Shown: positions 1 to 64,000 of the stretch, piece by piece
How positions within the stretch are numbered: position 1 is the stretch's first letter
How the letters are laid out: each line of letters opens with the position of its first letter
Source of the DNA: Streptomyces sp. NBC_00557
Lineage (GTDB): Bacteria; Actinomycetota; Actinomycetes; Streptomycetales; Streptomycetaceae
Direction of reading: 5' to 3'
DNA length: 64,000 nucleotides
NCBI RefSeq assembly: GCF_036345995.1
Contig: NZ_CP107796.1
Location: 5,580,001-5,644,000 of the forward strand
The notes under the pieces: model-generated
The model's database searches: none
The model's input: only the letters and a program-made list of their open reading frames with translations
What the model was told of the DNA's origin: nothing
Made by a program: the position numbers and the translations under genes

Positions 1-1077
1 GCGGGCCACCAGGTCGACGGCCTTCAGCACCGGCTCCTCGGCGCCCGGATAGCGGAAGCCCGCGCCCCGGAGCTCCAGATGGCCGTGCGCGCGCAGCTCG
101 GTGACGGGCGCGGCCGGCGGGACCACGCTGGAGTCGGTCCCGAGGACCTCCTCGATGCGCTCGGCGCACACCTCCGCGCGCGGCACCATCATGAACATGA
201 AGGTGGCCATCATCACGGACATGACGATCTGCATCAGATAGGCGAGGAACGCGGTCAGGTCGCCGATCTGCATCCCGCCGCTGTCGATGCGGTGCGCGCC
301 GAACCACACCACCGCGATGGACGACAGGTTCACCACCGTCATGACCATCGGGAACATCAGCGCGAGCATCCGCCCGGTGGCCAGCTGCATGTCGGTCAGG
401 TCGCCGTTGGCCTTCCCGAACCGCTCCTGCTCGTACTGGTCCCGCACGAAGGCGCGGATCACGCGGTTGCCGGTGATCTGCTCGCGCAGCACCCGGTTCA
501 CGGTGTCCAGGCGGACCTGCATCGACCGGAACAGCGGCCGCAGCCGGCGCACGATGAGGGTGACGCAGAGCGCCAGCACCGGCACCACCGCGACCAGCAC
601 CCCGGACAGCGGCACGTCCAGGCCGAGCGCCAGCACGATGCCGCCCACGCACATGATGGGCGCCGACACCATCAGGGTGAACGACATCAGGACCAGCATC
701 TGGATCTGCTGTACGTCGTTCGTCGTACGGGTGATGAGCGAGGGCGCCCCGAAGTGACCCACCTCACGCGCGGAGAAGGACTGCACCCGGTCGAAGACGG
801 CGCCGCGCACGTCCCGGCCGAGTGCGGAGGCGGTCCGGGCGCCGTAGTACACGGCACCGATGTTGCACACGACCTGCGCCAGCGAGATGCCGATCATCAG
901 GGCACCGAAGGACAGGATGTAACCCGTGTCACCCTTCACGACACCGTTGTCGATGATGTGCGCGTTCAGTGTGGGCAGGTAGAGGGTGGCGCAGGTCTGC
1001 AGGAACTGCAGCAGCACCAGCAGGGCTATGGGTTTCTTGTAGGGCCTGAGATAGGTCCGCAGAAGTCGTATGAGCAC
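1..1077 (-). CDS. ABC transporter, permease-ATPase fusion (partial)
   Basis: N-terminal 359 codons of an exporter-type ABC protein; the gene runs off the left edge. The translation starts MLIRLLRTYLRPYKKP and contains a six-helix-type transmembrane domain with the typical exporter text GAPSLITRTTNDVQQIQ near residue 115, then leads into the ATP-binding domain (LELRGAGFRYPGAEEP). The Walker motifs lie outside the window. The family exports drugs, lipids or peptides as homo- or heterodimers at the cell membrane. I chose the GTG at 1077 because a purine-rich GAGAG lies just upstream and the membrane domain begins at once. The substrate cannot be told from this fragment. Confidence 0.85.
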   Translation of the reverse strand, partial: MLIRLLRTYLRPYKKPIALLVLLQFLQTCATLYLPTLNAHIIDNGVVKGDTGYILSFGALMIGISLAQVVCNIGAVYYGARTASALGRDVRGAVFDRVQSFSAREVGHFGAPSLITRTTNDVQQIQMLVLMSFTLMVSAPIMCVGGIVLALGLDVPLSGVLVAVVPVLALCVTLIVRRLRPLFRSMQVRLDTVNRVLREQITGNRVIRAFVRDQYEQERFGKANGDLTDMQLATGRMLALMFPMVMTVVNLSSIAVVWFGAHRIDSGGMQIGDLTAFLAYLMQIVMSVMMATFMFMMVPRAEVCAERIEEVLGTDSSVVPPAAPVTELRAHGHLELRGAGFRYPGAEEPVLKAVDLVAR

Positions 1078-1218
1078 GCTACGTCTCTCGGAGTCGGCGA
1101 GGGGGGCCGGTCGGTTGCCCTTGGCCCCTATCGTCGGACACTCCACCCGCGTTACCTCAACCGATTAACCCGACAGCCGACCAAAGGCCGACGGTGCCTC
1201 AGCCGCCGGCCCTACGTC

Positions 1219-2658
1219 TCACCCGCGGAACGCCCCCGGATGGGTCTGTTCCCGCACCGCCGTGAACTGCTGCCGTACCGCCTGTCCCACGGCCAGCTCG
1301 TCGCCCGGCTCCAGCACCTGCGCCGCAGCGCCCTGCCAGGCCGGCGGGGTGCGCGGGTCGAGGGCGCCCTGCGACACGCCGAGCGCCCAGGCCGCCTGCC
1401 GGGCCGCGCCGATCGCCGCGTAGTCCGCGGGCTGCGGCACGACGACCTGCGCGCCGAACAGCGAGGGCGCCGAGGCCTGCACGGCGGGCAGCTCGGCGGC
1501 CGGGCCGAGCAGGAAGATCCGCCGCACGTCCACGCCACGCCCGCGCAGCACGTCCAGCGCGTCGCCGAGCCCGCACAGCATGCCCTCGAACGCGGCCCGC
1601 GCCAGATGCTCGGGCTTCATCGACTCCCGCCTGAGCCCCGCGAGGGTGCCCGCGGTGTGCGGCAGGTTCGGCGTCCGCTCGCCCTCCAGATAGGGCAGGA
1701 GCACCAGCCCGTGCGCGCCCGGCGTGGACTTCATCGCCAGCTCCGACAGACTCTCCAGGTCCGGCAGCCCGAGGAGTTCGGCGGTTCCGCGCAGGGCCCG
1801 TACGGCGTTGAGGGTGGTGACGACCGGCAGGTGCATGCCGGTCGCGTCGGCGAGCGCGGTGATCATCCCGGACTGGTCCGTCAGGGCTTCGGGGTGCACG
1901 GCCATCACGGACCCGGACGCCCCGAGCGAGACGACGGCGTCCCCCAGCCCGATGCCGAGCCCGAACGCGGCGGCCATGGTCTCCCCGGTCCCGGCGGAGA
2001 TCAGCAGCCCCTCCGGGGTCGTACCGGCCGCGTCCGACGGGCCGATCACCTCCGGCAGCATCGCCTGGTGCCCGAGCGCCAGCTCGACCAGGTCGGGCCG
2101 GTAGGCGCCGGTGGCGGCCGACCAGTACCCGGTGCCGGAGGCGCCACCGCGGTCGGTGGTCCTGCGCACCGGCCGGCCCAGCAACTGCCAGACCAGCCAG
2201 TCGTGCGCCTGGAGCAGCACGGCGGTCCTGCGGGCGTTCTCGGGCTCGCTCTTGGCGAGCCAGCGCAGCTTGGTGACCGGCTGCGCGGCGGAGGGCACGC
2301 ACCCCACGGCCTGCGCCCAGGCCTCCCGGCCGCCGAGCGCGTCGACGAGGTCTGCCGCCGCGACCTGCGCCCGCTTGTCCCCGCCGACCATCGCCGGGCG
2401 CACGGTGTTGCCCTGCGCGTCCAGCGGGATCAGCGCGTTCTGCTGGGCCGACACGCCGATGGCCTGCACGCCTTCCAGCAGCCCGCCGCCGGCCGCCTCG
2501 CCGAGGGAGAGCAGCCACGCCTGCGGATCGACGTCGCTGGGCCGGCCCTCCACCGGGTGCGGGGCGTACCCCTGCCGTAGTACGGCACCGGTGTCCGTGT
2601 CACAGACCACGATGCGTGTGAAGTCCGGTGCGCTGTCCAAGCCGGCGACTATCCCCAT
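1219..2658 (-). CDS. xylB: FGGY-family carbohydrate kinase, xylulokinase-like
   Basis: A 479-residue sugar kinase of normal length for the FGGY family, which phosphorylates pentuloses and related sugars with ATP in the cytoplasm. The N-terminal ATPase-fold start (MGIVAGLDSAPDFTRIVVCD) and the C-terminal signature region (GLVLLPYLEGERTPNLPHTAG, then EHLARAAFEGMLCGL) are both present and typical of xylulokinase. It lies 141 bases upstream of the ABC gene in the same direction. Xylulose is the most likely substrate, but FGGY kinases for other sugars look alike, and no isomerase gene is visible to confirm it. Confidence 0.8.
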   Translation of the reverse strand: MGIVAGLDSAPDFTRIVVCDTDTGAVLRQGYAPHPVEGRPSDVDPQAWLLSLGEAAGGGLLEGVQAIGVSAQQNALIPLDAQGNTVRPAMVGGDKRAQVAAADLVDALGGREAWAQAVGCVPSAAQPVTKLRWLAKSEPENARRTAVLLQAHDWLVWQLLGRPVRRTTDRGGASGTGYWSAATGAYRPDLVELALGHQAMLPEVIGPSDAAGTTPEGLLISAGTGETMAAAFGLGIGLGDAVVSLGASGSVMAVHPEALTDQSGMITALADATGMHLPVVTTLNAVRALRGTAELLGLPDLESLSELAMKSTPGAHGLVLLPYLEGERTPNLPHTAGTLAGLRRESMKPEHLARAAFEGMLCGLGDALDVLRGRGVDVRRIFLLGPAAELPAVQASAPSLFGAQVVVPQPADYAAIGAARQAAWALGVSQGALDPRTPPAWQGAAAQVLEPGDELAVGQAVRQQFTAVREQTHPGAFRG

Positions 2659-2776
2659 GCACCGAATTTTGCAGCATCGGCGGGGATGCTCGTCGCCCCG
2701 CGGGCGCGGCCGCGGGGCGGGCGGTCCTCCGCGCGTGTCCTACGGCGTCGCGGGGCGCCGCGCCCGGAGCGCCGCC

Positions 2777-3082
2777 CTATGTGTCGCTGGTGCCCCAGTC
2801 GTCCTCGGGCGTGCCGTTCAGGCTCCGGTCCCGCAGGGACCTGACGCGCTGGGCCACGGTCTCGGGGACCCGGTCGCCGACCTTGTGGCTGACCGTGTGG
2901 AAGGCCTTGCCCGCGTACTGGCGGCCCTGCTGGGCGGCGGTCTCGGCGGTGTTGCGCACGGCGGGGTTCTGCGCGATCCGCTGAGCGGACTTCTTCAGCT
3001 GCTCGTACCGCTCGCGTCCGGCCCTCGTGCCGAGCACGTAACCGAGGGCCAGTCCGGCGACGAACGTGAGCCGGTAGCGCAT
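2777..3082 (-). CDS. small membrane-anchored YtxH-like protein
   Basis: About 101 residues. One N-terminal membrane segment (LTFVAGLALGYVLGTRAG) is followed by a charged, probably helical tail with repeated basic residues and a C-terminal acidic end (GTPEDDWGTSDT). This is the layout of the small YtxH-type proteins common in Streptomyces, whose role is not established. I prefer the ATG at 3082, which has AAGGG about eight bases upstream; a GTG three codons earlier (3091) is also possible. It stands alone next to the tRNA cluster. Confidence 0.65.
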   Translation of the reverse strand: MRYRLTFVAGLALGYVLGTRAGRERYEQLKKSAQRIAQNPAVRNTAETAAQQGRQYAGKAFHTVSHKVGDRVPETVAQRVRSLRDRSLNGTPEDDWGTSDT

Positions 3083-3240
3083 GGCTGCCACCCTTCCCTT
3101 GCCTAGGACTGCGGTGCGACGTGGGCGCCGGGGGAACCGATTGGCGGAGCACCCCCCTGCTTGCGCTAATGTATGTGTCGCAGCGAGCGCCCGCCCCCTG
3201 GCGAATACCCAAGGAGCTACGTTCGATGCAGTCGAGGCGA

Positions 3241-3313
3241 TCCTCCGTAGCTCAATTGGCAGAGCAGCCGGCTGTTAACCGGCAGGTTACTGGTTCGAGT
3301 CCAGTCGGGGGAG
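3241..3313 (+). tRNA. tRNA-Asn (GTT), copy 1
   Basis: A 73-base cloverleaf. The acceptor arms TCCTCCG and CGGGGGA pair, the D arm is GCTC...GAGC, the anticodon loop is CTGTTAA with anticodon GTT, and the T arm carries GGTTCGAGTCC. The discriminator base is G and no CCA is encoded. Confidence 0.95.
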
Positions 3314-3319
3314 CTTCGG

Positions 3320-3392
3320 TCCTCCGTAGCTCAATTGGCAGAGCAGCCGGCTGTTAACCGGCAGGTTACTGGTTCGAGTCCAGTCGGGGGAG
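3320..3392 (+). tRNA. tRNA-Asn (GTT), copy 2
   Basis: Base-for-base identical to the copy that ends seven bases upstream, so the pair is a recent or gene-conversion-maintained tandem duplication. Both are likely on one transcript that ends at the terminator just downstream. Confidence 0.95.
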
Positions 3393-3403
3393 CGCGGTGA
3401 ACG

Positions 3404-3426
3404 AGGACCCCTTGGGGGTCCTTTTT
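3404..3426 (+). terminator. rho-independent terminator after the tRNA-Asn pair
   Basis: AGGACCCC and GGGGTCCT form a perfect 8-bp stem around a three-base loop and run straight into five T residues. It starts 12 bases after the second tRNA-Asn. Confidence 0.85.
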
Positions 3427-3568
3427 CATGCCCGCGGGAACCGCCGTGCCTGCGCTGTTGTCCTCAGGGTCATGAGCAGCGCGGAAGCCGGTCTTCCGAA
3501 GCAGGAGATCGTATGAGCGGCTATGCTGCGGCAGACGGCGCGCACACGTGTACGCGACACGCCGCTAT

Positions 3569-3642
3569 GGGGCGGTAGCTCAGCCGGTTAGAGCAGCGGA
3601 CTCATAATCCGTCGGCCGTGGGTTCGAGTCCCACCCGCCCCA
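3569..3642 (+). tRNA. tRNA with CAT anticodon (elongator Met or Ile2)
   Basis: A 74-base cloverleaf with acceptor pairs GGGGCGG/CCGCCCC, anticodon stem GCGGA, loop CTCATAA, and T arm GGTTCGAGTCC. It is followed by an encoded CCA (3643-3645). The CAT anticodon fits elongator methionine or the lysidine-modified isoleucine tRNA; the bases alone do not let me decide. An integrase gene ends about 150 bases downstream, so its 3' half is the probable attachment site of the element that follows. Confidence 0.9.
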
Positions 3643-3664
3643 CCAGGCGCTACACGCGCAGAAG

Positions 3665-3684
3665 CGTTTCTACCTGCAGAAACG
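3665..3684. repeat. 7-bp palindrome just inside the element, possible integrase site
   Basis: CGTTTCT and AGAAACG form a perfect inverted repeat with a 6-base spacer, 20 bases past the tRNA's CCA. The position, between the tRNA attachment site and the integrase, suits an integrase arm-type or core-flanking binding site. That role is inferred from position only. Confidence 0.35.
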
Positions 3685-3687
3685 TAC

Positions 3688-3725
3688 GAAGGAGGGCCGC
3701 CACGCCAGCGTGGCGGCCCTCCTTC
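3688..3725. terminator. strong hairpin between tRNA and integrase
   Basis: A perfect 18-bp inverted repeat with only two central unpaired bases (stem begins GAAGGAGGGCC). It can serve the tRNA transcript on the plus strand and the integrase transcript on the minus strand. Neither side has a long T run. Confidence 0.6.
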
Positions 3726-3792
3726 ACTCCCTCAGACCAAGATCCAGGGACCCTACAGGGGCCCGGAGGTCCCCATTCGGGCCATGAGGCCT

Positions 3793-5691
3793 CTACGCGG
3801 CCTCCTGGGAGGGTTCTTGATCTTCCTCGGAGGCCTCGGAGGCCTCGGAGTCGCCTGGGGCGACAGGGACCGGCGCCCACGCTTCGGGGTCCATCTCCGT
3901 CCCGCTGTCGATGACGAAGCGGGTAAGGCGATGCTGGCGCTTCCCCGGCTCTGGAAGACGTGTGGTGACCTTGTCCGCCGACAAGATCCTCAGGCCGGCG
4001 TCCTTGCAGTGGTCGCGAACCCACTGGATCACGGTCCGGGTCGCATTCTCCTGACTGGCGGCGGCTGTCTTGATCTTGCCGAGCGAGCGGCCGTTGTGCG
4101 GAGCCTTTACGCTGATCGTCCAGGCGCCGTCGGCGTCGCGGGCAGCGTTGGCATAGACGACGGCCATGCCGTCGCTGAACAGCTTCTGGGGAAAGGCGAG
4201 CGGGCGGAGCACGTTGTGGGGGACGCTGCGAGGGATCACGGTCGTCATGGACTCGACCTCGCGCCGCGCGAGTTCGGGGAGGACGCTGGTGTAGGTGTCG
4301 GAGGTGATCTGGCGCGAGCTGTGCCCCAGCCGCTCCTGGACGACCTTGATGTCGTTCCCCTGGAGTAGCGACAGACTTGCCGAGATGTGCCGGAGATCAT
4401 GGAGGCGGACCGGCGGCAGGCCGGACAGCTCCACCAGGCGCTTGAAGCGTCGGCTCACCCAGTCGGGGTGAAGGGGCTCGCCGTTCTCCTGCGTGAAGAC
4501 CCGGTCCGACTCGACCCAGGCTTCTACCCCAGACCACTCCTCGCGCGCCTCATCCTGCTTGGCTCGCCACTGTGCCAGCACCTCAGCCGACTCCTCGCTC
4601 AGGTCCAGCGTGCGGACGCTGTCGGCCTTGGGCGCTTCGCCGTACAGCCGGTAGGCCACTTCAACGATCTGGGCGGATATGCGAAGCCAGAAGTTGTCGA
4701 GGCTGACTTCAGGCCATGGCAGGGCGCACATCTCGCCGCGTCGGGGGCCGAGGAAGATGAAGGAGTGCCACAGGGCGTAGAGCCAGTCGTCCCGGACGAA
4801 GTCGAGGAACTGGCCGGTCTGCTCGGGCGTCCAGACCATGACGGGGCCAGGCTTCTCCCCTGTCCGCTTCCAGTGCTCGACCCGCTCTGGCGTCCACACC
4901 AGCGGCTTGGGCCGGCTGACCGCTGGCAGCTCGACGAGCTGGGCCCAGTTCTTGCTGAACGCCTCTTCGCGCTTCATCCCCCAGGTGATGGCGGAGGAGA
5001 TGGTGTCGTTGATGCGGTGCATCGTTGCGGGGGAGGTGACCTTGCGCAGTCCCTTGCGGCCCTCGCGCAGTGCGGCGTTGGCTTCCAGGTAGGCGCGCCG
5101 GGCGCGTCGGCGTTCCTCCTTCTGTCCTGCGGCGCGGACCCACGCTGTGTGGGCGGCGTCGCGGGCCTGGGTCAGTTCCTCGACCCGCAGGCGGTGGAGC
5201 GTGCGCTCGGCGTTCTCGCGCTCGATGGCCTTGTACATCAAGTCCAGGTGGCGCACGCGCAGATCACGGCGCTTGATGTGGCCCAGGTGTGGGATGAGGT
5301 AGTTGTCGATGTGCTCTTGATAGCCGTGCCGGGTGGTGCGGGCGAGGGACTTCTTGGCGTCGATCCAGCGCCGCAGGTAGTCGGCCATCGTCTCGGTGGA
5401 CAGGACGTCGGTGCCGCGGTCGGCTTCCTTGAAGACCTTCTCGGCTTCTGCTTCGGCCTTCTCCTTGGTGGGGAAGCCGCCTCGCTTGACGCGGCGCCGC
5501 TTGCCGTTTTCCCCGCGCTCCAACTCCAGGGAGAAGTACCACGTTCCGTGGCCCTTGCGGCCGAGCTTGGGGCACGTCAGCCCGATGTCCCCGATCTTGG
5601 GGCTACCGTCGTCGTTCAGAACGGGCTTGCCCGCCTTGTCCATGAGTGGACCCTTGCACTGGCATCGCCGGTAGAAGTTCGGCGAGTACAT
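3793..5691 (-). CDS. int: tyrosine recombinase (phage integrase)
   Basis: About 632 residues, large for the family. Site-specific integrase that would recombine the element into the neighbouring CAT-anticodon tRNA. Catalytic boxes are visible: arginine in GPRRGEMCAL, the second box LHDLRHISAS, the histidine in LGHSSRQITS and the tyrosine in DTYTSVLPEL. The N-terminal arm-binding/SAM-like region includes TMADYLRRWIDAKKSLA. A Cys-containing stretch (RRCQCKG) sits at the very start, and a Ser/Glu-rich tail plus about 100 residues after the tyrosine form an unusual C-terminal extension. I chose the ATG at 5691 (AGGGGG four bases upstream); an in-frame start at 5793 is possible. The gene's 3' end faces the tRNA, as usual for tRNA-integrating elements. 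Confidence 0.92.
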   Translation of the reverse strand: MYSPNFYRRCQCKGPLMDKAGKPVLNDDGSPKIGDIGLTCPKLGRKGHGTWYFSLELERGENGKRRRVKRGGFPTKEKAEAEAEKVFKEADRGTDVLSTETMADYLRRWIDAKKSLARTTRHGYQEHIDNYLIPHLGHIKRRDLRVRHLDLMYKAIERENAERTLHRLRVEELTQARDAAHTAWVRAAGQKEERRRARRAYLEANAALREGRKGLRKVTSPATMHRINDTISSAITWGMKREEAFSKNWAQLVELPAVSRPKPLVWTPERVEHWKRTGEKPGPVMVWTPEQTGQFLDFVRDDWLYALWHSFIFLGPRRGEMCALPWPEVSLDNFWLRISAQIVEVAYRLYGEAPKADSVRTLDLSEESAEVLAQWRAKQDEAREEWSGVEAWVESDRVFTQENGEPLHPDWVSRRFKRLVELSGLPPVRLHDLRHISASLSLLQGNDIKVVQERLGHSSRQITSDTYTSVLPELARREVESMTTVIPRSVPHNVLRPLAFPQKLFSDGMAVVYANAARDADGAWTISVKAPHNGRSLGKIKTAAASQENATRTVIQWVRDHCKDAGLRILSADKVTTRLPEPGKRQHRLTRFVIDSGTEMDPEAWAPVPVAPGDSEASEASEEDQEPSQEAA

Positions 5692-5796
5692 CCGACCCCC
5701 TGCTGACGGCTGGCTCCGGGCCAGCCGGTTGTGCGTACGTATCCGTACGTGTCTGGCGTGATCTCTCTCGATCTTGCTGGGGCTGTCGGACACCGT

Positions 5797-6156
5797 TGTA
5801 AAGTTGCCAGCATGTTGGCGCGGGGGAGATTGCGACCAACGAAATGACTGCTCAGGAAGCGGGCAGGCAGGCTTCGGCCGGGGCGATGAGCCTGGAGGAG
5901 CTCCTGTCTCTTCCGGCCACGGTCAACGTGACAACTGCTGGGCGTGCCCTCGGGATCGGCCGTGACAAGGCGTACGAGCTGATCCGCAAGGGGTCCTTCC
6001 CGGTCCGCACGCTCACGTTGGGTCGGACGGTACGTGTGCCGACGGCGGAGCTGTGGAAGCTGCTCGGAGTGGAGGAGCGGCGCGGAGCGTGACGAGTGAT
6101 GCGTCGAGAGGTGTTCGGACGATTTAGCAAGATTGTGACCTATCTCCTGTAAAGTT
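5797..6156. promoter_or_regulatory. 9-bp direct repeats flanking the excisionase gene
   Basis: TGTAAAGTT occurs at 5797-5805, in the int/xis divergent region, and again at 6148-6156, upstream of the next gene. Both lie in short AT-richer islands. They could be a shared operator or -10-like promoter elements coordinating int, xis and the following gene. Seen directly as a repeat; the function is inferred. Confidence 0.35.
5844..6092 (+). CDS. xis: excisionase / helix-turn-helix DNA-binding protein
   Basis: 82 residues with a single MerR/HTH_17-type DNA-binding domain (VNVTTAGRALGIGRDKAYEL, then IRKGSFPVRTLTLGRTVRVP). This is the usual excisionase fold next to actinobacterial tyrosine integrases. 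It is divergent from int with a short shared control region. It should bend or mark the attachment site to favour excision and may also repress its own promoter. The first ~20 residues are variable, so the ATG at 5844 is not certain; an ATG at 5886 is an alternative. Confidence 0.8.
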   Translation: MTAQEAGRQASAGAMSLEELLSLPATVNVTTAGRALGIGRDKAYELIRKGSFPVRTLTLGRTVRVPTAELWKLLGVEERRGA

Positions 6157-6191
6157 TTACGAGTAGGGGGGTCGGTAGGAGGGGCGAGGAG

Positions 6192-7181
6192 ATGCCAAGG
6201 CTGTACGGCTTCGACGACATGGCGTACCGGCGTGTGCGCGAGAGCGAGGCTGAGGGCATTCGGGCTGCCGCTTCTCGGCGGCTGCTCAAGCAGAGCTACC
6301 CCGCCATCTGCGAGTGGATGAACGCGGAGGGGTACCGCACCACGCGGGGCGGTCTCTTCAAGCCGGACGTCCTGGCGAACATCCTTGACCACCCGGCCAT
6401 CGCCGGCCTGGCGGAGGACGAGAACGGTGAGTTGGTTGAGACCGGTGGCCCGGCGATCATTCCCCCCGAGGACTTCGTGGCCATCCGCGCGATGCGTCCC
6501 TCCAACAACCCGGACACCAAGCGGGCCGCGCAACGTGAGTACCTGATCTCTGGCCCTCTGGGTGTCTGCGGCCTGTGCGCGACCACGCTCAGCGCCTCGC
6601 CCTCGAACAGCGGTACCCGCGGCCACCGCTGTGCTCCGAGTACCGCGCAGCATCCCGGCGGATGCGGCAAGGTCCGCATCAATGCTGACCTTCTAGAGAC
6701 CTACGTGGCTGAGCACGTACTGGCCGAGTTGGCCAAGCCGGAGGTCAGTGCACTGATCGGGCAGGCACGCGACCAGTTGCTGGCCGAAGCCGCTGAACTG
6801 CGCAAGAAGGCGGCTGCCGCGCGGCGGCGGCAGAAGAAGCTGGGCGAGGAGTACGCGACCTCGTCGGGCATGTCGATGAAGGCATTCAAGGCGGCCGATA
6901 GGGAGCTTGCACAGCAGATCCGTGCGGACTCGGCGCAGGCCCGCTTCCTTGAACAGGCCAAGCACGTCCCGGTCGGGGCTGTGCCGGACCTGGTTCGGTG
7001 GTGGAAGCACGCACCGCTGGTCGCGAAGAGGGGGGTCTTGGTCCTCATGCTGGAGCAAGTGGCTGTGTACCCGGCCGCGTCCAGGGGCTCGCGCACGGTG
7101 GACGCGGACCGGGTAGCACTGCACTGGCGCCAGTGGGGTGACGTCGAGTATGGCGAAAAGGTGGACGAGAAGTCCGCCTAG
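6192..7181 (+). CDS. serine-recombinase-like protein lacking the catalytic domain
   Basis: 329 residues. It begins directly with the DNA-binding Recombinase domain (EGIRAAASRRLLKQSYPAIC, then RTTRGGLFKPDVLANILDHP). A zinc ribbon follows (CGLC near residue 122 and later cysteines), then an Arg/Lys-rich coiled coil (KKAAAARRRQKKLGEEYATS). These are the C-terminal two-thirds of a large serine integrase. The resolvase catalytic domain with its nucleophilic serine is missing, and upstream DNA encodes xis instead. A strong ribosome site (GGAGGGGCGAGGAG) precedes the ATG at 6192, so the short form looks deliberately expressed. It may be a DNA-binding accessory or decoy, or a relic of an older integrase. 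Confidence 0.75.
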   Translation: MPRLYGFDDMAYRRVRESEAEGIRAAASRRLLKQSYPAICEWMNAEGYRTTRGGLFKPDVLANILDHPAIAGLAEDENGELVETGGPAIIPPEDFVAIRAMRPSNNPDTKRAAQREYLISGPLGVCGLCATTLSASPSNSGTRGHRCAPSTAQHPGGCGKVRINADLLETYVAEHVLAELAKPEVSALIGQARDQLLAEAAELRKKAAAARRRQKKLGEEYATSSGMSMKAFKAADRELAQQIRADSAQARFLEQAKHVPVGAVPDLVRWWKHAPLVAKRGVLVLMLEQVAVYPAASRGSRTVDADRVALHWRQWGDVEYGEKVDEKSA

Positions 7182-7945
7182 CCTCTGCTGCCCACGCGCC
7201 TGCGGCTGGCGTCCGCTCTGACCGTGGCCAGGGAGAGGCCGATGGTCACGCATCCGATGGCCAATCCTGCCAACGCGGGGCTGATCGCGTTCTCTACGGA
7301 CAACGGCCATGCGTGGCCGGCGTGGACGGCAATGAGGTAGCTGCTCCGGCTCATGGCGTAGGCGAGTCCGAACGCGCCGCCTGCCGCGCAGATGCTCAGG
7401 CCGAGGGCGGAGGCATGGCCGCGCAGCCGCGTGCGACGGGCAAGGAGTGCGGAGATGGTGCTCACCTCCAACGCGGCAGCTGCGGAGAAGGCCAGATAGG
7501 TGAGCAGATACACGGTGACCTGGTGGTCACGCGCGTAGACCGTGGACAGGTCGACGTGTGCCGTGTCTATGCGATGGAACTCCCACAGAAGAAGCACGAT
7601 GACGGCGCATGTGGCCGCCACGCGCTTCGTGACACTGGCGTTGACGCGCTCCCTCGGGTGCCGCCAGTCCACCACCATGACCTGGAGTCCGGCGCCGAAG
7701 ACGACCGCCGCGAGGTCCGATGCCAGCGTGGCCAACTCATTGCACTTGGCCACCTGATCGACTGCGTCGGCAACGGTGGGGATTGCAAGAAGCGAGCCAA
7801 TGAAAGCACTCAGGGAGGCGATGGCCCGCGCTCGCCGGGCCAGGCGGTACTCGGGCTTATGCCGACGCTGGAGGGTGGTGTACAGGCACAGCGCGCTCGT
7901 GAGCGCCGTGAGCAGGGCACAGGCGCTGAAGATTGGGCCGTCCAA
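7178..7945 (-). CDS. multi-pass membrane protein, MAB_1171c/DUF6545-like
   Basis: 255 residues, TTG start, with about seven hydrophobic segments (first IFSACALLTALTSALCLYTT, last ALAGLAIGCVTIGLSLATVR). The pattern resembles the actinobacterial MAB_1171c family of putative transporters, which usually occurs next to an XRE regulator, as here. The family is normally longer because it has a cytoplasmic C-terminal domain that is absent, so this may be a truncated version. Start lies 5 bases after the regulator's stop, so the two are co-transcribed. It overlaps the 3' end of the convergent recombinase-like gene by 4 bases. Function unknown. Confidence 0.6.
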   Translation of the reverse strand: MDGPIFSACALLTALTSALCLYTTLQRRHKPEYRLARRARAIASLSAFIGSLLAIPTVADAVDQVAKCNELATLASDLAAVVFGAGLQVMVVDWRHPRERVNASVTKRVAATCAVIVLLLWEFHRIDTAHVDLSTVYARDHQVTVYLLTYLAFSAAAALEVSTISALLARRTRLRGHASALGLSICAAGGAFGLAYAMSRSSYLIAVHAGHAWPLSVENAISPALAGLAIGCVTIGLSLATVRADASRRRVGSRG

Positions 7946-7949
7946 CGGG

Positions 7950-8492
7950 TCAACGTCCTTCCAGATCGGCCGCTGCCCTCTCAGCGGCTTCGTCCCAGCT
8001 CAGGTGGCGCCGCGGTCGCCCCTCGCGGGGCTGGTCGACGCCGGGGGGAGGTGGGGGGATCGCGGGGACGTCGTTGGACAGCCCTCGTCGACCACGGATC
8101 TCCCGGAGCCTTATGTTGATTTCAAGAATGTCCTGCACCTCAAGGCCCTGCATTAAACGCAGAGTCTCACGAGCTTCGGGGCGCTCCCGGTACATGGTGA
8201 GCGCAGTCAGGTCGTCCCACTCTGCCCCTGGCAGCAGGAACGCCGCCGGGGCGTCAAGAGCCCCAGCGAGAGCGGCAATTGTAGACGAGGTCGGGTTGCT
8301 GCTCGTGCCGTTCAGCAGGCTGTTCACCTGGCCGTGGGACAGAACCGGTTTGCGACGCCCAGGAGTTGACGTTGCCTGTGCAACGTCGCGGGCGCTGGGA
8401 GTGAACCCGTCCGGGTCTCGTCGCAGGCGCAGCAGGGCGAGCAACTTCGTGCTCAGGCTGCTGGGTTCGAGCCCGTCAGAGGTGTCTTCCAT
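7950..8492 (-). CDS. XRE-family transcriptional regulator
   Basis: 180 residues. The helix-turn-helix is in the first half (PVLSHGQVNSLLNGTSSNPT, then STIAALAGALDAPAAFLLPG). A helical middle (ARETLRLMQGLEVQDILEIN) is followed by a Pro-rich tail. Similar regulators are paired with MAB_1171c-type membrane proteins in Streptomyces. Within this element it may be the maintenance repressor, since no other clear cI-like gene is present. The 247 bases upstream contain an AT-richer patch around 8560-8605 that could hold its operator. Confidence 0.7.
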   Translation of the reverse strand: MEDTSDGLEPSSLSTKLLALLRLRRDPDGFTPSARDVAQATSTPGRRKPVLSHGQVNSLLNGTSSNPTSSTIAALAGALDAPAAFLLPGAEWDDLTALTMYRERPEARETLRLMQGLEVQDILEINIRLREIRGRRGLSNDVPAIPPPPPGVDQPREGRPRRHLSWDEAAERAAADLEGR

Positions 8493-8739
8493 GCCCCGCC
8501 AACTCTGCTGTGTCGTATGCTCACCGGCAGGTGACTGGCCGGTAAAGAGCGTCCCACCTCTTACAGTACCTTGCAGGTCGGACGGGTTATAAGGTCTATC
8601 GGACAGTTCCCGGGGAGTGTCGACGTATGTGCGGCGGGCGCCGCGACGCTCCTGGCGTCTGCTCGGCGGCAGGCGTTTCGAGGGGGAGTCGCACAGGGCG
8701 GGCGGTGGCGGCGCGCTTGCCGTTCACGGGAGGAATCGC

Positions 8740-8913
8740 ATGTCCGGGATAGACGAGCGGCGGGTCGCTGCGCTGGCGAAGATGCCCCCGAGGATCCTGC
8801 GAGGGCAAGGTAGGGTCAGGGCCCTGGAAGAGGCGCGGAAGCTCGTCGAGTGCGTAGCCCTGATGCACCGGGAGAAGCCCAGCACCAACCCTCAGGAGGG
8901 CGGTCACGCTTGA
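8740..8913 (+). CDS. small hypothetical protein (57 residues)
   Basis: Starts MSGIDERRVAALAKMPPRIL and is mostly charged helix. The ATG at 8740 is preceded by GGGAGGA at the proper distance, the best reason to think it is real. No family recognised. It is divergent from the XRE regulator, in the position of an early phage gene. Confidence 0.5.
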   Translation: MSGIDERRVAALAKMPPRILRGQGRVRALEEARKLVECVALMHREKPSTNPQEGGHA

Positions 8914-9141
8914 ACCGTCGCGGCATCGCCGCGATTGAGCCAGAGATAGGTGACATTCTTGAGAGTCTGAGGTAGGTTCTATGGCGTCGAGGCGGGTACA
9001 GCAGCCGCAGGAACCCGCCCGACAGCGTCGCGCAAGCGGCGTCCTTCCCTGCTCCTCGCCGGGCGGCCGACCCCCCCCCCCGCGCCCCGCCTGGCGAGGA
9101 GTCGGCCGTCCGGTGCGGCCTCGGGGTGCGTGACGGGAGCC

Positions 9142-9174
9142 AGCCCGCCATTGACCGCTCGGTCGTGGCGGGCT
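9142..9174 (+). terminator. hairpin, probable terminator upstream of parB
   Basis: AGCCCGCCA and TGGCGGGCT form a perfect 9-bp stem with a 15-base loop. Transcripts from the small upstream gene would end here, and AT-rich DNA starts after it. Confidence 0.5.
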
Positions 9175-9257
9175 CTCTCGTATCCGCACCCGAATGGAAT
9201 CTAGAAAAACGGGGGTGTTTCTCTTTCGAATTCCCTTGAATTAAAAGGCTTTCCCAC

Positions 9258-9285
9258 TTGCCTTGGCGGTATCTGCCATTAAGAT
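9258..9285 (+). promoter_or_regulatory. candidate promoter for parB
   Basis: TTGCCT and TAAGAT with a 16-base spacer, inside the AT-rich patch. The predicted transcript start is about 50 bases upstream of the parB ATG. It fits a vegetative-type sigma-70 promoter in sequence and position. Confidence 0.4.
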
Positions 9286-9342
9286 ATAAGTGTAAGAACA
9301 AAGGGAAATACCCCCTAAAGAGAAAATGGAAAGGCGCGGGAA

Positions 9343-10491
9343 ATGGCCGACACCGGCAAGGTCGCTTTCATTAACATCAAGATCAGCGAGATCGCCCCCA
9401 ACCCGGAGCAGCCCCGTAAGTTCTTCTCCGAGGAGGCGCAGCAGGAACTGACCGCCAGCATCAGGGAGAACGGCCTCCTCCAGCCGGTCGTCGTCCGGCC
9501 GGTCGAGGGCGCCAAGGTCCCCTACATGCTGATCGCGGGTGAGCGCCGCTGGCGGTCTTGCAAGGCGGCCGGCCTGGAGGTCATCCCGGCCAAGGTGGTC
9601 GAGGGCGCCTCCGAGGAGGAGGCGTACGTGCTCAGCATTGCGGAAAACGTGAACCGCGCCGACATGACCATCATGGAAGAGGCCGGCGCGTACGCCGACC
9701 TCAAGGCCGCCGGTTGGACCCCGGCGAAGATTGCCAAGCAGTTCGGCAAGACGGAAACCCACATCACCTGGCGGCTCGGCCTGCTCACCCTGCGCTCCGA
9801 GGTCGCGGAAATGGTCGACAACGGCCAGATCAAGAACAACCTGGCCTGGCACATCGCCCAGCTCACCCCGGCCAACCAGATGGTGGCTGCCATGCGGTAC
9901 GTGCGCGGCGACTTCGACAGCGAGGCCGAAGCGCAGCACTTCGCCAACGGGCTCAAGCTGATGGAGCAGCAGACCTCCCTGACCAATGAGAAGGCTCCGA
10001 CGGCCGAGGAGCAGGAGACGCGGAAGAAGGCCAAGGCCAAGGCGAAGGACGGGCTCGGCAAGGCTGAGGAAGTCCTGATCCCGCTGCTGGAGGAGCTGGC
10101 CGAGAAGAAGCCAGAGGACCTGGCGGTCATCCTCGGTGACGATCTCAGCCGCCACGTGCGCGTCGTCGGCCGCCTGTATGCCAAGGTGCAGATGGTGCGG
10201 AACCTGCTGAGCAAGGCCCAGGGTATCCAGCGGGCCATGGAGGCGGAGTTCAACAAGGCTGCGGTCGAGGTCCAGCAGGAAGCGGCGGCAAAGAAGGCGG
10301 AGGCCGAGGCCAAGCCGGAAGCGGCCGAGGCGGAGAAGCCCAAGGCGAAGGAGGCGGCCAAGCCGCGGCCGACGGCCAAGAAGACGGCTGCGAGGTCCAC
10401 CACCGCGAAGCCCGCGGCGCCGACGGCTACCACGGCCAAGGTCCCGGCGCCTCGGACGGCCGCCAAGAAGCCCGAAGTGGCAGCGAAGTAG
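9343..10491 (+). CDS. ParB/Spo0J-family DNA-binding protein with a Lys/Ala-rich tail
   Basis: 382 residues. The N-terminal ParB domain has the nucleotide-binding boxes ENGLLQPVVVRP, GERRWRS and ENVNRADMTIME. Next comes a helix-turn-helix (GWTPAKIAKQFGKTETHITW). From about residue 290 to the end it is a low-complexity Ala/Lys/Pro/Glu tail (repeats such as AAKPRPTAKKTAARSTT), like histone-tail extensions that bind DNA non-specifically. ParB proteins are now known to be CTP switches that load at centromere-like sites. There is no ParA nearby, so a regulatory or packaging-related role is as likely as partition. The AT-rich zone just upstream is a candidate target. Confidence 0.85.
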   Translation: MADTGKVAFINIKISEIAPNPEQPRKFFSEEAQQELTASIRENGLLQPVVVRPVEGAKVPYMLIAGERRWRSCKAAGLEVIPAKVVEGASEEEAYVLSIAENVNRADMTIMEEAGAYADLKAAGWTPAKIAKQFGKTETHITWRLGLLTLRSEVAEMVDNGQIKNNLAWHIAQLTPANQMVAAMRYVRGDFDSEAEAQHFANGLKLMEQQTSLTNEKAPTAEEQETRKKAKAKAKDGLGKAEEVLIPLLEELAEKKPEDLAVILGDDLSRHVRVVGRLYAKVQMVRNLLSKAQGIQRAMEAEFNKAAVEVQQEAAAKKAEAEAKPEAAEAEKPKAKEAAKPRPTAKKTAARSTTAKPAAPTATTAKVPAPRTAAKKPEVAAK

Positions 10492-10493
10492 AT

Positions 10494-10535
10494 CAGCGGG
10501 AGGGGGCTCGCACCCAGCGCGCCCCCTCCCTGCTG
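10494..10535 (+). terminator. terminator hairpin after parB
   Basis: GGGAGGGGGC (10498-10507) pairs perfectly with GCCCCCTCCC (10521-10530), extended by CAGC/GCTG across one bulged base. It begins three bases after the parB stop codon. Confidence 0.7.
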
Positions 10536-10552
10536 GCGTGTATGGCCACTCG

Positions 10553-10587
10553 CCGGGCCCGCAGGGGGCTGCTCCCTGCGGGCCCGG
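10553..10587 (+). terminator. second terminator hairpin after parB
   Basis: A perfect 14-bp stem (10553-10566 with 10574-10587; starts CCGGGCCCGCA) and 7-base loop. With the preceding hairpin it makes a tandem terminator that insulates parB from the following module. Confidence 0.7.
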
Positions 10588-10695
10588 TGCCGCTCAGGTC
10601 CTCGGCGGCCTGAGCGGAGCACTGATGACATCCGGGCGCGCCGCCGGCGGCGCCGACGGGTGCCCGGCCGCTGAGCACAGATGAAAGGAAGCTGC

Positions 10696-11109
10696 GTGCT
10701 CACCCTGTTCACCAACCGGTTCCAGGCGTTCCAGCCCCCGCAGGGAGTGCCGGTGCGCATCACCCTGGGCGCTCCTCGCTTCAAGCTCCCCTACTCCCTC
10801 ACCCACTCGGTGCGGGAACTCGCGCCGCGTCGTGACTACCTCTCCAGCCCCGAGCCGGAGTTCATCGCGGCCTACCGAGCCGACCTCGATCAGCTCGGGC
10901 CTGAACGGATCGCGGCGCGGCTGCGGCAGATCACTCAGGCGGAGGGTGATCACCGTCTGGTTCTGCTCTGCTTCGAGGACCTGGCCAAGCCGGGTCAGTG
11001 GTGCCACCGCCGAGTGTTCGCCGCCTGGTGGAAGGACGCCACGGGGGACGACGTGCGAGAGCTGTCCCCGATGGAGGACGACCACTACCAGCAGGGCACC
11101 TTGATGTGA
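10696..11109 (+). CDS. DUF488-like protein
   Basis: About 137 residues. The stretch HRLVLLCFEDLAKPGQWCHR, followed by RVFAAWW, matches the conserved core of the DUF488 family (a Cys plus a downstream Cys-His-Arg and Trp), small cytosolic proteins of unknown function often carried by phages and restriction loci. I chose the GTG at 10696 (AAAGGAAG just upstream) over an ATG five codons earlier. It leads the module of modification and packaging genes on the same strand. Confidence 0.65.
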   Translation: MLTLFTNRFQAFQPPQGVPVRITLGAPRFKLPYSLTHSVRELAPRRDYLSSPEPEFIAAYRADLDQLGPERIAARLRQITQAEGDHRLVLLCFEDLAKPGQWCHRRVFAAWWKDATGDDVRELSPMEDDHYQQGTLM

Positions 11110-11242
11110 GCGTCGGAACCACGCTCACGATATAGGTGACATTATTCCAAGGAGCTGCGTGCTCCTTGTGTAAGGTTCCAGCGCAGCGCCCGGCCCGGCA
11201 CCCCACCGAGGCCGGGCGTCGTCGTACGTCGGGAGGCAACAG

Positions 11243-12577
11243 ATGTTCCAGGGCACTATCCCAGGCCCCATGCGCTCCATCGTGCGCGAGACCGCCAGCC
11301 AATGGCCGAGCGGCCCGATGTACGTCCCGTGCTGCGGCAACTTCACCATCGAGCGCAGCGTGGCCGGCATGGGCTTCGCCCTGCACTCGTCCGACGTGTC
11401 CATCTACACCAGCGCGGTCGGCCGGTGGCTCACCCGCCAGCCGCTCGGCATCCAGCTCCGTGAGGAGAGTCGAGACGAACTGGACTGGCTCACCGACTCC
11501 TTGGACGACGGTGTCGGTACCGTCGCCACGCTCATGCTCGGCACACGGTTCCTCGCCAGCGTCGGCCGCGAGGGGCTGTGGCACGAACGGGTGGTCCGCT
11601 CCTACCGGGAGCAGTGGAAGGCCAAGCACGCGGAGACGGTCCAGCGGCTGGCCGGCTCGGACATCGAACTCGCCTCCTACGAGGTCGAAGACGTGCGCTC
11701 GTGGCTCCAGAGGGTGCCTCGCGATGCCCCGGTGTGCTCCTTCCCTCCCTTCTACGGCGGCGGTTACGAGAAGCTGTACGAGCCGCTGGAGGCGCACTTC
11801 ACCTGGGACGCGCCAGAGTACGAGCCGCTGTCGGATGACGACGTGGTCAGTGTGCTCGGCGCGATCACGGACCGGCCGTACTGGCTGACGGCCTCCAACC
11901 ACGACGTGCCCGAGCTGCACCGCTACCTGCGCGGTGTGATCAAGGCGACGCCGCGCGCCGCTCCGTTCTACGTGTACGCCAGCCAGGCGAGGACCAGGAT
12001 TGTCGCCCCGCGCCAGCCGATCGAGCCGGTGAAGGCCCCGCGGCTGCGACAGGGGCAAGAGCTGGTCGGCCCGCTCACCCTGTCGCTGCTGAAGCCGGGC
12101 CAGTTCAACGCCCTGCGCTCTCGGTACCTGAATCCGAAGATCGCGCCGGGGGCGGCGAACCTGGCCGTGGCGGTGAAGGACGGCAAGGGCCGCGTGCTCG
12201 GCGTGTTCGCGATGGCGCCGAGCTCGTACACGCCGGACGAGGCGTATGTGCTGTCGGACTTCGCGGTCGCGCCGACCGACTACCCCCGGCTGTCGAAGCT
12301 GATCGTTCTCGCGGCCACTAGCGCCGAGGCGCAGCTGCTGTGCCAGCGGGCGTTCTCGCGGCGGATCCGGCGGGTGTCCACGACGGCGTTCAGCAACAAC
12401 CCGGTGTCGATGAAGTACCGCGGGCTGCTCAAGCTGACCAAGCGCGGCCCGTCGAACGAGGACGGCTGGAAGTACCAGCTCCAGTACCAAGGGGCGATGG
12501 GCGAGCACACGCTGGCCGACGCCCTTGAGAAGTGGGCGAAGCGGTGGGGCGCCCCGATGACCAAGACGGGAGTCTGA
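11243..12577 (+). CDS. Mom-like DNA base-modification protein with methyltransferase-like N-domain
   Basis: 444 residues, strong ribosome site (GGGAGG) before the ATG. The N-terminal half looks like a DNA methyltransferase fold: a motif-I-like YVPCCGNFTIE, an SDVSIY acidic strand, and a PPF catalytic-type motif in FPPFYGGGYEKLYEP. The C-terminal third resembles the Mom/GNAT acyltransferase fold: VLGVFAMAPSSYTPDEAYVL, then SDFAVAPTDYPRLSKLIVLA and VSTTAFSNNPVSMKYRGLL. Mom of phage Mu hypermodifies adenine to evade restriction. The likely role here is protecting phage DNA during infection or packaging. The ParB-fold partner follows two bases downstream, then terminase. Assignment is by motif reading only. 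Confidence 0.6.
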   Translation: MFQGTIPGPMRSIVRETASQWPSGPMYVPCCGNFTIERSVAGMGFALHSSDVSIYTSAVGRWLTRQPLGIQLREESRDELDWLTDSLDDGVGTVATLMLGTRFLASVGREGLWHERVVRSYREQWKAKHAETVQRLAGSDIELASYEVEDVRSWLQRVPRDAPVCSFPPFYGGGYEKLYEPLEAHFTWDAPEYEPLSDDDVVSVLGAITDRPYWLTASNHDVPELHRYLRGVIKATPRAAPFYVYASQARTRIVAPRQPIEPVKAPRLRQGQELVGPLTLSLLKPGQFNALRSRYLNPKIAPGAANLAVAVKDGKGRVLGVFAMAPSSYTPDEAYVLSDFAVAPTDYPRLSKLIVLAATSAEAQLLCQRAFSRRIRRVSTTAFSNNPVSMKYRGLLKLTKRGPSNEDGWKYQLQYQGAMGEHTLADALEKWAKRWGAPMTKTGV

Positions 12578-12579
12578 CC

Positions 12580-13482
12580 ATGGAGGAGACCACTCGCCTC
12601 GCCCCGCCGCAGATGGTGCAGGGCGACCCGCGCACGCTGACGCTGCTCGACGTCAACGCCAGGTTCCTGCCGCACGAGCAGTTCCGGCAGCTCGTGGCCA
12701 ACATCACGCGCGACGGCTGCCTGACCTCGACGCCGCTGGTTTGGAACGACCGCGAGACGGGGCGGCTGGTCGTGCTGTCGGGCAACCATCGCACGCTCGC
12801 CGCGATCGAGGCCGGCCTGTCGCAGATCTGGTGGATGCAGATAGACGAACCGCTGCCCCGCCAGCGGCAGATCGCGCTGCAGCTGTCGCACAACGCGATC
12901 GCAGGGCAGGACGATCCGGCGATCCTCAAGGAGCTGTACGACGAGCTGGAGTCGGTGGAGTGGCGGCAATACACGGGCCTGGATGACAAGGCGCTGGATC
13001 TTCTGGAGAAGGTGGACGTCGCCTCCCTGGGCGAGGCGAACCTCGACTTCGCCAGCGTGCAGTTCATGTTCCTGCCCGACGAGCTGGAGCGGGCGGAGGC
13101 CGCGTTCGATGCCGCCCGGTCGACGGCGGCGGCGGACCAGCGGTGGCTCGCCGGGCTGGAGCAGTACGAGCCGGTGCTCGATGCGCTGGAGACCTCCCGG
13201 GCCGCCTACAAGATCGGCAACAGTGCGACGGCGCTCGGCGTGATCCTCGCGGTGTTCGAGCGGCACCTGGGCGAGCTGGCCGAGGGCTGGTTCGACGCGG
13301 CTACCGGGGAGCCGACGCGGGCGGGGACGGCGCCGCTGGAGACGGTGTTCGGGGCGCGGGAGGTGCCTGTTGAGACGGCGGCTCTCGTACGGGCGGCCAT
13401 CGATCGGATGGTGCAGGAGGGGACCGTGCCGGCCGACGAGCCGTGGCGGGCGCTGGACGTTCTGGCCGCACAGCAGAACTAG
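12580..13482 (+). CDS. ParB-like nuclease-domain protein
   Basis: 300 residues. The N-terminal ParB fold is shown by LLDVNARFLPHEQFRQLVAN and by VLSGNHRTLAAIEAGL, the GNHR box taking the place of GERR. A long helical C-terminal region follows (AAYKIGNSATALGVILAVFE). The ATG at 12580 follows the upstream stop at once, so the pair is translationally coupled. Such proteins sit beside terminases and base-modification enzymes in actinophages and may act as nucleotide-dependent clamps or partners of the Mom-like enzyme. Confidence 0.75.
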   Translation: MEETTRLAPPQMVQGDPRTLTLLDVNARFLPHEQFRQLVANITRDGCLTSTPLVWNDRETGRLVVLSGNHRTLAAIEAGLSQIWWMQIDEPLPRQRQIALQLSHNAIAGQDDPAILKELYDELESVEWRQYTGLDDKALDLLEKVDVASLGEANLDFASVQFMFLPDELERAEAAFDAARSTAAADQRWLAGLEQYEPVLDALETSRAAYKIGNSATALGVILAVFERHLGELAEGWFDAATGEPTRAGTAPLETVFGAREVPVETAALVRAAIDRMVQEGTVPADEPWRALDVLAAQQN

Positions 13483-13507
13483 TCGGTCGTCGGCCAGGAG
13501 GTGAGCG

Positions 13508-14041
13508 GTGGCCGAGGGCACCGTGGAGTCCTGGGAGCGGCAGAGCGGGGAGTCGGTCCAGGCGTTCGAGGCGTTCGCCGTGTACCGCGATCTCGGCCCG
13601 GCGCGGAGTGTCACGAAGGTGGCACGGGAGTTGGATAAATCCCGCGCGCTGGTGGGCCGGTGGTCGCGGCAGTTCGCATGGGTGGTGCGGGCTGCCGCGT
13701 ATGACCAGGAGCAGGACCGGTTGTTCCTCGCCGAGCAGGCGCAGGCGCGGCGTGACCTGGCGCGTCGGCATGCGAAGTTGGCGCAGGCCGTGCAGAGCAA
13801 GGCGGTGGCCCGGCTCCAGTCGCTGGACCCGCGGGAGCTGTCGCCGTCGGAGCTGCTGCGCTACATCCAGGTCGCGGCCGAGATCGAGCGGCGGGCCGTG
13901 GGTGATGCCCCGGCGGCCAAGACGGTCGAGGACCGGGACCAGGGTGTGGACGTGGCCTCCTTGTCGGATGAGGAGCGCCGGGCACGGATGGACCAGCTGC
14001 GGCGGGAGTTGGAGCGCCGGTTGTCGGAGGGCGCGCAGTGA
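13508..14041 (+). CDS. phage terminase small subunit
   Basis: 177 residues, GTG start with AGGAGG upstream. An N-terminal helix-turn-helix (ARSVTKVARELDKSRALVGR) would bind the packaging site. Long helices follow for oligomerisation and end in an acidic/basic tail. Its stop overlaps the start of the large subunit (GTGA), as expected for co-translated terminase subunits. Confidence 0.8.
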   Translation: MAEGTVESWERQSGESVQAFEAFAVYRDLGPARSVTKVARELDKSRALVGRWSRQFAWVVRAAAYDQEQDRLFLAEQAQARRDLARRHAKLAQAVQSKAVARLQSLDPRELSPSELLRYIQVAAEIERRAVGDAPAAKTVEDRDQGVDVASLSDEERRARMDQLRRELERRLSEGAQ

Positions 14042-15531
14042 GCCGGGGCCGGGCCAAGCGCCGATTGGTCGAGGGGTTCGCGGATCCGTCGGTGATGAGC
14101 GAGGACCAGTTGCGGGCCGAGATCGCTGCGCTGATCCGCGCCGATGAGTTGTCGGCGCGGCGGTGGGCGTGTGAGGTCCCGGACTGTGACGGGCTGCCGC
14201 ACGCGGGCTGGCTGCACCACCATGCGCGTGCGGCGCAGCGTCAGCCGCTGTGGCTGTGGACGGTGTGGATGCTGCTCACCGGCCGCGGCTGGGGCAAGTC
14301 GCGGACGGCGGCGGAGACGGTGAAGCAGTGGGCGCAGACGCCAGGGTTGCAGATCGCGGTCGTGGCGAAGAACGCCACGCTGGTGCGGGACATCTGCTTC
14401 GAGTCCCCCAAGAGCGGGCTGCTGTCGGTGTTCCCGCCGGAGGATGTGGCGAAGTACAACTCCAGCCTGGGTGAGACGACGCTCCGGCTGACGAACGGCA
14501 CGCTGATCCGGGGGTTCGGTGCGGAGACGCCGGACAACCTGCGGGGCTGGGCGTTCGACAAGGCGTGGTGCGACGAGTACGCGGCCTGGTCGCGGCACAC
14601 CGCCCAGGAGGTCTACGACATGCTGTGGTTCTGCCTGCGTGAGGCGGACACCCCGCAGGTGGTGATCTCCACGACGCCGAAGCCGCTCCCGCACGTCAAG
14701 CGGCTCGTCGAACGTGGCCGGGTCCAGGAGAAGGCGCACCTCGAGGGTGGGGCGCCCCCGCGGGTAGTGCTGACCCGTGGGCACATGCGGGAGAACGACG
14801 CGAACCTGTCGGCTGCGGCGCGCGAGGAGCTGGAGCAGGAGTACGCCGGCACCCGGCTGGGGCGGCAGGAGCTGTCCGGTGAGCTACTCGAGGACGTGGA
14901 GGGCGCGCTGTGGAAGGGCTGGATGCTGGAGGTCGAGGGCTTCCGTCCCCGGCCTGAGCACCTGCCTGACCTTCAGCGGGTGGTGGTCGCCGTCGACCCA
15001 GCCACGAAGTCGCATGAGAACGCGGACATGACCGCGTTCACGGTGGCGGGGCGCGGGCTCCCGGTGGAGACGATGTTCGGGGACGACCGGCCTCGCGGGT
15101 ATCTGCTGCACTGTGAGCAGGACCGGTACACGCCGACGCAGGCGATGAAGCGGGCCGCCGAGCTGTATCACGAGCACCGTGCGGACTGCGTGGTGATCGA
15201 GGTGAACAACGGCGGGGACTACCTTCCGGCGCTGCTGGAGCAGGTGGACCCGACGGTGAACTGGCGAATCGTTCACGCCACGCGGGGAAAGCGGGCGCGG
15301 GCGGCACCAGCGGCGCAACTGTACGAGCAGGCCAGGGTGTCGCACGTCGGTCCGGCACGGTGGTTCGCGGAGTTGGAGGAGCAGATGACGACGTTCGTCG
15401 GCCAGGGCGAGACCGAGGACTCGCCGGACCTGCTGGACTCGGCGGTGTGGGCGCTGTGGGATCTGTTCCTCGACCCGACGATGCCGCCTCCGCGGGGTGC
15501 ATCTGATCACCGACTCGACAGCCGACGCTGA
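14038..15531 (+). CDS. phage terminase large subunit
   Basis: 497 residues, the packaging ATPase-nuclease. Walker A is GRGWGKSR in LLTGRGWGKSRTAAETV. The ATPase core includes VVAKNATLVRDICFESPKSG and the acidic pair in FDKAWCDEYAAW. The nuclease domain carries RVVVAVDPATKSHENADM near residue 315 and VVIEVNNGGDYLPALLEQVD, which supply metal-binding aspartate and glutamate. Length and domains look intact, so this copy may still be functional. Confidence 0.92.
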   Translation: MSRGRAKRRLVEGFADPSVMSEDQLRAEIAALIRADELSARRWACEVPDCDGLPHAGWLHHHARAAQRQPLWLWTVWMLLTGRGWGKSRTAAETVKQWAQTPGLQIAVVAKNATLVRDICFESPKSGLLSVFPPEDVAKYNSSLGETTLRLTNGTLIRGFGAETPDNLRGWAFDKAWCDEYAAWSRHTAQEVYDMLWFCLREADTPQVVISTTPKPLPHVKRLVERGRVQEKAHLEGGAPPRVVLTRGHMRENDANLSAAAREELEQEYAGTRLGRQELSGELLEDVEGALWKGWMLEVEGFRPRPEHLPDLQRVVVAVDPATKSHENADMTAFTVAGRGLPVETMFGDDRPRGYLLHCEQDRYTPTQAMKRAAELYHEHRADCVVIEVNNGGDYLPALLEQVDPTVNWRIVHATRGKRARAAPAAQLYEQARVSHVGPARWFAELEEQMTTFVGQGETEDSPDLLDSAVWALWDLFLDPTMPPPRGASDHRLDSRR

Positions 15532-15620
15532 GGAGCGCGTTGGTGCACTGCGGACTCTCTGTCGCCTCGCCTCAGCGGAAAACCGCAGGCGTAGGCCGAC
15601 AGCACGAGGGATCATGAGAC

Positions 15621-16499
15621 ATGCGCCCGGATGGCTGGCACCTCACGGAAGACCTCGACGAATTTCTGGCCCGAGTCGGCGAGTTCCTGCGCTCGCGCCC
15701 CGCCCTGCACACCGTCCCGCTGACGGTAACCGAGGCGCTGCGCACGCGCGGGGCGGATGCGTACGGCGCTGAAGCCCCTGTCTTCGGCTGGCTGGAGCGA
15801 GCGGGCAAGGTTCGCGCGGCCTTCTTCCGTACCTCGCCACGACGCCCATACCTCACCCCCCTTATCCCCGAGGAGGCCGAGAGTCTCGCCGCCAACCTGT
15901 CCCGCCTCGGCCGCCCTCTCCCTGGCGTCAGTGCGGACCACGACACCGCCACCGCCTTCGCCAAGGCCTGGCAAAGGCACACGGGCGCGACGCCCACGCT
16001 CCACGAGCGCGAGCGCCTGTACCGCCTCGGCACACTCACACCACCGGAGCCGCTCGCCGAGGGGCGAGGTCGAATCGCTGGCGAGCAGGACCGCGAGCGG
16101 CTCATGCTTTGGCACCGCGAGTTCGTCGCCGACATCGGAGGAACCCCCGCTCCGGACAACAGCTCATGGGTGGACACACGCATTGCCGACGGACGCGTCA
16201 CGTTCTGGGAGACCCCGGACGGTACCCCAGTCTCCATGGCGGGCGTGACTCCGATGGTCGCCGGGCAGATCCGGGTGGCCCCTGTCTACACCCCGGCCCA
16301 CCTGCGCGGCCGGGGCTACGCGGGCGCCGCGACGGTTGAGGTGAGTCGGGCCGCGCTGGCTGCAGGCGCGGCGGAGATCTTGCTGTTCGCGGACCTGGCC
16401 AATCCCACAAGCAACGGTCTCTACCAGCGGATCGGGTACCGCCCGGTTACCGACTTCGCGGTGTACGACTTCTCATATGCCGCACCAGAAAGCCGTTGA
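15621..16499 (+). CDS. GNAT-family N-acetyltransferase (cargo gene)
   Basis: 292 residues. The acetyl-CoA binding region is VYTPAHLRGRGYAGAATVEV followed by FADLANPTSNGLYQRIGYRP, the standard GNAT signature. The first half is a less conserved domain. It sits between terminase and portal, where phage genes are normally contiguous. It has no place in morphogenesis and is best read as a moron or inserted host gene. The substrate is unknown. Confidence 0.8.
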   Translation: MRPDGWHLTEDLDEFLARVGEFLRSRPALHTVPLTVTEALRTRGADAYGAEAPVFGWLERAGKVRAAFFRTSPRRPYLTPLIPEEAESLAANLSRLGRPLPGVSADHDTATAFAKAWQRHTGATPTLHERERLYRLGTLTPPEPLAEGRGRIAGEQDRERLMLWHREFVADIGGTPAPDNSSWVDTRIADGRVTFWETPDGTPVSMAGVTPMVAGQIRVAPVYTPAHLRGRGYAGAATVEVSRAALAAGAAEILLFADLANPTSNGLYQRIGYRPVTDFAVYDFSYAAPESR

Positions 16500-16857
16500 A
16501 GAAACTTGTTGAGCTGCAGGAAGCGGACGGCCTGCCGGTAACCCCTCGCACGATGGGAACGGTGCAGTTGGTGGTGAGCGACCTGGTGACCAACGCCTGT
16601 AAGTACGCTTCGGCCGGTGCCTGCTGACCTTGGAGTCAGCGAGGGAGCGGTGGAGGTGACAGTGTGGGACAGCGAGCCCAGTCTGCCCATCGCCCGGGCC
16701 GCGGACCCCGAGGGTTGGCCAGCACGGGCTGGAAATCGCCTTGGCGGTCTGCCGCTCCTTCGAAATGCACCGCGAGCCGGTGGGCAAGCGCATCACTGCT
16801 GCCGTCGTACTAGCCGACGACCCGGTCGGGGACCAGGCCAACCAAGAGGTGCAATGA
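16500..16857 (+). pseudogene. broken anti-sigma-type ATP-binding protein
   Basis: Remnant of a Streptomyces HATPase_c regulator. One frame reads TVQLVVSDLVTNACKYA and then hits a stop. A second frame continues VEVTVWDSEPSLPIARAADP, and a third resumes with GQHGLEIALAVCRSFEMHRE to the stop at 16855-16857. The order is correct for the family's N, G1 and G2 boxes, so at least two frameshifts or stops have killed the gene. It adjoins the GNAT gene, suggesting both came from a host chromosome together. Confidence 0.7.
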
Positions 16858-16927
16858 GACCTGCCGGAGGGGAGTCCGCCGGACTATAGGCTGATCGATG
16901 GCGCGGGGCCGACGTCCGGAGGAGACC

Positions 16928-18679
16928 GTGGGCCTGCGCCAACTCGTGATCGATGCATGGTCGTGGCTGAACTACAAGCCCGTGATGGCGGAGGCCGGCC
17001 GCCCAGGCAGCCGCGCGTTTCCGGAACTGGCCAAGACCTGGGTGCCGCCGCACGAGTTGCGGCGGCTGGCCGCGTACAAGGTGCTCGCGTCGTACGACAA
17101 CAACCAGGCCGGGCAGCTCGCAGCGGCCGGGGGCGATGCGAGCGCGTTGGAACGGCGGGAGCTGGGGGACGCGGCGAAGTTGGTGGACACCGCGCTCGGC
17201 TATCTCCTGGGCTCGGAGCAGACAATCACCGTTGAGGGTGCGGATCACGCTGACGAGGAGACGCCGCAGCCCGGTGCGGTGGAGGCCGCCGCGGTGCAGG
17301 ACCGGTTGCGGAAGTGGGCGGACAAGGAGTTGCTGACGTTCCGGATCCAGCAGGCGGAGCGGGCGGCGGTGCTGCTCGGCGACAGTGTGATGGTGCTGGC
17401 GTGGAATCCGGCCAAGCAGCGGCCGACGCTGCGGGTCTACGATCCGGGGTTCTTCTTCCCGCAGTGGGGTGACGAGGACGAGGACTTCCCGAGCAGGGTG
17501 CATCTGGCGTGGGAGCTGCCGGCGGACGACGAGGCCGGGCTGAAGGCTCGGGTGCGTCGGGTGACGTACGAGCTGGGGCCGATCGCCGAGGGCGTGGGCG
17601 GCGAGGACGTCGAGGGCGGCGGCAGCACGGCGGGGATACGCACGTACCCGTGGGAGCCAGGTCGGGCGTCAAACGTCACGTGCTACCTGACGGACGCGGA
17701 ATGGCTACTGGAGGACCTGAAGAACGGTGAGACGCTGGATCAGCTGCCGATGGACAAGGCCGCGTACCGAGTGCGCCCTGACGGCACGGAGCTGAACCGG
17801 CTGGATCTGATGATCGACTTCGTGCCGGTGGTGCACATCGCGAACACCATCCCGGACGGCGGGGAGCACTGGGGGCGCTCGATTCTGGCGCGGGTTCTGC
17901 AGGCGCTCGACGAGCTCGCGGCCACCGACTCCGACAGCTCGGCGGCTTCAGCGACGACGGGCACGCCGATCATCGGGCTCGCTGGGGCGCGCCTACCGGT
18001 AGACCGAGCCACGGGCAAGCCGCAGGAGCTTCAGGTGAAGGCCGGTGCGGTGTGGCAGCTCGGGGAGACGGGGCGGATGGATGCCTTGGACACGTCGCCG
18101 CAGTTGGCCGAGCTGCGGGCCCGGGTTGATCACCTGCTGGAGCGGATCGCGGCGAACAGCAGGGTGACGGCGGCCGGGCTGGGGACGCTGGACGCCACGG
18201 AGGTGCCGTCGGGTTACGCCCTGAAGCTGGCGCTGGGTCCGCTGGATGCACTGGTCGGCATGATGCGGCTCGCGCGGGAGCACAAGTACCGGCTGCTGTT
18301 CAAGATGGTGCAGCGGTTGTACCAGGCCGGGCGGGGAGAGGGCTGGTCGTCCGGGGAGACGCTGCCGGCGCGGCTGGCGTGGGCGCCACACACTCCTACC
18401 GACCGTGCCGCGGTGCTGGAGGAGGTCGTCACGGCGTACGGAGCGGGGGTGCTGTCCCTCGAGACGGCCGTGACGATGCTGCTGGAGGCGGGGTATCCGA
18501 TCAAGGACGCGTCGCAGGAGGTGGCGCGGATCCGGGCGAAGGCTGAGGAGGAGGCCGCCGCACGGGTCGAGGAGGCTGCCTCCAGGCGGCGCGAGCCGGA
18601 TGGGGAGGGCGATCGCGAGATGGGCGAGGGCGTGACCGAGCAGGACACGGGACGGGCGTCTGGATCGGTCGGCGGCTGA
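16928..18679 (+). CDS. phage portal protein
   Basis: 583 residues. The portal ring is the channel through which DNA enters the capsid. Typical segments are KLVDTALGYLLGSEQTITVE, the crown/wing region (MVLAWNPAKQRPTLRVYDPG), VVHIANTIPDGGEHWGRS, and a C-terminal Ala/Glu-rich helix. I chose the GTG at 16928 because GGAGG lies five bases before it; an ATG at 16898 is in frame but lacks a ribosome site. The gene order terminase-portal-scaffold-decoration-capsid is standard. Confidence 0.85.
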   Translation: MGLRQLVIDAWSWLNYKPVMAEAGRPGSRAFPELAKTWVPPHELRRLAAYKVLASYDNNQAGQLAAAGGDASALERRELGDAAKLVDTALGYLLGSEQTITVEGADHADEETPQPGAVEAAAVQDRLRKWADKELLTFRIQQAERAAVLLGDSVMVLAWNPAKQRPTLRVYDPGFFFPQWGDEDEDFPSRVHLAWELPADDEAGLKARVRRVTYELGPIAEGVGGEDVEGGGSTAGIRTYPWEPGRASNVTCYLTDAEWLLEDLKNGETLDQLPMDKAAYRVRPDGTELNRLDLMIDFVPVVHIANTIPDGGEHWGRSILARVLQALDELAATDSDSSAASATTGTPIIGLAGARLPVDRATGKPQELQVKAGAVWQLGETGRMDALDTSPQLAELRARVDHLLERIAANSRVTAAGLGTLDATEVPSGYALKLALGPLDALVGMMRLAREHKYRLLFKMVQRLYQAGRGEGWSSGETLPARLAWAPHTPTDRAAVLEEVVTAYGAGVLSLETAVTMLLEAGYPIKDASQEVARIRAKAEEEAAARVEEAASRRREPDGEGDREMGEGVTEQDTGRASGSVGG

Positions 18680-18692
18680 GTTGAGCAGAGGT

Positions 18693-18899
18693 TCATGGAT
18701 TGGGCCGTTCCTCTCGTGTCGCCTTTGTCCATTCGATCAGTTGTTTGACGAGGTCGATGACCCGTTTCTGTCGGCCTTCGGGGAGGAAGACCCAGGACAG
18801 CCAGGCAGGCGCAAGGAGGACTACAACGATGATCAACGGAAAGATGCGGAGGGCCTCAAGAATGTACTTGGGGCTGACCAACTCCAGGATGTGCTGCAC
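18693..18899 (-). CDS. small membrane protein (68 residues)
   Basis: Starts MQHILELVSPKYILEALRIF. One strong membrane helix (IFPLIIVVVLLAPAWLSWVF) is followed by a basic tail. It is opposite in direction to every phage structural gene, ends 13 bases from the portal stop, and its codon use fits Streptomyces. No family recognised. It could be a cargo gene such as a superinfection-exclusion factor, but nothing beyond topology supports that. Confidence 0.45.
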   Translation of the reverse strand: MQHILELVSPKYILEALRIFPLIIVVVLLAPAWLSWVFLPEGRQKRVIDLVKQLIEWTKATREERPNP

Positions 18900-19366
18900 G
18901 TCGGCGGCCTCTCGTGGCTTCGCCGTGCCCTACCCCCGGATCGTCTGAGGTAGGGGGCTTTACAGCGAAGATTCGGGTGGGAACGCGCGCTGTTGCCAGC
19001 GCCAACGTGCTCCCAAGGCCTCAAGTAGAGATCTACTCGGTGTGCCGACGGTCCTGCGTGGTGACGGACGGCCAGGGAGCCGCAGATGATCAAGCTCAAA
19101 TCTGCGGCGTGGATATGTGCATTGTCGGATGCATTAGTTGCTCCCCCGTCACACCCGGCCATCAGCCAACCGGCGTGCGTGCAGTATGACTTGATGAGTG
19201 GCCGCATTGCAATACACGACAGGAAGCTACTAGGCAAGTACTCTCGGTCGACATTCACCCTCAAGGAGTCCGAGTGTGAGTGCAGCTGTCCGGTGCTGTC
19301 AGCAGTGCTATCGGCGTTGGTGGCTACACTGATCAGCAGCGCGGGGGCGCGCTCTGGAGGAGATGT
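18900..19366. other. gene-free stretch between portal and scaffold
   Basis: 467 bases without a convincing gene and with lower GC than its neighbours (around 19095-19290). Two inverted repeats are present: CCCTACC/GGTAGGG near 18930-18957 and GCCGCAGAT/ATCTGCGGC at 19079-19108. Phage structural operons seldom have such a gap here, so it may be an insertion scar or the promoter region of the small membrane gene. Confidence 0.55.
19079..19108. repeat. inverted repeat in the portal-scaffold gap
   Basis: A perfect 9-bp palindrome (GCCGCAGAT and ATCTGCGGC) with a 12-base loop. No T run follows, so it could be an operator or a weak terminator. Confidence 0.4.
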
Positions 19367-20074
19367 ATGGTCCGGCCCCTGCCGTCTCGCCGTCCCGTGG
19401 CCTTCCGCCGTGACGGGCGGCCGATCTACCCGATCCTCGGTGCCTCGGCAGAGGACGAGGCGAACGATCAGCTCGACGACGCCACGGACAGCGGCGGCCA
19501 GGAGCAGCAGGTCACGGTCACCCAGGACCGGTTGGGCAAGATGCTCACCCGCGAGAAGGCCCAGGGCGAACGGGCCGCGATCAAGCGGCTGTTGGCCACG
19601 CTCGGGTTCGACTCCCCGAAGGCCCTCACCGAGTTCGTGACCGCACAGCGAGAGGCCGAGCAGGCCGCGCTTTCGGAAGTGGAGCGCCGGGAACAGGCCG
19701 CTGCTGAGCGGGAGTTGCAGGCCGCGCGCCGGGAGGAGCTGGCCGCTGAGCGGGAGAGGTCGGCGCTTCGTCGGGCCGCGCTGGTGGCGCTCGGCGCAGA
19801 GGGCGACGACCTGGCCGACGCGGAGCGTCTGCTGGCCGTGGACGACGAGGACGCGGACGAGGCGCAGATCCAGTCGGCGGCCGAGGCCCTGCGGGCACGC
19901 CGCCCTGAGCTGTTCAGCGAGTTCCGCAAGCCGGTGCCGGCGGCCCCCGCGGGCGCTCCGGCGGGGCGTGGCCCGACCCGTACGGCGCCGGTGTCCAAGC
20001 CGGGTTCGGCCGGACTGGAGATGGCCAAGCGCCGTGGGCTGATACCCGAGTTCAGCGACTCCGCTGCCCGGTAG
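19367..20074 (+). CDS. phage capsid scaffolding protein
   Basis: About 235 residues, ATG at 19367 with GGAGG nine bases upstream. The middle is a long Glu/Arg/Ala coiled coil (AEREQLQ-type repeats such as RREELAAERERSALRRAALV). The C-terminus is basic (GLEMAKRRGLIPEFSDSAAR), the usual layout of tailed-phage scaffolds that guide capsid assembly and are then removed. Position between portal and capsid supports it. Confidence 0.7.
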   Translation: MVRPLPSRRPVAFRRDGRPIYPILGASAEDEANDQLDDATDSGGQEQQVTVTQDRLGKMLTREKAQGERAAIKRLLATLGFDSPKALTEFVTAQREAEQAALSEVERREQAAAERELQAARREELAAERERSALRRAALVALGAEGDDLADAERLLAVDDEDADEAQIQSAAEALRARRPELFSEFRKPVPAAPAGAPAGRGPTRTAPVSKPGSAGLEMAKRRGLIPEFSDSAAR

Positions 20075-20179
20075 TCCCGGGCCCTGGTCGTTGGGGGACC
20101 ACGCCCCCTGAACTTCGTGGACGGCATCGCCTCCGTGGGCGGTGTGCGGAATCTGATCGCAGCGTCCATGGAGACACGC

Positions 20180-20596
20180 ATGACCATCCAGCCCGTCTCG
20201 ACGTCGGAGTACACGACCGCCAACCGCGAGTGGCTGGCGTCCCTGCACGGCACCGACTCGACGGACACCATCACCCTCGACCTTCCGCTGTTCACCGAAG
20301 GCGTGCACTACGTGTGCGGCGACGAGTGCGAGCCCTATGGCCGGGTGCTGTCCGGTGTGCCGGTCGGCAGGGTCGCGGAGTCCGGCCTGTACGGTCCGTA
20401 CGACCCGGAGGCGCACTGCGGCCGCCAGATCCTGCGCGGCTTCGTGATCGCCGAGGCCCCGTTCGCGCCGGGCCAGACCCGTGTTCCGGCCGCGCTGCTG
20501 TGGCACGGCGCGGTGAAGGCGTCGAAGGTGCCGGGCGGCATCGACGTGTCCCAGCTCGTGTGGCACCCGCGTGCCGCGCAGATCCGCTTCGTGTGA
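20180..20596 (+). CDS. phage head decoration protein (lambda D-like)
   Basis: 138 residues. Contains the typical decoration-protein elements: a C-terminal beta domain with GRQILRGFVIAEAPFA and RVPAALLWHGAVKASKVPGG. It would trimerise on the capsid surface and stabilise it after expansion. The ATG at 20180 is preceded by GGAG; an ATG at 20168 is also in frame. It lies 15 bases before the capsid gene. Confidence 0.65.
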   Translation: MTIQPVSTSEYTTANREWLASLHGTDSTDTITLDLPLFTEGVHYVCGDECEPYGRVLSGVPVGRVAESGLYGPYDPEAHCGRQILRGFVIAEAPFAPGQTRVPAALLWHGAVKASKVPGGIDVSQLVWHPRAAQIRFV

Positions 20597-20611
20597 GCGG
20601 GGGTGTGAGCT

Positions 20612-21661
20612 GTGACGATTCAGGACCTGCTCAAGGACGTCTCGGTCATGGACCTGACGACGTTCGCCAGGGCGATCCCGTCCCCGAAGGACTTCCTCCT
20701 CACCCAGACGATCTTTCCGACTGCGGAGATGCGGGAGGTGAAGTGGCGTACGAAGGACTCCGGCCGGTACGTCAACGTCGCCAAGTACCGGGCCTTCAAC
20801 GCCTCGGTACCGTTCGCTACCCGTGAGGCCTGGCAGACGTCCCGCGAGGGTGCACTGCCCGCGCTCGGGCAGAAGCTCGTCGTCTCCGAGCAGGAGCAGA
20901 TCCTGCTGGAGGCGTCGCACGGCTCGGACCAGGACCGGCTGATCGAGCTGCTGTACGACGACGTGGAACGCCACGTCGAGGCCATCCGGTCCCGGCTGGA
21001 GCTGGCCGCCGGCGACGTGCTCACCGACGGCCGGTTCACGCTGGAGCAGGAGAACGGCCTGACGCTGGAGGTGGACTGGAACGTCCCCGCCGAGAACATG
21101 CCGGTCGCCCGCATCCCGTGGTCGGACCCGGCCTCCGACCCGATCGCTGACGAGCTGCGGTGGATCCAGCACCTGGACGACATCGGCGCCCCGGAGCCGG
21201 AGCTGGTGATCACCAGCAGGAAGGCGTTCAGCTACCTGGCGGCGAACAACGCCTACAGGGCGGCCTACTACGGCAGCGTGAACCCCTCGACCACGCCGAC
21301 GGCCACGCTCACGCCGCAGCAGATCAACGTGGTGCGCGGCAACTACAACCTGCCGCCGATCCAGTTCTACAAGGCCCAGGTGCGGGTGGACGGCAAGCCC
21401 CGCAAGGTGCTGCCCGAGGACCTGTGGATTCTGGTGCCGCCGGAACGGGAGAAGTGGGCGCAGACCATGTACGGCGTGACCGCGGAAGCCCTGGTGCTGT
21501 CGCGCGGGACGAACCCAGAGATCATCCGGGAGGATGCTCCCGGCCTGATCATCACCCGAGGTGTCCAGGATGACCCCGTGCAGATCTGGACCAAGGGCGC
21601 CGCGGTCGGCATGCCCGTCATGCACACCCCGGACGCGCACATCGTGGCGAAGGTCCTGTGA
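20612..21661 (+). CDS. phage major capsid protein, gpE-like
   Basis: 349 residues, GTG start. The sequence follows the capsid E family: KDFLLTQTIFPTAEMREVKW near residue 30, GQKLVVSEQEQILLE, the long backbone helix with DRLIELLYDDVERHVEAIRS, and PPEREKWAQTMYGVTAEALV near the end. It looks full length and undamaged. Its stop overlaps the start of the next gene (TGATG region). Confidence 0.85.
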   Translation: MTIQDLLKDVSVMDLTTFARAIPSPKDFLLTQTIFPTAEMREVKWRTKDSGRYVNVAKYRAFNASVPFATREAWQTSREGALPALGQKLVVSEQEQILLEASHGSDQDRLIELLYDDVERHVEAIRSRLELAAGDVLTDGRFTLEQENGLTLEVDWNVPAENMPVARIPWSDPASDPIADELRWIQHLDDIGAPEPELVITSRKAFSYLAANNAYRAAYYGSVNPSTTPTATLTPQQINVVRGNYNLPPIQFYKAQVRVDGKPRKVLPEDLWILVPPEREKWAQTMYGVTAEALVLSRGTNPEIIREDAPGLIITRGVQDDPVQIWTKGAAVGMPVMHTPDAHIVAKVL

Positions 21662-21948
21662 TGGCGGGCCGCGGGCGGCTAAAGGCCGCGGTCTACGTAC
21701 AGGACCCGACTACGCGGAAGGAGCTGATCCTGCTGCCGGGCGACTGTCCGGCCCCGGAGGTGGCCGTGCTGATCAGAAACCCGGGCGCGTGGGAGGAACC
21801 GCCTGAGGAATGCGACAAGCCGGACGAGGCTGTCGCGGTCGAGAAGGCGGAGCCGTCCGAGAGTAAGGACGACGGTCAGGAGGAAACGACCGGCGCGGGT
21901 GGGGTGAAGAAGGCTGCGTCGCGACGAGGGCGCTCGTCTAGTGCGTAA
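21661..21948 (+). CDS. small head protein / connector (95 residues)
   Basis: Starts MAGRGRLKAAVYVQDPTTRK, with a short beta-rich N-terminus (LILLPGDCPAPEVAVLIRNP) and a disordered acidic-to-basic tail. Overlaps the capsid stop and so is co-translated with it. The place and the shape fit the small proteins that follow capsid genes in actinophages; exact role unknown. Confidence 0.6.
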   Translation: MAGRGRLKAAVYVQDPTTRKELILLPGDCPAPEVAVLIRNPGAWEEPPEECDKPDEAVAVEKAEPSESKDDGQEETTGAGGVKKAASRRGRSSSA

Positions 21949-22016
21949 TACGCTCACACGCACGGCCTGGAGCCAATTCCCCGAGCGGCTCCCGGCCGTG
22001 CCTCGTACTGAGGGAC

Positions 22017-22358
22017 GTGATCCTGGTGGACGAGTTCCAGCGGTCGTGGCTGCTCGCGCAGCTCGGCCCGGACACCGACCCGGCCGACCTGGAACGCCGC
22101 TTCTTCCGCCTGCGGTCGGTGCGCGCGGTCGCACTCGAGGTCCTGGGCGAGCGGCGCGCCAAGCTCCTCGCTGACCCACTCAAGGTCACCGTTGACGGCG
22201 TGGTGACCATGGACCTGCAGGAAAACCTGCGCGGCGTCGAGCGCCAGATTGAAGTCGTGCGGCAGGTATCCGCGCCCGACGAACCGGAAGAAAGCGGAGA
22301 GCAGGCGAGCGAGTCTCTCGCTACGACTTGGCTTATGCCGGCCCGCCGTTACAGGTAG
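22017..22358 (+). CDS. probable head-tail adaptor protein
   Basis: 113 residues, GTG start. Helical, with FQRSWLLAQLGPDTDPADLE and AVALEVLGERRAKLLADPLK. Its size and place right after the capsid genes fit a head completion/adaptor protein. This is the last phage gene; the expected stopper, tail terminator, tail tube, tape measure and fibres are all absent downstream. Confidence 0.5.
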   Translation: MILVDEFQRSWLLAQLGPDTDPADLERRFFRLRSVRAVALEVLGERRAKLLADPLKVTVDGVVTMDLQENLRGVERQIEVVRQVSAPDEPEESGEQASESLATTWLMPARRYR

Positions 22359-22464
22359 CTGCCCGGGGGACAACCGACTTGGACGCCGCGGCACACCCCC
22401 ATGCGCCTTCCAATGACTCTCTGCTGGCCGCAGGAGCAGGTGCCCTGCGGCCAGCCTCAGGGAT

Positions 22465-22707
22465 CTACAGCCAGGGCCAGTGGCCCCAGCTCACCGCTCC
22501 AAGTACCAGGGATCCGCCGGTTGCACCTGCCACGATCGCGGGCGAGATGTACACCGCGAAGACGGTGCGGCCTCCGATCAGCAGTTGCACGTTTGCTCGC
22601 CGTGCAGAGGAAGAGGTCGACGGCGGGGCTTCCGGGATCCATGGGCCGCCTGCGGGGCTCTCGCCGGGTGACTGCTGGCCGGAACCTGTGTCATGGTGTG
22701 TACTCAC
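22465..22707 (-). CDS. small membrane protein (80 residues)
   Basis: GTG start with AAAGGA six bases upstream. A hydrophilic Ser/Pro/Gly-rich N-terminus (VSTHHDTGSGQQSPGESPAG) leads into one membrane segment (VFAVYISPAIVAGATGGSLV). It is on the minus strand, downstream of the split transporter gene and separated from it by a terminator. No family recognised. The coding reading rests on the ribosome site and a sensible membrane helix. Confidence 0.45.
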   Translation of the reverse strand: MSTHHDTGSGQQSPGESPAGGPWIPEAPPSTSSSARRANVQLLIGGRTVFAVYISPAIVAGATGGSLVLGAVSWGHWPWL

Positions 22708-22818
22708 CAGTTGTCCTTTCGCATGAGCACGGCCGCCGTCTGTCTCCCTGGCCGGCAAACCTGAAGAAGACGGTGGCACGCGACACTCGGTCCTCCCGAG
22801 GCTCGAGAGGACACAAAA

Positions 22819-22851
22819 GGGCCCCACCAGACCTTAGGCATGGTGGGGCCC
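22819..22851. terminator. strong bidirectional hairpin
   Basis: GGGCCCCACCA and TGGTGGGGCCC form a perfect 11-bp stem with an 11-base loop; AAAA precedes it, giving a T run for minus-strand transcripts. It would end transcription of the transporter gene upstream on the minus strand. The rest of 22708-23069 holds no gene that I can see. Confidence 0.7.
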
Positions 22852-23430
22852 TCATTGATGGAGTGACCGTAGCGAAGGGTCCAGCAGCAAGGCAAGTTGC
22901 CCCAGACTTTTCGTGGGACTGATGTAACCTGCCCTGTTCATTGCGGAGTTGGTCGTGGCGAGTGCTGAACAGCATGCCGATGCACGTCGGCGTCAGCGAT
23001 CGTGAAGACCCAGAAGAGGCTCGGTCGGCCGCTCGACCAAGCCGCCGTCGGAGCCCACCGATGGACCGCTCAGGCGGTTGCTTGCTTCCGGCGCCGAAGT
23101 ACAGCGAGTACAGCGATGGCGGCAAGGGTCATCCACGCCTTGCCGAGGATCTGGCCGGTCAGGTACTCGAAGGAGCCGAAAGCGAGCTTGAGGAAGAGGA
23201 GGCTGTCCGCGAGAAGACCCACCGCGTTCGAGGCGAGCATCGCGATCAGCAGCCCGCGCTTCCGCAACGGCTCATAGACAGCGAAGTCCATGGTTTCAGC
23301 GACCGCGAAGGCCGCAGCTGAGGCGACGGCGAGTTCTGGGCTGGCGAGGGCGAATGACAGGACGGTGCCGACCGCAATGGCTGCGAGGACGGCGCTGCGG
23401 CCAGCCGATTCACGTGCGAGGTCACGAAGG

Positions 23431-23436
23431 ACTAGC
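23431..23436. repeat. IS481 target-site duplication, left copy (ACTAGC)
   Basis: ACTAGC directly left of the insertion sequence, repeated exactly at 24502-24507 on its right. Its central CTAG matches the family's known target. Confidence 0.9.
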
Positions 23437-24501
23437 TGTTCTGTCCAGGGAGGTTGGTGACGGACGGCACGGCTGGGTGGTCTTGAACGGGTGAGGGCCT
23501 TCCGGCTTCGGTGTGGATTGCGACATCTCCACCGAGCACCGAGAAGGCCCTCTTGCCCCACCGTAATGCACCGCTGACCGAGACCGGCCGTCTTCGCCTG
23601 GCCCGCTGTGTGGTCGAGGACGGCTGGCCCCTGCGCCGGGCTGCCGAACGTTTCCAGGTCTCACCGACCACGGCCCAGCGATGGGCCGACCGCTACCGCC
23701 AGCTCGGCGAGGCGGGTATGAGCGACCGCTCCTCCCGACCGCGCACAAGCCCGCGCCGTACTCCGACCCGCACCGAGCGCCGGATCATCAAGGTCCGCGT
23801 GCTGCGCCGGTGGGGACCGGCCCGCATCGCACACCTGCTCCGCCTGGTTCCCTCGACGGTGCACCGCGTGCTGACCCGCTACGGCCTGGCCCGCCTCACG
23901 CACCTGGACCGGGCCACGGGCCGTGTCATACGCCGCTACGAACGCGACCGCCCCGGTGAACTGGTGCACGTCGACATCAAGAAGCTCGGCAACATCCCCG
24001 ATGGCGGCGGCCACAAGGTCCTCGGCCGACAAACGGGCCGCAAGACCCGCGCCAACGCCGGCTACAGCTACCTGCACACCGCCGTCGACGACCACTCCCG
24101 CCTGGCCTACAGCGAGATCCACCCGGACGAGAAGAAGGAGACTGCCACCGGCTTCTGGACTCGGGCGCAGGCGTTCTTCACCGGCTGTGGGGTCACCGTC
24201 GAACGAGTCCTGACGGACAACGGCGCCTGCTACCGCTCACGCGACTGGCGAGACCTGCTGACGGCGGCAGGGATCACCCACAAGCGAACCCGGCCCTACC
24301 GGCCCCAGACCAACGGCAAGGTCGAACGCTTCAACCGCACCCTGCTCGACGAATGGGCCTACGCCCGCCCCTACCGCTCCGAGCAGGAACGACGCGACGC
24401 CTTCCCACAATGGCTGCACACCTACAATCACCACCGCGGACACACCGCACTCAAGGGCCACCCACCCGCCAGCCGCGTCCCCAACCTCTCAGGGCAATAC
24501 A
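23437..24501 (+). mobile_element. IS481-family insertion sequence, complete (1065 bp)
   Basis: The left end begins TGTTCTGTCCAGGGAGGTTG and the right end, read inward, TGTATTGCCCTGAGAGGTTG, so the terminal inverted repeats are imperfect and start with TGT. A 6-base target duplication ACTAGC flanks it (23431-23436 and 24502-24507), which fits the NCTAGN target preference described for IS481. It carries one transposase gene and sits inside the transporter gene. The clean duplication and intact ends point to a recent insertion. Confidence 0.92.
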
Positions 24502-24506
24502 ACTAG
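23553..24506 (+). CDS. IS481-family transposase
   Basis: About 317 residues from a TTG start (PHRNAPLTETGRLRLARCVV; GAGAAGG upstream). The N-terminal helix-turn-helix is WPLRRAAERFQVSPTTAQRW. The DDE catalytic core shows VHVDIKKLGNIPDG (first Asp), RVLTDNGACYRS (second Asp) and NGKVERFNRTLLDEW (Glu). It ends in HHRGHTALKGHPPASR, typical of the family. The stop codon TAG is at 24504-24506, outside the element, and is supplied by the CTAG of the target duplication. It appears fully intact. Confidence 0.93.
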   Translation: MPHRNAPLTETGRLRLARCVVEDGWPLRRAAERFQVSPTTAQRWADRYRQLGEAGMSDRSSRPRTSPRRTPTRTERRIIKVRVLRRWGPARIAHLLRLVPSTVHRVLTRYGLARLTHLDRATGRVIRRYERDRPGELVHVDIKKLGNIPDGGGHKVLGRQTGRKTRANAGYSYLHTAVDDHSRLAYSEIHPDEKKETATGFWTRAQAFFTGCGVTVERVLTDNGACYRSRDWRDLLTAAGITHKRTRPYRPQTNGKVERFNRTLLDEWAYARPYRSEQERRDAFPQWLHTYNHHRGHTALKGHPPASRVPNLSGQYN

Positions 24507-24656
24507 CGCGAGGCCGACCATATATACCCCGGCAGGGGCGGCGTAGCCGAAACCGACGGGAACGGCTCCGAACTGGGTGACGGCCAGGTTGGCCGCGGGG
24601 ATGGTGGCAACGTAGGCCACGAGGGTCGCGATACCGGCAGGGGCGGGGAAGTTCAC

Positions 24657-25201
24657 GTTCTTCTTTCTGTCTCTGTGATGTGATCGGTGCGCCGATACCA
24701 CGCCGCGGACGGACAGCGAGGCGAGCGCCCAGACAGTACAGCCCGAGCCACTGACAAAGCCGACGGGCCCACGCACCGAGATTCTGGCCGGATCCAGTGC
24801 ACTGCCAGCGGCATATGTCCGAACATTCGAGGCGCGGGGCGTGCGTCTAGTCAACGCCAGGGAGGTGGCGCCCGTGCAGGCCGTCGCAGGTCATGCGGTC
24901 ACAGTTTCCCAGAGGCTGAGTGGCCCGCGCAGCCGGCCCGATCCGGCGCGACTCCCACGCATGACTACCTTTCGGCCGGATTTTGTGGCGCGTTACACAT
25001 AGAGTGCGAGCGTCGACTACTGACCGATTTATTCCTTTTCTGGATGTATGTGGGTCCGGTCTAAGCCTGCCGGTATCGCACGTTCACACCAATACCGAAT
25101 GTGCGTGCGATTCTTCGGACTTCTGTGTCGACAGTGTTGTCAGTGGGGGCGCTTAAGCTCATCCTCATCGTTAAACCAGCAGGTGGGGGGCGAGCAGAAG
25201 G
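24657..25201. promoter_or_regulatory. divergent control region between the transporter gene and dpdE
   Basis: 545 bases without a convincing gene. The right half (24960-25190) is AT-richer than its surroundings. It contains CGGTAT...ATACCG (25071-25097), a TGTCGACA palindrome near 25127 and other imperfect repeats, which make this the probable promoter/operator of the long dpdE-dpdD operon. I could not assign a clear -35/-10 pair. Confidence 0.45.
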
Positions 25202-28200
25202 ATGTCTTCGGGCTTCGCAGTCGGGCACCTTGTCACGTTCACAGGAGCGCCCGGAATCGGCCGTGTGGGGGCGGTCGATGGTGGCACGCTGCGTGTCGAC
25301 TTCTTCGAGTCTGTCGCGGAGCCAGAAATTGAGTCGCATCCCGTTCCGGCTGCTGCTTGCAGGCGGGTACGCCTTGAGCGGCAGACTCGGGTGTTCCGAC
25401 ACAACCCGAGCACCGGGGAGTGGCTGGCCGGGCGCGTCGCGAATCGCGTTGGCGGTCAGTACTTTGTGCGGTTCCCCAACGTCGAGTTCGCCTTCCCTGT
25501 ACCCGAGTCGGAGCTCCGAGTGCGATGGGACAAGCCGGTTCGGGACCCGCTCCACGTCCTGGTGTCTGGGGGTAACGAGTCCGGCTTTCTCTACAACGCT
25601 CGCATCCCGATGTTGCGCAACCTCGTGGCCCAGCGTGCCGTCAGCGCCAGCACACCCGCACTCCTCGCCGCAGCCGCTGAGATCTATCCGCACCAGGTCC
25701 GCGCCGCGCTGGCCGTGCTCTCCGATCCCGTTCAGCGGTACCTCCTCGCTGACGAAGTCGGGCTCGGCAAGACCATCGAGGCCGGCTACGTGATCCTGCA
25801 GACCCTGATCGACAACCCGCAGGCACGTGTAGTCGTCGTCGCGCCCGACTCGCTGCGTCGTCAGTGGCAAGTGGAGTTGAAGTCGAAGTTCTTCACCGAC
25901 GACTTCCCGATGCGTGTAAGGATCACCTCCCACGAGACGCCTGAGAAGTGGGAGCAGTACCACCAGAGTGATCTTGTCGTGGTGGATGAGGCCCACCAGC
26001 TGGTCCAGGACCGCGACGACACGGACCCCACCTACCGCGCGCTGTGCGACCTCGCACACTCTGCGTCCAAACTCCTGCTGCTGTCCGCCACACCTGTCAC
26101 GTCCAGCCACACCACGCACCTGGGCCTACTACACCTCCTCGACAAGGACGTGTACAAGTGGAGCGAGCGCGAGGCGTTCGAACAGCGATACAACCACCGG
26201 GCGGAGTTGGCTACTCACCTCTACAGCCTCAGCGCGGAGTTCCACCTGCTGCTGCCCTCCTCGATCGACATGATCATGGAGTTGCTCCCCCAAGAAGACA
26301 CCCGCTTCGACGACCTTGCAGCCCGAGTCCTCGAACTCGTCGACGCTGAGGGCAACCTCTGTGCCGAGACGGACATGGAGGATCTCTCCGCGCGGGTCAC
26401 GGCACTTCAAGCGCACATCAGCGAGACCTACCGGCTGCACCGCCGTGTCATCAGGCACCGCCGAACAGGCGTATTGCTGGACGACGAGGACTCGGCACTG
26501 TTCCCTTACGAGGTGCGAGGCCGAACAGAGCCGTCGCCCCTGGCAGTCGAGTCATACGACCCGGCCGCAGACAGTCTCGTGGAGTGGCAGACGCAATTGT
26601 GGGGGTATCTCCTCGACGAGGGGCTTGAGGACAACCGTGACGCCTATGCCCTCGTCCTCGCTGTGCTCGCCTCCCGTCTCGGAGGCACGTCCGCAGACTA
26701 CATCGATGCACTTCGGTGGCGCGTTCATCGGGACGAGGACGCTGCTCTTCGGGCTGGTCTGAGCCCCCGGGAGCGGCACCACCTCAGCGCGCCGTCAGTA
26801 GCGCCTCTCGAACTGAAGATCCTCGAAGGTCTCGAAGAGCAGATCACCGACGACCGCCATGCCGCCGAGATCAACGAACTCGTCGACGCCCTTCTGCGGG
26901 CACTGCGTAGGGGTGGACGCGTCATCATCTTCTGCGGCCCCGGCGCCCTCGCCTCAATGCTTAGCGAGCGACTCAGCGAACGGTTCCGTCAGGTCGACTT
27001 CTTTGAGCACACTCGCCGTGTAGGCGCCGAGAAGTCCGAAGCTGCCATCGCCGAGTGGCGACAGCAGACCGCGAAATGTGCCGTGCTGGTCGCTGACGAT
27101 ACGGCTGAGGACGGCCTCAACCTTCAAGCCGCCAACACCGTGATCCACGTACGCCTGCCATGGTCGCCCAACCAACTCGAGCAACGTCTCGGCCGAACCG
27201 ACCGCTACGTCGAGTCACACCAGCAGCGCCGGCCTCCCGAGCAGTTCGTGGTCACGGACGCCGAAGCCCACTCGGGGGCGTGGCTGTCGCTGCTCAGCAA
27301 CGGCTACCGTATCTTCGCCGACTCGGTGTCCACGCTTCAGGACGCGATCGCGCAGGGCCTCGCCGGGGTCTGGGCTGAGGCGCTGGAGCATGGGCCCGAG
27401 GGCCTGACGGACTCCGCGGACGCGGTCCAGGCCCAACTCGCCGATGCTCGCGCTGAAATCGACCACATGGACATGCTCGAGTCGGTCTTCGAGATGTCTC
27501 CTGGCGGAGACCAGTTCGCCGAGCGGCTCGGTGCATTCGAGGCTGACTGGGAGGAGACTCGCGCAGCCATGCTGGGGTACACCGGCCAGGATGGCTCAAG
27601 CGGCGTTCAACTCCGTCACAGCGAACCAAGTGCCAATCGTGATGCCTTCGAGATCACGCAGAAGACCCTCATCTCCCCACACCTCTACGATCGCGACCAG
27701 CTCACGGACGAGATGGGCCGGGGTACGTTCAACAGGAATGAGGCTCTCAAGGCCGCCGGCACACGGCTGTTCCGCATCGGGAACCCGCTTGTCGACACAC
27801 TCGCGAACGTCGTCTGGTACGACGACCGCGGCCAGGCCACAGCCTTCTGGCGGGCAGACCGGGACCACAAGGGGGAACCCGAACCTTACTTCGGGTTCGA
27901 CTATCTCGTCGAAGCCGATACCGAACTGGCGCTAGAACTGGCCCTGCAGATCCCGCACGTACAAAAGCGCGCTGAAGCGGAAGCAGCCCTCAGGCGCCAG
28001 GCCGACCAACTGCTCCCGCCCTTCACGTTGAAGGTATGGGTGCCGGCAGGCTCCACCCAGGCCCTCAGCGACGAGAGCACCCGCGAATGGTTGGACGCCC
28101 CCTACGGGGCTACGGACCACAACTACAACTCGAAACTGATTCACGAGTTGCTGGATCTCTTCGACGGACGTCCCGGGTACGAAGCCTCTGCGCGAGCTGC

Positions 28201-28477
28201 CGAGCAGGTCGCCCGGGCCGAACTCGAACGGGTTACCAACCTCGCTGACCGATGCGCCCAGGCACAGGAGAAGGGGCGCGAGCGTCTCGCCGTCGCCAAA
28301 GCTCAAGCAGAGGCCCGACACGCAGCAGGTCGTCTTCTTGGCGACCGCGAGAGCTACCTGCTGGACGTGGACGTGACCGAGGCGCTGGTGAAGGGGCTTA
28401 GCCACCCCAAGGTCCGGCTCGTGTCCGCCACCTGCGTGCTGAAGACGGGACTCCGGAGGGTCCGTCGTGGCGACTGA
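25202..28477 (+). CDS. dpdE: DpdE-like SNF2/RapA-type helicase
   Basis: 1091 residues. A superfamily-2 helicase core of the SNF2/RapA kind: Walker A DEVGLGKT at 184-191, DEAH at 262-265, motif III LLLSATPV, and a second RecA domain with DDTAEDGLNLQAANTV and NQLEQRLGRTDRY. The N-terminal ~110 residues are beta-rich and resemble a small SH3-like or DNA-binding module. A long Glu/Ala helical region follows the helicase. In Dpd islands DpdE belongs to the set linked to restriction of DNA lacking 7-deazapurines. First gene of an eight-gene operon; its stop overlaps dpdF by 11 bases. Confidence 0.8.
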   Translation: MSSGFAVGHLVTFTGAPGIGRVGAVDGGTLRVDFFESVAEPEIESHPVPAAACRRVRLERQTRVFRHNPSTGEWLAGRVANRVGGQYFVRFPNVEFAFPVPESELRVRWDKPVRDPLHVLVSGGNESGFLYNARIPMLRNLVAQRAVSASTPALLAAAAEIYPHQVRAALAVLSDPVQRYLLADEVGLGKTIEAGYVILQTLIDNPQARVVVVAPDSLRRQWQVELKSKFFTDDFPMRVRITSHETPEKWEQYHQSDLVVVDEAHQLVQDRDDTDPTYRALCDLAHSASKLLLLSATPVTSSHTTHLGLLHLLDKDVYKWSEREAFEQRYNHRAELATHLYSLSAEFHLLLPSSIDMIMELLPQEDTRFDDLAARVLELVDAEGNLCAETDMEDLSARVTALQAHISETYRLHRRVIRHRRTGVLLDDEDSALFPYEVRGRTEPSPLAVESYDPAADSLVEWQTQLWGYLLDEGLEDNRDAYALVLAVLASRLGGTSADYIDALRWRVHRDEDAALRAGLSPRERHHLSAPSVAPLELKILEGLEEQITDDRHAAEINELVDALLRALRRGGRVIIFCGPGALASMLSERLSERFRQVDFFEHTRRVGAEKSEAAIAEWRQQTAKCAVLVADDTAEDGLNLQAANTVIHVRLPWSPNQLEQRLGRTDRYVESHQQRRPPEQFVVTDAEAHSGAWLSLLSNGYRIFADSVSTLQDAIAQGLAGVWAEALEHGPEGLTDSADAVQAQLADARAEIDHMDMLESVFEMSPGGDQFAERLGAFEADWEETRAAMLGYTGQDGSSGVQLRHSEPSANRDAFEITQKTLISPHLYDRDQLTDEMGRGTFNRNEALKAAGTRLFRIGNPLVDTLANVVWYDDRGQATAFWRADRDHKGEPEPYFGFDYLVEADTELALELALQIPHVQKRAEAEAALRRQADQLLPPFTLKVWVPAGSTQALSDESTREWLDAPYGATDHNYNSKLIHELLDLFDGRPGYEASARAAEQVARAELERVTNLADRCAQAQEKGRERLAVAKAQAEARHAAGRLLGDRESYLLDVDVTEALVKGLSHPKVRLVSATCVLKTGLRRVRRGD

Positions 28478-31049
28478 TAACTGGACGGGTGCCGCCGTCC
28501 TGCTGAAGGACTTGTCGACGCTTCCAGAACTCCCGCATGCGCGGGGGACGCTGCGTAGACTCCGCGACGCCTTGATGAGCCAGTCCGTCGGGTGGCGAGA
28601 CATTGCTTCGCTGACGCGGCAGATCCTCCTTGAAGCTCGGGCCCGTGAGAACACCACCGGCTTGACGGTGCCGCTCGATCCGAGGCTTCCCACCCGGGAG
28701 CAGTGGGACAAGATGCACTGCCAGACCGGGTTGGTCGGTGGCGGCACGCATCTGTGGCTCACCGCGACGCCGTGGCATCCGCCTGTCCGTGATGACGTGG
28801 CCCGCAAAGCAGCCGAGGAGGACCTCCGTCAGGTCTACCTCGGGGAGGACTCACCCCACCGGCGGAAGTTGGAGTCGTACCCTGCAGATCCCTTCTTCAC
28901 GGCCGCGCTGGGTGACGATCACGACCGTTATGTGTCGGTCGGACAGCGACAGGCAGCCAGGGCCGTGGCGCTGGCTGAACCGGGGAGCACCACGATCATC
29001 TGCCTTCCCACAGGGCACGGAAAGACCGCGGTGGCCATGGCGCCTGCGCTCCTGGCGAGCGTGAGCAGCGGCGTATCCGTGGTCGTCGTGCCCACCAGTG
29101 TCCTGGCAGCAGATCTGGAACGGCGCGCCAGCGAAATCATCGAACGGCAAGGCCACCACAGCCCCACGCGCCGGTACGCCTACACCAGTGGGCTGTCGGC
29201 CGATGAGCGACAGCAGATGAAGGAGGACATCGCTGCGGGGCGCCAGCGTCTGGTATTCACCTCACCCGAGTCCCTTGTGCGAAGCCTGAAAAAACCGTTG
29301 GAGACGGCCGCTGCGGCTGGCCTGTTCAAGTACTTCGTGATCGATGAAGCGCACCTCGTCGAACAGTGGGGCAACAGCTTCCGTACCGAGTTCCAAACGA
29401 TGTCGAGTCATCGTCGCACGTGGCTCAGCAGAGCCCCCGACGGGCAGAAGCCCGTCACTGTGGCGATGAGTGCGACTCTCACAGCGCAGCAGGTGGAAAC
29501 GCTTGACACACTCTTCGCCTCCCCGCAGAAGGCGAGAATCGTTTGGGCTGCGCAACTGCGCCACGAGCCGAGTTATTACGTCGATGTATGCCGGAATGAG
29601 CAGGAACGCGAGGCTGCAGTCATCGACGCTGTTTCGTTCCTGCCGAAGCCGATGATCGTGTACACCACGAAAGTGGAGCACGCGGAAGAATGGGTCGAAC
29701 GCCTCCGAGAGCATGGATTCCGCCGAGTAACCCATGTGACGGGCGACTCCAGCGACGCTGAGCGTCGTGAAGCCTTGGAAGGCTGGAGCGGCAATACAGC
29801 AGACGGCAAGACCAACACTCGATACGACATCGTGGTGGGTACTGCGGCGTTCGGCCTGGGTGTCGACCTCAACGACGTGAAGACGGTCGTCCACGCCTGC
29901 TTGCCTGAAACAGTGGACCGGTACTACCAGGAGGTCGGCCGGACAGGTCGCGACGGCAACCCATCAATCGCCTACCTGGCAAGCACACGTGGTGACGAAG
30001 CCATCGCCGACTACATGAGCAATGAGGTGATCATCGGAGCCCCGCGTGCTTGGCAGCGATGGGAAGCCATGTTTCATGATAGGACCCCGATCGAAAACCG
30101 CCACCGGGTCAGCCTTGACTCGTACCCGCCGGACATGAACGAGGGATTTGACCGGAATCGCTCATGGAACATTCGTATCCTGAATCTGATGGTGAGAGCC
30201 GGTCTCGTAGCTGTCCACCCGCCGCAGTCGCCAACCAGAGGCGAGGACGAATCCGACGTCCATTGGAAAGCGCGCCTTGAACACTTCCACGCAACGGCCA
30301 ATGATTACGCGGACGTCGAACTTCTCGGCTCTGACTCACGGAGTAGGGATCACTTCTACACGCGGTTTGACGCGGAACGCCAAAAGCTACTGCAGGATCG
30401 GGCAGCGTCACTGCGGGAGCTGAAATCGGCGCTGGTAGGAAATCGGTGCATCGGCGAGGTACTGGGCGCCTACTACCGTATCCCCGATGGGGCAGGCCAA
30501 CTTCGTACGGGCATTACCTGCCGGGGCTGCCCTCACTGTCGGGCAACAGTAGATCCCATGCCCAGCGGCTTCTACCGACTCGCCGGCGAACCTCGTCCCC
30601 TTGTGCCCATGCCGGAACGGCAAGGGCGCCTGCCTCTGCTGCGGTACTTCGGAGCCCGACGGTGCCTGAGCATCTGGTGGCAGGACGCTGGCGACCAGGT
30701 GCTCGCTGCCCGTCTGGTGGACAGCCTTATCCGCCGGGGAATCGCCGTAGTAGGAGGCCCAGGGCTGGACGCTCGCCTGAGGGCCCAACTGCAGACTACG
30801 GCACGGACTCGTACCGTGATCGTTGACGACGACGGTGCCCTTCTCGCGGACTGGCATGGTCCAGTCATCTGGATGACCGACCCCAACGCAGTGTCTCCCG
30901 GACCGGAGGTGGCTGCTCGTGTCGCGTGGGATGCACCGACTTACCTCATCCACCCGCGGACCCTGCATCACCCAGAGCGCCGAGGTACGCCACTTATCGA
31001 CATCCATCCGGCGAACCTGTCGATCCGCCGTGCCTTGGAGGAACTCTGA
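28467..31049 (+). CDS. dpdF: DpdF-like RecQ-type DNA helicase
   Basis: 860 residues, GTG start with GGAGG upstream. RecQ-like core: a Q-motif glutamine near 160, Walker A PTGHGKT at 181-187, DEAH at 293-296, AMSATLTAQQ, and motif VI YYQEVGRTGRDGNPS. A C-terminal CxxCPHC zinc cluster (CRGCPHC) and a separate last ~200-residue domain follow. The N-terminal 150 residues are an accessory domain not found in ordinary RecQ. It would unwind or translocate on target DNA as part of the restriction arm. Stop and next start overlap (TGATG). Confidence 0.8.
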   Translation: MATDNWTGAAVLLKDLSTLPELPHARGTLRRLRDALMSQSVGWRDIASLTRQILLEARARENTTGLTVPLDPRLPTREQWDKMHCQTGLVGGGTHLWLTATPWHPPVRDDVARKAAEEDLRQVYLGEDSPHRRKLESYPADPFFTAALGDDHDRYVSVGQRQAARAVALAEPGSTTIICLPTGHGKTAVAMAPALLASVSSGVSVVVVPTSVLAADLERRASEIIERQGHHSPTRRYAYTSGLSADERQQMKEDIAAGRQRLVFTSPESLVRSLKKPLETAAAAGLFKYFVIDEAHLVEQWGNSFRTEFQTMSSHRRTWLSRAPDGQKPVTVAMSATLTAQQVETLDTLFASPQKARIVWAAQLRHEPSYYVDVCRNEQEREAAVIDAVSFLPKPMIVYTTKVEHAEEWVERLREHGFRRVTHVTGDSSDAERREALEGWSGNTADGKTNTRYDIVVGTAAFGLGVDLNDVKTVVHACLPETVDRYYQEVGRTGRDGNPSIAYLASTRGDEAIADYMSNEVIIGAPRAWQRWEAMFHDRTPIENRHRVSLDSYPPDMNEGFDRNRSWNIRILNLMVRAGLVAVHPPQSPTRGEDESDVHWKARLEHFHATANDYADVELLGSDSRSRDHFYTRFDAERQKLLQDRAASLRELKSALVGNRCIGEVLGAYYRIPDGAGQLRTGITCRGCPHCRATVDPMPSGFYRLAGEPRPLVPMPERQGRLPLLRYFGARRCLSIWWQDAGDQVLAARLVDSLIRRGIAVVGGPGLDARLRAQLQTTARTRTVIVDDDGALLADWHGPVIWMTDPNAVSPGPEVAARVAWDAPTYLIHPRTLHHPERRGTPLIDIHPANLSIRRALEEL

Positions 31050-31975
31050 TGACTCTTCTGAACGTGGATGCAGCTCTTCCCTCTCAGACATGGGCGCTAG
31101 TGCGCCTCCTCGTCTACTTGGGGAAGAGCATCGCCCTGGACGAGGCCCGGGCCTTGGTGAGCCCTCCTGCTTTGCGTTCTGATGACATCAAGTCGAGGGC
31201 GCCCTTTGACAGCGCCGTCAGTTCGCTCGTGGACCTGGGGCTGGTGCACGTAGACGAGGAGCATCAGGAATTGTCTCTTGCGGGCCAAGCCACGGCTCTG
31301 ACCAACTGCGACGATCTTGATACCTACACCTGCATCCTCCGGCGCGCGATCCTCGCAGCAGACCGCAATCGCGGTCTGGGGGATGACAACGATCCGGCTG
31401 GGCCCCGTGACCTGACGCGTGCGCTCGCCTGGTTCCTCATGCACGACCCGATGGAACCACCCGTCGATTGGATCGCCGCGCAGCGCCTAGAGCAGGATGG
31501 GAAGGACCACAGGTTGCTCAAGCCGGAAGTGCAGCCCATCTTCGTCAACGCGACCCGGTGGACCCGTTTTGGTTATTGGGCCCCCGCCCTTGGTCTCGCT
31601 GCAGCCCCGCTCATTCGTGCTGAGGGTAGTGGCCCTCTGGTTCCCGACTGCACGACGGCTGTAAAGCAGACGGCAACCGGATTGTGGCAAGCGGGGCAGC
31701 GAATGAACGCCGTGGAGGTATTGCAGGTGCTGCGAGAGCACCTGCCTGTGCTACCCGGCGGTGCGCACTCGCTTGCGTTGGGCATTCCTAGTCCTGGCGA
31801 GAATGCGGCAGGCGCCGCGCTCTCGTTCGCGCTGTTGCGCGGCCACGACGAGAAGTGGCTTCGCCTGGAGCACGACGATGATGCCCGGCACATCCTTCTC
31901 GTGCACGACCCAGACCGGCCGGCCAGCCCCCGCCCCGTCAGCGACATCACCATCCTGGAGGCCACCCGTGGCTGA
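31049..31975 (+). CDS. dpdG: DpdG-like protein
   Basis: 308 residues. The N-terminal part looks like a winged-helix (WALVRLLVYLGKSIALDEAR, then PFDSAVSSLVDLGLVHVDEE), which suggests DNA or protein binding. The rest is mixed helix and strand without a motif I recognise. Identity rests on position between DpdF- and DpdH-like genes in a Dpd operon. The ATG at 31049 overlaps the dpdF stop, and its own stop overlaps the dpdH GTG. Confidence 0.65.
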   Translation: MTLLNVDAALPSQTWALVRLLVYLGKSIALDEARALVSPPALRSDDIKSRAPFDSAVSSLVDLGLVHVDEEHQELSLAGQATALTNCDDLDTYTCILRRAILAADRNRGLGDDNDPAGPRDLTRALAWFLMHDPMEPPVDWIAAQRLEQDGKDHRLLKPEVQPIFVNATRWTRFGYWAPALGLAAAPLIRAEGSGPLVPDCTTAVKQTATGLWQAGQRMNAVEVLQVLREHLPVLPGGAHSLALGIPSPGENAAGAALSFALLRGHDEKWLRLEHDDDARHILLVHDPDRPASPRPVSDITILEATRG

Positions 31976-34900
31976 CTTCCGCGGAATGATCTGTTGGGAA
32001 CCGGCAGTGGCAGCCTCCACGATCAACACGGAGGCGGTCAGCCCGTCAAGAGCAGTTTTCCTGGCGACGCACGCTCCATTGAGGATTAAGCGCGCACGAA
32101 TCATGGGCGGGAGAGAACTCGTCCTCGAAGGCGACCCGATCAGCGAACAAGAGGTCTTTGAAGAGTTCCTGGCGCTCCGACCGGACAGCGGTGCCTTGCT
32201 CATGCCGATCGTCGGTGACTCAGGCTCGGGCAAGTCGCATCTCGTCCGATGGGTGCGGGAACAGTTTGCTGCGATGGAGGACGGGGCAGACGATCGGGAG
32301 ATCATCTACCTCGAGAAGTCCAAGACAAGTCTCAAAGCTGTCGTTAGCACTCTCCTCGCGAAGGCAGAGAGCGACGAGTTGACGCAGCTGAAACAGGACA
32401 TCAACAGGTTCACCGAGGACATCGACGAAGACTCCCTTGCGCGGCGGATCCTCAACGAGTTGAGCGAGGCGCTGGAAGCAACCCCTCCCAGCACGGAGTC
32501 GCGCCCTCTAGCCCGCATGCTGGTCGGTCCGGGGAAACTGGCAGCAGTGCTGCTGGACCCCCATGTTCGCGCAGAGTTGCTTGCTCCGGGTAAGTTCGTA
32601 CCGGAACTTGCCCGCCAACTCATTCACAATCGTGACACGGGCCAGGCGGATCGCCCTGAAGGATTCACTGTCAGTGACCTCCCGCTCGACATTCACGATA
32701 TTCGATCAGCGTCAGGGATGGCGCAGAGGCTGCTGGGCACCATAAGCACCCGAGGCGACCTTCAAGCCATCGCGGTAGACCTACTCAACCGGCATCTCGA
32801 AGCCGCCATCAAGAGCGCCGCTAACCTCGGAGCGGGCAGGCTTCTGGATGCCATGAAGCAGGTGCGAGAGGCATACCGCCGGCAGGGCAAAGAGATCATT
32901 CTTCTGATCGAAGATTTCGCCCTGATCCAAGGCGTGCAACGGGACCTGCTCGACGCTGTCGTAGAAGCGGCCAACCGTGAGGGAGAGACGACTCTCGCGC
33001 CAATCCGCACCCTGATGGCCGTAACCACAGGCTACTTCCAGTCCTTGCCGGAAACAGCCTTGACCCGCCTCCAAGCGGCCACCGGCTACGTGTACCACCT
33101 GGATGTTCCCTTCAGCCCAGAGGAGACGGGACGCACAGAGATCGCCGCGTTCGTCGGCCGCTACCTGAACGCGGGCCGTGTCGGCCGTGAAGCCCTGGAG
33201 CGCGCCAACGAAGAGACTCCGAACAAGTGCATGACTTGCCCTCTCCAGACAGAGTGCCACGAGGCCTTCGGCGCCACCTCTGATGGCTACGGTCTGTATC
33301 CCTTCAACGAGTCGTCTTTGGTCAGGGCTGTTCATGCAACAGCCCCGAAGGACAAGCCTTGGACCTTCAATCCCCGCGCCGTTCTGGGTAGCGTCGTCCG
33401 GCCAGTTCTGAAGGAGCACGCCGGCGCCATTCGGCGCGGCGAATTCCCCGATCCTGACTTCCGGCAGCGTTTCAGGCCAACCAGCCTCGACAATCCGCTC
33501 AGCCGGCAGGTACGTACCTTCGTAGAGGAGAACGACCACGATCCTGCATCCGCTGAGCGGCGCAACCTCGTGCTCGAATTTTGGGGGGACGCCCCCGAGC
33601 ACGCCGGCAGCGTCCATCCCACGATTCTGGAAGCCTTCTCCCTTGAGCCGCTGGCTGATGAAGGCCAGCAAGGCCTCTCGCCGGCTTCTACTTCCTTCCC
33701 TGAGCAGTCACGTAGCGGCATGCACAGGGTTGAGGCGAAGGAGACGGCAGAACGGAACGAACTTCCGAGGGAACTCCAGCGAATGCTGGAGACGGTGGAC
33801 GAGTGGCTCACCCGCGAGGGGGGTCTGGACACAGCGACCGCCAATCGGATCCGCAGTGTTGTCTCAAGTGCGGTGGTGCAGAGGTATCTGTGGAACTCTC
33901 CGCTGATGCGGGAGCAGGCTCTCACCGAGATCAGGAGGGCAGCCTGGCCGGCCAAGGCAACGGTCGTGTCCATCGAGGGCGCGCGGGAGAACTTGACGGG
34001 TGTAGAGAACGCGCCCATCACCTTCTCGCGCTTGCCGAAGGACAGTTGGTTCTTCGACAGCTTGCTGAAGGCCGAGCGGAGCCTGCCGGCGAGGGCCGAA
34101 GACATCCGCAGGTTGGCCACGCTGGCAGACAAGCACAGGCCCGACCTCACCGCTCGGCTGCAGCGTCATATGGAAATCACCGACGACCACCTGGTTGCCG
34201 GCTTCCGGGCCTCGCTCATCGGCGCAGCCTTGGCGGGCAAGGCGTGGCCGGGAATGCCCAAACCGCTCCTCATCGCAGCCGCCCTGGACGATGGCCAGGA
34301 GTGGCGTCGTGAGGACCACTCCATCCGCGTCACTAGGTGGATGGACGTCCTCTCGATGCACCTCAAGGCGCGCCCGGAACTTGTGAAGCAACTGCGACAC
34401 GCCGTCGGCATCGCGCAAGGCGTCGGCTCGGTCACCATGGTCGACGCTGCACGCATCCTCCCCCTGCTCGACGAGGCAACGTCTTCCTGGGACTGGGATC
34501 CTGAGGGACTTGAGATCGCGAAGTGGGTCCGACCGGCGGTCAACGGCTTTGCAACCTGGCCAGACATGCTCGACGACCAGGTCACGCACCACGAAGAGTT
34601 GCTCGACTCGATCCGGAGCCGCCAACCACGCGGGACCACCGGCGTCCAGACCATGGCTGGGATTCGGGATGCGCTCAGTGCCGCGCGAGAGGTCGGCCTG
34701 CCGCTGACCGCCGAGCAAGCACGCCAATTCGACGCGCTCATTCAGGCATGCCAGGACGCCGACTGGAAGTCCATCTCCGCGCTCGAGGACGACCTGGCTA
34801 AAGCGAGCGACGACAGCCGTGATCCTGCTGCACAGCAGGACGCCCGAGTAGTTGCGGCGGTCAAGGATCGCGGCACCTCACTCAAGACGATTCAGCAGCT

Positions 34901-35063
34901 ACTTCTCGCCAGCGACGCCTGGCTGGACTCGGCTCTCATTAGCGCCGAGTCACGCTCCAGCGGCTCCGCGGGTGACAGTGCAGCAGAGGACGTCGGGCAT
35001 GTCTGTGCGGAGTGGCAGGCGCTTACAGCCGTCACGGCCGACGAGGATAACGGGGAGGACTGA
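31968..35063 (+). CDS. dpdH: DpdH-like P-loop ATPase
   Basis: 1031 residues, GTG start overlapping dpdG. Walker A GDSGSGKS at residues 83-90 and a Walker B strand in EIILLIEDFALIQG. A Cys cluster (CMTCPLQTEC) could bind metal or iron-sulphur. The C-terminal half is long helical repeats. This is an AAA/STAND-like ATPase of the kind that powers large defence complexes. In Dpd systems it goes with the helicases in the restriction arm. Stop and next start overlap (TGATG). Confidence 0.75.
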   Translation: MADFRGMICWEPAVAASTINTEAVSPSRAVFLATHAPLRIKRARIMGGRELVLEGDPISEQEVFEEFLALRPDSGALLMPIVGDSGSGKSHLVRWVREQFAAMEDGADDREIIYLEKSKTSLKAVVSTLLAKAESDELTQLKQDINRFTEDIDEDSLARRILNELSEALEATPPSTESRPLARMLVGPGKLAAVLLDPHVRAELLAPGKFVPELARQLIHNRDTGQADRPEGFTVSDLPLDIHDIRSASGMAQRLLGTISTRGDLQAIAVDLLNRHLEAAIKSAANLGAGRLLDAMKQVREAYRRQGKEIILLIEDFALIQGVQRDLLDAVVEAANREGETTLAPIRTLMAVTTGYFQSLPETALTRLQAATGYVYHLDVPFSPEETGRTEIAAFVGRYLNAGRVGREALERANEETPNKCMTCPLQTECHEAFGATSDGYGLYPFNESSLVRAVHATAPKDKPWTFNPRAVLGSVVRPVLKEHAGAIRRGEFPDPDFRQRFRPTSLDNPLSRQVRTFVEENDHDPASAERRNLVLEFWGDAPEHAGSVHPTILEAFSLEPLADEGQQGLSPASTSFPEQSRSGMHRVEAKETAERNELPRELQRMLETVDEWLTREGGLDTATANRIRSVVSSAVVQRYLWNSPLMREQALTEIRRAAWPAKATVVSIEGARENLTGVENAPITFSRLPKDSWFFDSLLKAERSLPARAEDIRRLATLADKHRPDLTARLQRHMEITDDHLVAGFRASLIGAALAGKAWPGMPKPLLIAAALDDGQEWRREDHSIRVTRWMDVLSMHLKARPELVKQLRHAVGIAQGVGSVTMVDAARILPLLDEATSSWDWDPEGLEIAKWVRPAVNGFATWPDMLDDQVTHHEELLDSIRSRQPRGTTGVQTMAGIRDALSAAREVGLPLTAEQARQFDALIQACQDADWKSISALEDDLAKASDDSRDPAAQQDARVVAAVKDRGTSLKTIQQLLLASDAWLDSALISAESRSSGSAGDSAAEDVGHVCAEWQALTAVTADEDNGED

Positions 35064-35749
35064 TGACCAACTTGTCTGTGTATGACAAGGCCGTGCAGCT
35101 GCAAAACCGGGCCCGCCAGATCGCCGCCGGTGCGGTCGGTGAGAAGGAGGCAGCCCGGGTCCTCAGCCGCACCAAGGAACTGCGCGGTGCGTTGGCCGAA
35201 CTCAGGAATCAGGTAGAGCTCGGTCGTACGCTTGCGGACTTGGGAGCGGCCGACGAGCCCGACTTGACCGGCGTCGACACGGCGCGCACTGCCTTCGAGC
35301 GCAAGGCTCGCAACGGTCTGCCCAGCGACACGGTCTTCAACACGGCCAGGAGGAAGGTCCAGGAGATCACGGTCAGGCTCAAGAGCGAAAACAGCGAGGC
35401 TTGGTCTTCCTGGGCCGCTGCACAGATCGCTGATCTGCCGCTCGCCCGCATCCCTATGCTCTCGGCCGGCGAGCGAGAGGCAGCACGGGGGCGGGAGAAG
35501 GAACTCCGGCAGGCGGCTGCTACCAAGAGCCTGTCTAAGGCTGACATCACTCTATTCACCGGCACGTACGCCATTCTCGCCGAGTCGCTGCACGACAAGA
35601 GTGATCCGCCCAACGAACTGCTGACCCTCCTTGAGCGGCTGGAGAAGCGCCCCAGCCCCACGCTCCGCGACATCACGGACGATGACATCGCGCTGCTACG
35701 TCAGTTCGAAATGGACCTTCACATCACCCTGCAGAGGACGGGAGCGTGA
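35063..35749 (+). CDS. dpdI: DpdI-like small helical protein
   Basis: 228 residues, almost all charged helix (KEAARVLSRTKELRGALAEL, AREGREKELRQAAATKSLSK-like segments). No catalytic motif is seen, so it is probably a structural subunit or adaptor. It sits between the DpdH ATPase and DpdJ helicase with overlapping stop and start codons on both sides, so equal expression with these is likely. The name rests on position alone. Confidence 0.55.
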   Translation: MTNLSVYDKAVQLQNRARQIAAGAVGEKEAARVLSRTKELRGALAELRNQVELGRTLADLGAADEPDLTGVDTARTAFERKARNGLPSDTVFNTARRKVQEITVRLKSENSEAWSSWAAAQIADLPLARIPMLSAGEREAARGREKELRQAAATKSLSKADITLFTGTYAILAESLHDKSDPPNELLTLLERLEKRPSPTLRDITDDDIALLRQFEMDLHITLQRTGA

Positions 35750-38700
35750 CCGATCACCTCGACATCCGCTTCGCCAACGAACTCCTGAATCGCCTGGAGG
35801 ACCGCGAACTACCACTCCTTTCGTGGGGCGTGACGGAGAGCGCCCTGTCTGAGGCTGAGGTCCTGGAGACCATCGACGACGTCTTGAGCAGCCATGCGGC
35901 GGCCCCGGCCGGCGTCTCGGCCCAAGCGGTCTTGGAGGAGTTCCTCCTTCGCGCGCTGCTGTTCGAGGTGCCCGTGCCCGTGGCGTCCCCACCGCGATAT
36001 CGGACGCGCCTGGCGGAATCCATAAGGCTCACTGCGGGGCTCCGCCAACTGTTCGCACGAGGCGGCTGGGCCGATGAGGAGCAGCCGGGGTGGTGGCAGC
36101 ACCGGCCGCGTCTCGTCGCCGACTACCGGCTTCATGTGTCCCCGCGGCGCTATCCGCGTCGGAACATTCCCGCCGAAGATGCGCTTCTCCAGCTGGCCCA
36201 GCTTCCCTCTTGGGGAGAGGTGCAGGCGCGCGTGGCCGCCGCTCAACTTCAGGGCCGTAAGCTGGCGCGCTTCCAGCTGGAGGCCACGCGTACCGTTTTC
36301 GCCTCCCTCAGCGCCCAGACAGCCAAGGGGATCATCGTCGGCGCGGGCACAGGTAGCGGTAAGACACTGGCGTTCTATCTGCCGGCATTCGCCGCGATGG
36401 CCGACCACGCTCGCCACGGGGCAGCGCGTGTTCACACGCTGGCGCTGTATCCGCGCAAGGAACTCCTTCGTGATCAGCTGCGGGAATCCATCCGCGCAGC
36501 GGACAGTGTCGACCAGGCGCTGCACGAGCACGGGCGACGCTCACTACGGGTGGGTGCGCTCTACGGCGACACTCCGTGGAACACGCGTGACCGTAGGCTG
36601 GAGGCGGACTCAAGGCTTCCCACCTCCTGGGAACGAACCCGCAAAGGTGTCGTGTGCCCGTATCTGCCCTGCCCCAATCCAGATTGCGGTACAGGGGATC
36701 TTGAGTGGACGGATGACGATCGGCGGCAGGGGCGAGAGCGGCTGACCTGCATCAAGTGCGGCTATGCCCTCAAGCAAGGGCGGCTCGCGCTCACCCGCGA
36801 CTCCATGAGGAAGAACCCGCCCGACCTGCTGTTCACGACCACAGAGATGCTGAACCGCGCCAGCGGCGACTACCACCTGGAGCGGCTGCTCGGCTGGCGC
36901 GGGGGGACGTCAACCCCTTCCCTTGTCCTCTTGGACGAGGTGCACACCTATAGCGGCTTCCACGGAGCCCAAGTGGCCCTGTTGCTGCGCCGCTGGCGCG
37001 AAGCCGTTCGCCGGCCCATCACCTTCGTGGGTCTCTCTGCGACCCTGCGAGACGCAGATACGTTCTTCGCGCAACTGGTGGGCCTGCACCCAGGCGACGT
37101 CGTGCCGATCGAACCAGACGACACCGACATGGAATCCGAAGGTCGCGAATACGCACTTGCACTCCGCGGCGACCCTGTCTCCGGCGCCAGCCTGCTGTCG
37201 ACCTCGATCCAAACGGCCATGCTCCACGGCCGTCTACTCGACCTCGACCACAACAGATACCTCTACGGCTCCACCGGTTTCCTCTTTACAGATGACCTGG
37301 ACGTCACCAACCGCTTCTACAACGACCTCCGCGACGCAGAAGGCGGACAAGATCGTGCCGGCCGCCGACACAACCCCAACAAAGTCGTGCTCGCCGGGCT
37401 CCGCTCATCCACTCGCGACGAGCACGCAGCCCGCTACCTCGACGGGCAGTCCTGGGACCTTGCCGAGAAGATCGGGCACGATCTTGACCCGACTCTCCGG
37501 CTCCATCATCTGCGCGTCGGACGAACGTCCTCCCAGGACGTAGGCGTCGATCACGACGCCAATCTGACCGTCGCCACAGCATCCCTCGAGGTCGGGTTCA
37601 ACGATCCGCGCGTGGGCCTGGCACTTCAGCACAAGGCGCCACGGGATCCCGCAGCGTTCATTCAACGCCGCGGCCGCGCAGGCCGACAGCGTGGGACACG
37701 CCCCATCACCATCGTCACGCTGTCGGACTACGGCCGGGACCGTCTCGCCTACCAGGCGTACGAGACCCTCTTCGCTCCGGAAGTGCCGGCACGAAACCTG
37801 CCGATCAACAATCGCTTCGTCTTGAAGATTCAAGCCACACAGGCCTTGCTGGACTGGTCGAGTAGCAAGCTTCGTACCAGGAAGCTGTATGACGATCCAC
37901 GGAAGCTCCTCAAAGCCCCCAACGGCTACGTTGTGCGCGACGAAGACCGGGATGGCCACAACACTTTGGCCTCGCTCTTCGAAGCTTTGCTCTGCAACCC
38001 CGACCTGCAGGACGAACTCGCCCGGCACCTGATGAGGGCCCTGAAGATCACCGCAGACGAGGTACAGGCTCTCCTGTGGGAGCAGCCGCGCTCGCTGCTT
38101 CTGGCCGTTGTCCCAACTGCCCTGCGTCGACTTCGCAGCAACTGGACCTTCCAGCGCACCGACCCTGGCGCCAAGGAAGGGTCAGTGCTGCCTGAGTTCA
38201 TCACGCGATCCCTCTTTGAACCTTTGAACTTGCCCGAGGTGGCACTCATCCTGCCGTTCCCAGAGAAAGTGAGTCTGGAGCAGCTTCCAATCGCAAGAGC
38301 CCTGCGCGAGGCCGTCCCCGGCCGCGTGAGTCGCCGCTTCGGGCACCGCCGGGATGAGCACCGTACGTGGCTGCCGATACCGCCCAGCGGCGTAAACGCG
38401 CTTCCTCTGCCGCAAATAGTCCAGCATGCCGACCCCGAGGGGGTATGGCACCCACATGGTTACGATCCACAAGGGATCAAGGTCTTCAGGCCCCACCAAC
38501 TGAAGCTGGAACAGCCGACATCGGACATCGCGGACCACTCCCAGGGCTTTCCCCTGTGGGGGACTCAGATCGTCGTGCCGGAGGACGCGCCTCCGACCCG
38601 CGCGGATGTGCCTCATCCGTCCCCCTGGCATGACCGTATCCGTGCCATCGGCTTTGCGACTCACGCGGCAGGGAATCCAATCGAGATACGGCGTATGACC

Positions 38701-40248
38701 ATCGGCGCCGAATGCAACATTGCCTTCGCGCGCGGCGGCGGCGAAACACGTACAGTCCACTACGAGTTGCACGGAAAGCCAGCCGCGCTTGGCTTCAGGA
38801 TGGATGTCGACGCGGCCCGCATCTTGCTGAAGCCCATCAATACGTCGGACCCCCACGTCAAGCAGTATCTGTCATCCCCGCAGTGGCGCTCCCTGGCATT
38901 CTCATGTGCCATCAACGAGGACCCCGCACTCGCGGACATTTCCAACAGATTCCAGAGAGAGTGGCTGACGCAGGTCTACCTGACCACATTCGCTCTCGAA
39001 GGCATGGACGGAACGCGCACCGCCGAGCAAGTACGGGAGTCGCTCGCCAACGGAATGTGGGCGCGGCAACTGACCCGGATCATTAGCGTGCTGTATCGGG
39101 ACAACAGCGATCCAGAACAGATCCTCGACAACGCCCGATTGATCACAGGGCTCACGGAATTGGTTCATGACGAGCGAGTGCTTGCTGCAGTCGACCGGGC
39201 CGCGGAGCTTCTCGTGGCTCCGGATGTCGCGGACCGCACCGAGGACCTGGCCCAACGCGCCTATCGAGACACCCTGGCAGCAGCGATTCTCGCTGCTGCC
39301 CAGCGTGCCTGTCCCGACGCACAGGACGGAGACTTGATAGTCGACGTCCTGCCCGGCACTGACAGCACCGAGCCCACGGTCGTGTGGCTCAGCGAAACGT
39401 CGGTTGGCGGTCTGGGCGTCATCGAGAGCCTGGTTCGCTTCTACGGGGATGACCCCCGCCGCTTCTGGGCGCTGGTCACCAGCACCTTGGCGCCCAGCGA
39501 CTACGAGTACGTAGACGCCACACTGACGCGGTTGCTGCGGCACCTGGCAGAGGAACCGGGCGGAGATGCTGCCACGGCCATCCGGGCACTGCGCGGTGCT
39601 GAAGATGCCGAAGCAGCTAAGGAAGCCCTCGACTCGCTCCTCGCTGCCTGGGAGAGGTTGGACGGACGACCTCGTCGCGCCGCGGTGTCGGCTTTGTCTA
39701 CCCGCCTCCTTCGTCCCGGATCCGGACCCGATACAGACGCGCAGGCCTTGTCCATGGTCAACGCCTGGGTGGATCTAGAAAGACGCCTCGGAGTAGAAGT
39801 GGACGCCCGTGTCATCGCTTACGCCGTGGGGGATAGGCGACTGAGCGTCGGTGGTAGCCGTGCCCTGAACGCCGACCAGGCCTTCAGTCTCCTGTGGCCG
39901 CGCGGACGACAGGCCCGTACGCAGGACCTTCAGCACTACCAGCCCTACGCGGAAGCTCCCGTACTGGACCGTCTCCTCGTGCGGACGGCCCACGACGACC
40001 GCCTTCCCCAGGTGGACGTCACGTCGAGCGACTGGATCCTGGCCTATCAGAAGGCGATGTCCGACAGCGCCAGTGTGGAGCTCATCTGCCCGGCAAGCGA
40101 ACCGCAGGCCTTGGCCGAGGCGATCGTCCAGGTGCCGGCCCTGCGCATCGACAGGGACGTCCTCGTCCTGTATGGCGAGGTCCGCGGTTATGCCCGGCAC
40201 CCAGATGAGTTGCGCGTGCGAGTGGAGCTGCGGGAGGCGGCCCAGTGA
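35746..40248 (+). CDS. dpdJ: DpdJ-like giant DEAD/DEAH helicase
   Basis: 1500 residues, GTG start. Walker A GAGTGSGKT at 199-207, motif II LLDEVHTYSG, motif III GLSATLRD, and the second RecA domain with ASLEVGFNDPRVGLALQHKA and FIQRRGRAGRQRG. A zinc cluster interrupts the first domain (CPYLPCPNPDCG then CIKCGY). The last 700 residues resemble the DUF1998-containing tail of helicases such as DISARM DrmA, with no nuclease motif seen. Expected to act with DpdK, encoded next with a 4-base overlap. It is the largest gene in the window. Confidence 0.78.
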   Translation: MTDHLDIRFANELLNRLEDRELPLLSWGVTESALSEAEVLETIDDVLSSHAAAPAGVSAQAVLEEFLLRALLFEVPVPVASPPRYRTRLAESIRLTAGLRQLFARGGWADEEQPGWWQHRPRLVADYRLHVSPRRYPRRNIPAEDALLQLAQLPSWGEVQARVAAAQLQGRKLARFQLEATRTVFASLSAQTAKGIIVGAGTGSGKTLAFYLPAFAAMADHARHGAARVHTLALYPRKELLRDQLRESIRAADSVDQALHEHGRRSLRVGALYGDTPWNTRDRRLEADSRLPTSWERTRKGVVCPYLPCPNPDCGTGDLEWTDDDRRQGRERLTCIKCGYALKQGRLALTRDSMRKNPPDLLFTTTEMLNRASGDYHLERLLGWRGGTSTPSLVLLDEVHTYSGFHGAQVALLLRRWREAVRRPITFVGLSATLRDADTFFAQLVGLHPGDVVPIEPDDTDMESEGREYALALRGDPVSGASLLSTSIQTAMLHGRLLDLDHNRYLYGSTGFLFTDDLDVTNRFYNDLRDAEGGQDRAGRRHNPNKVVLAGLRSSTRDEHAARYLDGQSWDLAEKIGHDLDPTLRLHHLRVGRTSSQDVGVDHDANLTVATASLEVGFNDPRVGLALQHKAPRDPAAFIQRRGRAGRQRGTRPITIVTLSDYGRDRLAYQAYETLFAPEVPARNLPINNRFVLKIQATQALLDWSSSKLRTRKLYDDPRKLLKAPNGYVVRDEDRDGHNTLASLFEALLCNPDLQDELARHLMRALKITADEVQALLWEQPRSLLLAVVPTALRRLRSNWTFQRTDPGAKEGSVLPEFITRSLFEPLNLPEVALILPFPEKVSLEQLPIARALREAVPGRVSRRFGHRRDEHRTWLPIPPSGVNALPLPQIVQHADPEGVWHPHGYDPQGIKVFRPHQLKLEQPTSDIADHSQGFPLWGTQIVVPEDAPPTRADVPHPSPWHDRIRAIGFATHAAGNPIEIRRMTIGAECNIAFARGGGETRTVHYELHGKPAALGFRMDVDAARILLKPINTSDPHVKQYLSSPQWRSLAFSCAINEDPALADISNRFQREWLTQVYLTTFALEGMDGTRTAEQVRESLANGMWARQLTRIISVLYRDNSDPEQILDNARLITGLTELVHDERVLAAVDRAAELLVAPDVADRTEDLAQRAYRDTLAAAILAAAQRACPDAQDGDLIVDVLPGTDSTEPTVVWLSETSVGGLGVIESLVRFYGDDPRRFWALVTSTLAPSDYEYVDATLTRLLRHLAEEPGGDAATAIRALRGAEDAEAAKEALDSLLAAWERLDGRPRRAAVSALSTRLLRPGSGPDTDAQALSMVNAWVDLERRLGVEVDARVIAYAVGDRRLSVGGSRALNADQAFSLLWPRGRQARTQDLQHYQPYAEAPVLDRLLVRTAHDDRLPQVDVTSSDWILAYQKAMSDSASVELICPASEPQALAEAIVQVPALRIDRDVLVLYGEVRGYARHPDELRVRVELREAAQ

Positions 40249-40763
40249 CAGAACTGACCAGAACGCTACGCACAGGCGCCAAGACGGGCTTGAGCGTCGA
40301 CTCAATGCTGGCCGCAGCATTGATGGCGGAGATGATCAATCCGAGCAGGGAACTGTGGCTCGTCTCTCCCTGGATCACGGATGTGCGAGTGATCGACAAC
40401 CGGCACGGCAGCTTCGACGCGCTGTTCGGCGATGTACCGCCCAGTAGTTGGCGGCTGTCCGACGCACTTCTGCGGATCGCCGGTGCTGGATCCCACGTCT
40501 ACATCATCACTAGACCCGATTCTCACAACGAGGCGTTTCTCCGGCGGATCGAGGCTGCGGAACTCGACACGGTGCACGTGCGGCGTGATGCCGATGTCCA
40601 TGAGAAAACGCTGTGCGGGCAGGAGTGGTTGCTCACCGGATCGATGAACTACACGGTCCGAGGCATGGCGAAGAATGATGAGTCGGTCACCTACAAGGTG
40701 GGCGGGCCGGATGCCGGCCAGGCGCGGCTGGACCTGGCCCGGCGGTGGAGGAGTGGCGCATGA
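40245..40763 (+). CDS. dpdK: DpdK-like phospholipase-D-superfamily protein
   Basis: 172 residues. A single HKD-type motif lies near residue 122: HEK, then TLCGQEWLLTGSMNYT, where the final acidic residue is Glu rather than the usual Asp. Two such protomers would pair to make a nuclease active site, making this the best nuclease candidate of the restriction arm. The N-terminus (ELWLVSPWITDVRVIDN) is the usual PLD first strand. A DpdJ-DpdK pair parallels the helicase plus PLD pairs in other defence systems. Confidence 0.75.
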   Translation: MTELTRTLRTGAKTGLSVDSMLAAALMAEMINPSRELWLVSPWITDVRVIDNRHGSFDALFGDVPPSSWRLSDALLRIAGAGSHVYIITRPDSHNEAFLRRIEAAELDTVHVRRDADVHEKTLCGQEWLLTGSMNYTVRGMAKNDESVTYKVGGPDAGQARLDLARRWRSGA

Positions 40764-42796
40764 CGCAGCCCCAGGAGAAGAGGCGGGAAGCTCTCGAGAG
40801 GTTCTTGCAGCAGTTCTTCGGCCCGGGAAACGGTGTCTGGCCAGGGATGAGCCCAGACTTCCGCTACAAGGACCGCACCCTGCCGTTCGTGGAGGCTCTG
40901 CGGCGTGGCGACGACGCACCTGTCGTCTTGCCCCGCACGTATACCGACCGCGACCGTTTCGTCATGTACGTCATCGCCCGAGATGTGAATGATCGGGCTA
41001 AGACGGCCGATTTGATCCGCGCCTTCGCTGGCCCCACCTACATCGCCTATGACGAGCAGGTAGGCATCCAGCCGGTCTGGCTCGACCCTGACGACCCTGT
41101 CGAGCAAGCCATTCTCGACTTCTTCAGCCAGCGCCCTACCTTCAGGCTGGAAACAGGGCGGACCTTGGACCACAAGAGGAATCTGGCCAATGCCCTGCAA
41201 TTGATGCAGTCCACTGAGGCCAGCCGGCCTCCCAGACTGTGGCGGATCGCCAAGCCGGTCGGTCGCCTCCTGGCAGAGTTCGAAGCTGCTCTGTCGGCTG
41301 GCGCCGAAGGTGCGTCAGGCGTAGTGCTGGACCACCTCGCGGCCACGGGCGGAGTGACGGCCTTCAACCTTGCGAATCTAAAGATCAAGCGGCTTGATCG
41401 ACTCGGCCGAAGCGAAGAACTACTCGGCTCCCCTGATCTTCCAGACGTAATCCGGCAGGATCCTCCCGTTCCTGTCAAGGAGGCCATCTTGAACGCCGTG
41501 TACGCGGCGCTGGAGGAGCCTCTGGCCGATAACGATCTGCCGACGGCACGACAGAGACTGGAAGAGCGAGGCCGATTCGTCCCTGATCTCCTCGACGTCG
41601 ACGCTACCTCGTTGAGTGCCCAGGCCATCGCCGTTCTGTTGCTGGCAGCTTCCATCCTTGAGGACGTGCCGGCCCTTCGCCGCCTCATCGAGGCTGTGAA
41701 GAGCAAGAACCGTGCCGACGAGTTGCCGCCAGTGGTATGGGAGGACGCCGTACGGCAACTCCGAGAGGCCGACGGTGACCCGCTGCCCCCAGCAGAGAGT
41801 GCGCCATCCCCTGGCGCTCCTTCAAGCGACTCGCCTGCAGGACCTTCGTCCGTCGACTCCTGGCCATCTCTGCTTGAGGCAGTGGCTGAAGGCCGCAACG
41901 CCGGTGACTTGGCACTCAGGAACCGCGTCTGGGCGTCGTGGCCATCGCCTGCGGCTGACGATGCCGTCCTGGCCGCGTACCTAGACAGCCTGGAGAACCA
42001 GGCCGCGGATGCGGCGTGGGGGGCTGCCGGGGCGTTTATCGACGCGGTTGGATACGCGAAGCCGGCAGGGCTTACTGCTCACGCGTTCATTCGCAATGCC
42101 GTGACCTTCGACCGGTTCGGTCCAGGGGACCTTGCAGTTCTGCAGGCTCTCACGGAGATCGCCCTCCGTGCCGCGCCCTCGGCTCGGACCTACGCCGACA
42201 TCCTGGATGAGATCGGCTCCGAGCGTAGCCGCTGGGTCTCGCCAGAGCGGGCTCCGATCGCGCTGGACTTCGTCGACCTGCTGTTCCTGGCGGCATGCCC
42301 GGACCTTAATGCTCGCAGCAACCTGGCGTACAACCTGCTGGAACCTCTCTGGCGGCACCAAGGGCGACTCACCGAAGAGGACTTGGCCTTCGCGAAGCGC
42401 CTCTCCAGCGAACTCGGCGTCGACTTCACCTGGCAGCCCCCAACTGGAGTGAGCGGTGAGCAGGAGACAACGCTCGCCGACCTGCCATCCATGAACGTGC
42501 TGCTCTACTCCCTCGATCAAGCGGTCCTGGGTCGATGCGCTGAGGAAATTGAACGGCTTGCGCCAGCGGTGAAGACGGTCACCGCCCACGACCATGTGGG
42601 GAGCTCACAACTCCGCCAAAAGGCGCGCGCTGCCGATGTCATCGTCCTCGCGACGCGTTGCGCAAAGCATGCGGCTACGGGCTTCATCACGCAGAATGCT
42701 CAAACCAAGTACGTCCGTTATGCAGATGGCAGCGGATCAGCGTCGATGCTCCGTGCAGCTGTTGCTGGTCTTCGTGGCGTTGCCGCGGGCCACTGA
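40760..42796 (+). CDS. dpdD: DpdD-like protein with a DUF2325-like C-terminal domain
   Basis: 678 residues, ATGA overlap with dpdK. The N-terminal domain begins RREALERFLQQFFGPGNGVW. A long helical middle region and a Ser/Pro-rich linker (PAESAPSPGAPSSDSPAGPS, residues ~360-380) follow. The last ~100 residues read LLYSLDQAVLGRCAEEIERL and then HDHVGSSQLRQKARAADVIV, LATRCAKHAATGFI. This resembles DUF2325, a small Rossmann-like sensor or nucleotide-binding fold. Position at the end of the dpdE-K operon suits DpdD, but I did not identify it by sequence alone. Last gene before a strong terminator. Confidence 0.6.
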   Translation: MTQPQEKRREALERFLQQFFGPGNGVWPGMSPDFRYKDRTLPFVEALRRGDDAPVVLPRTYTDRDRFVMYVIARDVNDRAKTADLIRAFAGPTYIAYDEQVGIQPVWLDPDDPVEQAILDFFSQRPTFRLETGRTLDHKRNLANALQLMQSTEASRPPRLWRIAKPVGRLLAEFEAALSAGAEGASGVVLDHLAATGGVTAFNLANLKIKRLDRLGRSEELLGSPDLPDVIRQDPPVPVKEAILNAVYAALEEPLADNDLPTARQRLEERGRFVPDLLDVDATSLSAQAIAVLLLAASILEDVPALRRLIEAVKSKNRADELPPVVWEDAVRQLREADGDPLPPAESAPSPGAPSSDSPAGPSSVDSWPSLLEAVAEGRNAGDLALRNRVWASWPSPAADDAVLAAYLDSLENQAADAAWGAAGAFIDAVGYAKPAGLTAHAFIRNAVTFDRFGPGDLAVLQALTEIALRAAPSARTYADILDEIGSERSRWVSPERAPIALDFVDLLFLAACPDLNARSNLAYNLLEPLWRHQGRLTEEDLAFAKRLSSELGVDFTWQPPTGVSGEQETTLADLPSMNVLLYSLDQAVLGRCAEEIERLAPAVKTVTAHDHVGSSQLRQKARAADVIVLATRCAKHAATGFITQNAQTKYVRYADGSGSASMLRAAVAGLRGVAAGH

Positions 42797-42797
42797 A

Positions 42798-42844
42798 GTG
42801 ACCGATGGCCTCCCCCATCAAGAGTGGGGGAGGCCATCGGTCAC
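42798..42844. terminator. bidirectional terminator between converging dpd operons
   Basis: A perfect 20-bp inverted repeat (left arm 42798-42817, right arm 42825-42844) with a 7-base loop. It starts one base after the dpdD stop codon and ends 19 bases from the dpdB stop codon, so it serves both operons. The stem centre is CCTCCCCCA/TGGGGGAGG. Confidence 0.85.
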
Positions 42845-42862
42845 TGACTTGCCCTGATGCTG

Positions 42863-43957
42863 CTACCTGCGAGCGAAGGGCTTCAGGTAATCCTTGAGGA
42901 GACGTAGATCAGAGGGCGTGTTCTGCAAGCCGTTCCACTTGCGTTCTTCATCGGCGAACCTCCACGTCCCGGATGTCCAGGCCACATGGGGCTCCAGTTC
43001 CGCAAGAGTCTTGCGGACCTTCTTCCAATTAACCTTGTCCACCGGAATTTCAGCAGTGAGCTCGTCCATGACGAAGCCCATCGCTTGGATGCCGACGCCA
43101 TGCGTAAGCCGGGAGTCCTTCGGGCCGAGCCTCCAGGCATCCGGGAACACGTCCCTTACCAGTCCCCAGTACTCGCACAGATGCTCAAGCATCTTGTCCG
43201 GGTCACCCGAGCCGTCCTCGTTGCGGTACTGGTAGAGCGCACCTTCGTAGAGGCTGTACTCAAGCATCTTGAGGACACTGTTGTCCTTGATGTCGCCCAA
43301 GGGAGACGTAGGACTCTGAATCCGGCCGAAGAAGGCACTGTGGCCGTCTGTATTGAGGCGGATCATAAGGCGAGCTGGGAGCTGGCGACGAGCGTACGAA
43401 GGCGGTAGGTGACCGCTGGTGTCCGGCAGCAGTTCGTTCACCAGACCCTTGGGAAGCGGCTTGGTTGAGTTGACCAGGATGAACTGGGACCGCTGCTCTT
43501 CTTGCCCATCGGCGATGAAGCCCACAGCAGCGACGGGGAACTCTGCAAGGTTCGCGTCCCGGATGGCGGCGCTGCGCTGCTGGCCGTCTACGAGCCAGGC
43601 TGGTTTCTCATCCTCCGACTGGGTCTCGTCGACAGGGATGACGAGCTCGCCGGGTACGGAGTAGTCAACGTCCTTGGCCGGCCTACCGGGTACGAACTCA
43701 ACCCGCTTGTCGAAGGCGAGGACCAGGGCGTTGGGGAGCATCGCCCCGTCAGACTCCAAGTAGCGGCGGATCGCCTTGATGTGGCTGAGGACCTCCGGTC
43801 GCTGGTAGCCCTGCAGTCGCTGCTCATCATCCCGGCTGATACGCGAGACTGCGGTGAAGTCGTGCAGCTTCTTGCCGTCGACAGCAAAGCAGAAGATCTC
43901 TCGACTGCCTTGGCGTACGAGTAGGGCTGGGAGTCGCAACGTGTATCGGTCGGCCAC
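42863..43957 (-). CDS. dpdB: DpdB-like DGQQR protein, paralogue 1
   Basis: 364 residues. ParB/sulfiredoxin-like ATPase domain with the hallmark WLVDGQQRSAAIRDA near residue 125. Upstream is the conserved RISRDDEQRLQGYQRPEVLS; the C-terminal part has LTHGVGIQAMGFVMDELTAE. DpdB works with DpdA to insert preQ0 into DNA at the cost of ATP. This is the last gene of the minus-strand operon, 48 bases after dpdA. A second, clearly related dpdB lies upstream of dpdA, so this copy may be a partner subunit or a specialised version. Confidence 0.8.
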   Translation of the reverse strand: MADRYTLRLPALLVRQGSREIFCFAVDGKKLHDFTAVSRISRDDEQRLQGYQRPEVLSHIKAIRRYLESDGAMLPNALVLAFDKRVEFVPGRPAKDVDYSVPGELVIPVDETQSEDEKPAWLVDGQQRSAAIRDANLAEFPVAAVGFIADGQEEQRSQFILVNSTKPLPKGLVNELLPDTSGHLPPSYARRQLPARLMIRLNTDGHSAFFGRIQSPTSPLGDIKDNSVLKMLEYSLYEGALYQYRNEDGSGDPDKMLEHLCEYWGLVRDVFPDAWRLGPKDSRLTHGVGIQAMGFVMDELTAEIPVDKVNWKKVRKTLAELEPHVAWTSGTWRFADEERKWNGLQNTPSDLRLLKDYLKPFARR

Positions 43958-44005
43958 ATCATCTCCTAGGCGGACAATTGGTAGATAGCGGATGGGTGCG
44001 GGTCG

Positions 44006-45259
44006 TCATGCGAGCTGTGTGTCTGCAGCAGCGGCTGGCCGCCGAAATCGCAGATCCCGCATCTTGGCTTCGAGGACGGTCATGTTGTGGAAGCCTCGTC
44101 GCTTGTTGCGTTCAGTACCACGGAAGATCACTATCTCGATGCCTAGGTCTTTGCAGAGGTCACAAGGGCAGTCGTCCCATGGCCGTTCGTCCAAGGTCTT
44201 CCTGTAGTGCTTGCTGTACTTCTCCTTCTTCTTCTCGTCGACGATCGTCAGGTAGGCCTCCAATGCTGCCACGGCCTCGTCTAGCTTCACCTGCTTCTTG
44301 TCGTAGGCGCGGAGAGCCCGCAGGCACTCTCGCTCTGCCTTGATCGCTGCCGCTTGAGAGACCTGCCCGGCGAGGATCAGCCGTTTCAGGGTTGGGTTCC
44401 CGTCGACTTGCGGGACTCTGATCGCTGTGTAAGTTCCCTTGTCAGTGTGGTAGTTGTTGCGCTCGTCCATGAAGGCCTGACGGAACGCGGACGTGCTGTC
44501 GAAGCTGGTCACACCGCGGTCCCAGAACTCCTCCATGCTGGCGATCCGCGTGATCCCCAGCAGGTGTAGCTCGGTCCCCTCGTGGCGTACTTCCTTGATC
44601 TTGTCAAGGCAGGCGATGATCTCGTGGGACTTGAGCGGAACCATGCCGCCGAGCGCGATGCGCTTGTATCCCATGTCCTGCAGTCGAGCCACGCTGTCTG
44701 CGTAGCTCGCGGGACTCCATCCTTGCGCGGCTCCGAGCGGCTGGAGTTTGCTCCTGCGGGCTTCAAGCTCGGCGAGGAATTTTTCAGCAAGATCAAGTGA
44801 AATGTGGCGCCGCTTGACCCATGCAGGGTCCACGTCTCGCTCGGAAGCCTCGGGCTTATAGCCGAAGATCACATGGTCGATGCTCACGCCCTCGTCAAAC
44901 TGACACTTCTCATAGAATTCAATGACTTGCTCAACCGTGTACGGAGGCTCTTCCAGGTCAATGTAGTTGAACGCGCCGCAGTCGCCGAGGCTGGACATTC
45001 CCTCAGGGAGACGGAAGAATTCTCGAACCCCATCTCGATAGAGTCGATACCTTTGCCTATCGCTGTATTTTCCAGCGCCCTTCACGGAGCCGTCGACAAT
45101 TGCTTTGCTGACCAGGATCCCCTCGTATGGGATCGGATGCACGACCTGGTGAGCGTATTTATCGTCGCGCTGCCGGACACGGTGGGTGGGATATTCCTCG
45201 TCGATAAAGTCATAGGTCGGACTGACCTGATCTTGACTGTCCGGGAAGTAGAACTTCAC
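44006..45259 (-). CDS. dpdA: DpdA, TGT-like DNA 7-deazaguanine transglycosylase
   Basis: 417 residues, GTG start overlapping the dpdB stop upstream. A tRNA-guanine transglycosylase paralogue that exchanges guanine in DNA for preQ0. The two TGT-type aspartates are visible: D93 in SSLGDCGAFNYI and D254 in TSFDSTSAFR. Between them is ARLQDMGYKRIALGGMVPLK. The zinc site is CPCDLC (C364, C366, C369) with H391 in RRGFHNMT. The first 50 residues and the C-terminal helical extension differ from tRNA enzymes, as expected of DpdA. It is the key gene that identifies the island. Confidence 0.9.
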   Translation of the reverse strand: MKFYFPDSQDQVSPTYDFIDEEYPTHRVRQRDDKYAHQVVHPIPYEGILVSKAIVDGSVKGAGKYSDRQRYRLYRDGVREFFRLPEGMSSLGDCGAFNYIDLEEPPYTVEQVIEFYEKCQFDEGVSIDHVIFGYKPEASERDVDPAWVKRRHISLDLAEKFLAELEARRSKLQPLGAAQGWSPASYADSVARLQDMGYKRIALGGMVPLKSHEIIACLDKIKEVRHEGTELHLLGITRIASMEEFWDRGVTSFDSTSAFRQAFMDERNNYHTDKGTYTAIRVPQVDGNPTLKRLILAGQVSQAAAIKAERECLRALRAYDKKQVKLDEAVAALEAYLTIVDEKKKEKYSKHYRKTLDERPWDDCPCDLCKDLGIEIVIFRGTERNKRRGFHNMTVLEAKMRDLRFRRPAAAADTQLA

Positions 45260-46398
45260 GACGCGCTCATCCTCGACTGAAGGTAGATTCGGATCAAAAG
45301 GTTGGACAGGGTGCTGATATGGCGGGGAGTGTTCTGGAGTTCATTCCAGGGGATGTTGAGCTCTGGCCAGCGACCCTTGGTCCAATGGCAGTAGGGCTTA
45401 ACCAACGCCAGTTCCGCCATGGCCCTGTTGTAAGCGTCCTTTGATCCGATGTCCGCCGCCCCAAGAACGCGGTCCATTATCCGATCCATGAGGCGTCCCA
45501 TTGATCGAATTCCGACACCATGCATGAGTCGGCTCCGAGCGGGCGAGAGTCCCCACGCATCCGGGAAGGTGTCTCTTACGGCTGTCCAGTAGACGACGAG
45601 GATATCCCTCATCGCTGCCGTGTCGGTGGTTCCGTTGGAGAGGTTCTTGTATGGAAACAGAACCCCTGAGGGAGAGAGCGACTCTTCAATAGCCGAGATG
45701 AGGCTGTTGTCCTTGACGACTGCCTCGGACTTCCTCTCGCCTGCTGTTGACGCCTGCTTGATCAGCCCTCTGAACGGTGAATCACTGTCCTGGTTCAGGG
45801 CGTTGACGAGCGCAGAGGGAAGCTTCCGAGCGGATAGCTTGGTGGGGAGTTTGGTATTGACCTCGGGCAGGAGTTCAGACACCAGGTTAGTGGGAAGGGG
45901 GGACACGGTGTTGACGCGGAGGAACTGGTCGCGTTGGACTTCGAGGTCTTCAGCAACGAAGCCGGCAATGGCGATTGGGAGCTTCGATCGCTTGGTACGC
46001 GCGAGCGCGAGGCTTCGCTGCTGTCCGTCTACAATCAAGGCGGGGCGAGGTGCTTCGTCAGATTCCGGTAGCGGGATCTCGATAGTCCCGATTGTCGCCA
46101 ACCCGTCGGTGCTGTTGGGCCCTCGGCTGCCTTTGAACCGGACCGAGGAGGGAAGGGCGAGGATGAGGCCGTTCGGGAAGAGGACGTTTTCACTGTCAAG
46201 GTAGTCGAGGATCTGCTTGACGTGCTGCTTCTTCTCGGGCCGCTGATAGCCAAGCAGTTTCCCTGCCTCGTCGCGGGAGATCCGTGCGACGTCGGCAACA
46301 CGGTCTACCTCTCCGGCCTGCAGGGCGAAGAGGTAGAGGGGAATGTCTGGATTCTGCTCGATACGCAGTGCTCTGCGCCGGATCGGGTTCTCCGTCAC
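45256..46398 (-). CDS. dpdB: DpdB-like DGQQR protein, paralogue 2
   Basis: 380 residues with the same layout as the copy downstream of dpdA: ARISRDEAGKLLGYQRPEKK near residue 40, ALIVDGQQRSLALART near 125, and SRLMHGVGIRSMGRLMDRIM toward the C-terminus. It keeps the ATPase DGQQR box, so both copies look active. It overlaps dpdC upstream and dpdA downstream by four bases each, the tightest coupling in the operon, and is therefore the likelier main partner of DpdA. Confidence 0.82.
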   Translation of the reverse strand: MTENPIRRRALRIEQNPDIPLYLFALQAGEVDRVADVARISRDEAGKLLGYQRPEKKQHVKQILDYLDSENVLFPNGLILALPSSVRFKGSRGPNSTDGLATIGTIEIPLPESDEAPRPALIVDGQQRSLALARTKRSKLPIAIAGFVAEDLEVQRDQFLRVNTVSPLPTNLVSELLPEVNTKLPTKLSARKLPSALVNALNQDSDSPFRGLIKQASTAGERKSEAVVKDNSLISAIEESLSPSGVLFPYKNLSNGTTDTAAMRDILVVYWTAVRDTFPDAWGLSPARSRLMHGVGIRSMGRLMDRIMDRVLGAADIGSKDAYNRAMAELALVKPYCHWTKGRWPELNIPWNELQNTPRHISTLSNLLIRIYLQSRMSAS

Positions 46399-47285
46399 GA
46401 CTGCCCCACGGTCTTGATGTATAGGTTGGCGAAGCGGCTCTGTTCGCAGGCCCGGCCCTCAGCTCGGAGCTGGCGCAAGAGGCGTGTCCGCGAGATCCCC
46501 GGCTGGGATGCGGTTTGCTGTCGGACGAATGTGATTATCTCGTCATCGGTCATCGGCTTGCGGTTGTGCTGCTCGGGCCTCGATTCGCTAGCCGCCCACT
46601 TCTTCCAGGAGTCGCTGGTAGCTGGCGAGGTGAGTTGACCGTCCTCGCAGTGCTGGAGCCATGACGCGGCCATGCGCACGTTCAGGCTCGTCAGTGTTCC
46701 GCCCAGGGCATGTCTGAGTCCTGCATCGGCCGGGACTCTTTGGATGCCGGGGATCTCTTCGACGCCGCCGACGAGGAGTGCCTCACTCGCAACCGCGGCC
46801 AGGGCACGCAGTTCTTCTCCCATAGCTTTCGCATAAACCTCGGAGAGCACCATGAGGACGGGGCCGTTCTTGCCGAGCTCCTGCAGCGTTGCGCGGCCCG
46901 TTCCCTCTTGGAGACGGCCCCACCATTGAGCACTGCCTGCCGCGGAGGTAGCCACCGAGTCTGCGTGTCGGGTACTGAAGGTCGCCGCGTACGAGGGAGC
47001 TGACGCAGATACCGGCTGAAGACCGAGGCCGGCGGATGCTACCCAGAGGTCGGCGGCGAATCCTGCCTTGGAGGCCGTATCAACCAGACGGCGCGCCTGC
47101 GCCCAGTGGTCGCCGCGATAGAGCTCGGCGAGTGCGTGCGTGTGGGAGGCACCCTTAACGCGCTCAGCCCAGAGCGCAGCGCGCTCTTTCACAGACCCGC
47201 TCGGGAGCGACCTCGCATGCAGTGCATCCTCTGGCGCCGCAGCCTTGCGGTCTGTGCACGTGACTACCAGCGTTAGTTGCCTCAC
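46395..47285 (-). CDS. dpdC: DpdC-like protein
   Basis: 296 residues, GTG start. The N-terminal ~190 residues begin LTLVVTCTDRKAAAPEDALH and include WVASAGLGLQPVSASAPSYA and VLMVLSEVYAKAMGEELRAL, a fold pattern like YaaA/DUF6884-type proteins. A linker leads to a small C-terminal winged-helix-like domain (ISRTRLLRQLRAEGRACEQS). In the Salmonella system DpdC is needed to convert inserted preQ0 to the amide form ADG. First gene of the minus-strand dpd operon; a TATACT -10-like hexamer lies at 47305-47310 on that strand. The name is from position plus the domain impression. Confidence 0.6.
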   Translation of the reverse strand: MRQLTLVVTCTDRKAAAPEDALHARSLPSGSVKERAALWAERVKGASHTHALAELYRGDHWAQARRLVDTASKAGFAADLWVASAGLGLQPVSASAPSYAATFSTRHADSVATSAAGSAQWWGRLQEGTGRATLQELGKNGPVLMVLSEVYAKAMGEELRALAAVASEALLVGGVEEIPGIQRVPADAGLRHALGGTLTSLNVRMAASWLQHCEDGQLTSPATSDSWKKWAASESRPEQHNRKPMTDDEIITFVRQQTASQPGISRTRLLRQLRAEGRACEQSRFANLYIKTVGQS

Positions 47286-47395
47286 GCGGCCCTGCTCCCC
47301 GACGAGTATAACTGGAAGGTTGTTGCCGTTACTCTACCTGCCAGTTTTCACGCTAGTGTTCAGCTGTACACGTGAGGGCTAACTAGGGAGCAGGC
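47286..47395. promoter_or_regulatory. divergent promoter region, dpdC / queC
   Basis: 110 bases shared by the minus-strand modification operon and the plus-strand preQ0 operon, AT-richer than the flanking genes (47305-47370). TATACT on the minus strand (47305-47310) could be the dpdC -10 box. AGGGAGCAGGC directly precedes the queC ATG. Shared control would match precursor supply to DNA modification. Confidence 0.45.
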
Positions 47396-48106
47396 ATGGC
47401 GGAGCGTCCCGCGATCGTTCTACTGAGTGGCGGGCTGGACTCGACGACTGTTCTGGCGATCGCCAAGGACCAGGGCTACACGCCGTACGCGCTGAGCTTC
47501 CGCTACGGCCAGCGGCACAGTGTGGAGCTTGAGGCCGCGAAGCGCGTGGCTGCGGCGCAGGGGGTCGCACGTCATGTGATCGCGGACATCGACCTGCGGG
47601 TTTTCGGTGGCTCGGCGCTCACGTCGGACATCGAGGTTCCGAAGCACGAGTCTCTGGACGCCGCTGACGACAAGGGCATCGACAGCAGCGTGCCCATCAC
47701 CTACGTTCCGGCACGCAACACGATCTTCCTGTCTTTCGCGCTGGCGTACGCGGAGACGGTCGGGGCGAGCGACATCTTCACGGGCGTGACCGCCGTCGAC
47801 TACAGCGGCTACCCGGACTGCCGACCCGAATACATGGAGGCCTACGAGCGCATGGCCAACCTGGCCACCCGCGCCGGGGTCGAGGGCACGCAGAAGCTCA
47901 AGCTGCACTCCCCGCTCATCTCCATGTCGAAGGCCGACATCGTCCGTGAGGGCCTGCGCCTCGGTGTCGACTACTCCCTGACGTCCTCGTGCTACGACCC
48001 GGACGATCAGGGACGAGCCTGTGGGCACTGCGAAACCTGCCTGCTTCGCCTCAAGGGATTCGCGGAAGCCGGCGTCACCGATCCCGTGCAGTACCAGGGC
48101 GCGTGA
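47396..48106 (+). CDS. queC: 7-cyano-7-deazaguanine (preQ0) synthase
   Basis: 236 residues, full family length. QueC turns 7-carboxy-7-deazaguanine and ammonia into preQ0 with ATP. The PP-loop SGGLDST is at residues 11-17, and the four-cysteine zinc site is [17 protein letters not shown] near the C-terminus. [20 protein letters not shown] is the typical middle block. First gene of the plus-strand preQ0 operon, three bases before queE. Confidence 0.95.
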
Positions 48107-48108
48107 GA

Positions 48109-48744
48109 ATGACCTACCTGGTCAAGGAGATCTTCTACACCCTGCAAGGTGAAGGGAGTCACGCAGGCCGTCCGGCTGTCTTCTGCCGCTTCTCCAGGTG
48201 CAACCTGTGGACGGGCCTGGAGAAGGATCGGCACCGTGCGATCTGCCAGTTCTGCGACACAGATTTCGTCGGAACTGACGGAGAGGGTGGCGGCAAGTTT
48301 CGGACCCCGGACGACCTCGCTCAGGCGGTCGAAAAGGCGTGGCCGTCGGCATCTAGGGAGCACCGCTTCGTGGTGTGCACGGGCGGAGAACCGCTTCTGC
48401 AACTCGATGAAGAAGCGATCGATGCCTTTCATGCACGCGGCTTCGAGGTGGCAGTCGAGACGAACGGCACGCGTGTGCCGCCCAAGGGCATCGACTGGCT
48501 CTGCGTGAGCCCCAAGATCGGCTCTGAGCTGGTCGTGACCAGCGGAGACGAACTGAAGTTGGTCTACCCCCAGTTGGGAGGTGACCCACGTCAGTTCGAG
48601 CAGTTGGACTTCCGGTACTTCCGCCTCCAGCCCATGGACAACCCTGACGTTGAGGCCAACACCAGGGCGACGGTCGAGTACTGCATGAAGAACCCGCGCT
48701 GGACCCTCTCTCTCCAGACGCACAAGTATCTGGGAATTCAGTAA
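48109..48744 (+). CDS. queE: 7-carboxy-7-deazaguanine synthase
   Basis: 211 residues. Radical-SAM enzyme that contracts 6-carboxytetrahydropterin to 7-carboxy-7-deazaguanine. The cluster-binding site is the Cys-x14-Cys-x2-Cys variant of one QueE subfamily (CNLW...AICQFC). [14 protein letters not shown] starts the fold and [12 protein letters not shown] is the SAM-binding GGE motif. I chose the ATG at 48109; a GTG two codons earlier (48103) overlaps the queC stop and is possible. Its stop overlaps the queD start. Confidence 0.93.
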
Positions 48745-49100
48745 TGGAAATCTTTCGCGAGTTCACGTTCGAAGCCGCGCACCGTCTGCCCAACGTTCCT
48801 GAGGGACACAAGTGTGCGCGCCTCCACGGCCACTCTTACAAGGTCATCGTCCACGTAGAGGCACCCGTCGACCCTGAGGCGGGTTGGGTCATGGACTTCG
48901 GGGACCTCAAGAAGGCGTTCAAGCCCATCGAAGCCCGACTCGATCACTACTACCTCAACGACATCGAGGGTCTGGACAACCCGACCAGCGAGGTCCTCGC
49001 CCGCTGGATCTGGGATCGGTTGAAGCCGGCGCTGCCCGACCTCTCTGCACTCACCGTCCGCGAAACGTGCACGTCCGGCTGCACTTATCGGGGCGAGTGA
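48744..49100 (+). CDS. queD: 6-carboxytetrahydropterin synthase
   Basis: 118 residues, standard size. Converts 7,8-dihydroneopterin triphosphate to 6-carboxytetrahydropterin. Zinc histidines H13, H28 and H30 and the catalytic cysteine C24 lie in [20 protein letters not shown]; the family's LDH motif follows ([10 protein letters not shown]). TAATG overlap with queE, so it is co-translated. Confidence 0.95.
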
Positions 49101-49102
49101 CC

Positions 49103-49870
49103 ATGCACGACATCCAGAACGAGACCGATGCCCGAGGTATCGAGATCGACGACGTGGGCATCAGCGGGCTGCGGTACCCGCTGTACTTCGAGGACGGTCA
49201 CCTCCGCCAGGAGGGGATCGCCGAGATCGAAGTGACCGTGCGGCTCCAACACGACCGCCGCGGAACTCACATGAGCCGCATGGTGGCCTTCGCGCATGAG
49301 TACCTGCGCCGGTTCGATCCCCGCAAGCTGCCGTACCTCCTGAAGGTCGGGGCGGATCTCCTGGACGCGCCGGCGTTCGCAGTGGCGATCGATCTTCCCT
49401 TGAGTACGACAGTGGTGGCACCTGCTAGCGGTCAAGAGTCGCTACAGGTCCACGATGTTCGCTTCGAAGGCCGCTGGGACACCGGTGCCACCTCGGTGGT
49501 CACGTCCGTCACCACCGAGGTGACCAGCCTATGTCCGTGCTCGAAAGCTATCTCGGACTACGGTGCGCACAACCAGCGCAGCCAGGTCACTCTGTCCGTG
49601 ACGGGACACGGGGATACGCCTTACCCCTTCGGTGTGCAGGAGGCTGTCAGGCTTCTGGAGCGGTGCGCGTCCGCGCCGGTCGTTCCCTTGGTGAAGCGCC
49701 CCGATGAGCGAGTGCTGACGATGCAGGCGTACGACCACCCCATGTTCGTCGAGGACATGGTTCGGAAAGTCAGCTACGACTGCCGCGAGCGAGGTCTTCG
49801 CCACCGTGTGAAGGTCCGCAACCTGGAAAGCATCCATAGCCACGACGCCGTCGCTTACGTCACTGGATGA
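49103..49870 (+). CDS. folE2: GTP cyclohydrolase I type IB
   Basis: 255 residues. First step of the preQ0 pathway, GTP to dihydroneopterin triphosphate. It is the FolE2 (IB) type, shown by SLCPCSKAISDYGAHNQRSQ and AYDHPMFVEDMVRKVSYDCR, and not the common zinc FolE. The ATG at 49103 follows the queD stop; a GTG at 49097 overlapping that stop is an alternative. Having its own FolE2 makes the island independent of host folate-pathway control and gives a complete GTP-to-preQ0 route here. No queF is present, so preQ0 is the end product. Confidence 0.93.
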   Translation: MHDIQNETDARGIEIDDVGISGLRYPLYFEDGHLRQEGIAEIEVTVRLQHDRRGTHMSRMVAFAHEYLRRFDPRKLPYLLKVGADLLDAPAFAVAIDLPLSTTVVAPASGQESLQVHDVRFEGRWDTGATSVVTSVTTEVTSLCPCSKAISDYGAHNQRSQVTLSVTGHGDTPYPFGVQEAVRLLERCASAPVVPLVKRPDERVLTMQAYDHPMFVEDMVRKVSYDCRERGLRHRVKVRNLESIHSHDAVAYVTG

Positions 49871-50036
49871 TTTTTGTGGCCGGTGCAGGGGCTTACTGGA
49901 GCGCCCAGCGGCCGTGTCTTGCGACCCGATGCGATTTGCGGAATGAGACACCGGCCATCCAGCGCGGTCTGAGGGTGACACGAGGGTTGTACGACAGTGG
50001 TACGACCTGAAGCTTTCGTGTTCCGTTGGTTTTCTT

Positions 50037-50085
50037 TGCTGCAGTGCGTGGCCGACCCGGTTGGGGCGGCACACGCACTGCAGCA
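50037..50085. terminator. hairpin at the right end of the dpd island
   Basis: TGCTGCAGTGCGTG and CACGCACTGCAGCA make a perfect 14-bp stem with a 21-base loop, between folE2 and the converging permease gene. A 7-base direct repeat GTACGAC lies just before it at 49989 and 50000 (11-base period). The rest of 49871-50094 shows no gene. Confidence 0.7.
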
Positions 50086-50094
50086 CTGTTTGAC

Positions 50095-51621
50095 CTACCG
50101 GCCAATCACTCCTTCTGCGGCAGCGTCACGCCGGAGAGCTGAGTGCCGTGGCTGCGCAGGGTTGAGGAACCACTTGCGCGCGGAGGCCAGCCACCAGATG
50201 CCGCAGAAGGCGATGACGACTCCGACCGCGACGGGCGCGTAGTTGAAGGTGTTCGCGGTGACGGGGGAGGTCTGCGGCAGCATGAACAGCACGGTGATCA
50301 CGAACACCCAGGCGACGGCGATCGTGCCGACGACGGGAGACCAGGAGCCGAGGTGCCAGGGGCCGCGCTCGAACCGGCTCCCCTGGCGGAGCCGGAGATA
50401 GGTCGGGATGACGTAGGCGATGTACAGGCCGATGGTCGCGATCGACGTGACGGCCGCATACGCGGTGGTGTTCCACAGGTAGGGCAGCCCGAGGACGAAG
50501 GCGCCGCCAGTGGCGAGCCAGACGGCGTTGGTGGGCGTGCGCGTGGCGGGGTTCAGCTGGTGCCACACCTTGGAGAAGGGCAGGGCGCCGTCCCGGGAGA
50601 AGGCGTAGATCATGCGGGAGTTGGCCGTGACGGACGCCATGCCGCAAAAGAGCTGGGCGACGATGACAACCAGCAGCAGCCACTTGCCGGCTGCCGCGCC
50701 GAGGGCGTCCATGAGGATCTGCGCCGGGGGCACCCCCGTCGCCGAGCCGAGTGCGCCGGCGTAGGACTGGATGGCGTAGGTAAAGCCGAACAGCAGGACG
50801 AAGCCGGCGGCGAGGGAGACCAGGATCGAGCAGACGATGCCCTTGGGGCCGGCGGTGGAGGCGTCGATGGTCTCCTCGGTCATGTGGGCGGAGGCGTCGT
50901 AGCCGGTGAAGGTGTACTGCGCCATCAGCAGTCCGATCAGCACCACGTAGGCGCTGGAGGAGAAGCCGGTGTTGTTCACGAACTCGCCGAAGACGAACCC
51001 GGTCGACTGGTGGTGGTTGGGCACGAGCACCAGGGTGCCGCAGATGATGACGACGCCGAGGATGTGCCACCAGATGGACACCTCGTTGAGGAAGGCGACG
51101 ATCCGGACCCCGAAGGTGTTCAGCACGCCGTGCAGGGCGAGGATGATCCCGAACAGCGCGATGGTGTGGCCGGGCGTGGCCGCGAAGCCGAACTGAAGGT
51201 CGAGCAGGGCGTTGAGGAAGGTCGCGGCGCCGAAGTCGACGCCCGCGGTCACCGCTATCTGGCCCAGGGCGTTGAACCAGCCGGTGAACCACGCCCACGC
51301 TGCGGCCGTTCTCGCGGGGGCCATGCGGTGTGCCCAGAAGTACAGGCCGGCGCTGGTCGGGTAGGAGGAGCAGACCTCGGCCATTGTCAGGCCGACGAAC
51401 AAGGTCATCAGGCCGACGAACAGCCAGCCCCACATGATCACGGCCGGGCCACCGGTGTTCATGCCGTAGCCGTACAGGGTCATGCAGCCGGACAGGATCG
51501 AGATGATCGTGAAGCTGACTCCGAAGTTGGCCCGGCCAGACATGGAACGGGCTAGCGTCTGCTGGTAGCCGAGTTGCTTCAGGCGTTCCTCGTCGGACAC
51601 GCGGGAGACGTCAAGAGGCAT
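50095..51621 (-). CDS. APC-superfamily amino-acid permease
   Basis: 508 residues with about twelve membrane helices, starting MPLDVSRVSDEERLKQLGYQ. Family features include the N-terminal FGVSFTIISILSGCMTLYGY, TGYDASAHMTEETIDASTAG (the conserved amide-transport block) and NSRMIYAFSRDGALPFSKVW. This matches the GABA/choline/amine-type permease subgroup (GabP- or BAT1-like) common in Streptomyces. Imports an amino acid or amine by proton symport at the membrane. The exact substrate cannot be fixed. The gene 42 bases upstream is likely co-transcribed. Confidence 0.88.
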   Translation of the reverse strand: MPLDVSRVSDEERLKQLGYQQTLARSMSGRANFGVSFTIISILSGCMTLYGYGMNTGGPAVIMWGWLFVGLMTLFVGLTMAEVCSSYPTSAGLYFWAHRMAPARTAAAWAWFTGWFNALGQIAVTAGVDFGAATFLNALLDLQFGFAATPGHTIALFGIILALHGVLNTFGVRIVAFLNEVSIWWHILGVVIICGTLVLVPNHHQSTGFVFGEFVNNTGFSSSAYVVLIGLLMAQYTFTGYDASAHMTEETIDASTAGPKGIVCSILVSLAAGFVLLFGFTYAIQSYAGALGSATGVPPAQILMDALGAAAGKWLLLVVIVAQLFCGMASVTANSRMIYAFSRDGALPFSKVWHQLNPATRTPTNAVWLATGGAFVLGLPYLWNTTAYAAVTSIATIGLYIAYVIPTYLRLRQGSRFERGPWHLGSWSPVVGTIAVAWVFVITVLFMLPQTSPVTANTFNYAPVAVGVVIAFCGIWWLASARKWFLNPAQPRHSALRRDAAAEGVIGR

Positions 51622-51662
51622 AGGAATGCTGCCCTTCGTACGTTGATGGGTGGTCTCGGTGC

Positions 51663-52604
51663 TCAGTGGTGCCGGCTCCGCGGCGGGCTGTAGGCCCAGG
51701 CGCGGTGCCGCAGGAACAGTTGGTCGGCCTGGCCGCAGTAGGACCAGGGCACCTGAGTGGCGTAGGGGCCGATCGCGTCGAAGACCTCCGCAGCCTCGCT
51801 GTGGCGGTTGGCGAAAGACAGGGCGTGCGCGAGGTAGTTGGCGTCGTCCGCGAAGCAGGCGTGCGGACGTGGCGTGCGGTAGCGCCACCAGCGTTCCAAC
51901 ACAGGGTCGATCTGCGGGCAGTCGATCCAGGGATGGATGGTCAGCCCGTACGCCATTTGGTCCATCTCTTGTCGCGAGCGGTGGGCCTCGGCGATCACGA
52001 CCAGCGGCAGGACCGCGATTGGCAGTCCCCGTGGAGCAATGGACGCCTGCTCCTCGGCCCACCACATGGCTTCCCCCGGCTCGCCGTGATGGCGCGGGAA
52101 CAGGTAGGTGACGGCCTCGTGGTGCGCCTCGCGGTTCCAGGGATCACGCTGCTTGATCTCCGCCCATACCTGCCGCAGGGTCGCCCGGTCCGGAGCGTGC
52201 GTCCGCAACAGTGCGAGCATCACCACCAGGGGCGCCACGTCGTGCGGCCACACCTCCAGGGCGGAACGACAGGTGGCCCACGACTCTTCCATCAGCGACC
52301 AGCCGGAGTCACGCCCGGCGATCATCGCGCGCAGCGCCTGCACGTTCGCGAGGAGGGCCAGGGCGTGTGGCGAGCGCGGCTCTGCCTTCGCCCAGGTATC
52401 GGCGAACCGCAATCGCGCCCCCGCTTCAGCGAGAACCTGCAGGCGGAAGATCCTGCGATCCCAGTCGGTACCGGTTGAGGCCAGCAAGTCCCGCGGGCCC
52501 TCCCATCGCCCCATCGAGGCGTCCTCAAGGACCCGTCGCAGCGTGTCATCATCTCTTGCTGGGCGCATGTCAAGAGACGACTGGCCTCCAGTTGTAGGCA
52601 TCAT
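51663..52604 (-). CDS. tetratricopeptide-like hypothetical protein
   Basis: 313 residues, mostly helical pairs: TLRRVLEDASMGRWEGPRDL, SPHALALLANVQALRAMIAG, and AHALSFANRHSEAAEVFDAI. It is a TPR-like protein of a type common in Streptomyces, role unknown, probably protein binding. A shorter start at MRPARDDDT (52568) is possible. It is upstream of and close to the permease. A broken second copy of its N-terminus lies at the other end of this region (63300-63410), showing a segment duplication. Confidence 0.65.
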   Translation of the reverse strand: MMPTTGGQSSLDMRPARDDDTLRRVLEDASMGRWEGPRDLLASTGTDWDRRIFRLQVLAEAGARLRFADTWAKAEPRSPHALALLANVQALRAMIAGRDSGWSLMEESWATCRSALEVWPHDVAPLVVMLALLRTHAPDRATLRQVWAEIKQRDPWNREAHHEAVTYLFPRHHGEPGEAMWWAEEQASIAPRGLPIAVLPLVVIAEAHRSRQEMDQMAYGLTIHPWIDCPQIDPVLERWWRYRTPRPHACFADDANYLAHALSFANRHSEAAEVFDAIGPYATQVPWSYCGQADQLFLRHRAWAYSPPRSRHH

Positions 52605-52656
52605 GTTCGCTCCGGTAGCCCTCTCCTGCCTGTTCAGCAGGACGAGGCGAGGTCGT

Positions 52657-52982
52657 CAGTCGGCCCGGATCTCGGTGCCGAGGCCGCCGAGATGGTCCGC
52701 AGGTGGACGGGGCCCGTACGCACCAGCCTGGCCTTCGGGGTGAAGCAGTCGACGATGGTCATGTGGTTCGCCGCCGGGCGCACTCGGCCGTTGATGATGA
52801 CGTCGGGCTACAGGCCGGAGGCGGCCAGGAAGGCGTGGACCTGGTCGATGGTGATGGCCGGCCAGGGGTCGTTCGGGCCGGCGTGCCCGGAGACCGATCG
52901 ACCCGAGCGGCAGGCAGAGGACGGACCGCTCGCCGGGCTCGGTGAGCGCGGTGAAGGCCCGTCTGAGGCTGTCGGTCGTCAC
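52657..52982 (-). pseudogene. degraded gene coupled to the methyltransferase
   Basis: Starts VTTDSLRRAFTALTEPGERS from a GTG that overlaps the methyltransferase stop codon. The frame then shifts near 52885 to NDPWPAITIDQVHAFLAASG, hits a stop, and continues PDVIINGRVRPAANHMTIVD to about 52657. Coding-like text on both sides of the breaks, with Streptomyces codon bias, points to a recently killed gene. The product is not recognised. Confidence 0.5.
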
Positions 52983-53776
52983 CTCCTGCTTCGCCGCCCG
53001 AAGCGGATCAGGAACTCGTTCTCCTCCGCGAAGGTGTCGTCCTTGCTGAAGTCCGTGAGTCGTTCTCTGACTGCGGTTTCGAATTCCGGCAGCCGGTCAC
53101 CGAAGAGGTGGGGTGCGGCGAAGGAGGTGGAGTAGAGGTAGCCGAGGATGTTCTCGGTGGTCCATGTTCGGTGGACGGGGATCCGGGTCTCCTCGACCTG
53201 GTCGAAGGTGGACTCCTCCATGACGTCGGTGTAGGGGCGGTTGTGGTGCTGGAAGGTGCCGGAGCCGGCCCGCCGTTCCTCGCCGAGGAACGTCTTGATG
53301 ATGTCTCGGACGGCTTCCTTCCAGGGGCTGGTGGCGGTCCAGAAGCTGCTGTCGCTGAAGATGGCGACGACACCGTCGGGCGCGACCTGATCCTCCAGGC
53401 GGGCCAGCACGGCGGCCTGGTCGAGCCAGTGGAATGCGCGGCAGATGGTGACCAGGTTGGCCTTCCAGCCGGCAGGCGGCACGAAGTCTTCGGCGGCGCT
53501 CTCGACGAGCGACAGGCGCGAGCCCTCGGGGAGCTTCGGGCGCAGTGCCGTCTCCGCCGCGGCGAGCATGTCGGCGTCGTTGTCGATGGCGATGATGTCG
53601 TCGAAGCGGCTGAGCAGCGCCTCGGCGACGAGTCCGGTGCCGGTGCCGACGTCGAGCAGGCGTCGTGGATCGCCGGATCGGGGCGGGGCGGCTTGGTCCA
53701 GGATCGCGGCGATGTCTTCGGGGATGCCGGGGCGGAACTGGCGGTAGTAGCTGGCGGTTCCGGTGAAAAGGCTCAT
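52979..53776 (-). CDS. SAM-dependent class I methyltransferase
   Basis: 265 residues. Motif I is LLDVGTGTGLVAEALL near residue 43, motif II IIAIDNDADML, and motif III-like VTICRAFHWLDQAAVLARL. This is the SmtA/UbiE-like small-molecule or peptide methyltransferase group (the AFHWLD block is common in Streptomyces). Cytoplasmic. It stands at the head of a minus-strand pair with the broken gene. The substrate is unknown. Confidence 0.85.
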   Translation of the reverse strand: MSLFTGTASYYRQFRPGIPEDIAAILDQAAPPRSGDPRRLLDVGTGTGLVAEALLSRFDDIIAIDNDADMLAAAETALRPKLPEGSRLSLVESAAEDFVPPAGWKANLVTICRAFHWLDQAAVLARLEDQVAPDGVVAIFSDSSFWTATSPWKEAVRDIIKTFLGEERRAGSGTFQHHNRPYTDVMEESTFDQVEETRIPVHRTWTTENILGYLYSTSFAAPHLFGDRLPEFETAVRERLTDFSKDDTFAEENEFLIRFGRRSRR

Positions 53777-53878
53777 GTGGCCCTCCGTGCTGTTAGGCGC
53801 TGGATGTCGTTGGCAGTTGTCGCCAGGTGTCGGCGATGGATGGGTATCTCCCGCCGACGCACTGCTACGGTCGCGTGT

Positions 53879-54736
53879 ATGACTCTCTCGGTCTCCACGG
53901 GTCAGGCTGTTGATCTACGGGTGCAGCCGGTTGACGAGGTTCTTGATCGCGTCGAGCGGTCTCTGCAAGTGCGCTTGCTCCCGAATACGGTCGTGCGCAA
54001 GCGCCGGTCTGTGGGAGCCCGAACGGAGCGTGATACCTGGGTTCGGGTCGAGCGACGCTTGCTCGACAAGGTCACTAGCCAAGGATGGAACGGCACCGAG
54101 TGTGCTGCTTGCTTGGAAGGTGTTGCCCAGCCGGCATGGCAGGGATGTGTGGTCTGGCGGGACGCGAACGGGCCGGTGCTGTGGCGGGCAGACGAAACGG
54201 ACCTCCTGCCTGGGCCTCCTGTCGGAAACGCCATCTTGAGTCGAGCCCCGGGACTGTCGGACGAGTGGTGGGAGGCGTTGAACGCCTCGCTGGGCGCGCT
54301 GGCATCGCACAAGACGAGCCGGGTCGCCACACCGGACACCGTCACCATCACCCAGGCTCTTGTCACCGAGTCCATTCGCGGTGTCTTCTCCGGCGACTTT
54401 GATACGACCGTCGAGCGGTGGATGCCGGCCCACGCGGACTTGAACTGGGCCAACGTGACCGCTCCGGTGTTCAGCCTTTTCGACTGGGAGGACTGGGGTA
54501 ACGCACCGCTGGGGCTGGACTCCGCCTCACTGTGGGCGAGTTCCCTTGCTGTCCCGGCTCTGGCCGATCGCGTATGGCACGAGCGCCGGTCCGACTTCGA
54601 GAGCCGCGACGGCAAACTGATGACGTTGTTCGTCTGCTCGAAGATCCTCGGACCGTATGCGCATCCGGAGGACCCTCGGCTGGAGCCCGCGCGGCGCATG
54701 GCCGAGCAGGTTATCGACGAGCTTCAGGGAGGCTGA
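53879..54736 (+). CDS. APH-like kinase
   Basis: 285 residues, ATG at 53879. The aminoglycoside-phosphotransferase/choline-kinase catalytic signature is clear: AHADLNWANVTAP (Brenner motif HxDxxxxN) followed by SLFDWEDWGNAPLGLD, the metal-binding Asp. The N-terminal lobe is diverged. It would phosphorylate a small molecule or an antibiotic. Converges on the aldo/keto reductase gene with a 13-base overlap. Confidence 0.78.
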   Translation: MTLSVSTGQAVDLRVQPVDEVLDRVERSLQVRLLPNTVVRKRRSVGARTERDTWVRVERRLLDKVTSQGWNGTECAACLEGVAQPAWQGCVVWRDANGPVLWRADETDLLPGPPVGNAILSRAPGLSDEWWEALNASLGALASHKTSRVATPDTVTITQALVTESIRGVFSGDFDTTVERWMPAHADLNWANVTAPVFSLFDWEDWGNAPLGLDSASLWASSLAVPALADRVWHERRSDFESRDGKLMTLFVCSKILGPYAHPEDPRLEPARRMAEQVIDELQGG

Positions 54737-55581
54737 CTGCGCGAGCGGTCTCGAAGGAGACTTCGATACTCCTGGACGGTCCGCTCCTCCACCTCGCTCG
54801 CCAAGGCATCGACGAGTTGGCCCAGATGGGCGGGTTCATCGGTGCCCACGGCTACGGAGCAGGCGCCGGGGAGGTGATAGGCGGCCCGGAAGGCCGCCTG
54901 CACGGGGGAGCGGCGGCTGCTGTCCCGGAGGAAGACGCGTGGGTCGATCCTGCCCCACACCGAGGCGCTGGTGCTGCCTCCGAAAGGACTCATCCCCCAC
55001 ACCTCGCCGCCACCCAGGTCCCACGCCTCGATGAGGGCATCGGCAGCATCCAGCGTTCTGGTTCCGACAAGCAAACCGGCGCGGACCATGAGGACCGATG
55101 GCGTCGGCGCGGTCGTGTCGATCAGGCTCAGCATGGGTGACGGGTCCCAGGACGCGACGCCCCAGGCGGCGCACAGCCCTTTCGCTGTGGCGTCGTCAAG
55201 GGCGGTGCACGCCTGTGCCAGCACGTCCTGTTTTTCGGAGGCGGCTTCGCGGAGCGAATGTTCCGGGTTGTGCAGGAAAACCACGTCCGGCTCCCGTCCA
55301 AGGTCGACGGCCGCCTGTTCCACAGCCGCGTGCAGCCGTACGGGATCCAGGGAGTGCTCCACTCCGCCCGGCCCCGGGAAGTAACCGACCTTCGTGGAGA
55401 CCGTGAACTTCGGCAGCAGGTCACCGGCTGTCCGCGCCAGAACGCGATGTGAGCAGAAACCGAGGTAGTTGGTGCTGGTGTCGAGCGCGGTCACACCGAG
55501 GTCCAGCGCCCCGGTCAGGAGACGGCGTTCATGACGAGACCGGTGTAGCCCGAGGACAACTCGGGGGTCAGCACCGCGCAT
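54724..55581 (-). CDS. aldo/keto reductase
   Basis: 285 residues, NAD(P)H-dependent oxidoreductase. LDLGVTALDTSTNYLGFCSH holds the conserved Asp and Tyr, and FLHNPEHSLREAASEKQDVL and CAAWGVASWDPSPMLSLIDT follow the barrel pattern. I chose the ATG at 55581 because GAAGGAGGAG lies directly upstream, even though it then overlaps the JmjC gene by 67 bases. The overlap means tight co-expression with that oxygenase. Confidence 0.82.
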   Translation of the reverse strand: MRGADPRVVLGLHRSRHERRLLTGALDLGVTALDTSTNYLGFCSHRVLARTAGDLLPKFTVSTKVGYFPGPGGVEHSLDPVRLHAAVEQAAVDLGREPDVVFLHNPEHSLREAASEKQDVLAQACTALDDATAKGLCAAWGVASWDPSPMLSLIDTTAPTPSVLMVRAGLLVGTRTLDAADALIEAWDLGGGEVWGMSPFGGSTSASVWGRIDPRVFLRDSSRRSPVQAAFRAAYHLPGACSVAVGTDEPAHLGQLVDALASEVEERTVQEYRSLLRDRSRSQPP

Positions 55582-56711
55582 AGCTCCTCCTTCACCAGAA
55601 TTTCGGCGACCTCCGTGACTTCGGCACCGACGACGGCCGTGGCCCTCTCCAGCGCGACCGGATTGCCGCTCAGCAGCAGACGCAGCGCGGGCAGGGCCTT
55701 GGCTGCGAGGGTGAGCTTCTTCCCCGACGCCACGATGTCGACCGTTTCCCCGCTTTCCTGGATCCGGGGAGGGAAGTGCGTGGTGCACACCACGGCGTCG
55801 AGCGGCCCGAGGATGTCGAGGAACGGCACATGCCGAGGCAGCGTCGTCGCCTGCTCGTACGCGGCCAGGAAGTCGGCCGGCGGGCGTTCGCCAATCAGCT
55901 GGGCGGCAGCGGCGGTCAGGGCTTCGCCATCGGCTTCGTGCCAGCGGTCCAGGTCGTGACGGAAGGTCTCGCGCTCGCGGCACCAGTCGGCCAGCCACGC
56001 GAGCCAGCTCGCTCCCGTGCGCTTGGTGATGCCGAACGTGACGTGAAGGCTTTTGCCGGAGCCGCTGCCGGTCCGTGTTGCCTGGTGCCAGTGGCCTCGG
56101 GGAATGTGCATGACGTCGCCGGTCCGCATGACGCCGGACCAGATGATCTCGTCGCTGGGAGTGTTGTTGGGGTCGGAGTCCCGGTACATCGGGACTTTGC
56201 GGGAGGACGCGCGCACCTCCCACTCCTTCTCACCCGCGAGTTGGACGATCACCACATCGTGGTCATCCCAGTGCAGGGGGAAGCCTGCGGCGTCGTTCGT
56301 CGTCAGGTACGCGTTGACCTGTACTCGCTCGTGGGACCACCACTGCAGGGCCCGGCACGCGACCTCCATCGTCGGGTCGAAGACGTTGGCCTGGTCCAGG
56401 ATGAGCGTCGCGCCCTCCCGCAGGAGCCTGCCCAGGCTACGCATGTTGACCATGGGGATGCTTTGGCCGCGGGGGCTGACGCTGTCGGTGTAGTAGATGG
56501 CCGGGTGGACCTCCTGGCCCTTTTGGAAGCATCGGAACTGCGGGCGGTTCAGGCTTCTGCGCATCGCTATGTCGAGCAGGCGGTTCGGAGTCATGATGCG
56601 GGAGACGAGCGCGGGGGCGTCCATGCTCCCGCGTACGAAGTTCTTGCCCAGCTCCTCGGCTCCGCTCCAACCGAGTGCTGTCTCGATGGCGTGGATCAGT
56701 TGGTGTTCCAT
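55515..56711 (-). CDS. JmjC/cupin-type 2-oxoglutarate oxygenase
   Basis: 398 residues, ATG at 56711 with GGAGG upstream. The double-stranded beta helix is shown by FPLHWDDHDVVIVQLAGEKE (the H-x-D iron ligands), WEVRASSRKVPMY and GDVMHIPRGHWHQATRTG (distal His). This is the ROXA-like ribosomal-oxygenase family, which hydroxylates residues in proteins or peptides. A C-terminal ~130-residue winged-helix-type region follows. A 55-residue peptide gene lies 90 bases upstream in the same direction, which makes that peptide a candidate substrate. Confidence 0.8.
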   Translation of the reverse strand: MEHQLIHAIETALGWSGAEELGKNFVRGSMDAPALVSRIMTPNRLLDIAMRRSLNRPQFRCFQKGQEVHPAIYYTDSVSPRGQSIPMVNMRSLGRLLREGATLILDQANVFDPTMEVACRALQWWSHERVQVNAYLTTNDAAGFPLHWDDHDVVIVQLAGEKEWEVRASSRKVPMYRDSDPNNTPSDEIIWSGVMRTGDVMHIPRGHWHQATRTGSGSGKSLHVTFGITKRTGASWLAWLADWCRERETFRHDLDRWHEADGEALTAAAAQLIGERPPADFLAAYEQATTLPRHVPFLDILGPLDAVVCTTHFPPRIQESGETVDIVASGKKLTLAAKALPALRLLLSGNPVALERATAVVGAEVTEVAEILVKEELCAVLTPELSSGYTGLVMNAVS

Positions 56712-56801
56712 CGCTGCGTCCTCCACGGGTTCGACCAGGTGATTCGGACACGGTGGGGCCGGCACAGCCGATGGCGCCGGCCCCAGCCGCTTGGTGCCTG
56801 C

Positions 56802-56969
56802 CTACTCGCTGTCGTGCAGGTTGCCGTCGCCGCCCGGCCACGGCGCGTCGCCGGAACTCCCGGCGTTGTCCGATCGGAGGCTGTCGTACCGGTCGTGCAC
56901 GGCGGTCAGCTCTTCGACCGCCATCAGCAGGCCGCTACGGGCCGGAGGCGGTGCCGTGCGCTCTTCCAC
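56802..56969 (-). CDS. 55-residue peptide, candidate RiPP precursor
   Basis: GTG start with AAGGAG six bases upstream. The product begins VEERTAPPPARSGLLMAVEE and continues LTAVHDRYDSLRSDNAGSSG with a Gly/Asp-rich end (DAPWPGGDGNLHDSE). It has a helical, leader-like first half and a polar C-terminal half with Trp, His, Asp and Ser that oxygenases or methyltransferases could modify. It is followed by a JmjC oxygenase and an aldo/keto reductase on the same strand. No RiPP family is recognised, so precursor status is an inference from size and neighbours. Confidence 0.5.
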   Translation of the reverse strand: MEERTAPPPARSGLLMAVEELTAVHDRYDSLRSDNAGSSGDAPWPGGDGNLHDSE

Positions 56970-57145
56970 CTCGTGCTCCTTCCTCTTCGGGTCTCCAGCC
57001 GGGGATCCGGCGGGAGGTCATGGCCGCCTCACGGCCGTGGGAGAGATGGATTTCCGTGAGGCGGCGGTCATTGGGGTTGCACGGTGAGTCGCAGCGCGAA
57101 ACATGAGGCCAGAAAGCGGAGTTGTTCGCAATGCGTGCCGTTCCA

Positions 57146-57637
57146 TCACGCGACTGCAAGGGTGAGCGACTCGGGCTCGGCTACGACCCCGCGCTTCGGC
57201 CGGAGCGTGAACAACCTGCGCAGAACGGCGGCTCGCGTAGCGGGCGCTGTCATGGGAAGCGTGATCTCCGCCCATACGCGCTTCCCGCCTTCGGAGGGCT
57301 CCCAGGCACACCGCGAGGCAAGGAGATCGACCAGTGCCAGGCCGCGACCGTTCTCGTCATCGTCCTGCGGACAACTCAGTTGGGGGGCGGAGGAATTGCC
57401 GTCGAGGACGTCGATCACCAAGCGACCGGGCCGGTGATACAGGGCGACGGTGACGGGCCCCTCGCCATGGACGACGGCGTTGGTGATGAGCTCGGAGGCG
57501 ACAAGGCGGATAGCGTCGGCTGTCTCGTTGTCCATCGGCACGCCCCACGTACGTACCTTGTGGACGACCTCGCGCCGGGCGAGAGGCACGTTCCTTTCCG
57601 TACCCGCGAGGACGAACTGATGGACGAGCGTGGTCAT
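57146..57637 (-). CDS. anti-sigma-type ATP-binding protein (HATPase)
   Basis: 163 residues, ATG at 57637. Histidine-kinase-like ATPase domain alone: IRLVASELITNAVVHGEGPV (N box) and DENGRGLALVDLLASRCAWE (G box). RsbW/SpoIIAB-like proteins act as switch kinases or anti-sigma factors. In Streptomyces they often sit beside an XRE regulator as a conservon-like pair, and one lies 250 bases away, divergent. Bases 56970-57145 hold no gene I can support. Confidence 0.8.
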   Translation of the reverse strand: MTTLVHQFVLAGTERNVPLARREVVHKVRTWGVPMDNETADAIRLVASELITNAVVHGEGPVTVALYHRPGRLVIDVLDGNSSAPQLSCPQDDDENGRGLALVDLLASRCAWEPSEGGKRVWAEITLPMTAPATRAAVLRRLFTLRPKRGVVAEPESLTLAVA

Positions 57638-57889
57638 GGCGGACGCCTCCGATGAGCTGGAGAGCGGCTCCGTTCCCGACGGGGAAACGGGGACGGAGCC
57701 GCCGATCTGAGGAGCCGTTCCGGGAGCGGACGCTCTATGCGTGCCTGTGGACGGCTGATAGTCAGTCAACGGCGCTGGGCCGCACGGCGGAACGTTTCTA
57801 GGGGGTTTCTCGTGGGGACGCCCTCCCCGTACGCGGACACGCGAAGTAACCTCCCCAATACGCCGTGAGGGGATGACGGGAGTGATGAC

Positions 57890-59233
57890 GTGCCTGGTGA
57901 GCCGTTGGCAGTCCACCCGCTGAGCTTCCTCCGCCAGATGCGCGGATGGGGGAAGGCAGAGTTCGCCCGACTCATGCAGGCGCACGGCAGGTCACTCGGA
58001 ATCCCGCTCGCGACCAACCGGACGACCGTGTGGAAGTGGGAGCAAGGACAGGAGCCGGACGCGGACGCTCAGCGCGTGCTAGCCGACTTGCTGTGTGTTC
58101 CGTACGAGCAGGTGCGGGAAGAGGGGTGGCCCCGGTGGCTTCCGGTATGGGAGGTGACGGGTCTCACCGTACCGTGGACCGAGGCCGGTACCGTTGAGGC
58201 GTTGTCCGAACTTGTGGGGAGTGGCCGCATGGACCGCCGGGGCTTTCTCACCATCACCGGCGCCGCCCTGACAGGGCTCGCGGCGAGCTGGGTGGACGCG
58301 CCCTCTGCTTTCGCCTCGGCTTTTAACGGGGATCAAGTCACGGACACGATGGTTTCGACGATCGAGCAGCGCATCAGCACGCTTCGAACGCTCGACGACC
58401 AGCTCGGAGGCGCCAGGCTCCTGGAGCAGGCACGCGGTGATCTCGCGCTGGTCACCGGTCTCCTGAGCGCAGGCCGGTATACGGACAAGGTGCGCGTCCG
58501 CCTCTACGCTTTGGCGGCCCGGGTGTCGCACCTGACCGGCTGGATGGCCTATGACGCCGGGCTGCGGTCTGCCGGCCAGCGGTACTACGTTGGCGCCCTG
58601 CGGAGTGCCCGTACTGCTGGAGACGACGCCTTCGGCGCGTTCATCCTCGCGGAGATGGGCGTTCACGTCTCAGAGGCCGGACGAACTGCTGAGCGTGTCG
58701 ACCTCATCTCGACCGCCATCGACAACGCCCCTCGAACACTGTCGCCATATACCCAGTCGTTCCTTTACCTGCACAAGGCCGAGGCTCTGTCGCGTGACGG
58801 CGCCCACCGGGAGGCCGGAAGGGCGCTCAACCGCGCCGTGTCTCTCTGGGAGCGCGGCGCGGCGGAGGAGAGCCCGGACTGGCTCGACTGGTTCGGTGAG
58901 GCTCAACTGAAGTCGACCGAGGGCAAGGTTCTGTTGAGGTCGGGGCAGTTAGAGCGCGCGACTGGTTCCCTGGAGACTTCCGTGAAGAGCGCGGCTCCTC
59001 GGGACAAGGCCGTCCGGTCCAGCCGCCTGGCTGAGGCTCGGCTCGCTGGTGGTGACCTGGAGGGGGCGCTGCACGCGGCGAACTACGGTGTTGGGCTCCT
59101 GGAGGACAGTGTCAGCTCCGTAAGGGCTGTGGACCGCTTGAAGGAATTCTCCGCACAGCTGGAACCGCGCAGATCCGTCCCCTCTGTCCGCGAGTTTCGG
59201 GAGCGACTTCAGGCGCTGCCTGTCGCAGTGTGA
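57890..59233 (+). CDS. XRE-family regulator with TPR-like sensor domain
   Basis: 447 residues, GTG start. The helix-turn-helix spans about residues 12-70 (LRQMRGWGKAEFARLMQAHG, then TVWKWEQGQEPDADAQRVLA). A twin-arginine-like stretch (MDRRGFLTITGAALTGLAAS, about residue 113) lies mid-protein, which is odd and probably a short hydrophobic linker and not an export signal. The last 300 residues are TPR-like repeats. Large XRE-TPR regulators of this kind control secondary metabolism or development in Streptomyces. Confidence 0.8.
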   Translation: MPGEPLAVHPLSFLRQMRGWGKAEFARLMQAHGRSLGIPLATNRTTVWKWEQGQEPDADAQRVLADLLCVPYEQVREEGWPRWLPVWEVTGLTVPWTEAGTVEALSELVGSGRMDRRGFLTITGAALTGLAASWVDAPSAFASAFNGDQVTDTMVSTIEQRISTLRTLDDQLGGARLLEQARGDLALVTGLLSAGRYTDKVRVRLYALAARVSHLTGWMAYDAGLRSAGQRYYVGALRSARTAGDDAFGAFILAEMGVHVSEAGRTAERVDLISTAIDNAPRTLSPYTQSFLYLHKAEALSRDGAHREAGRALNRAVSLWERGAAEESPDWLDWFGEAQLKSTEGKVLLRSGQLERATGSLETSVKSAAPRDKAVRSSRLAEARLAGGDLEGALHAANYGVGLLEDSVSSVRAVDRLKEFSAQLEPRRSVPSVREFRERLQALPVAV

Positions 59234-59306
59234 AACTCACCGTATCGGACGCCGAGGGCGGGCCCGCCCGGCCGGAGTGGTCGGTGCAAATGCCAGGATG
59301 GACGGC

Positions 59307-60479
59307 ATGACGAGGATCGACGGTGAGGTCGCTGCTGGGTTCGAACCGGTGCGTGAGGCGTTCGCGGCGAACTTCTCTCAGCACGGGGACATCGGCGCGG
59401 CGGTGTGCGTGTACCAGTACGGCCGGCCGGTGGTGGACCTGTGGGGCGGCGTCGCAGCCCCGGAGACCGGCCGGGCGTGGACACGGGACACGCTGCAGCT
59501 CGTCTACTCGGCCACCAAGGGGGCGACCGCGACCGCGGCGCACATGCTAGCCGAGCGTGGCGCGCTGGACTTGGACGCGCCGGTGGCGAAGTACTGGCCG
59601 GAGTTCGCCGCGAACGGCAAGGCGGACATCCCGGTGCGCTGGCTGTTGTCCCACCAGGCGGGCTTGATCGCGCTAGACGAGCCGGTACCGCTGAACGAGG
59701 CGTTGAGCTGGGCTCCGATGGCGGCCGCACTGGCCGCGCAGCGTCCCTTGTGGACTCCAGGTACCGCACACGGGTATCACGGTCGGACCTGGGGCTGGCT
59801 TGTCGGCGAGGTGATCCGCCGAGTGTCCGGCCGGACGCCGGGCCGCTTCTTCGCCGACGAGATCGCCGTCCCCCTCGGCCTGGACTTCTTCATCGGATTG
59901 CCAGCGGATGACCGCGACCGGGTCAGTCGCATGGTGTACAAGCGACCGGACGTCGACCTCACCACTGTGCCCGTCGAGTCGATTCCCGAGGAACTCCGCG
60001 AACTGGTGGCCGCCTGGCGCGACCCGAACTCATTCAGCAACAGGGCGTACGCGGTCACCGACCCGGCCGAGATCGACTTCGATTCGCCCGAGGTGCAGGC
60101 TGCTGAACTCCCGGGCTCTAACGGCATCGGCACCGCACGCGGACTGGCGCGCATGTACGCTGCGCTGATCGGCGAGGTGGACGGGATGCGCCTGCTCTCA
60201 CCGGAAACCGTCGCATCGGCGACCAAGGAGCAGGCCAGCGGGACGGACCAAGTGATGGTAGTACCAAGCCGATTCAGCTCCGGATACATGCTGCCCACAG
60301 AGGCCAACCCCATGACAGGTCCGAACGCCTTCGGACACACCGGCCGAGGCGGCTCACTCGGCTTCGCCGACCCGGAGCACGGCGTCGCCTTCGGCTACGT
60401 CATGAACCACATCATCGGTGGCCCCCACGATGTGCGCGCGACGTTGCTGGTCGATGCGGTGCGAAGGTCGCTGGGATAA
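59307..60479 (+). CDS. serine hydrolase, beta-lactamase/esterase family
   Basis: About 390 residues. The nucleophile motif is YSATKGATATAAHMLAERG (S-A-T-K). YHGRTWGWLVGEVIRRVSG carries the Tyr-type second motif, and AFGHTGRGGSLGFADPEHG is the third. This is the class-C-like EstB/penicillin-binding-protein group, usually cytoplasmic esterases in Streptomyces; no signal peptide is seen. The start is uncertain between ATG 59307 and 59298. Confidence 0.85.
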   Translation: MTRIDGEVAAGFEPVREAFAANFSQHGDIGAAVCVYQYGRPVVDLWGGVAAPETGRAWTRDTLQLVYSATKGATATAAHMLAERGALDLDAPVAKYWPEFAANGKADIPVRWLLSHQAGLIALDEPVPLNEALSWAPMAAALAAQRPLWTPGTAHGYHGRTWGWLVGEVIRRVSGRTPGRFFADEIAVPLGLDFFIGLPADDRDRVSRMVYKRPDVDLTTVPVESIPEELRELVAAWRDPNSFSNRAYAVTDPAEIDFDSPEVQAAELPGSNGIGTARGLARMYAALIGEVDGMRLLSPETVASATKEQASGTDQVMVVPSRFSSGYMLPTEANPMTGPNAFGHTGRGGSLGFADPEHGVAFGYVMNHIIGGPHDVRATLLVDAVRRSLG

Positions 60480-60553
60480 CCGATCCTCGGGGTAAAGGCA
60501 TGAGCTCCGGGCGGCAGCCCGGGCGTTGCGTTAGTCACCGAAGGGTTTCTCGA

Positions 60554-60583
60554 TTGCGGACGCGATCGCGGTGTCCGTATCCT
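60554..60583 (+). promoter_or_regulatory. promoter of the serS T-box transcript
   Basis: TTGCGG and TATCCT with an 18-base spacer. The same arrangement occurs before the second T-box (TTGCGT, 18 bases, TATCCT), including the preceding TTTCTCGA, so the element is conserved by duplication and selection. Confidence 0.7.
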
Positions 60584-60590
60584 TCCCGGC

Positions 60591-60841
60591 AACGCGTTGA
60601 CGGAGACGAGTAGCCCGGGATCACGCGAGCCGGAGAGAGCTGCTGGCAGCTGGGAAGGCAGCCTCGCGTCCCAGGGTGAATCCCCTCCCGAGTGCGGGGA
60701 GGAACGGCCTCATGGCAGGTCCAATGCCCCGCCGGTTGGCCCCCGTGACAGGGTCTGAAAGAGGCCACCACTCGGTGGTGGCGAAGGCGCGGTGGCACCG
60801 CGAGTTGCCCCTTCTCGCCCGCGCTCCCAAGGGATCACGTC
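60591..60841 (+). ncRNA. T-box riboswitch, serine specific (specifier TCC)
   Basis: Leader with the classic T-box GGTGGCACCGCG at 60791-60802. The specifier region GTGAATCCCCTCCCGAG holds TCC (Ser) at 60681-60683. Just before the T-box is a perfect 8-bp hairpin GCCACCAC/GTGGTGGC (60764-60782). The UGGC of the T-box would pair with a GCCA end, fitting a G discriminator as on tRNA-Ser. The segment after the T-box contains AAGGGA, the ribosome site of the next gene, so control is probably at translation, as in other actinobacterial T-boxes. Uncharged tRNA-Ser would turn the synthetase on. Confidence 0.85.
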
Positions 60842-62158
60842 ATGATGACTGATCGAATGGAGCACGGCACGATGATCGATGTCACCCTGATTCGCCAGAA
60901 TCCAGCACATGTCGAGCAGGCGTTGGCCAAGCGAGCGGTCTACGTGGACCTCGATGAGTTTCTTCGCGTGGACGACGACTATCGGCAGGTGCGGGCTGAG
61001 GTGGAGCGCCTTCGTGGGGAGCGCAAAAGGATCTCGGGCGAGATCGCGAAGCGGCAGCGGGTGGGCGAGGACACGGCAAGTCTGCACGGCGAAGCATCGT
61101 CGGTGGGCGAGCAGCTGACCGCCGTCGAGGCGCGGCTCATCGAACTGGAGCAGGCGCGTCAGGCCTTTCTTGATCCGCTGCCGAACCTTCCCGACGCGGA
61201 CGTGCTGGCCGGCGGCAAGGAGAACAACGAGGTCATTCGTGAAGCCGGCCAGCGTCCGGAGTTCGGTTTCACGCCCAGGGACCATGTGGAGCTCGCTCGG
61301 ACTCTGGGCTTGGTCGACTATGAGCGGGGCACGAAGCTCGGCGGCAGCGGCTTCTGGATCTATCGGGGTGACGGCGCGCTCCTGGAGTGGGCGCTGCTGA
61401 ACCACTTCTTGGAGGCTCATGTGCGGGACGGTTACGAGTTCGTGCTGCCGCCGCACATCCTGACCTTCGCGGCCGGGTACACGGCTGGCCAGTTCCCCAA
61501 GTTCGCCGACGAGGTGTTCGTCCTGGAGCACGGCGAGCAAGGCCCGGAACGGTTCCTGCTGCCTACTGCGGAGACCGCGTTGGTCAATCTCCACCGGGAC
61601 GAGACACTGGCCGAGGCGGAGCTGCCGCGGAAGTACGTCGCCTACACGCCGTGCTACCGCAAGGAGGCCGGCGGCTACCGCACGGCCGAGCGAGGGACCC
61701 TGCGTGGGCACCAGTTCAACAAGGTCGAGCTGTTCCAGTTCACCCGCCCCGACGCCTCGGACGCCGCACACGAGGAGCTTCTCGGCAAGGCAGAGGACTT
61801 GGTGAGGACGCTGAACCTGCACTATCGGATCACGCGACTCGCGGCCGAGGACACCAGCGCATCGATGGCCAAGACGTACGACATCGAAGTGTGGCTTCCG
61901 AGCATCGAGGCGTACGTCGAAGTCAGCTCGGTGTCGAATGCCCGCGACTATCAGGCGAGGCGTGGCAACATCCGCTACCGGCCCCAGCGGGGCAAGTCGA
62001 CGTTCGTCCACACCCTGAACGGCTCGGGTCTGGCCACGAGCAGGCTAGTGCCCGCGCTACTGGAGCAGCACCAGCGGGCCGACGGCACGGTGGAGGTTCC
62101 CGAGGTGCTGCGCAAGTGGATCCCGAGCGGCGTCCTCGCAGCGCGGTCGCCGGCCTGA
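60842..62158 (+). CDS. serS: seryl-tRNA synthetase
   Basis: 438 residues, class II synthetase. The N-terminal coiled-coil arm (LAKRAVYVDLDEFLRVDDDY, then RAEVERLRGERKRISGEIAK) is the tRNA-Ser binding arm. Motif 2 is TPCYRKEAGGYRTAERGTLR and motif 3 LNGSGLATSRLVPALLE. It is placed among accessory genes and under a T-box, so it may be a second, stress- or antibiotic-related copy instead of the housekeeping gene. ATG 60842 is eight bases after AAGGGA; ATGs at 60845, 60857 and 60872 are also in frame. Confidence 0.93.
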   Translation: MMTDRMEHGTMIDVTLIRQNPAHVEQALAKRAVYVDLDEFLRVDDDYRQVRAEVERLRGERKRISGEIAKRQRVGEDTASLHGEASSVGEQLTAVEARLIELEQARQAFLDPLPNLPDADVLAGGKENNEVIREAGQRPEFGFTPRDHVELARTLGLVDYERGTKLGGSGFWIYRGDGALLEWALLNHFLEAHVRDGYEFVLPPHILTFAAGYTAGQFPKFADEVFVLEHGEQGPERFLLPTAETALVNLHRDETLAEAELPRKYVAYTPCYRKEAGGYRTAERGTLRGHQFNKVELFQFTRPDASDAAHEELLGKAEDLVRTLNLHYRITRLAAEDTSASMAKTYDIEVWLPSIEAYVEVSSVSNARDYQARRGNIRYRPQRGKSTFVHTLNGSGLATSRLVPALLEQHQRADGTVEVPEVLRKWIPSGVLAARSPA

Positions 62159-62202
62159 GCAGAGCGGGCTGTCTGTCGACCGCTGAAGGGGTGGGCCTGA
62201 GG

Positions 62203-63186
62203 TCAGAGGGCCCACCCACGTCGGTCGGCCAGCCATCGCAGTGTGACCTCTCCACACCAGGTCTGGTGCTGGCGAATGTGTGGTGACCAGTCTGCTGGGG
62301 GCTGTCCGCCGGAGCTGAGGAAGAACCCTGAGAGGGCGGCGAGTGCCGCGTCGAGTTGCTCGCTGGCGACTCCGCGGGCGGTGGGGTGCCGTACGAACAG
62401 GGACGTGGCATCGTGGCCGTCGGCGTAGGCGGTGGCCAGGAGCAGGACGAGGTCGAACCAGCTCGCCCCCAGGCAGGGCCAATTCCAGTCACAGATCCAC
62501 GCGGCGCCGTACGCGTCGATCAGCACGTTGTCCTGGCGTAGGTCGTGGTGGAGGACGGCATTGCCTGCGACGGCCTGCCGCCATCCGCCTTCCAGGCTGG
62601 CCAGCACGTCCAGCAGGTCGAGCGGCACCCAGGAAGGCAGTGTGCCCGTGGGTGTGCCGCCTCTGGCGAGGGCGCGCCAGTCGGCGAAGTCACCGCCGTC
62701 ACCCACGGGCTTGAGACCCACTTGTTGGAGTGCTGTGGATGGGGTGGAGAGTGCCTCGGCCGTGATCGTGTAGGCATCGAGGGTGGCCGTGAGCTCATCA
62801 GGCTTCCATGGCGAGGCGGGCATCCGTCCACCGGGGACAGCGTCGATGCCGAGAACGACCCATCCGTCGTGCTCCTCAATCCACTGCAGGCGGGGCGCCG
62901 GAATCTCTGCCGGGAGTGCCTGGTTGATCAACGCTTCCCTGCGGTAGGAGTCGGCGACCACGCTGTTGTCCAGGCTGTTGACCGCCTTGACGAACAGAGG
63001 TCCAAGGGCGCCGCGGAGTACTGCGGCGAAGCCGCTGGTAAATCCGCTCCCTGCGCTGCGCCCGGCCTGTACCGAGCCTCCGAGGCGTCGGGTGATGAGC
63101 TGGCGCACATTTTGTGGGAGGTCCTTCCAGTCTGGGCGTACCGCCGTGGCGTTGTACTGAAGGCGTGAGGTGATGACGTCAGGCAT
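62203..63186 (-). CDS. APH-family phosphotransferase
   Basis: 327 residues. Brenner motif in AVLHHDLRQDNVLIDAYGAA (HxDxxxDN type) and the metal Asp in WICDWNWPCLGASWFDLVLL, so the kinase core is intact. EEHDGWVVLGIDAVPGGRMP forms part of the ATP-binding lobe. It would phosphorylate an aminoglycoside-like or other hydroxylated small molecule. It points toward the serS gene and lies between the two synthetase units. The start is not certain (no strong ribosome site; 63234 is an alternative). Confidence 0.85.
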   Translation of the reverse strand: MPDVITSRLQYNATAVRPDWKDLPQNVRQLITRRLGGSVQAGRSAGSGFTSGFAAVLRGALGPLFVKAVNSLDNSVVADSYRREALINQALPAEIPAPRLQWIEEHDGWVVLGIDAVPGGRMPASPWKPDELTATLDAYTITAEALSTPSTALQQVGLKPVGDGGDFADWRALARGGTPTGTLPSWVPLDLLDVLASLEGGWRQAVAGNAVLHHDLRQDNVLIDAYGAAWICDWNWPCLGASWFDLVLLLATAYADGHDATSLFVRHPTARGVASEQLDAALAALSGFFLSSGGQPPADWSPHIRQHQTWCGEVTLRWLADRRGWAL

Positions 63187-63299
63187 GCGGTCAGGATGGC
63201 GGAGTTGTGTTTCCCGGCGCGATGGAATTGTCACGTGGATCCGTGTCCGTCCAAATCGCCGACTGAACCTGTATGCCTCCGGGTGGCGTCATCATCAGG

Positions 63300-63410
63300 G
63301 CGTCCGCCACTGTCGGCGAGCAGGTCTCGCGGGCCTTCCCACCGGCCCATGGAGGCGTCCTCGAGTACGCGGCGCAGTGCGTCGTCGTCCCTCGCTGGAT
63401 GCTTGTCGAG
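63300..63410 (-). pseudogene. N-terminal fragment of a second TPR-like gene
   Basis: Reads HPARDDDALRRVLEDASMG, then RWEGPRDLLADSGG, nearly identical to the start of the intact gene at 51663-52604 (RPARDDDTLRRVLEDASMGR). The match stops abruptly after about 35 codons and unrelated DNA follows. A relic of a duplication whose rest is lost. Confidence 0.75.
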
Positions 63411-63581
63411 AAGTTGTCTGGTTCTCATTGCATCACGCGCCCATCCGTGCTGAGCCACGGCCACCGCTGTGGCGCAGGGCGGAGTGCTCGGGCTCGATGG
63501 CCGACACGGACGGCCCAGTCTTGAACAGGCCGATTATCGATGTTCTGGACACGCGAGTGGCGGGAGAGAGGCGTTTCTCGA

Positions 63582-63611
63582 TTGCGTACCTGCTCGCGGT
63601 CTTCGTATCCT
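63582..63611 (+). promoter_or_regulatory. promoter of the second T-box transcript
   Basis: TTGCGT and TATCCT spaced by 18 bases, matching the promoter of the first T-box in both boxes and spacing. Confidence 0.68.
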
Positions 63612-63618
63612 TCCGGAC

Positions 63619-63889
63619 AACGCGTAGACGGAGACGAGTAGCCAGGGATCACGCGAGCAGAGAGAGCCGCCGGGAGCTGGGAAGGCGGTCTCGCGCCCCG
63701 AGGTGAAGACCCTCCCGAGCGCGGGGAGGAACGGCCCCATCTGGTGGCCCAATGCCCCGCCGGCCGGCCCCCGTCACCGGGCCCGAATGAGGCCGCCATC
63801 AGATGGCGGCGAAAGTGCGGTGGCACCGCGAGTTGCCCTTCTCGCCCGCACTCCCAAGGGATCATGACGACGTCCTTCGGAGGACCGCA
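63619..63889 (+). ncRNA. T-box riboswitch, aspartate specific (specifier GAC)
   Basis: A near copy of the serine T-box. GGTGGCACCGCG is at 63819-63830. The specifier region GTGAAGACCCTCCCGAG differs from the other only at two bases, giving GAC (Asp) at 63708-63710. The hairpin before the T-box is GCCGCCAT/ATGGCGGC (63792-63810), with two compensatory base-pair changes relative to the first copy, which supports a selected RNA structure. A GTCC/GGAC hairpin just before the ATG overlaps the ribosome site GGAGGA, a likely translational switch. Confidence 0.85.
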
Positions 63890-64000
63890 ATGATCCAAAG
63901 CCGCGTACACGTCTCTGACCTGCGAGAACACGTCGGCCGTACCGTTACCGTCTGCGGCTGGGTGAACACCCTCCGCCTTCAGCGCAAGATGCAGTTCGTC
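63890..64000 (+). CDS. aspartyl-type tRNA synthetase (N-terminal 37 codons)
   Basis: Begins MIQSRVHVSDLREHVGRTVT and VCGWVNTLRLQRKMQFV, the OB-fold anticodon-binding start of class IIb synthetases (AspRS, AsnRS, LysRS). GWVNTLR is the shared Asp/Asn signature. The GAC specifier of the leader points to Asp, either discriminating or of the tRNA(Asp/Asn) kind. Cut by the window edge. ATG preceded by GGAGGA. Confidence 0.8.
   Translation, partial: MIQSRVHVSDLREHVGRTVTVCGWVNTLRLQRKMQFV

Follow-up and report, generated by a model that had tools for sequence, protein, structure and literature searches.

The described systems closest to the locus studied here are the dpd islands of Salmonella Montevideo and Kineococcus radiotolerans (Thiaville 2016), which the excerpts of PMC11888242 and PMC12839542 available to us present as modification genes dpdA-C combined with restriction genes dpdD-K. 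The GATOR-GC catalogue (PMC11888242, in excerpt) holds 333 unique actinobacterial dpd windows, reports dpdB as the gene with the largest number of extra copies (801 across all phyla), and places preQ0 genes in about 27% of dpd islands, and the accessible portion of PMC12707154 terms the Dpd restriction cluster presumptive. Within the literature searched, partly in excerpt, we found no description of how Dpd restriction is controlled or of its cutting signal, and in the excerpts of PMC11888242 we found no account of promoter control, module recombination, or carriage of dpd among prophage head genes.

Here, we examined a 64,000-nucleotide stretch of a Streptomyces chromosome (hereafter the window), in which positions 25202-49870 are, taken as a whole, probably best explained as a complete Dpd modification-restriction island whose restriction is raised by DNA damage and which is carried by a prophage. 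As an island, it adds a new member to an already catalogued system (PMC11888242, in excerpt). Relative to the Salmonella and Kineococcus islands, the former known here from descriptions in partly available sources, it contains the same families above curated cut-offs, DpdI excepted. It differs from them in having its own queC-queE-queD-folE2 operon, two dpdB genes flanking dpdA, a protein at the DpdI position that the DpdI model misses, a RecA-NDp promoter on the restriction operon, and a location inside a prophage.

An initial annotation, made from the letters and translations, had proposed such an island in a three-operon layout, and profile searches against NCBIfam, Pfam, and PADLOC, with NCBIfam equivalogs judged at their curated cut-offs and E values or bit scores given for each gene below, recovered the genes on the claimed strands and in that layout. 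Frames are intact for DpdA, both DpdB proteins, DpdC-H, DpdJ, DpdK, and QueC-QueE-QueD-FolE2, with probable starts that are shorter than the longest open reading frames for DpdG (31049), DpdH (31986), DpdD (40760), QueE (48109), and FolE2 (49103). The restriction operon, on the plus strand, encodes the SNF2-like helicase DpdE (25202..28477; NF041062, 1166.9 bits, cut-off 500), the RecQ-like helicase DpdF (28467..31049; NF041063, 856 bits, cut-off 550), DpdG (31049..31975; NF041064, 103.6 bits, cut-off 80, scored from 30926), the AAA ATPase DpdH (31986..35063; NF041065, 1154.6 bits, cut-off 450, scored from 31761), a 228-aa protein discussed below, the YprA-like helicase DpdJ (35746..40248; NF041067, 1855.7 bits, cut-off 800; YprA-family naming from PMC12458937, in excerpt), the PLD-family protein DpdK with an HxK..GSxN motif (40245..40763; NF041068, 185 bits, cut-off 100), and DpdD (40760..42796; NF041061, 659 bits, cut-off 300). 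The helicase/ATPase/PLD operon that had been proposed stands, with DpdE, DpdF, DpdH, DpdJ, and DpdK each above its curated cut-off, and the HMM search that the annotation had asked for assigned the helicases to DpdE, DpdF, and DpdJ rather than to another defence system.

The modification operon, on the minus strand, comprises DpdB1 (42863..43957; NF041060, 513 bits, cut-off 300), the DNA-guanine transglycosylase DpdA (44006..45259; NF041059, 625 bits, cut-off 200), DpdB2 (45256..46398; NF041060, 414 bits, cut-off 300), and DpdC (46395..47285; PADLOC DpdC, 1.9e-124), the last having no NCBIfam match at E <= 0.01 and its proposed DpdC likeness being borne out by the PADLOC model. DpdA residues 1-400 align with the solved DNA-guanine transglycosylase PDB 7UI4 (7.4e-125). 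The two aspartates and the zinc site claimed for it, the latter of CxCxxC/His form, were recovered as Asp93, Asp254, and Cys364/Cys366/Cys369/His391, each kept in 28 of 28 aligned proteins, and we take the former to be catalytic and the latter to bind zinc from knowledge of the TGT family. Placement of this TGT-like protein by HMM had been set beforehand as a possible refutation, and it scored 625 bits as DpdA against 21.1 for the tRNA TGT family (cut-off 26.3). Both DpdB proteins, which share 39% identity, carry the DGQxR motif as DGQQR, conserved in 28/28 for each, in keeping with the two DGQQR proteins described at the outset. Finally, the preQ0 operon, on the plus strand and divergent from the modification operon across a 110-bp gap, encodes QueC (47396..48106; TIGR00364, 206 bits, cut-off 150), QueE (48109..48744; TIGR04508, 345 bits, cut-off 240, scored from 47989), QueD (48744..49100; TIGR03367, 115 bits, cut-off 89), and FolE2 (49103..49870; Pfam GCHY-1, 226 bits, cut-off 25, scored from 48884), all intact as reported; in NCBIfam, FolE2 reached 206.3 bits, under the cut-off of 215, when scored from a longer TTG start. 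From this gene content, we infer that the strain's DNA would be marked with deazaguanines and that the strain may resist phages. The enclosing prophage, the RecA-NDp/PafBC-type promoter, and the prior cataloguing of such islands (PMC11888242, in excerpt) were missing from the initial annotation.

The protein at the DpdI position (35063..35749, plus strand) is all-helical in its AlphaFold model (pLDDT 87.5) and has no match in NCBIfam, Pfam, or PADLOC families. The protein occurs between DpdH and DpdJ in 21 of 28 loci, and its 228 aa in the window compare with 239 positions in the DpdI model NF041066, which found no match at E <= 0.001 anywhere in this genome. Against the type-IV protein found at that position, the best scores were no more than 12 bits with hmmsearch and 0.5% with hhalign, the structural model of that counterpart (pLDDT 45.5) being too poor for use, and a fold search with the window's model returned generic helical rows only, without a significant match (best Foldseek E 0.94). 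Neither NF041066 nor the type-IV counterpart gave a tie to DpdI for this protein.

The island is carried, judging from sequence, as cargo of a 98,385-bp ZL12-like prophage at a tRNA-Met gene. A 54-bp direct repeat at the tRNA-Met 3' end (attL, 3598..3651, strand not given) recurs exactly 98,385 bp away at G000:C1:5681983-5682036 (window-equivalent 101983-102036); no second copy was found within the window alone, as it sits 38 kb past the window, and the 20-nt att core occurs at two places in the genome at <=1 mismatch. Between the repeats lie a tyrosine integrase (3793..5793, minus; Pfam Phage_integrase 4.5e-18, PHROG integrase 1.1e-58) and, on the plus strand, ParB (9343..10491; Pfam ParB_N 6.4e-27), terminase large subunit (14038..15531; Pfam Terminase_6N 4.1e-15, PHROG 3.9e-24), portal protein (16898..18679; PHROG portal 9.2e-24), and major capsid protein (20612..21661; Pfam Phage_cap_E 6.1e-37, PHROG major head protein 9.9e-62), along with tape measure, tail, and lysin genes. 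The gene order matches that of Streptomyces phage ZL12 (NC_013420, 90,435 bp), i.e., terminase-portal-gp65-gp64-capsid-gp61-gp58-tape measure, with capsid and portal (ZL12 gp66) 50% identical. ZL12, however, lacks dpd and has only gp60 and gp59 between gp61 and gp58, whereas the window's prophage holds 49 kb between its gp61 homologue (22026..22358, plus), the left edge of the cargo slot, and its gp58 homologue (window-equivalent 71601), the right edge. An IS481-family transposase (23511..24506, plus; Pfam rve, LZ_Tnp_IS481) separates the phage head genes from dpd. Two further ZL12-like prophages (G559 and G660) carry dpd among their head genes, and sibling prophages hold other defence systems, including Pbe-like and Lamassu, in the same slot. 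Scans of IMG/VR for DpdA and DpdJ, made with short exact peptides that detect close relatives only, found nothing.

The strongest alternative, to which we give only slightly less than even chances, is that the prophage is a dead carrier: dpd and ~24 kb of other cargo would have disrupted the late operon, leaving dpd a chromosomal island to which phage biology is irrelevant. The cargo does split head from neck genes, with the IS481 transposase at its edge, and the prophage may fail to be packaged because its 98 kb is much larger than the 66.7 kb of a sibling (66,671 bp in G301). However, ZL12 itself is 90,435 bp, the virion genes examined are open frames, most of them near ZL12 length (the gp64 homologue is shorter, at 159 vs 269 aa), and a gp61-gp58 gap of at least 14 kb recurs in all six prophages with both edges found (the window's, G301, G324, G538, G559, and G660), though it spans only 1.4 kb in ZL12. 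If the island is indeed replaceable defence cargo, it would move with elements integrated at tRNA genes, ZL12-like prophages among them, and such carriage would offer a route for the spread of a 25-kb system and point to a defence slot among phage head genes.

Upstream of the restriction operon, a RecA-NDp/PafBC-type promoter, TTGTCAGTG-N8-TAAGCT (25137..25159, plus strand), lies 42 nt before the dpdE start and matches 12/12 positions of what we take to be the RecA-NDp consensus and used for scoring sites. PafBC activates RecA-NDp promoters when single-stranded DNA appears, as shown in mycobacteria. Within the island, an exact site occurs only at the restriction operon, the modification and preQ0 operons having none. 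When relatives are compared, the region upstream of dpdE reaches >=10/12 in 14 of 22 loci (eight at 12/12, four at 11/12, two at 10/12), which are not 14 independent cases because some are closely related (e.g., G300 and G441, 99% identical), while the best match before dpdC is at most 8/12 in 28/28 and that before queC at most 9/12 in 27/28 (10/12 in the other). Across the whole genome, the exact pattern occurs 41 times and the reversed pattern 0 times; one of the 41 sites, our positive control, lies ~55 bp ahead of the matched recA segment, and the genome encodes a PafC HTH-domain protein (97.4 bits). The dpdE promoter thus has the same pattern as that before this genome's recA, a likeness to the RecA-NDp/PafBC regulon of actinobacteria (PMC6789036, PMC5087735, PMC8223512, and PMC11804915, in excerpt); in the literature searched, partly in excerpt, we found no report of such control for any Dpd restriction operon. 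Separately, a LexA box was considered and rejected as a general dpdE control, as best matches within 700 bp were 7-8/10 in 21 of 22 loci, with a lone strong box in G663 (10/10 at -410).

It is also conceivable, though in our judgement unlikely, that Dpd is constitutive throughout, with the RecA-NDp sequence acting as a routine housekeeping promoter or surviving as a relic, in either case without damage control. Eight of the 22 dpdE regions (G445, G579, G412, G594, G663, G367, G760, and Geodermatophilus) would fit such a reading in lacking a proximal site, the first four being the four type-IV restriction operons, but site and spacing persist in restriction operons with only 47-72% DpdE identity to the window's own, this genome's recA carries the same pattern, and, across the 2.01 Mb of dpd neighbourhoods retrieved, nine of 11 exact sites precede a dpd restriction operon (one at 619 bp) and none precedes a modification operon.

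The preQ0 genes most likely work for Dpd only, because a search for tRNA-TGT, whose control was positive in 14/14 genomes, found none in this genome. The contrary view, that they supply tRNA queuosine or a secondary metabolite and that DpdA is a tRNA enzyme, is highly improbable: preQ0 is a precursor in those pathways too (also in PMC11888242, in excerpt), but the genome has no detectable tRNA TGT, DpdA matches 7UI4 and its own family at the scores above, and the que genes adjoin dpdC in 27/27 distinct relatives.

Synthesis of preQ0 is established chemistry of the FolE2, QueD, QueE, and QueC families, which would here provide the precursor. As established for homologues, DpdA with its two DpdB partners would then swap DNA guanine for preQ0, and DpdC would hydrolyse preQ0 in DNA to ADG, while DpdD-K are predicted to restrict DNA without the mark. 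Marking is probably constitutive, because the 110-bp divergent gap has no damage promoter, and, since the site at the head of the restriction operon is a RecA-NDp site of the PafBC-activated type, cutting would probably be raised on alarm, by which time the genome would carry its marks. A damage-type promoter retained only by the restriction operon would give a simple, testable answer to when Dpd cuts. More tentatively, and with clearly less than even confidence, we propose the fuller arrangement of constitutive marking, a restriction arm switched by single-stranded DNA through PafBC, interchangeable arms, and carriage as swappable cargo in the ZL12-like head-gene slot; if true, the carrier temperate Streptomyces phages would have their own DNA marked as well.

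Comparison of relatives indicates that recombination reshuffles the modification and restriction modules. This suggests that the link between the two is the mark on the DNA and not a dedicated set of protein contacts; such exchange makes mark-only recognition testable. Three pairs (G300/G367, G660/G497, and G418/G579) have modification modules in common and restriction modules not, as in G300/G367, where modification sequence is 97-100% identical and restriction 30-52%, and G660/G331 is the reverse case. AU tests on clades taken from another module end in rejection in 14 of 15 comparisons, the sole exception being A+B1, which places the window with G567, S. oceani, and S. qinglanensis (p 0.27). 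A travelling specificity unit of DpdA-DpdB1 with the restriction operon was also considered and rejected, as G660 and G497 have 96-98% identical DpdA and DpdB1 and do not share the restriction operon. In G445, a 38-codon dpdD tail is kept beside a different restriction operon.

Three operons make up window positions 25202-49870, namely a rightward restriction operon (dpdE, F, G, H, a 228-aa ORF in the DpdI position, J, K, and D), a leftward modification operon (dpdC, dpdB2, dpdA, and dpdB1), and a rightward preQ0 operon (queC, queE, queD, and folE2) starting from a 110-bp divergent gap. The three-operon layout of the initial annotation is borne out, with the preQ0 genes diverging from the modification operon across this gap, and profile searches agreed with its family assignments, placing the dpd proteins above the NCBIfam curated cut-offs except for DpdC, which was identified by PADLOC (1.9e-124), and the 228-aa ORF. 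FolE2 scored 206.3, slightly under the NCBIfam cut-off (215) and above the Pfam cut-off. DpdA residues 1-400 are alignable to the solved enzyme 7UI4, and the aspartates and zinc site ascribed to DpdA earlier (Asp93, Asp254, CxCxxC at 364-369, and His391) are conserved in 28 of 28 aligned proteins. No tRNA TGT was found in the host genome by a PF01702 search (the domain was detected in 14/14 control genomes), a search that a very divergent TGT could escape, since DpdA itself scored below its threshold. We infer that preQ0 synthesis in the window is dedicated to Dpd. Judged by these sequences, the island is a member of the Dpd kind, and its proteins are predicted to mark and cut DNA.

Within the genus, 22 of 392 genomes had DpdA relatives at E <= 1e-30, and within the class 3 of 394 (own genome included in both); these counts, like the others given here, are not independent events because the genomes are a sample and mutually related. 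The window was compared with 27 distinct relatives (28 loci, one duplicate), which include two near-identical pairs (G300 with G441, and G485 with S. stelliscabiei; G numbers denote genomes). The orders B1-A-B2-C and queC-queE-queD were each found in 27/27 relatives, so a double dpdB is the rule within this sample. It is not new, as the GATOR-GC report (PMC11888242), which describes 333 actinobacterial dpd islands, gives dpdB as the gene with the most extra copies (801). With the window included, folE2 was found in 26 of 28 loci, and a relative of the 228-aa ORF lay between dpdH and dpdJ in 21 of 28, with the fetched DNA stopping short of this interval in three. The four type-IV restriction operons carry a similar-sized ORF there, its similarity to the 228-aa ORF being undetectable.

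Pairwise comparison of relatives revealed sharp drops in protein identity at module borders. G300 and G367 share 97-100% in the modification and que genes versus 30-52% in restriction, and their DNA is 98% identical along 7,082 bp beginning within the dpdD-dpdB1 gap. Similarly, G660 and G497 share 92-98% in DpdA, B1, B2, and C and 89-97% in the que genes and FolE2 versus 44-63% in restriction, G418 and G579 share 91-100% in modification versus 26-35% in restriction, and G660 and G331 share 91-96% in restriction but only 78% in DpdB2 and 66% in DpdC. The window has its own break, which separates dpdB2, 93% identical to G660, from dpdA, 70% identical. The A+B1, B2+C, and J trees disagree with one another, and holding a clade together was rejected in 14 of 15 AU tests (p 9e-4 to 2e-102) and not rejected in one, p-values that are descriptive because the clades were picked once identities and trees were known. 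Further, G445 (L055) retains a 38-codon dpdD piece beside dpdB1, 79% identical to the window's dpdD, while its present restriction operon is of another type and oppositely oriented; we read this piece as the probable scar of a restriction-operon replacement. Together, these comparisons indicate that Dpd modules recombine.

Upstream of dpdE in the window, TTGTCAGTG-N8-TAAGCT at 25137-25159 exactly matches the RecA-NDp promoter consensus, which we take to be TTGTCRGTG-N8-TANNNT. The window genome holds 41 exact consensus matches versus 0 for the reversed pattern; downstream genes were assigned for two of the 41, the site ahead of dpdE and one ~55 bp ahead of the matched part of recA. A PafC HTH domain (97.4 bits) was also detected in a protein of this genome. 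RecA-NDp is the PafBC promoter and is present in actinobacteria including Streptomyces (PMC6789036, PMC8223512, PMC5087735), and mycobacterial PafBC is activated by single-stranded DNA (PMC11804915). Among 22 dpdE upstream regions, 8 matched at 12/12 positions, 4 at 11/12, and 2 at 10/12, all 14 being 56-85 bp ahead of the start, and 8 had no proximal match. Widening the search to 700 bp yielded an 11/12 match at -498 in G367 and an exact match at -619 in G579, the latter probably inherited from the replaced operon because its DNA is common to G418. Upstream of dpdC, the best match was <= 8/12 in 28/28 loci; upstream of queC, it was 10/12 in one of 28 (at -219) and <= 9/12 in the others. The dpd neighbourhoods, 2,013,068 bp in total, contain 11 exact sites, 9 of them ahead of dpd restriction operons, and no copy of the reversed pattern. 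The putative damage promoter is thus confined to the restriction operon of the window's three, and we infer that marking is probably constitutive and cutting probably raised on alarm. In G663, which has no RecA-NDp site, a LexA-like box with the perfect sequence CGAAC-N4-GTTCG stands 410 bp ahead of dpdE.

The 3' end of tRNA-Met carries a 54-bp sequence (window 3598-3651) that is repeated exactly at G000:C1:5681983-5682036 of the host genome, and the 20-nt core of this repeat is present nowhere else in the genome at <= 1 mismatch. The repeats bound 98,385 bp encoding integrase, ParB, terminase, portal, capsid, neck, tape measure, distal tail, minor tail, and endolysin. The capsid protein is closest to that of Streptomyces phage ZL12 (50%; 212 matching phage records), and, relative to ZL12 gene order, dpd sits between gp61 and gp58. 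The window's island is evidently prophage cargo. Immediately past attR are a second integrase (window-equivalent 102180-103946) and a second ParB-like gene (~107700), so a tandem arrangement with a related element is probable; the genome yielded no third att copy at <= 1 mismatch. The prophage also carries serS (seryl-tRNA synthetase; 60842-62158), 84% identical to serS in the G660 prophage, and the DNA ahead of serS and that near 63575-63872 both match one single stretch in G660, and likewise in G301.

The capsid family occurred in 49 of 392 genomes, three of which (the window's, G559, and G660) showed dpd within the prophage. The portal-gp65 interval is the location of dpd in both G559 (154,430 bp, 43-bp repeat at tRNA-Arg) and G660 (att repeat not found). 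Nine phage proteins of the window's prophage are 39-67% identical to those of G660 (terminase across 201 residues only) versus 93% for DpdB2 and 97% for QueC, which argues that dpd moved between phage backbones. G407 and G594 have capsid and dpd on separate contigs. Elsewhere, dpd lies within 32.7 kb flanked by 48-bp tRNA-Arg repeats (G450) or 33.6 kb flanked by 22-bp tRNA-Ala repeats (G331), and the same capsid and terminase were not found in the fetched DNA of most other dpd relatives, so prophages are one of several routes by which dpd is carried. On G497:C134 (near 21-27.5 kb), an integrase at a tRNA-Met of identical sequence lies near dpd, and the DNA between the two holds no phage head genes; another element may use the same site there. 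The gp61-gp58 slot can hold other cargo: in the sibling prophage of G301 (66,671 bp, capsid 98%, identical att sequence), it spans 17 kb without dpd. PADLOC, applied to 10 of the 56 slot ORFs of four prophages, found PbeA, PbeC, and a methyltransferase in G301 (5 ORFs), Lamassu LmuA and LmuB in G538 (3), only a partially matching ABC-transporter-like protein in G330 (1), and no match in G324 (1).

Literature searches covered Dpd with prophage, Dpd with Streptomyces, prophage defence hotspots, and PafBC or RecA-NDp with restriction, and no title or abstract among the matches listed (mostly non-subscription literature) placed dpd among prophage head genes or under the control of PafBC. The accessible part of one survey of actinobacterial prophages gives a count of 37 defence systems, found in 10% of them, and does not name Dpd (PMC10023795). 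We file the putative promoter, the modularity, and the prophage carriage as new aspects of the Dpd island. Among 50,697 phage records, DpdE had no match at 1e-10, and DpdA, DpdF, and DpdJ matched one record each, the same MT835580.1 (L212); in a plasmid set of 72,556 records, DpdJ matched 5 at 1e-50. MT835580.1 is an unverified faecal "Bacteriophage sp." scaffold, with identities of 37% for DpdA, 32% for DpdF, and 27% for DpdJ.
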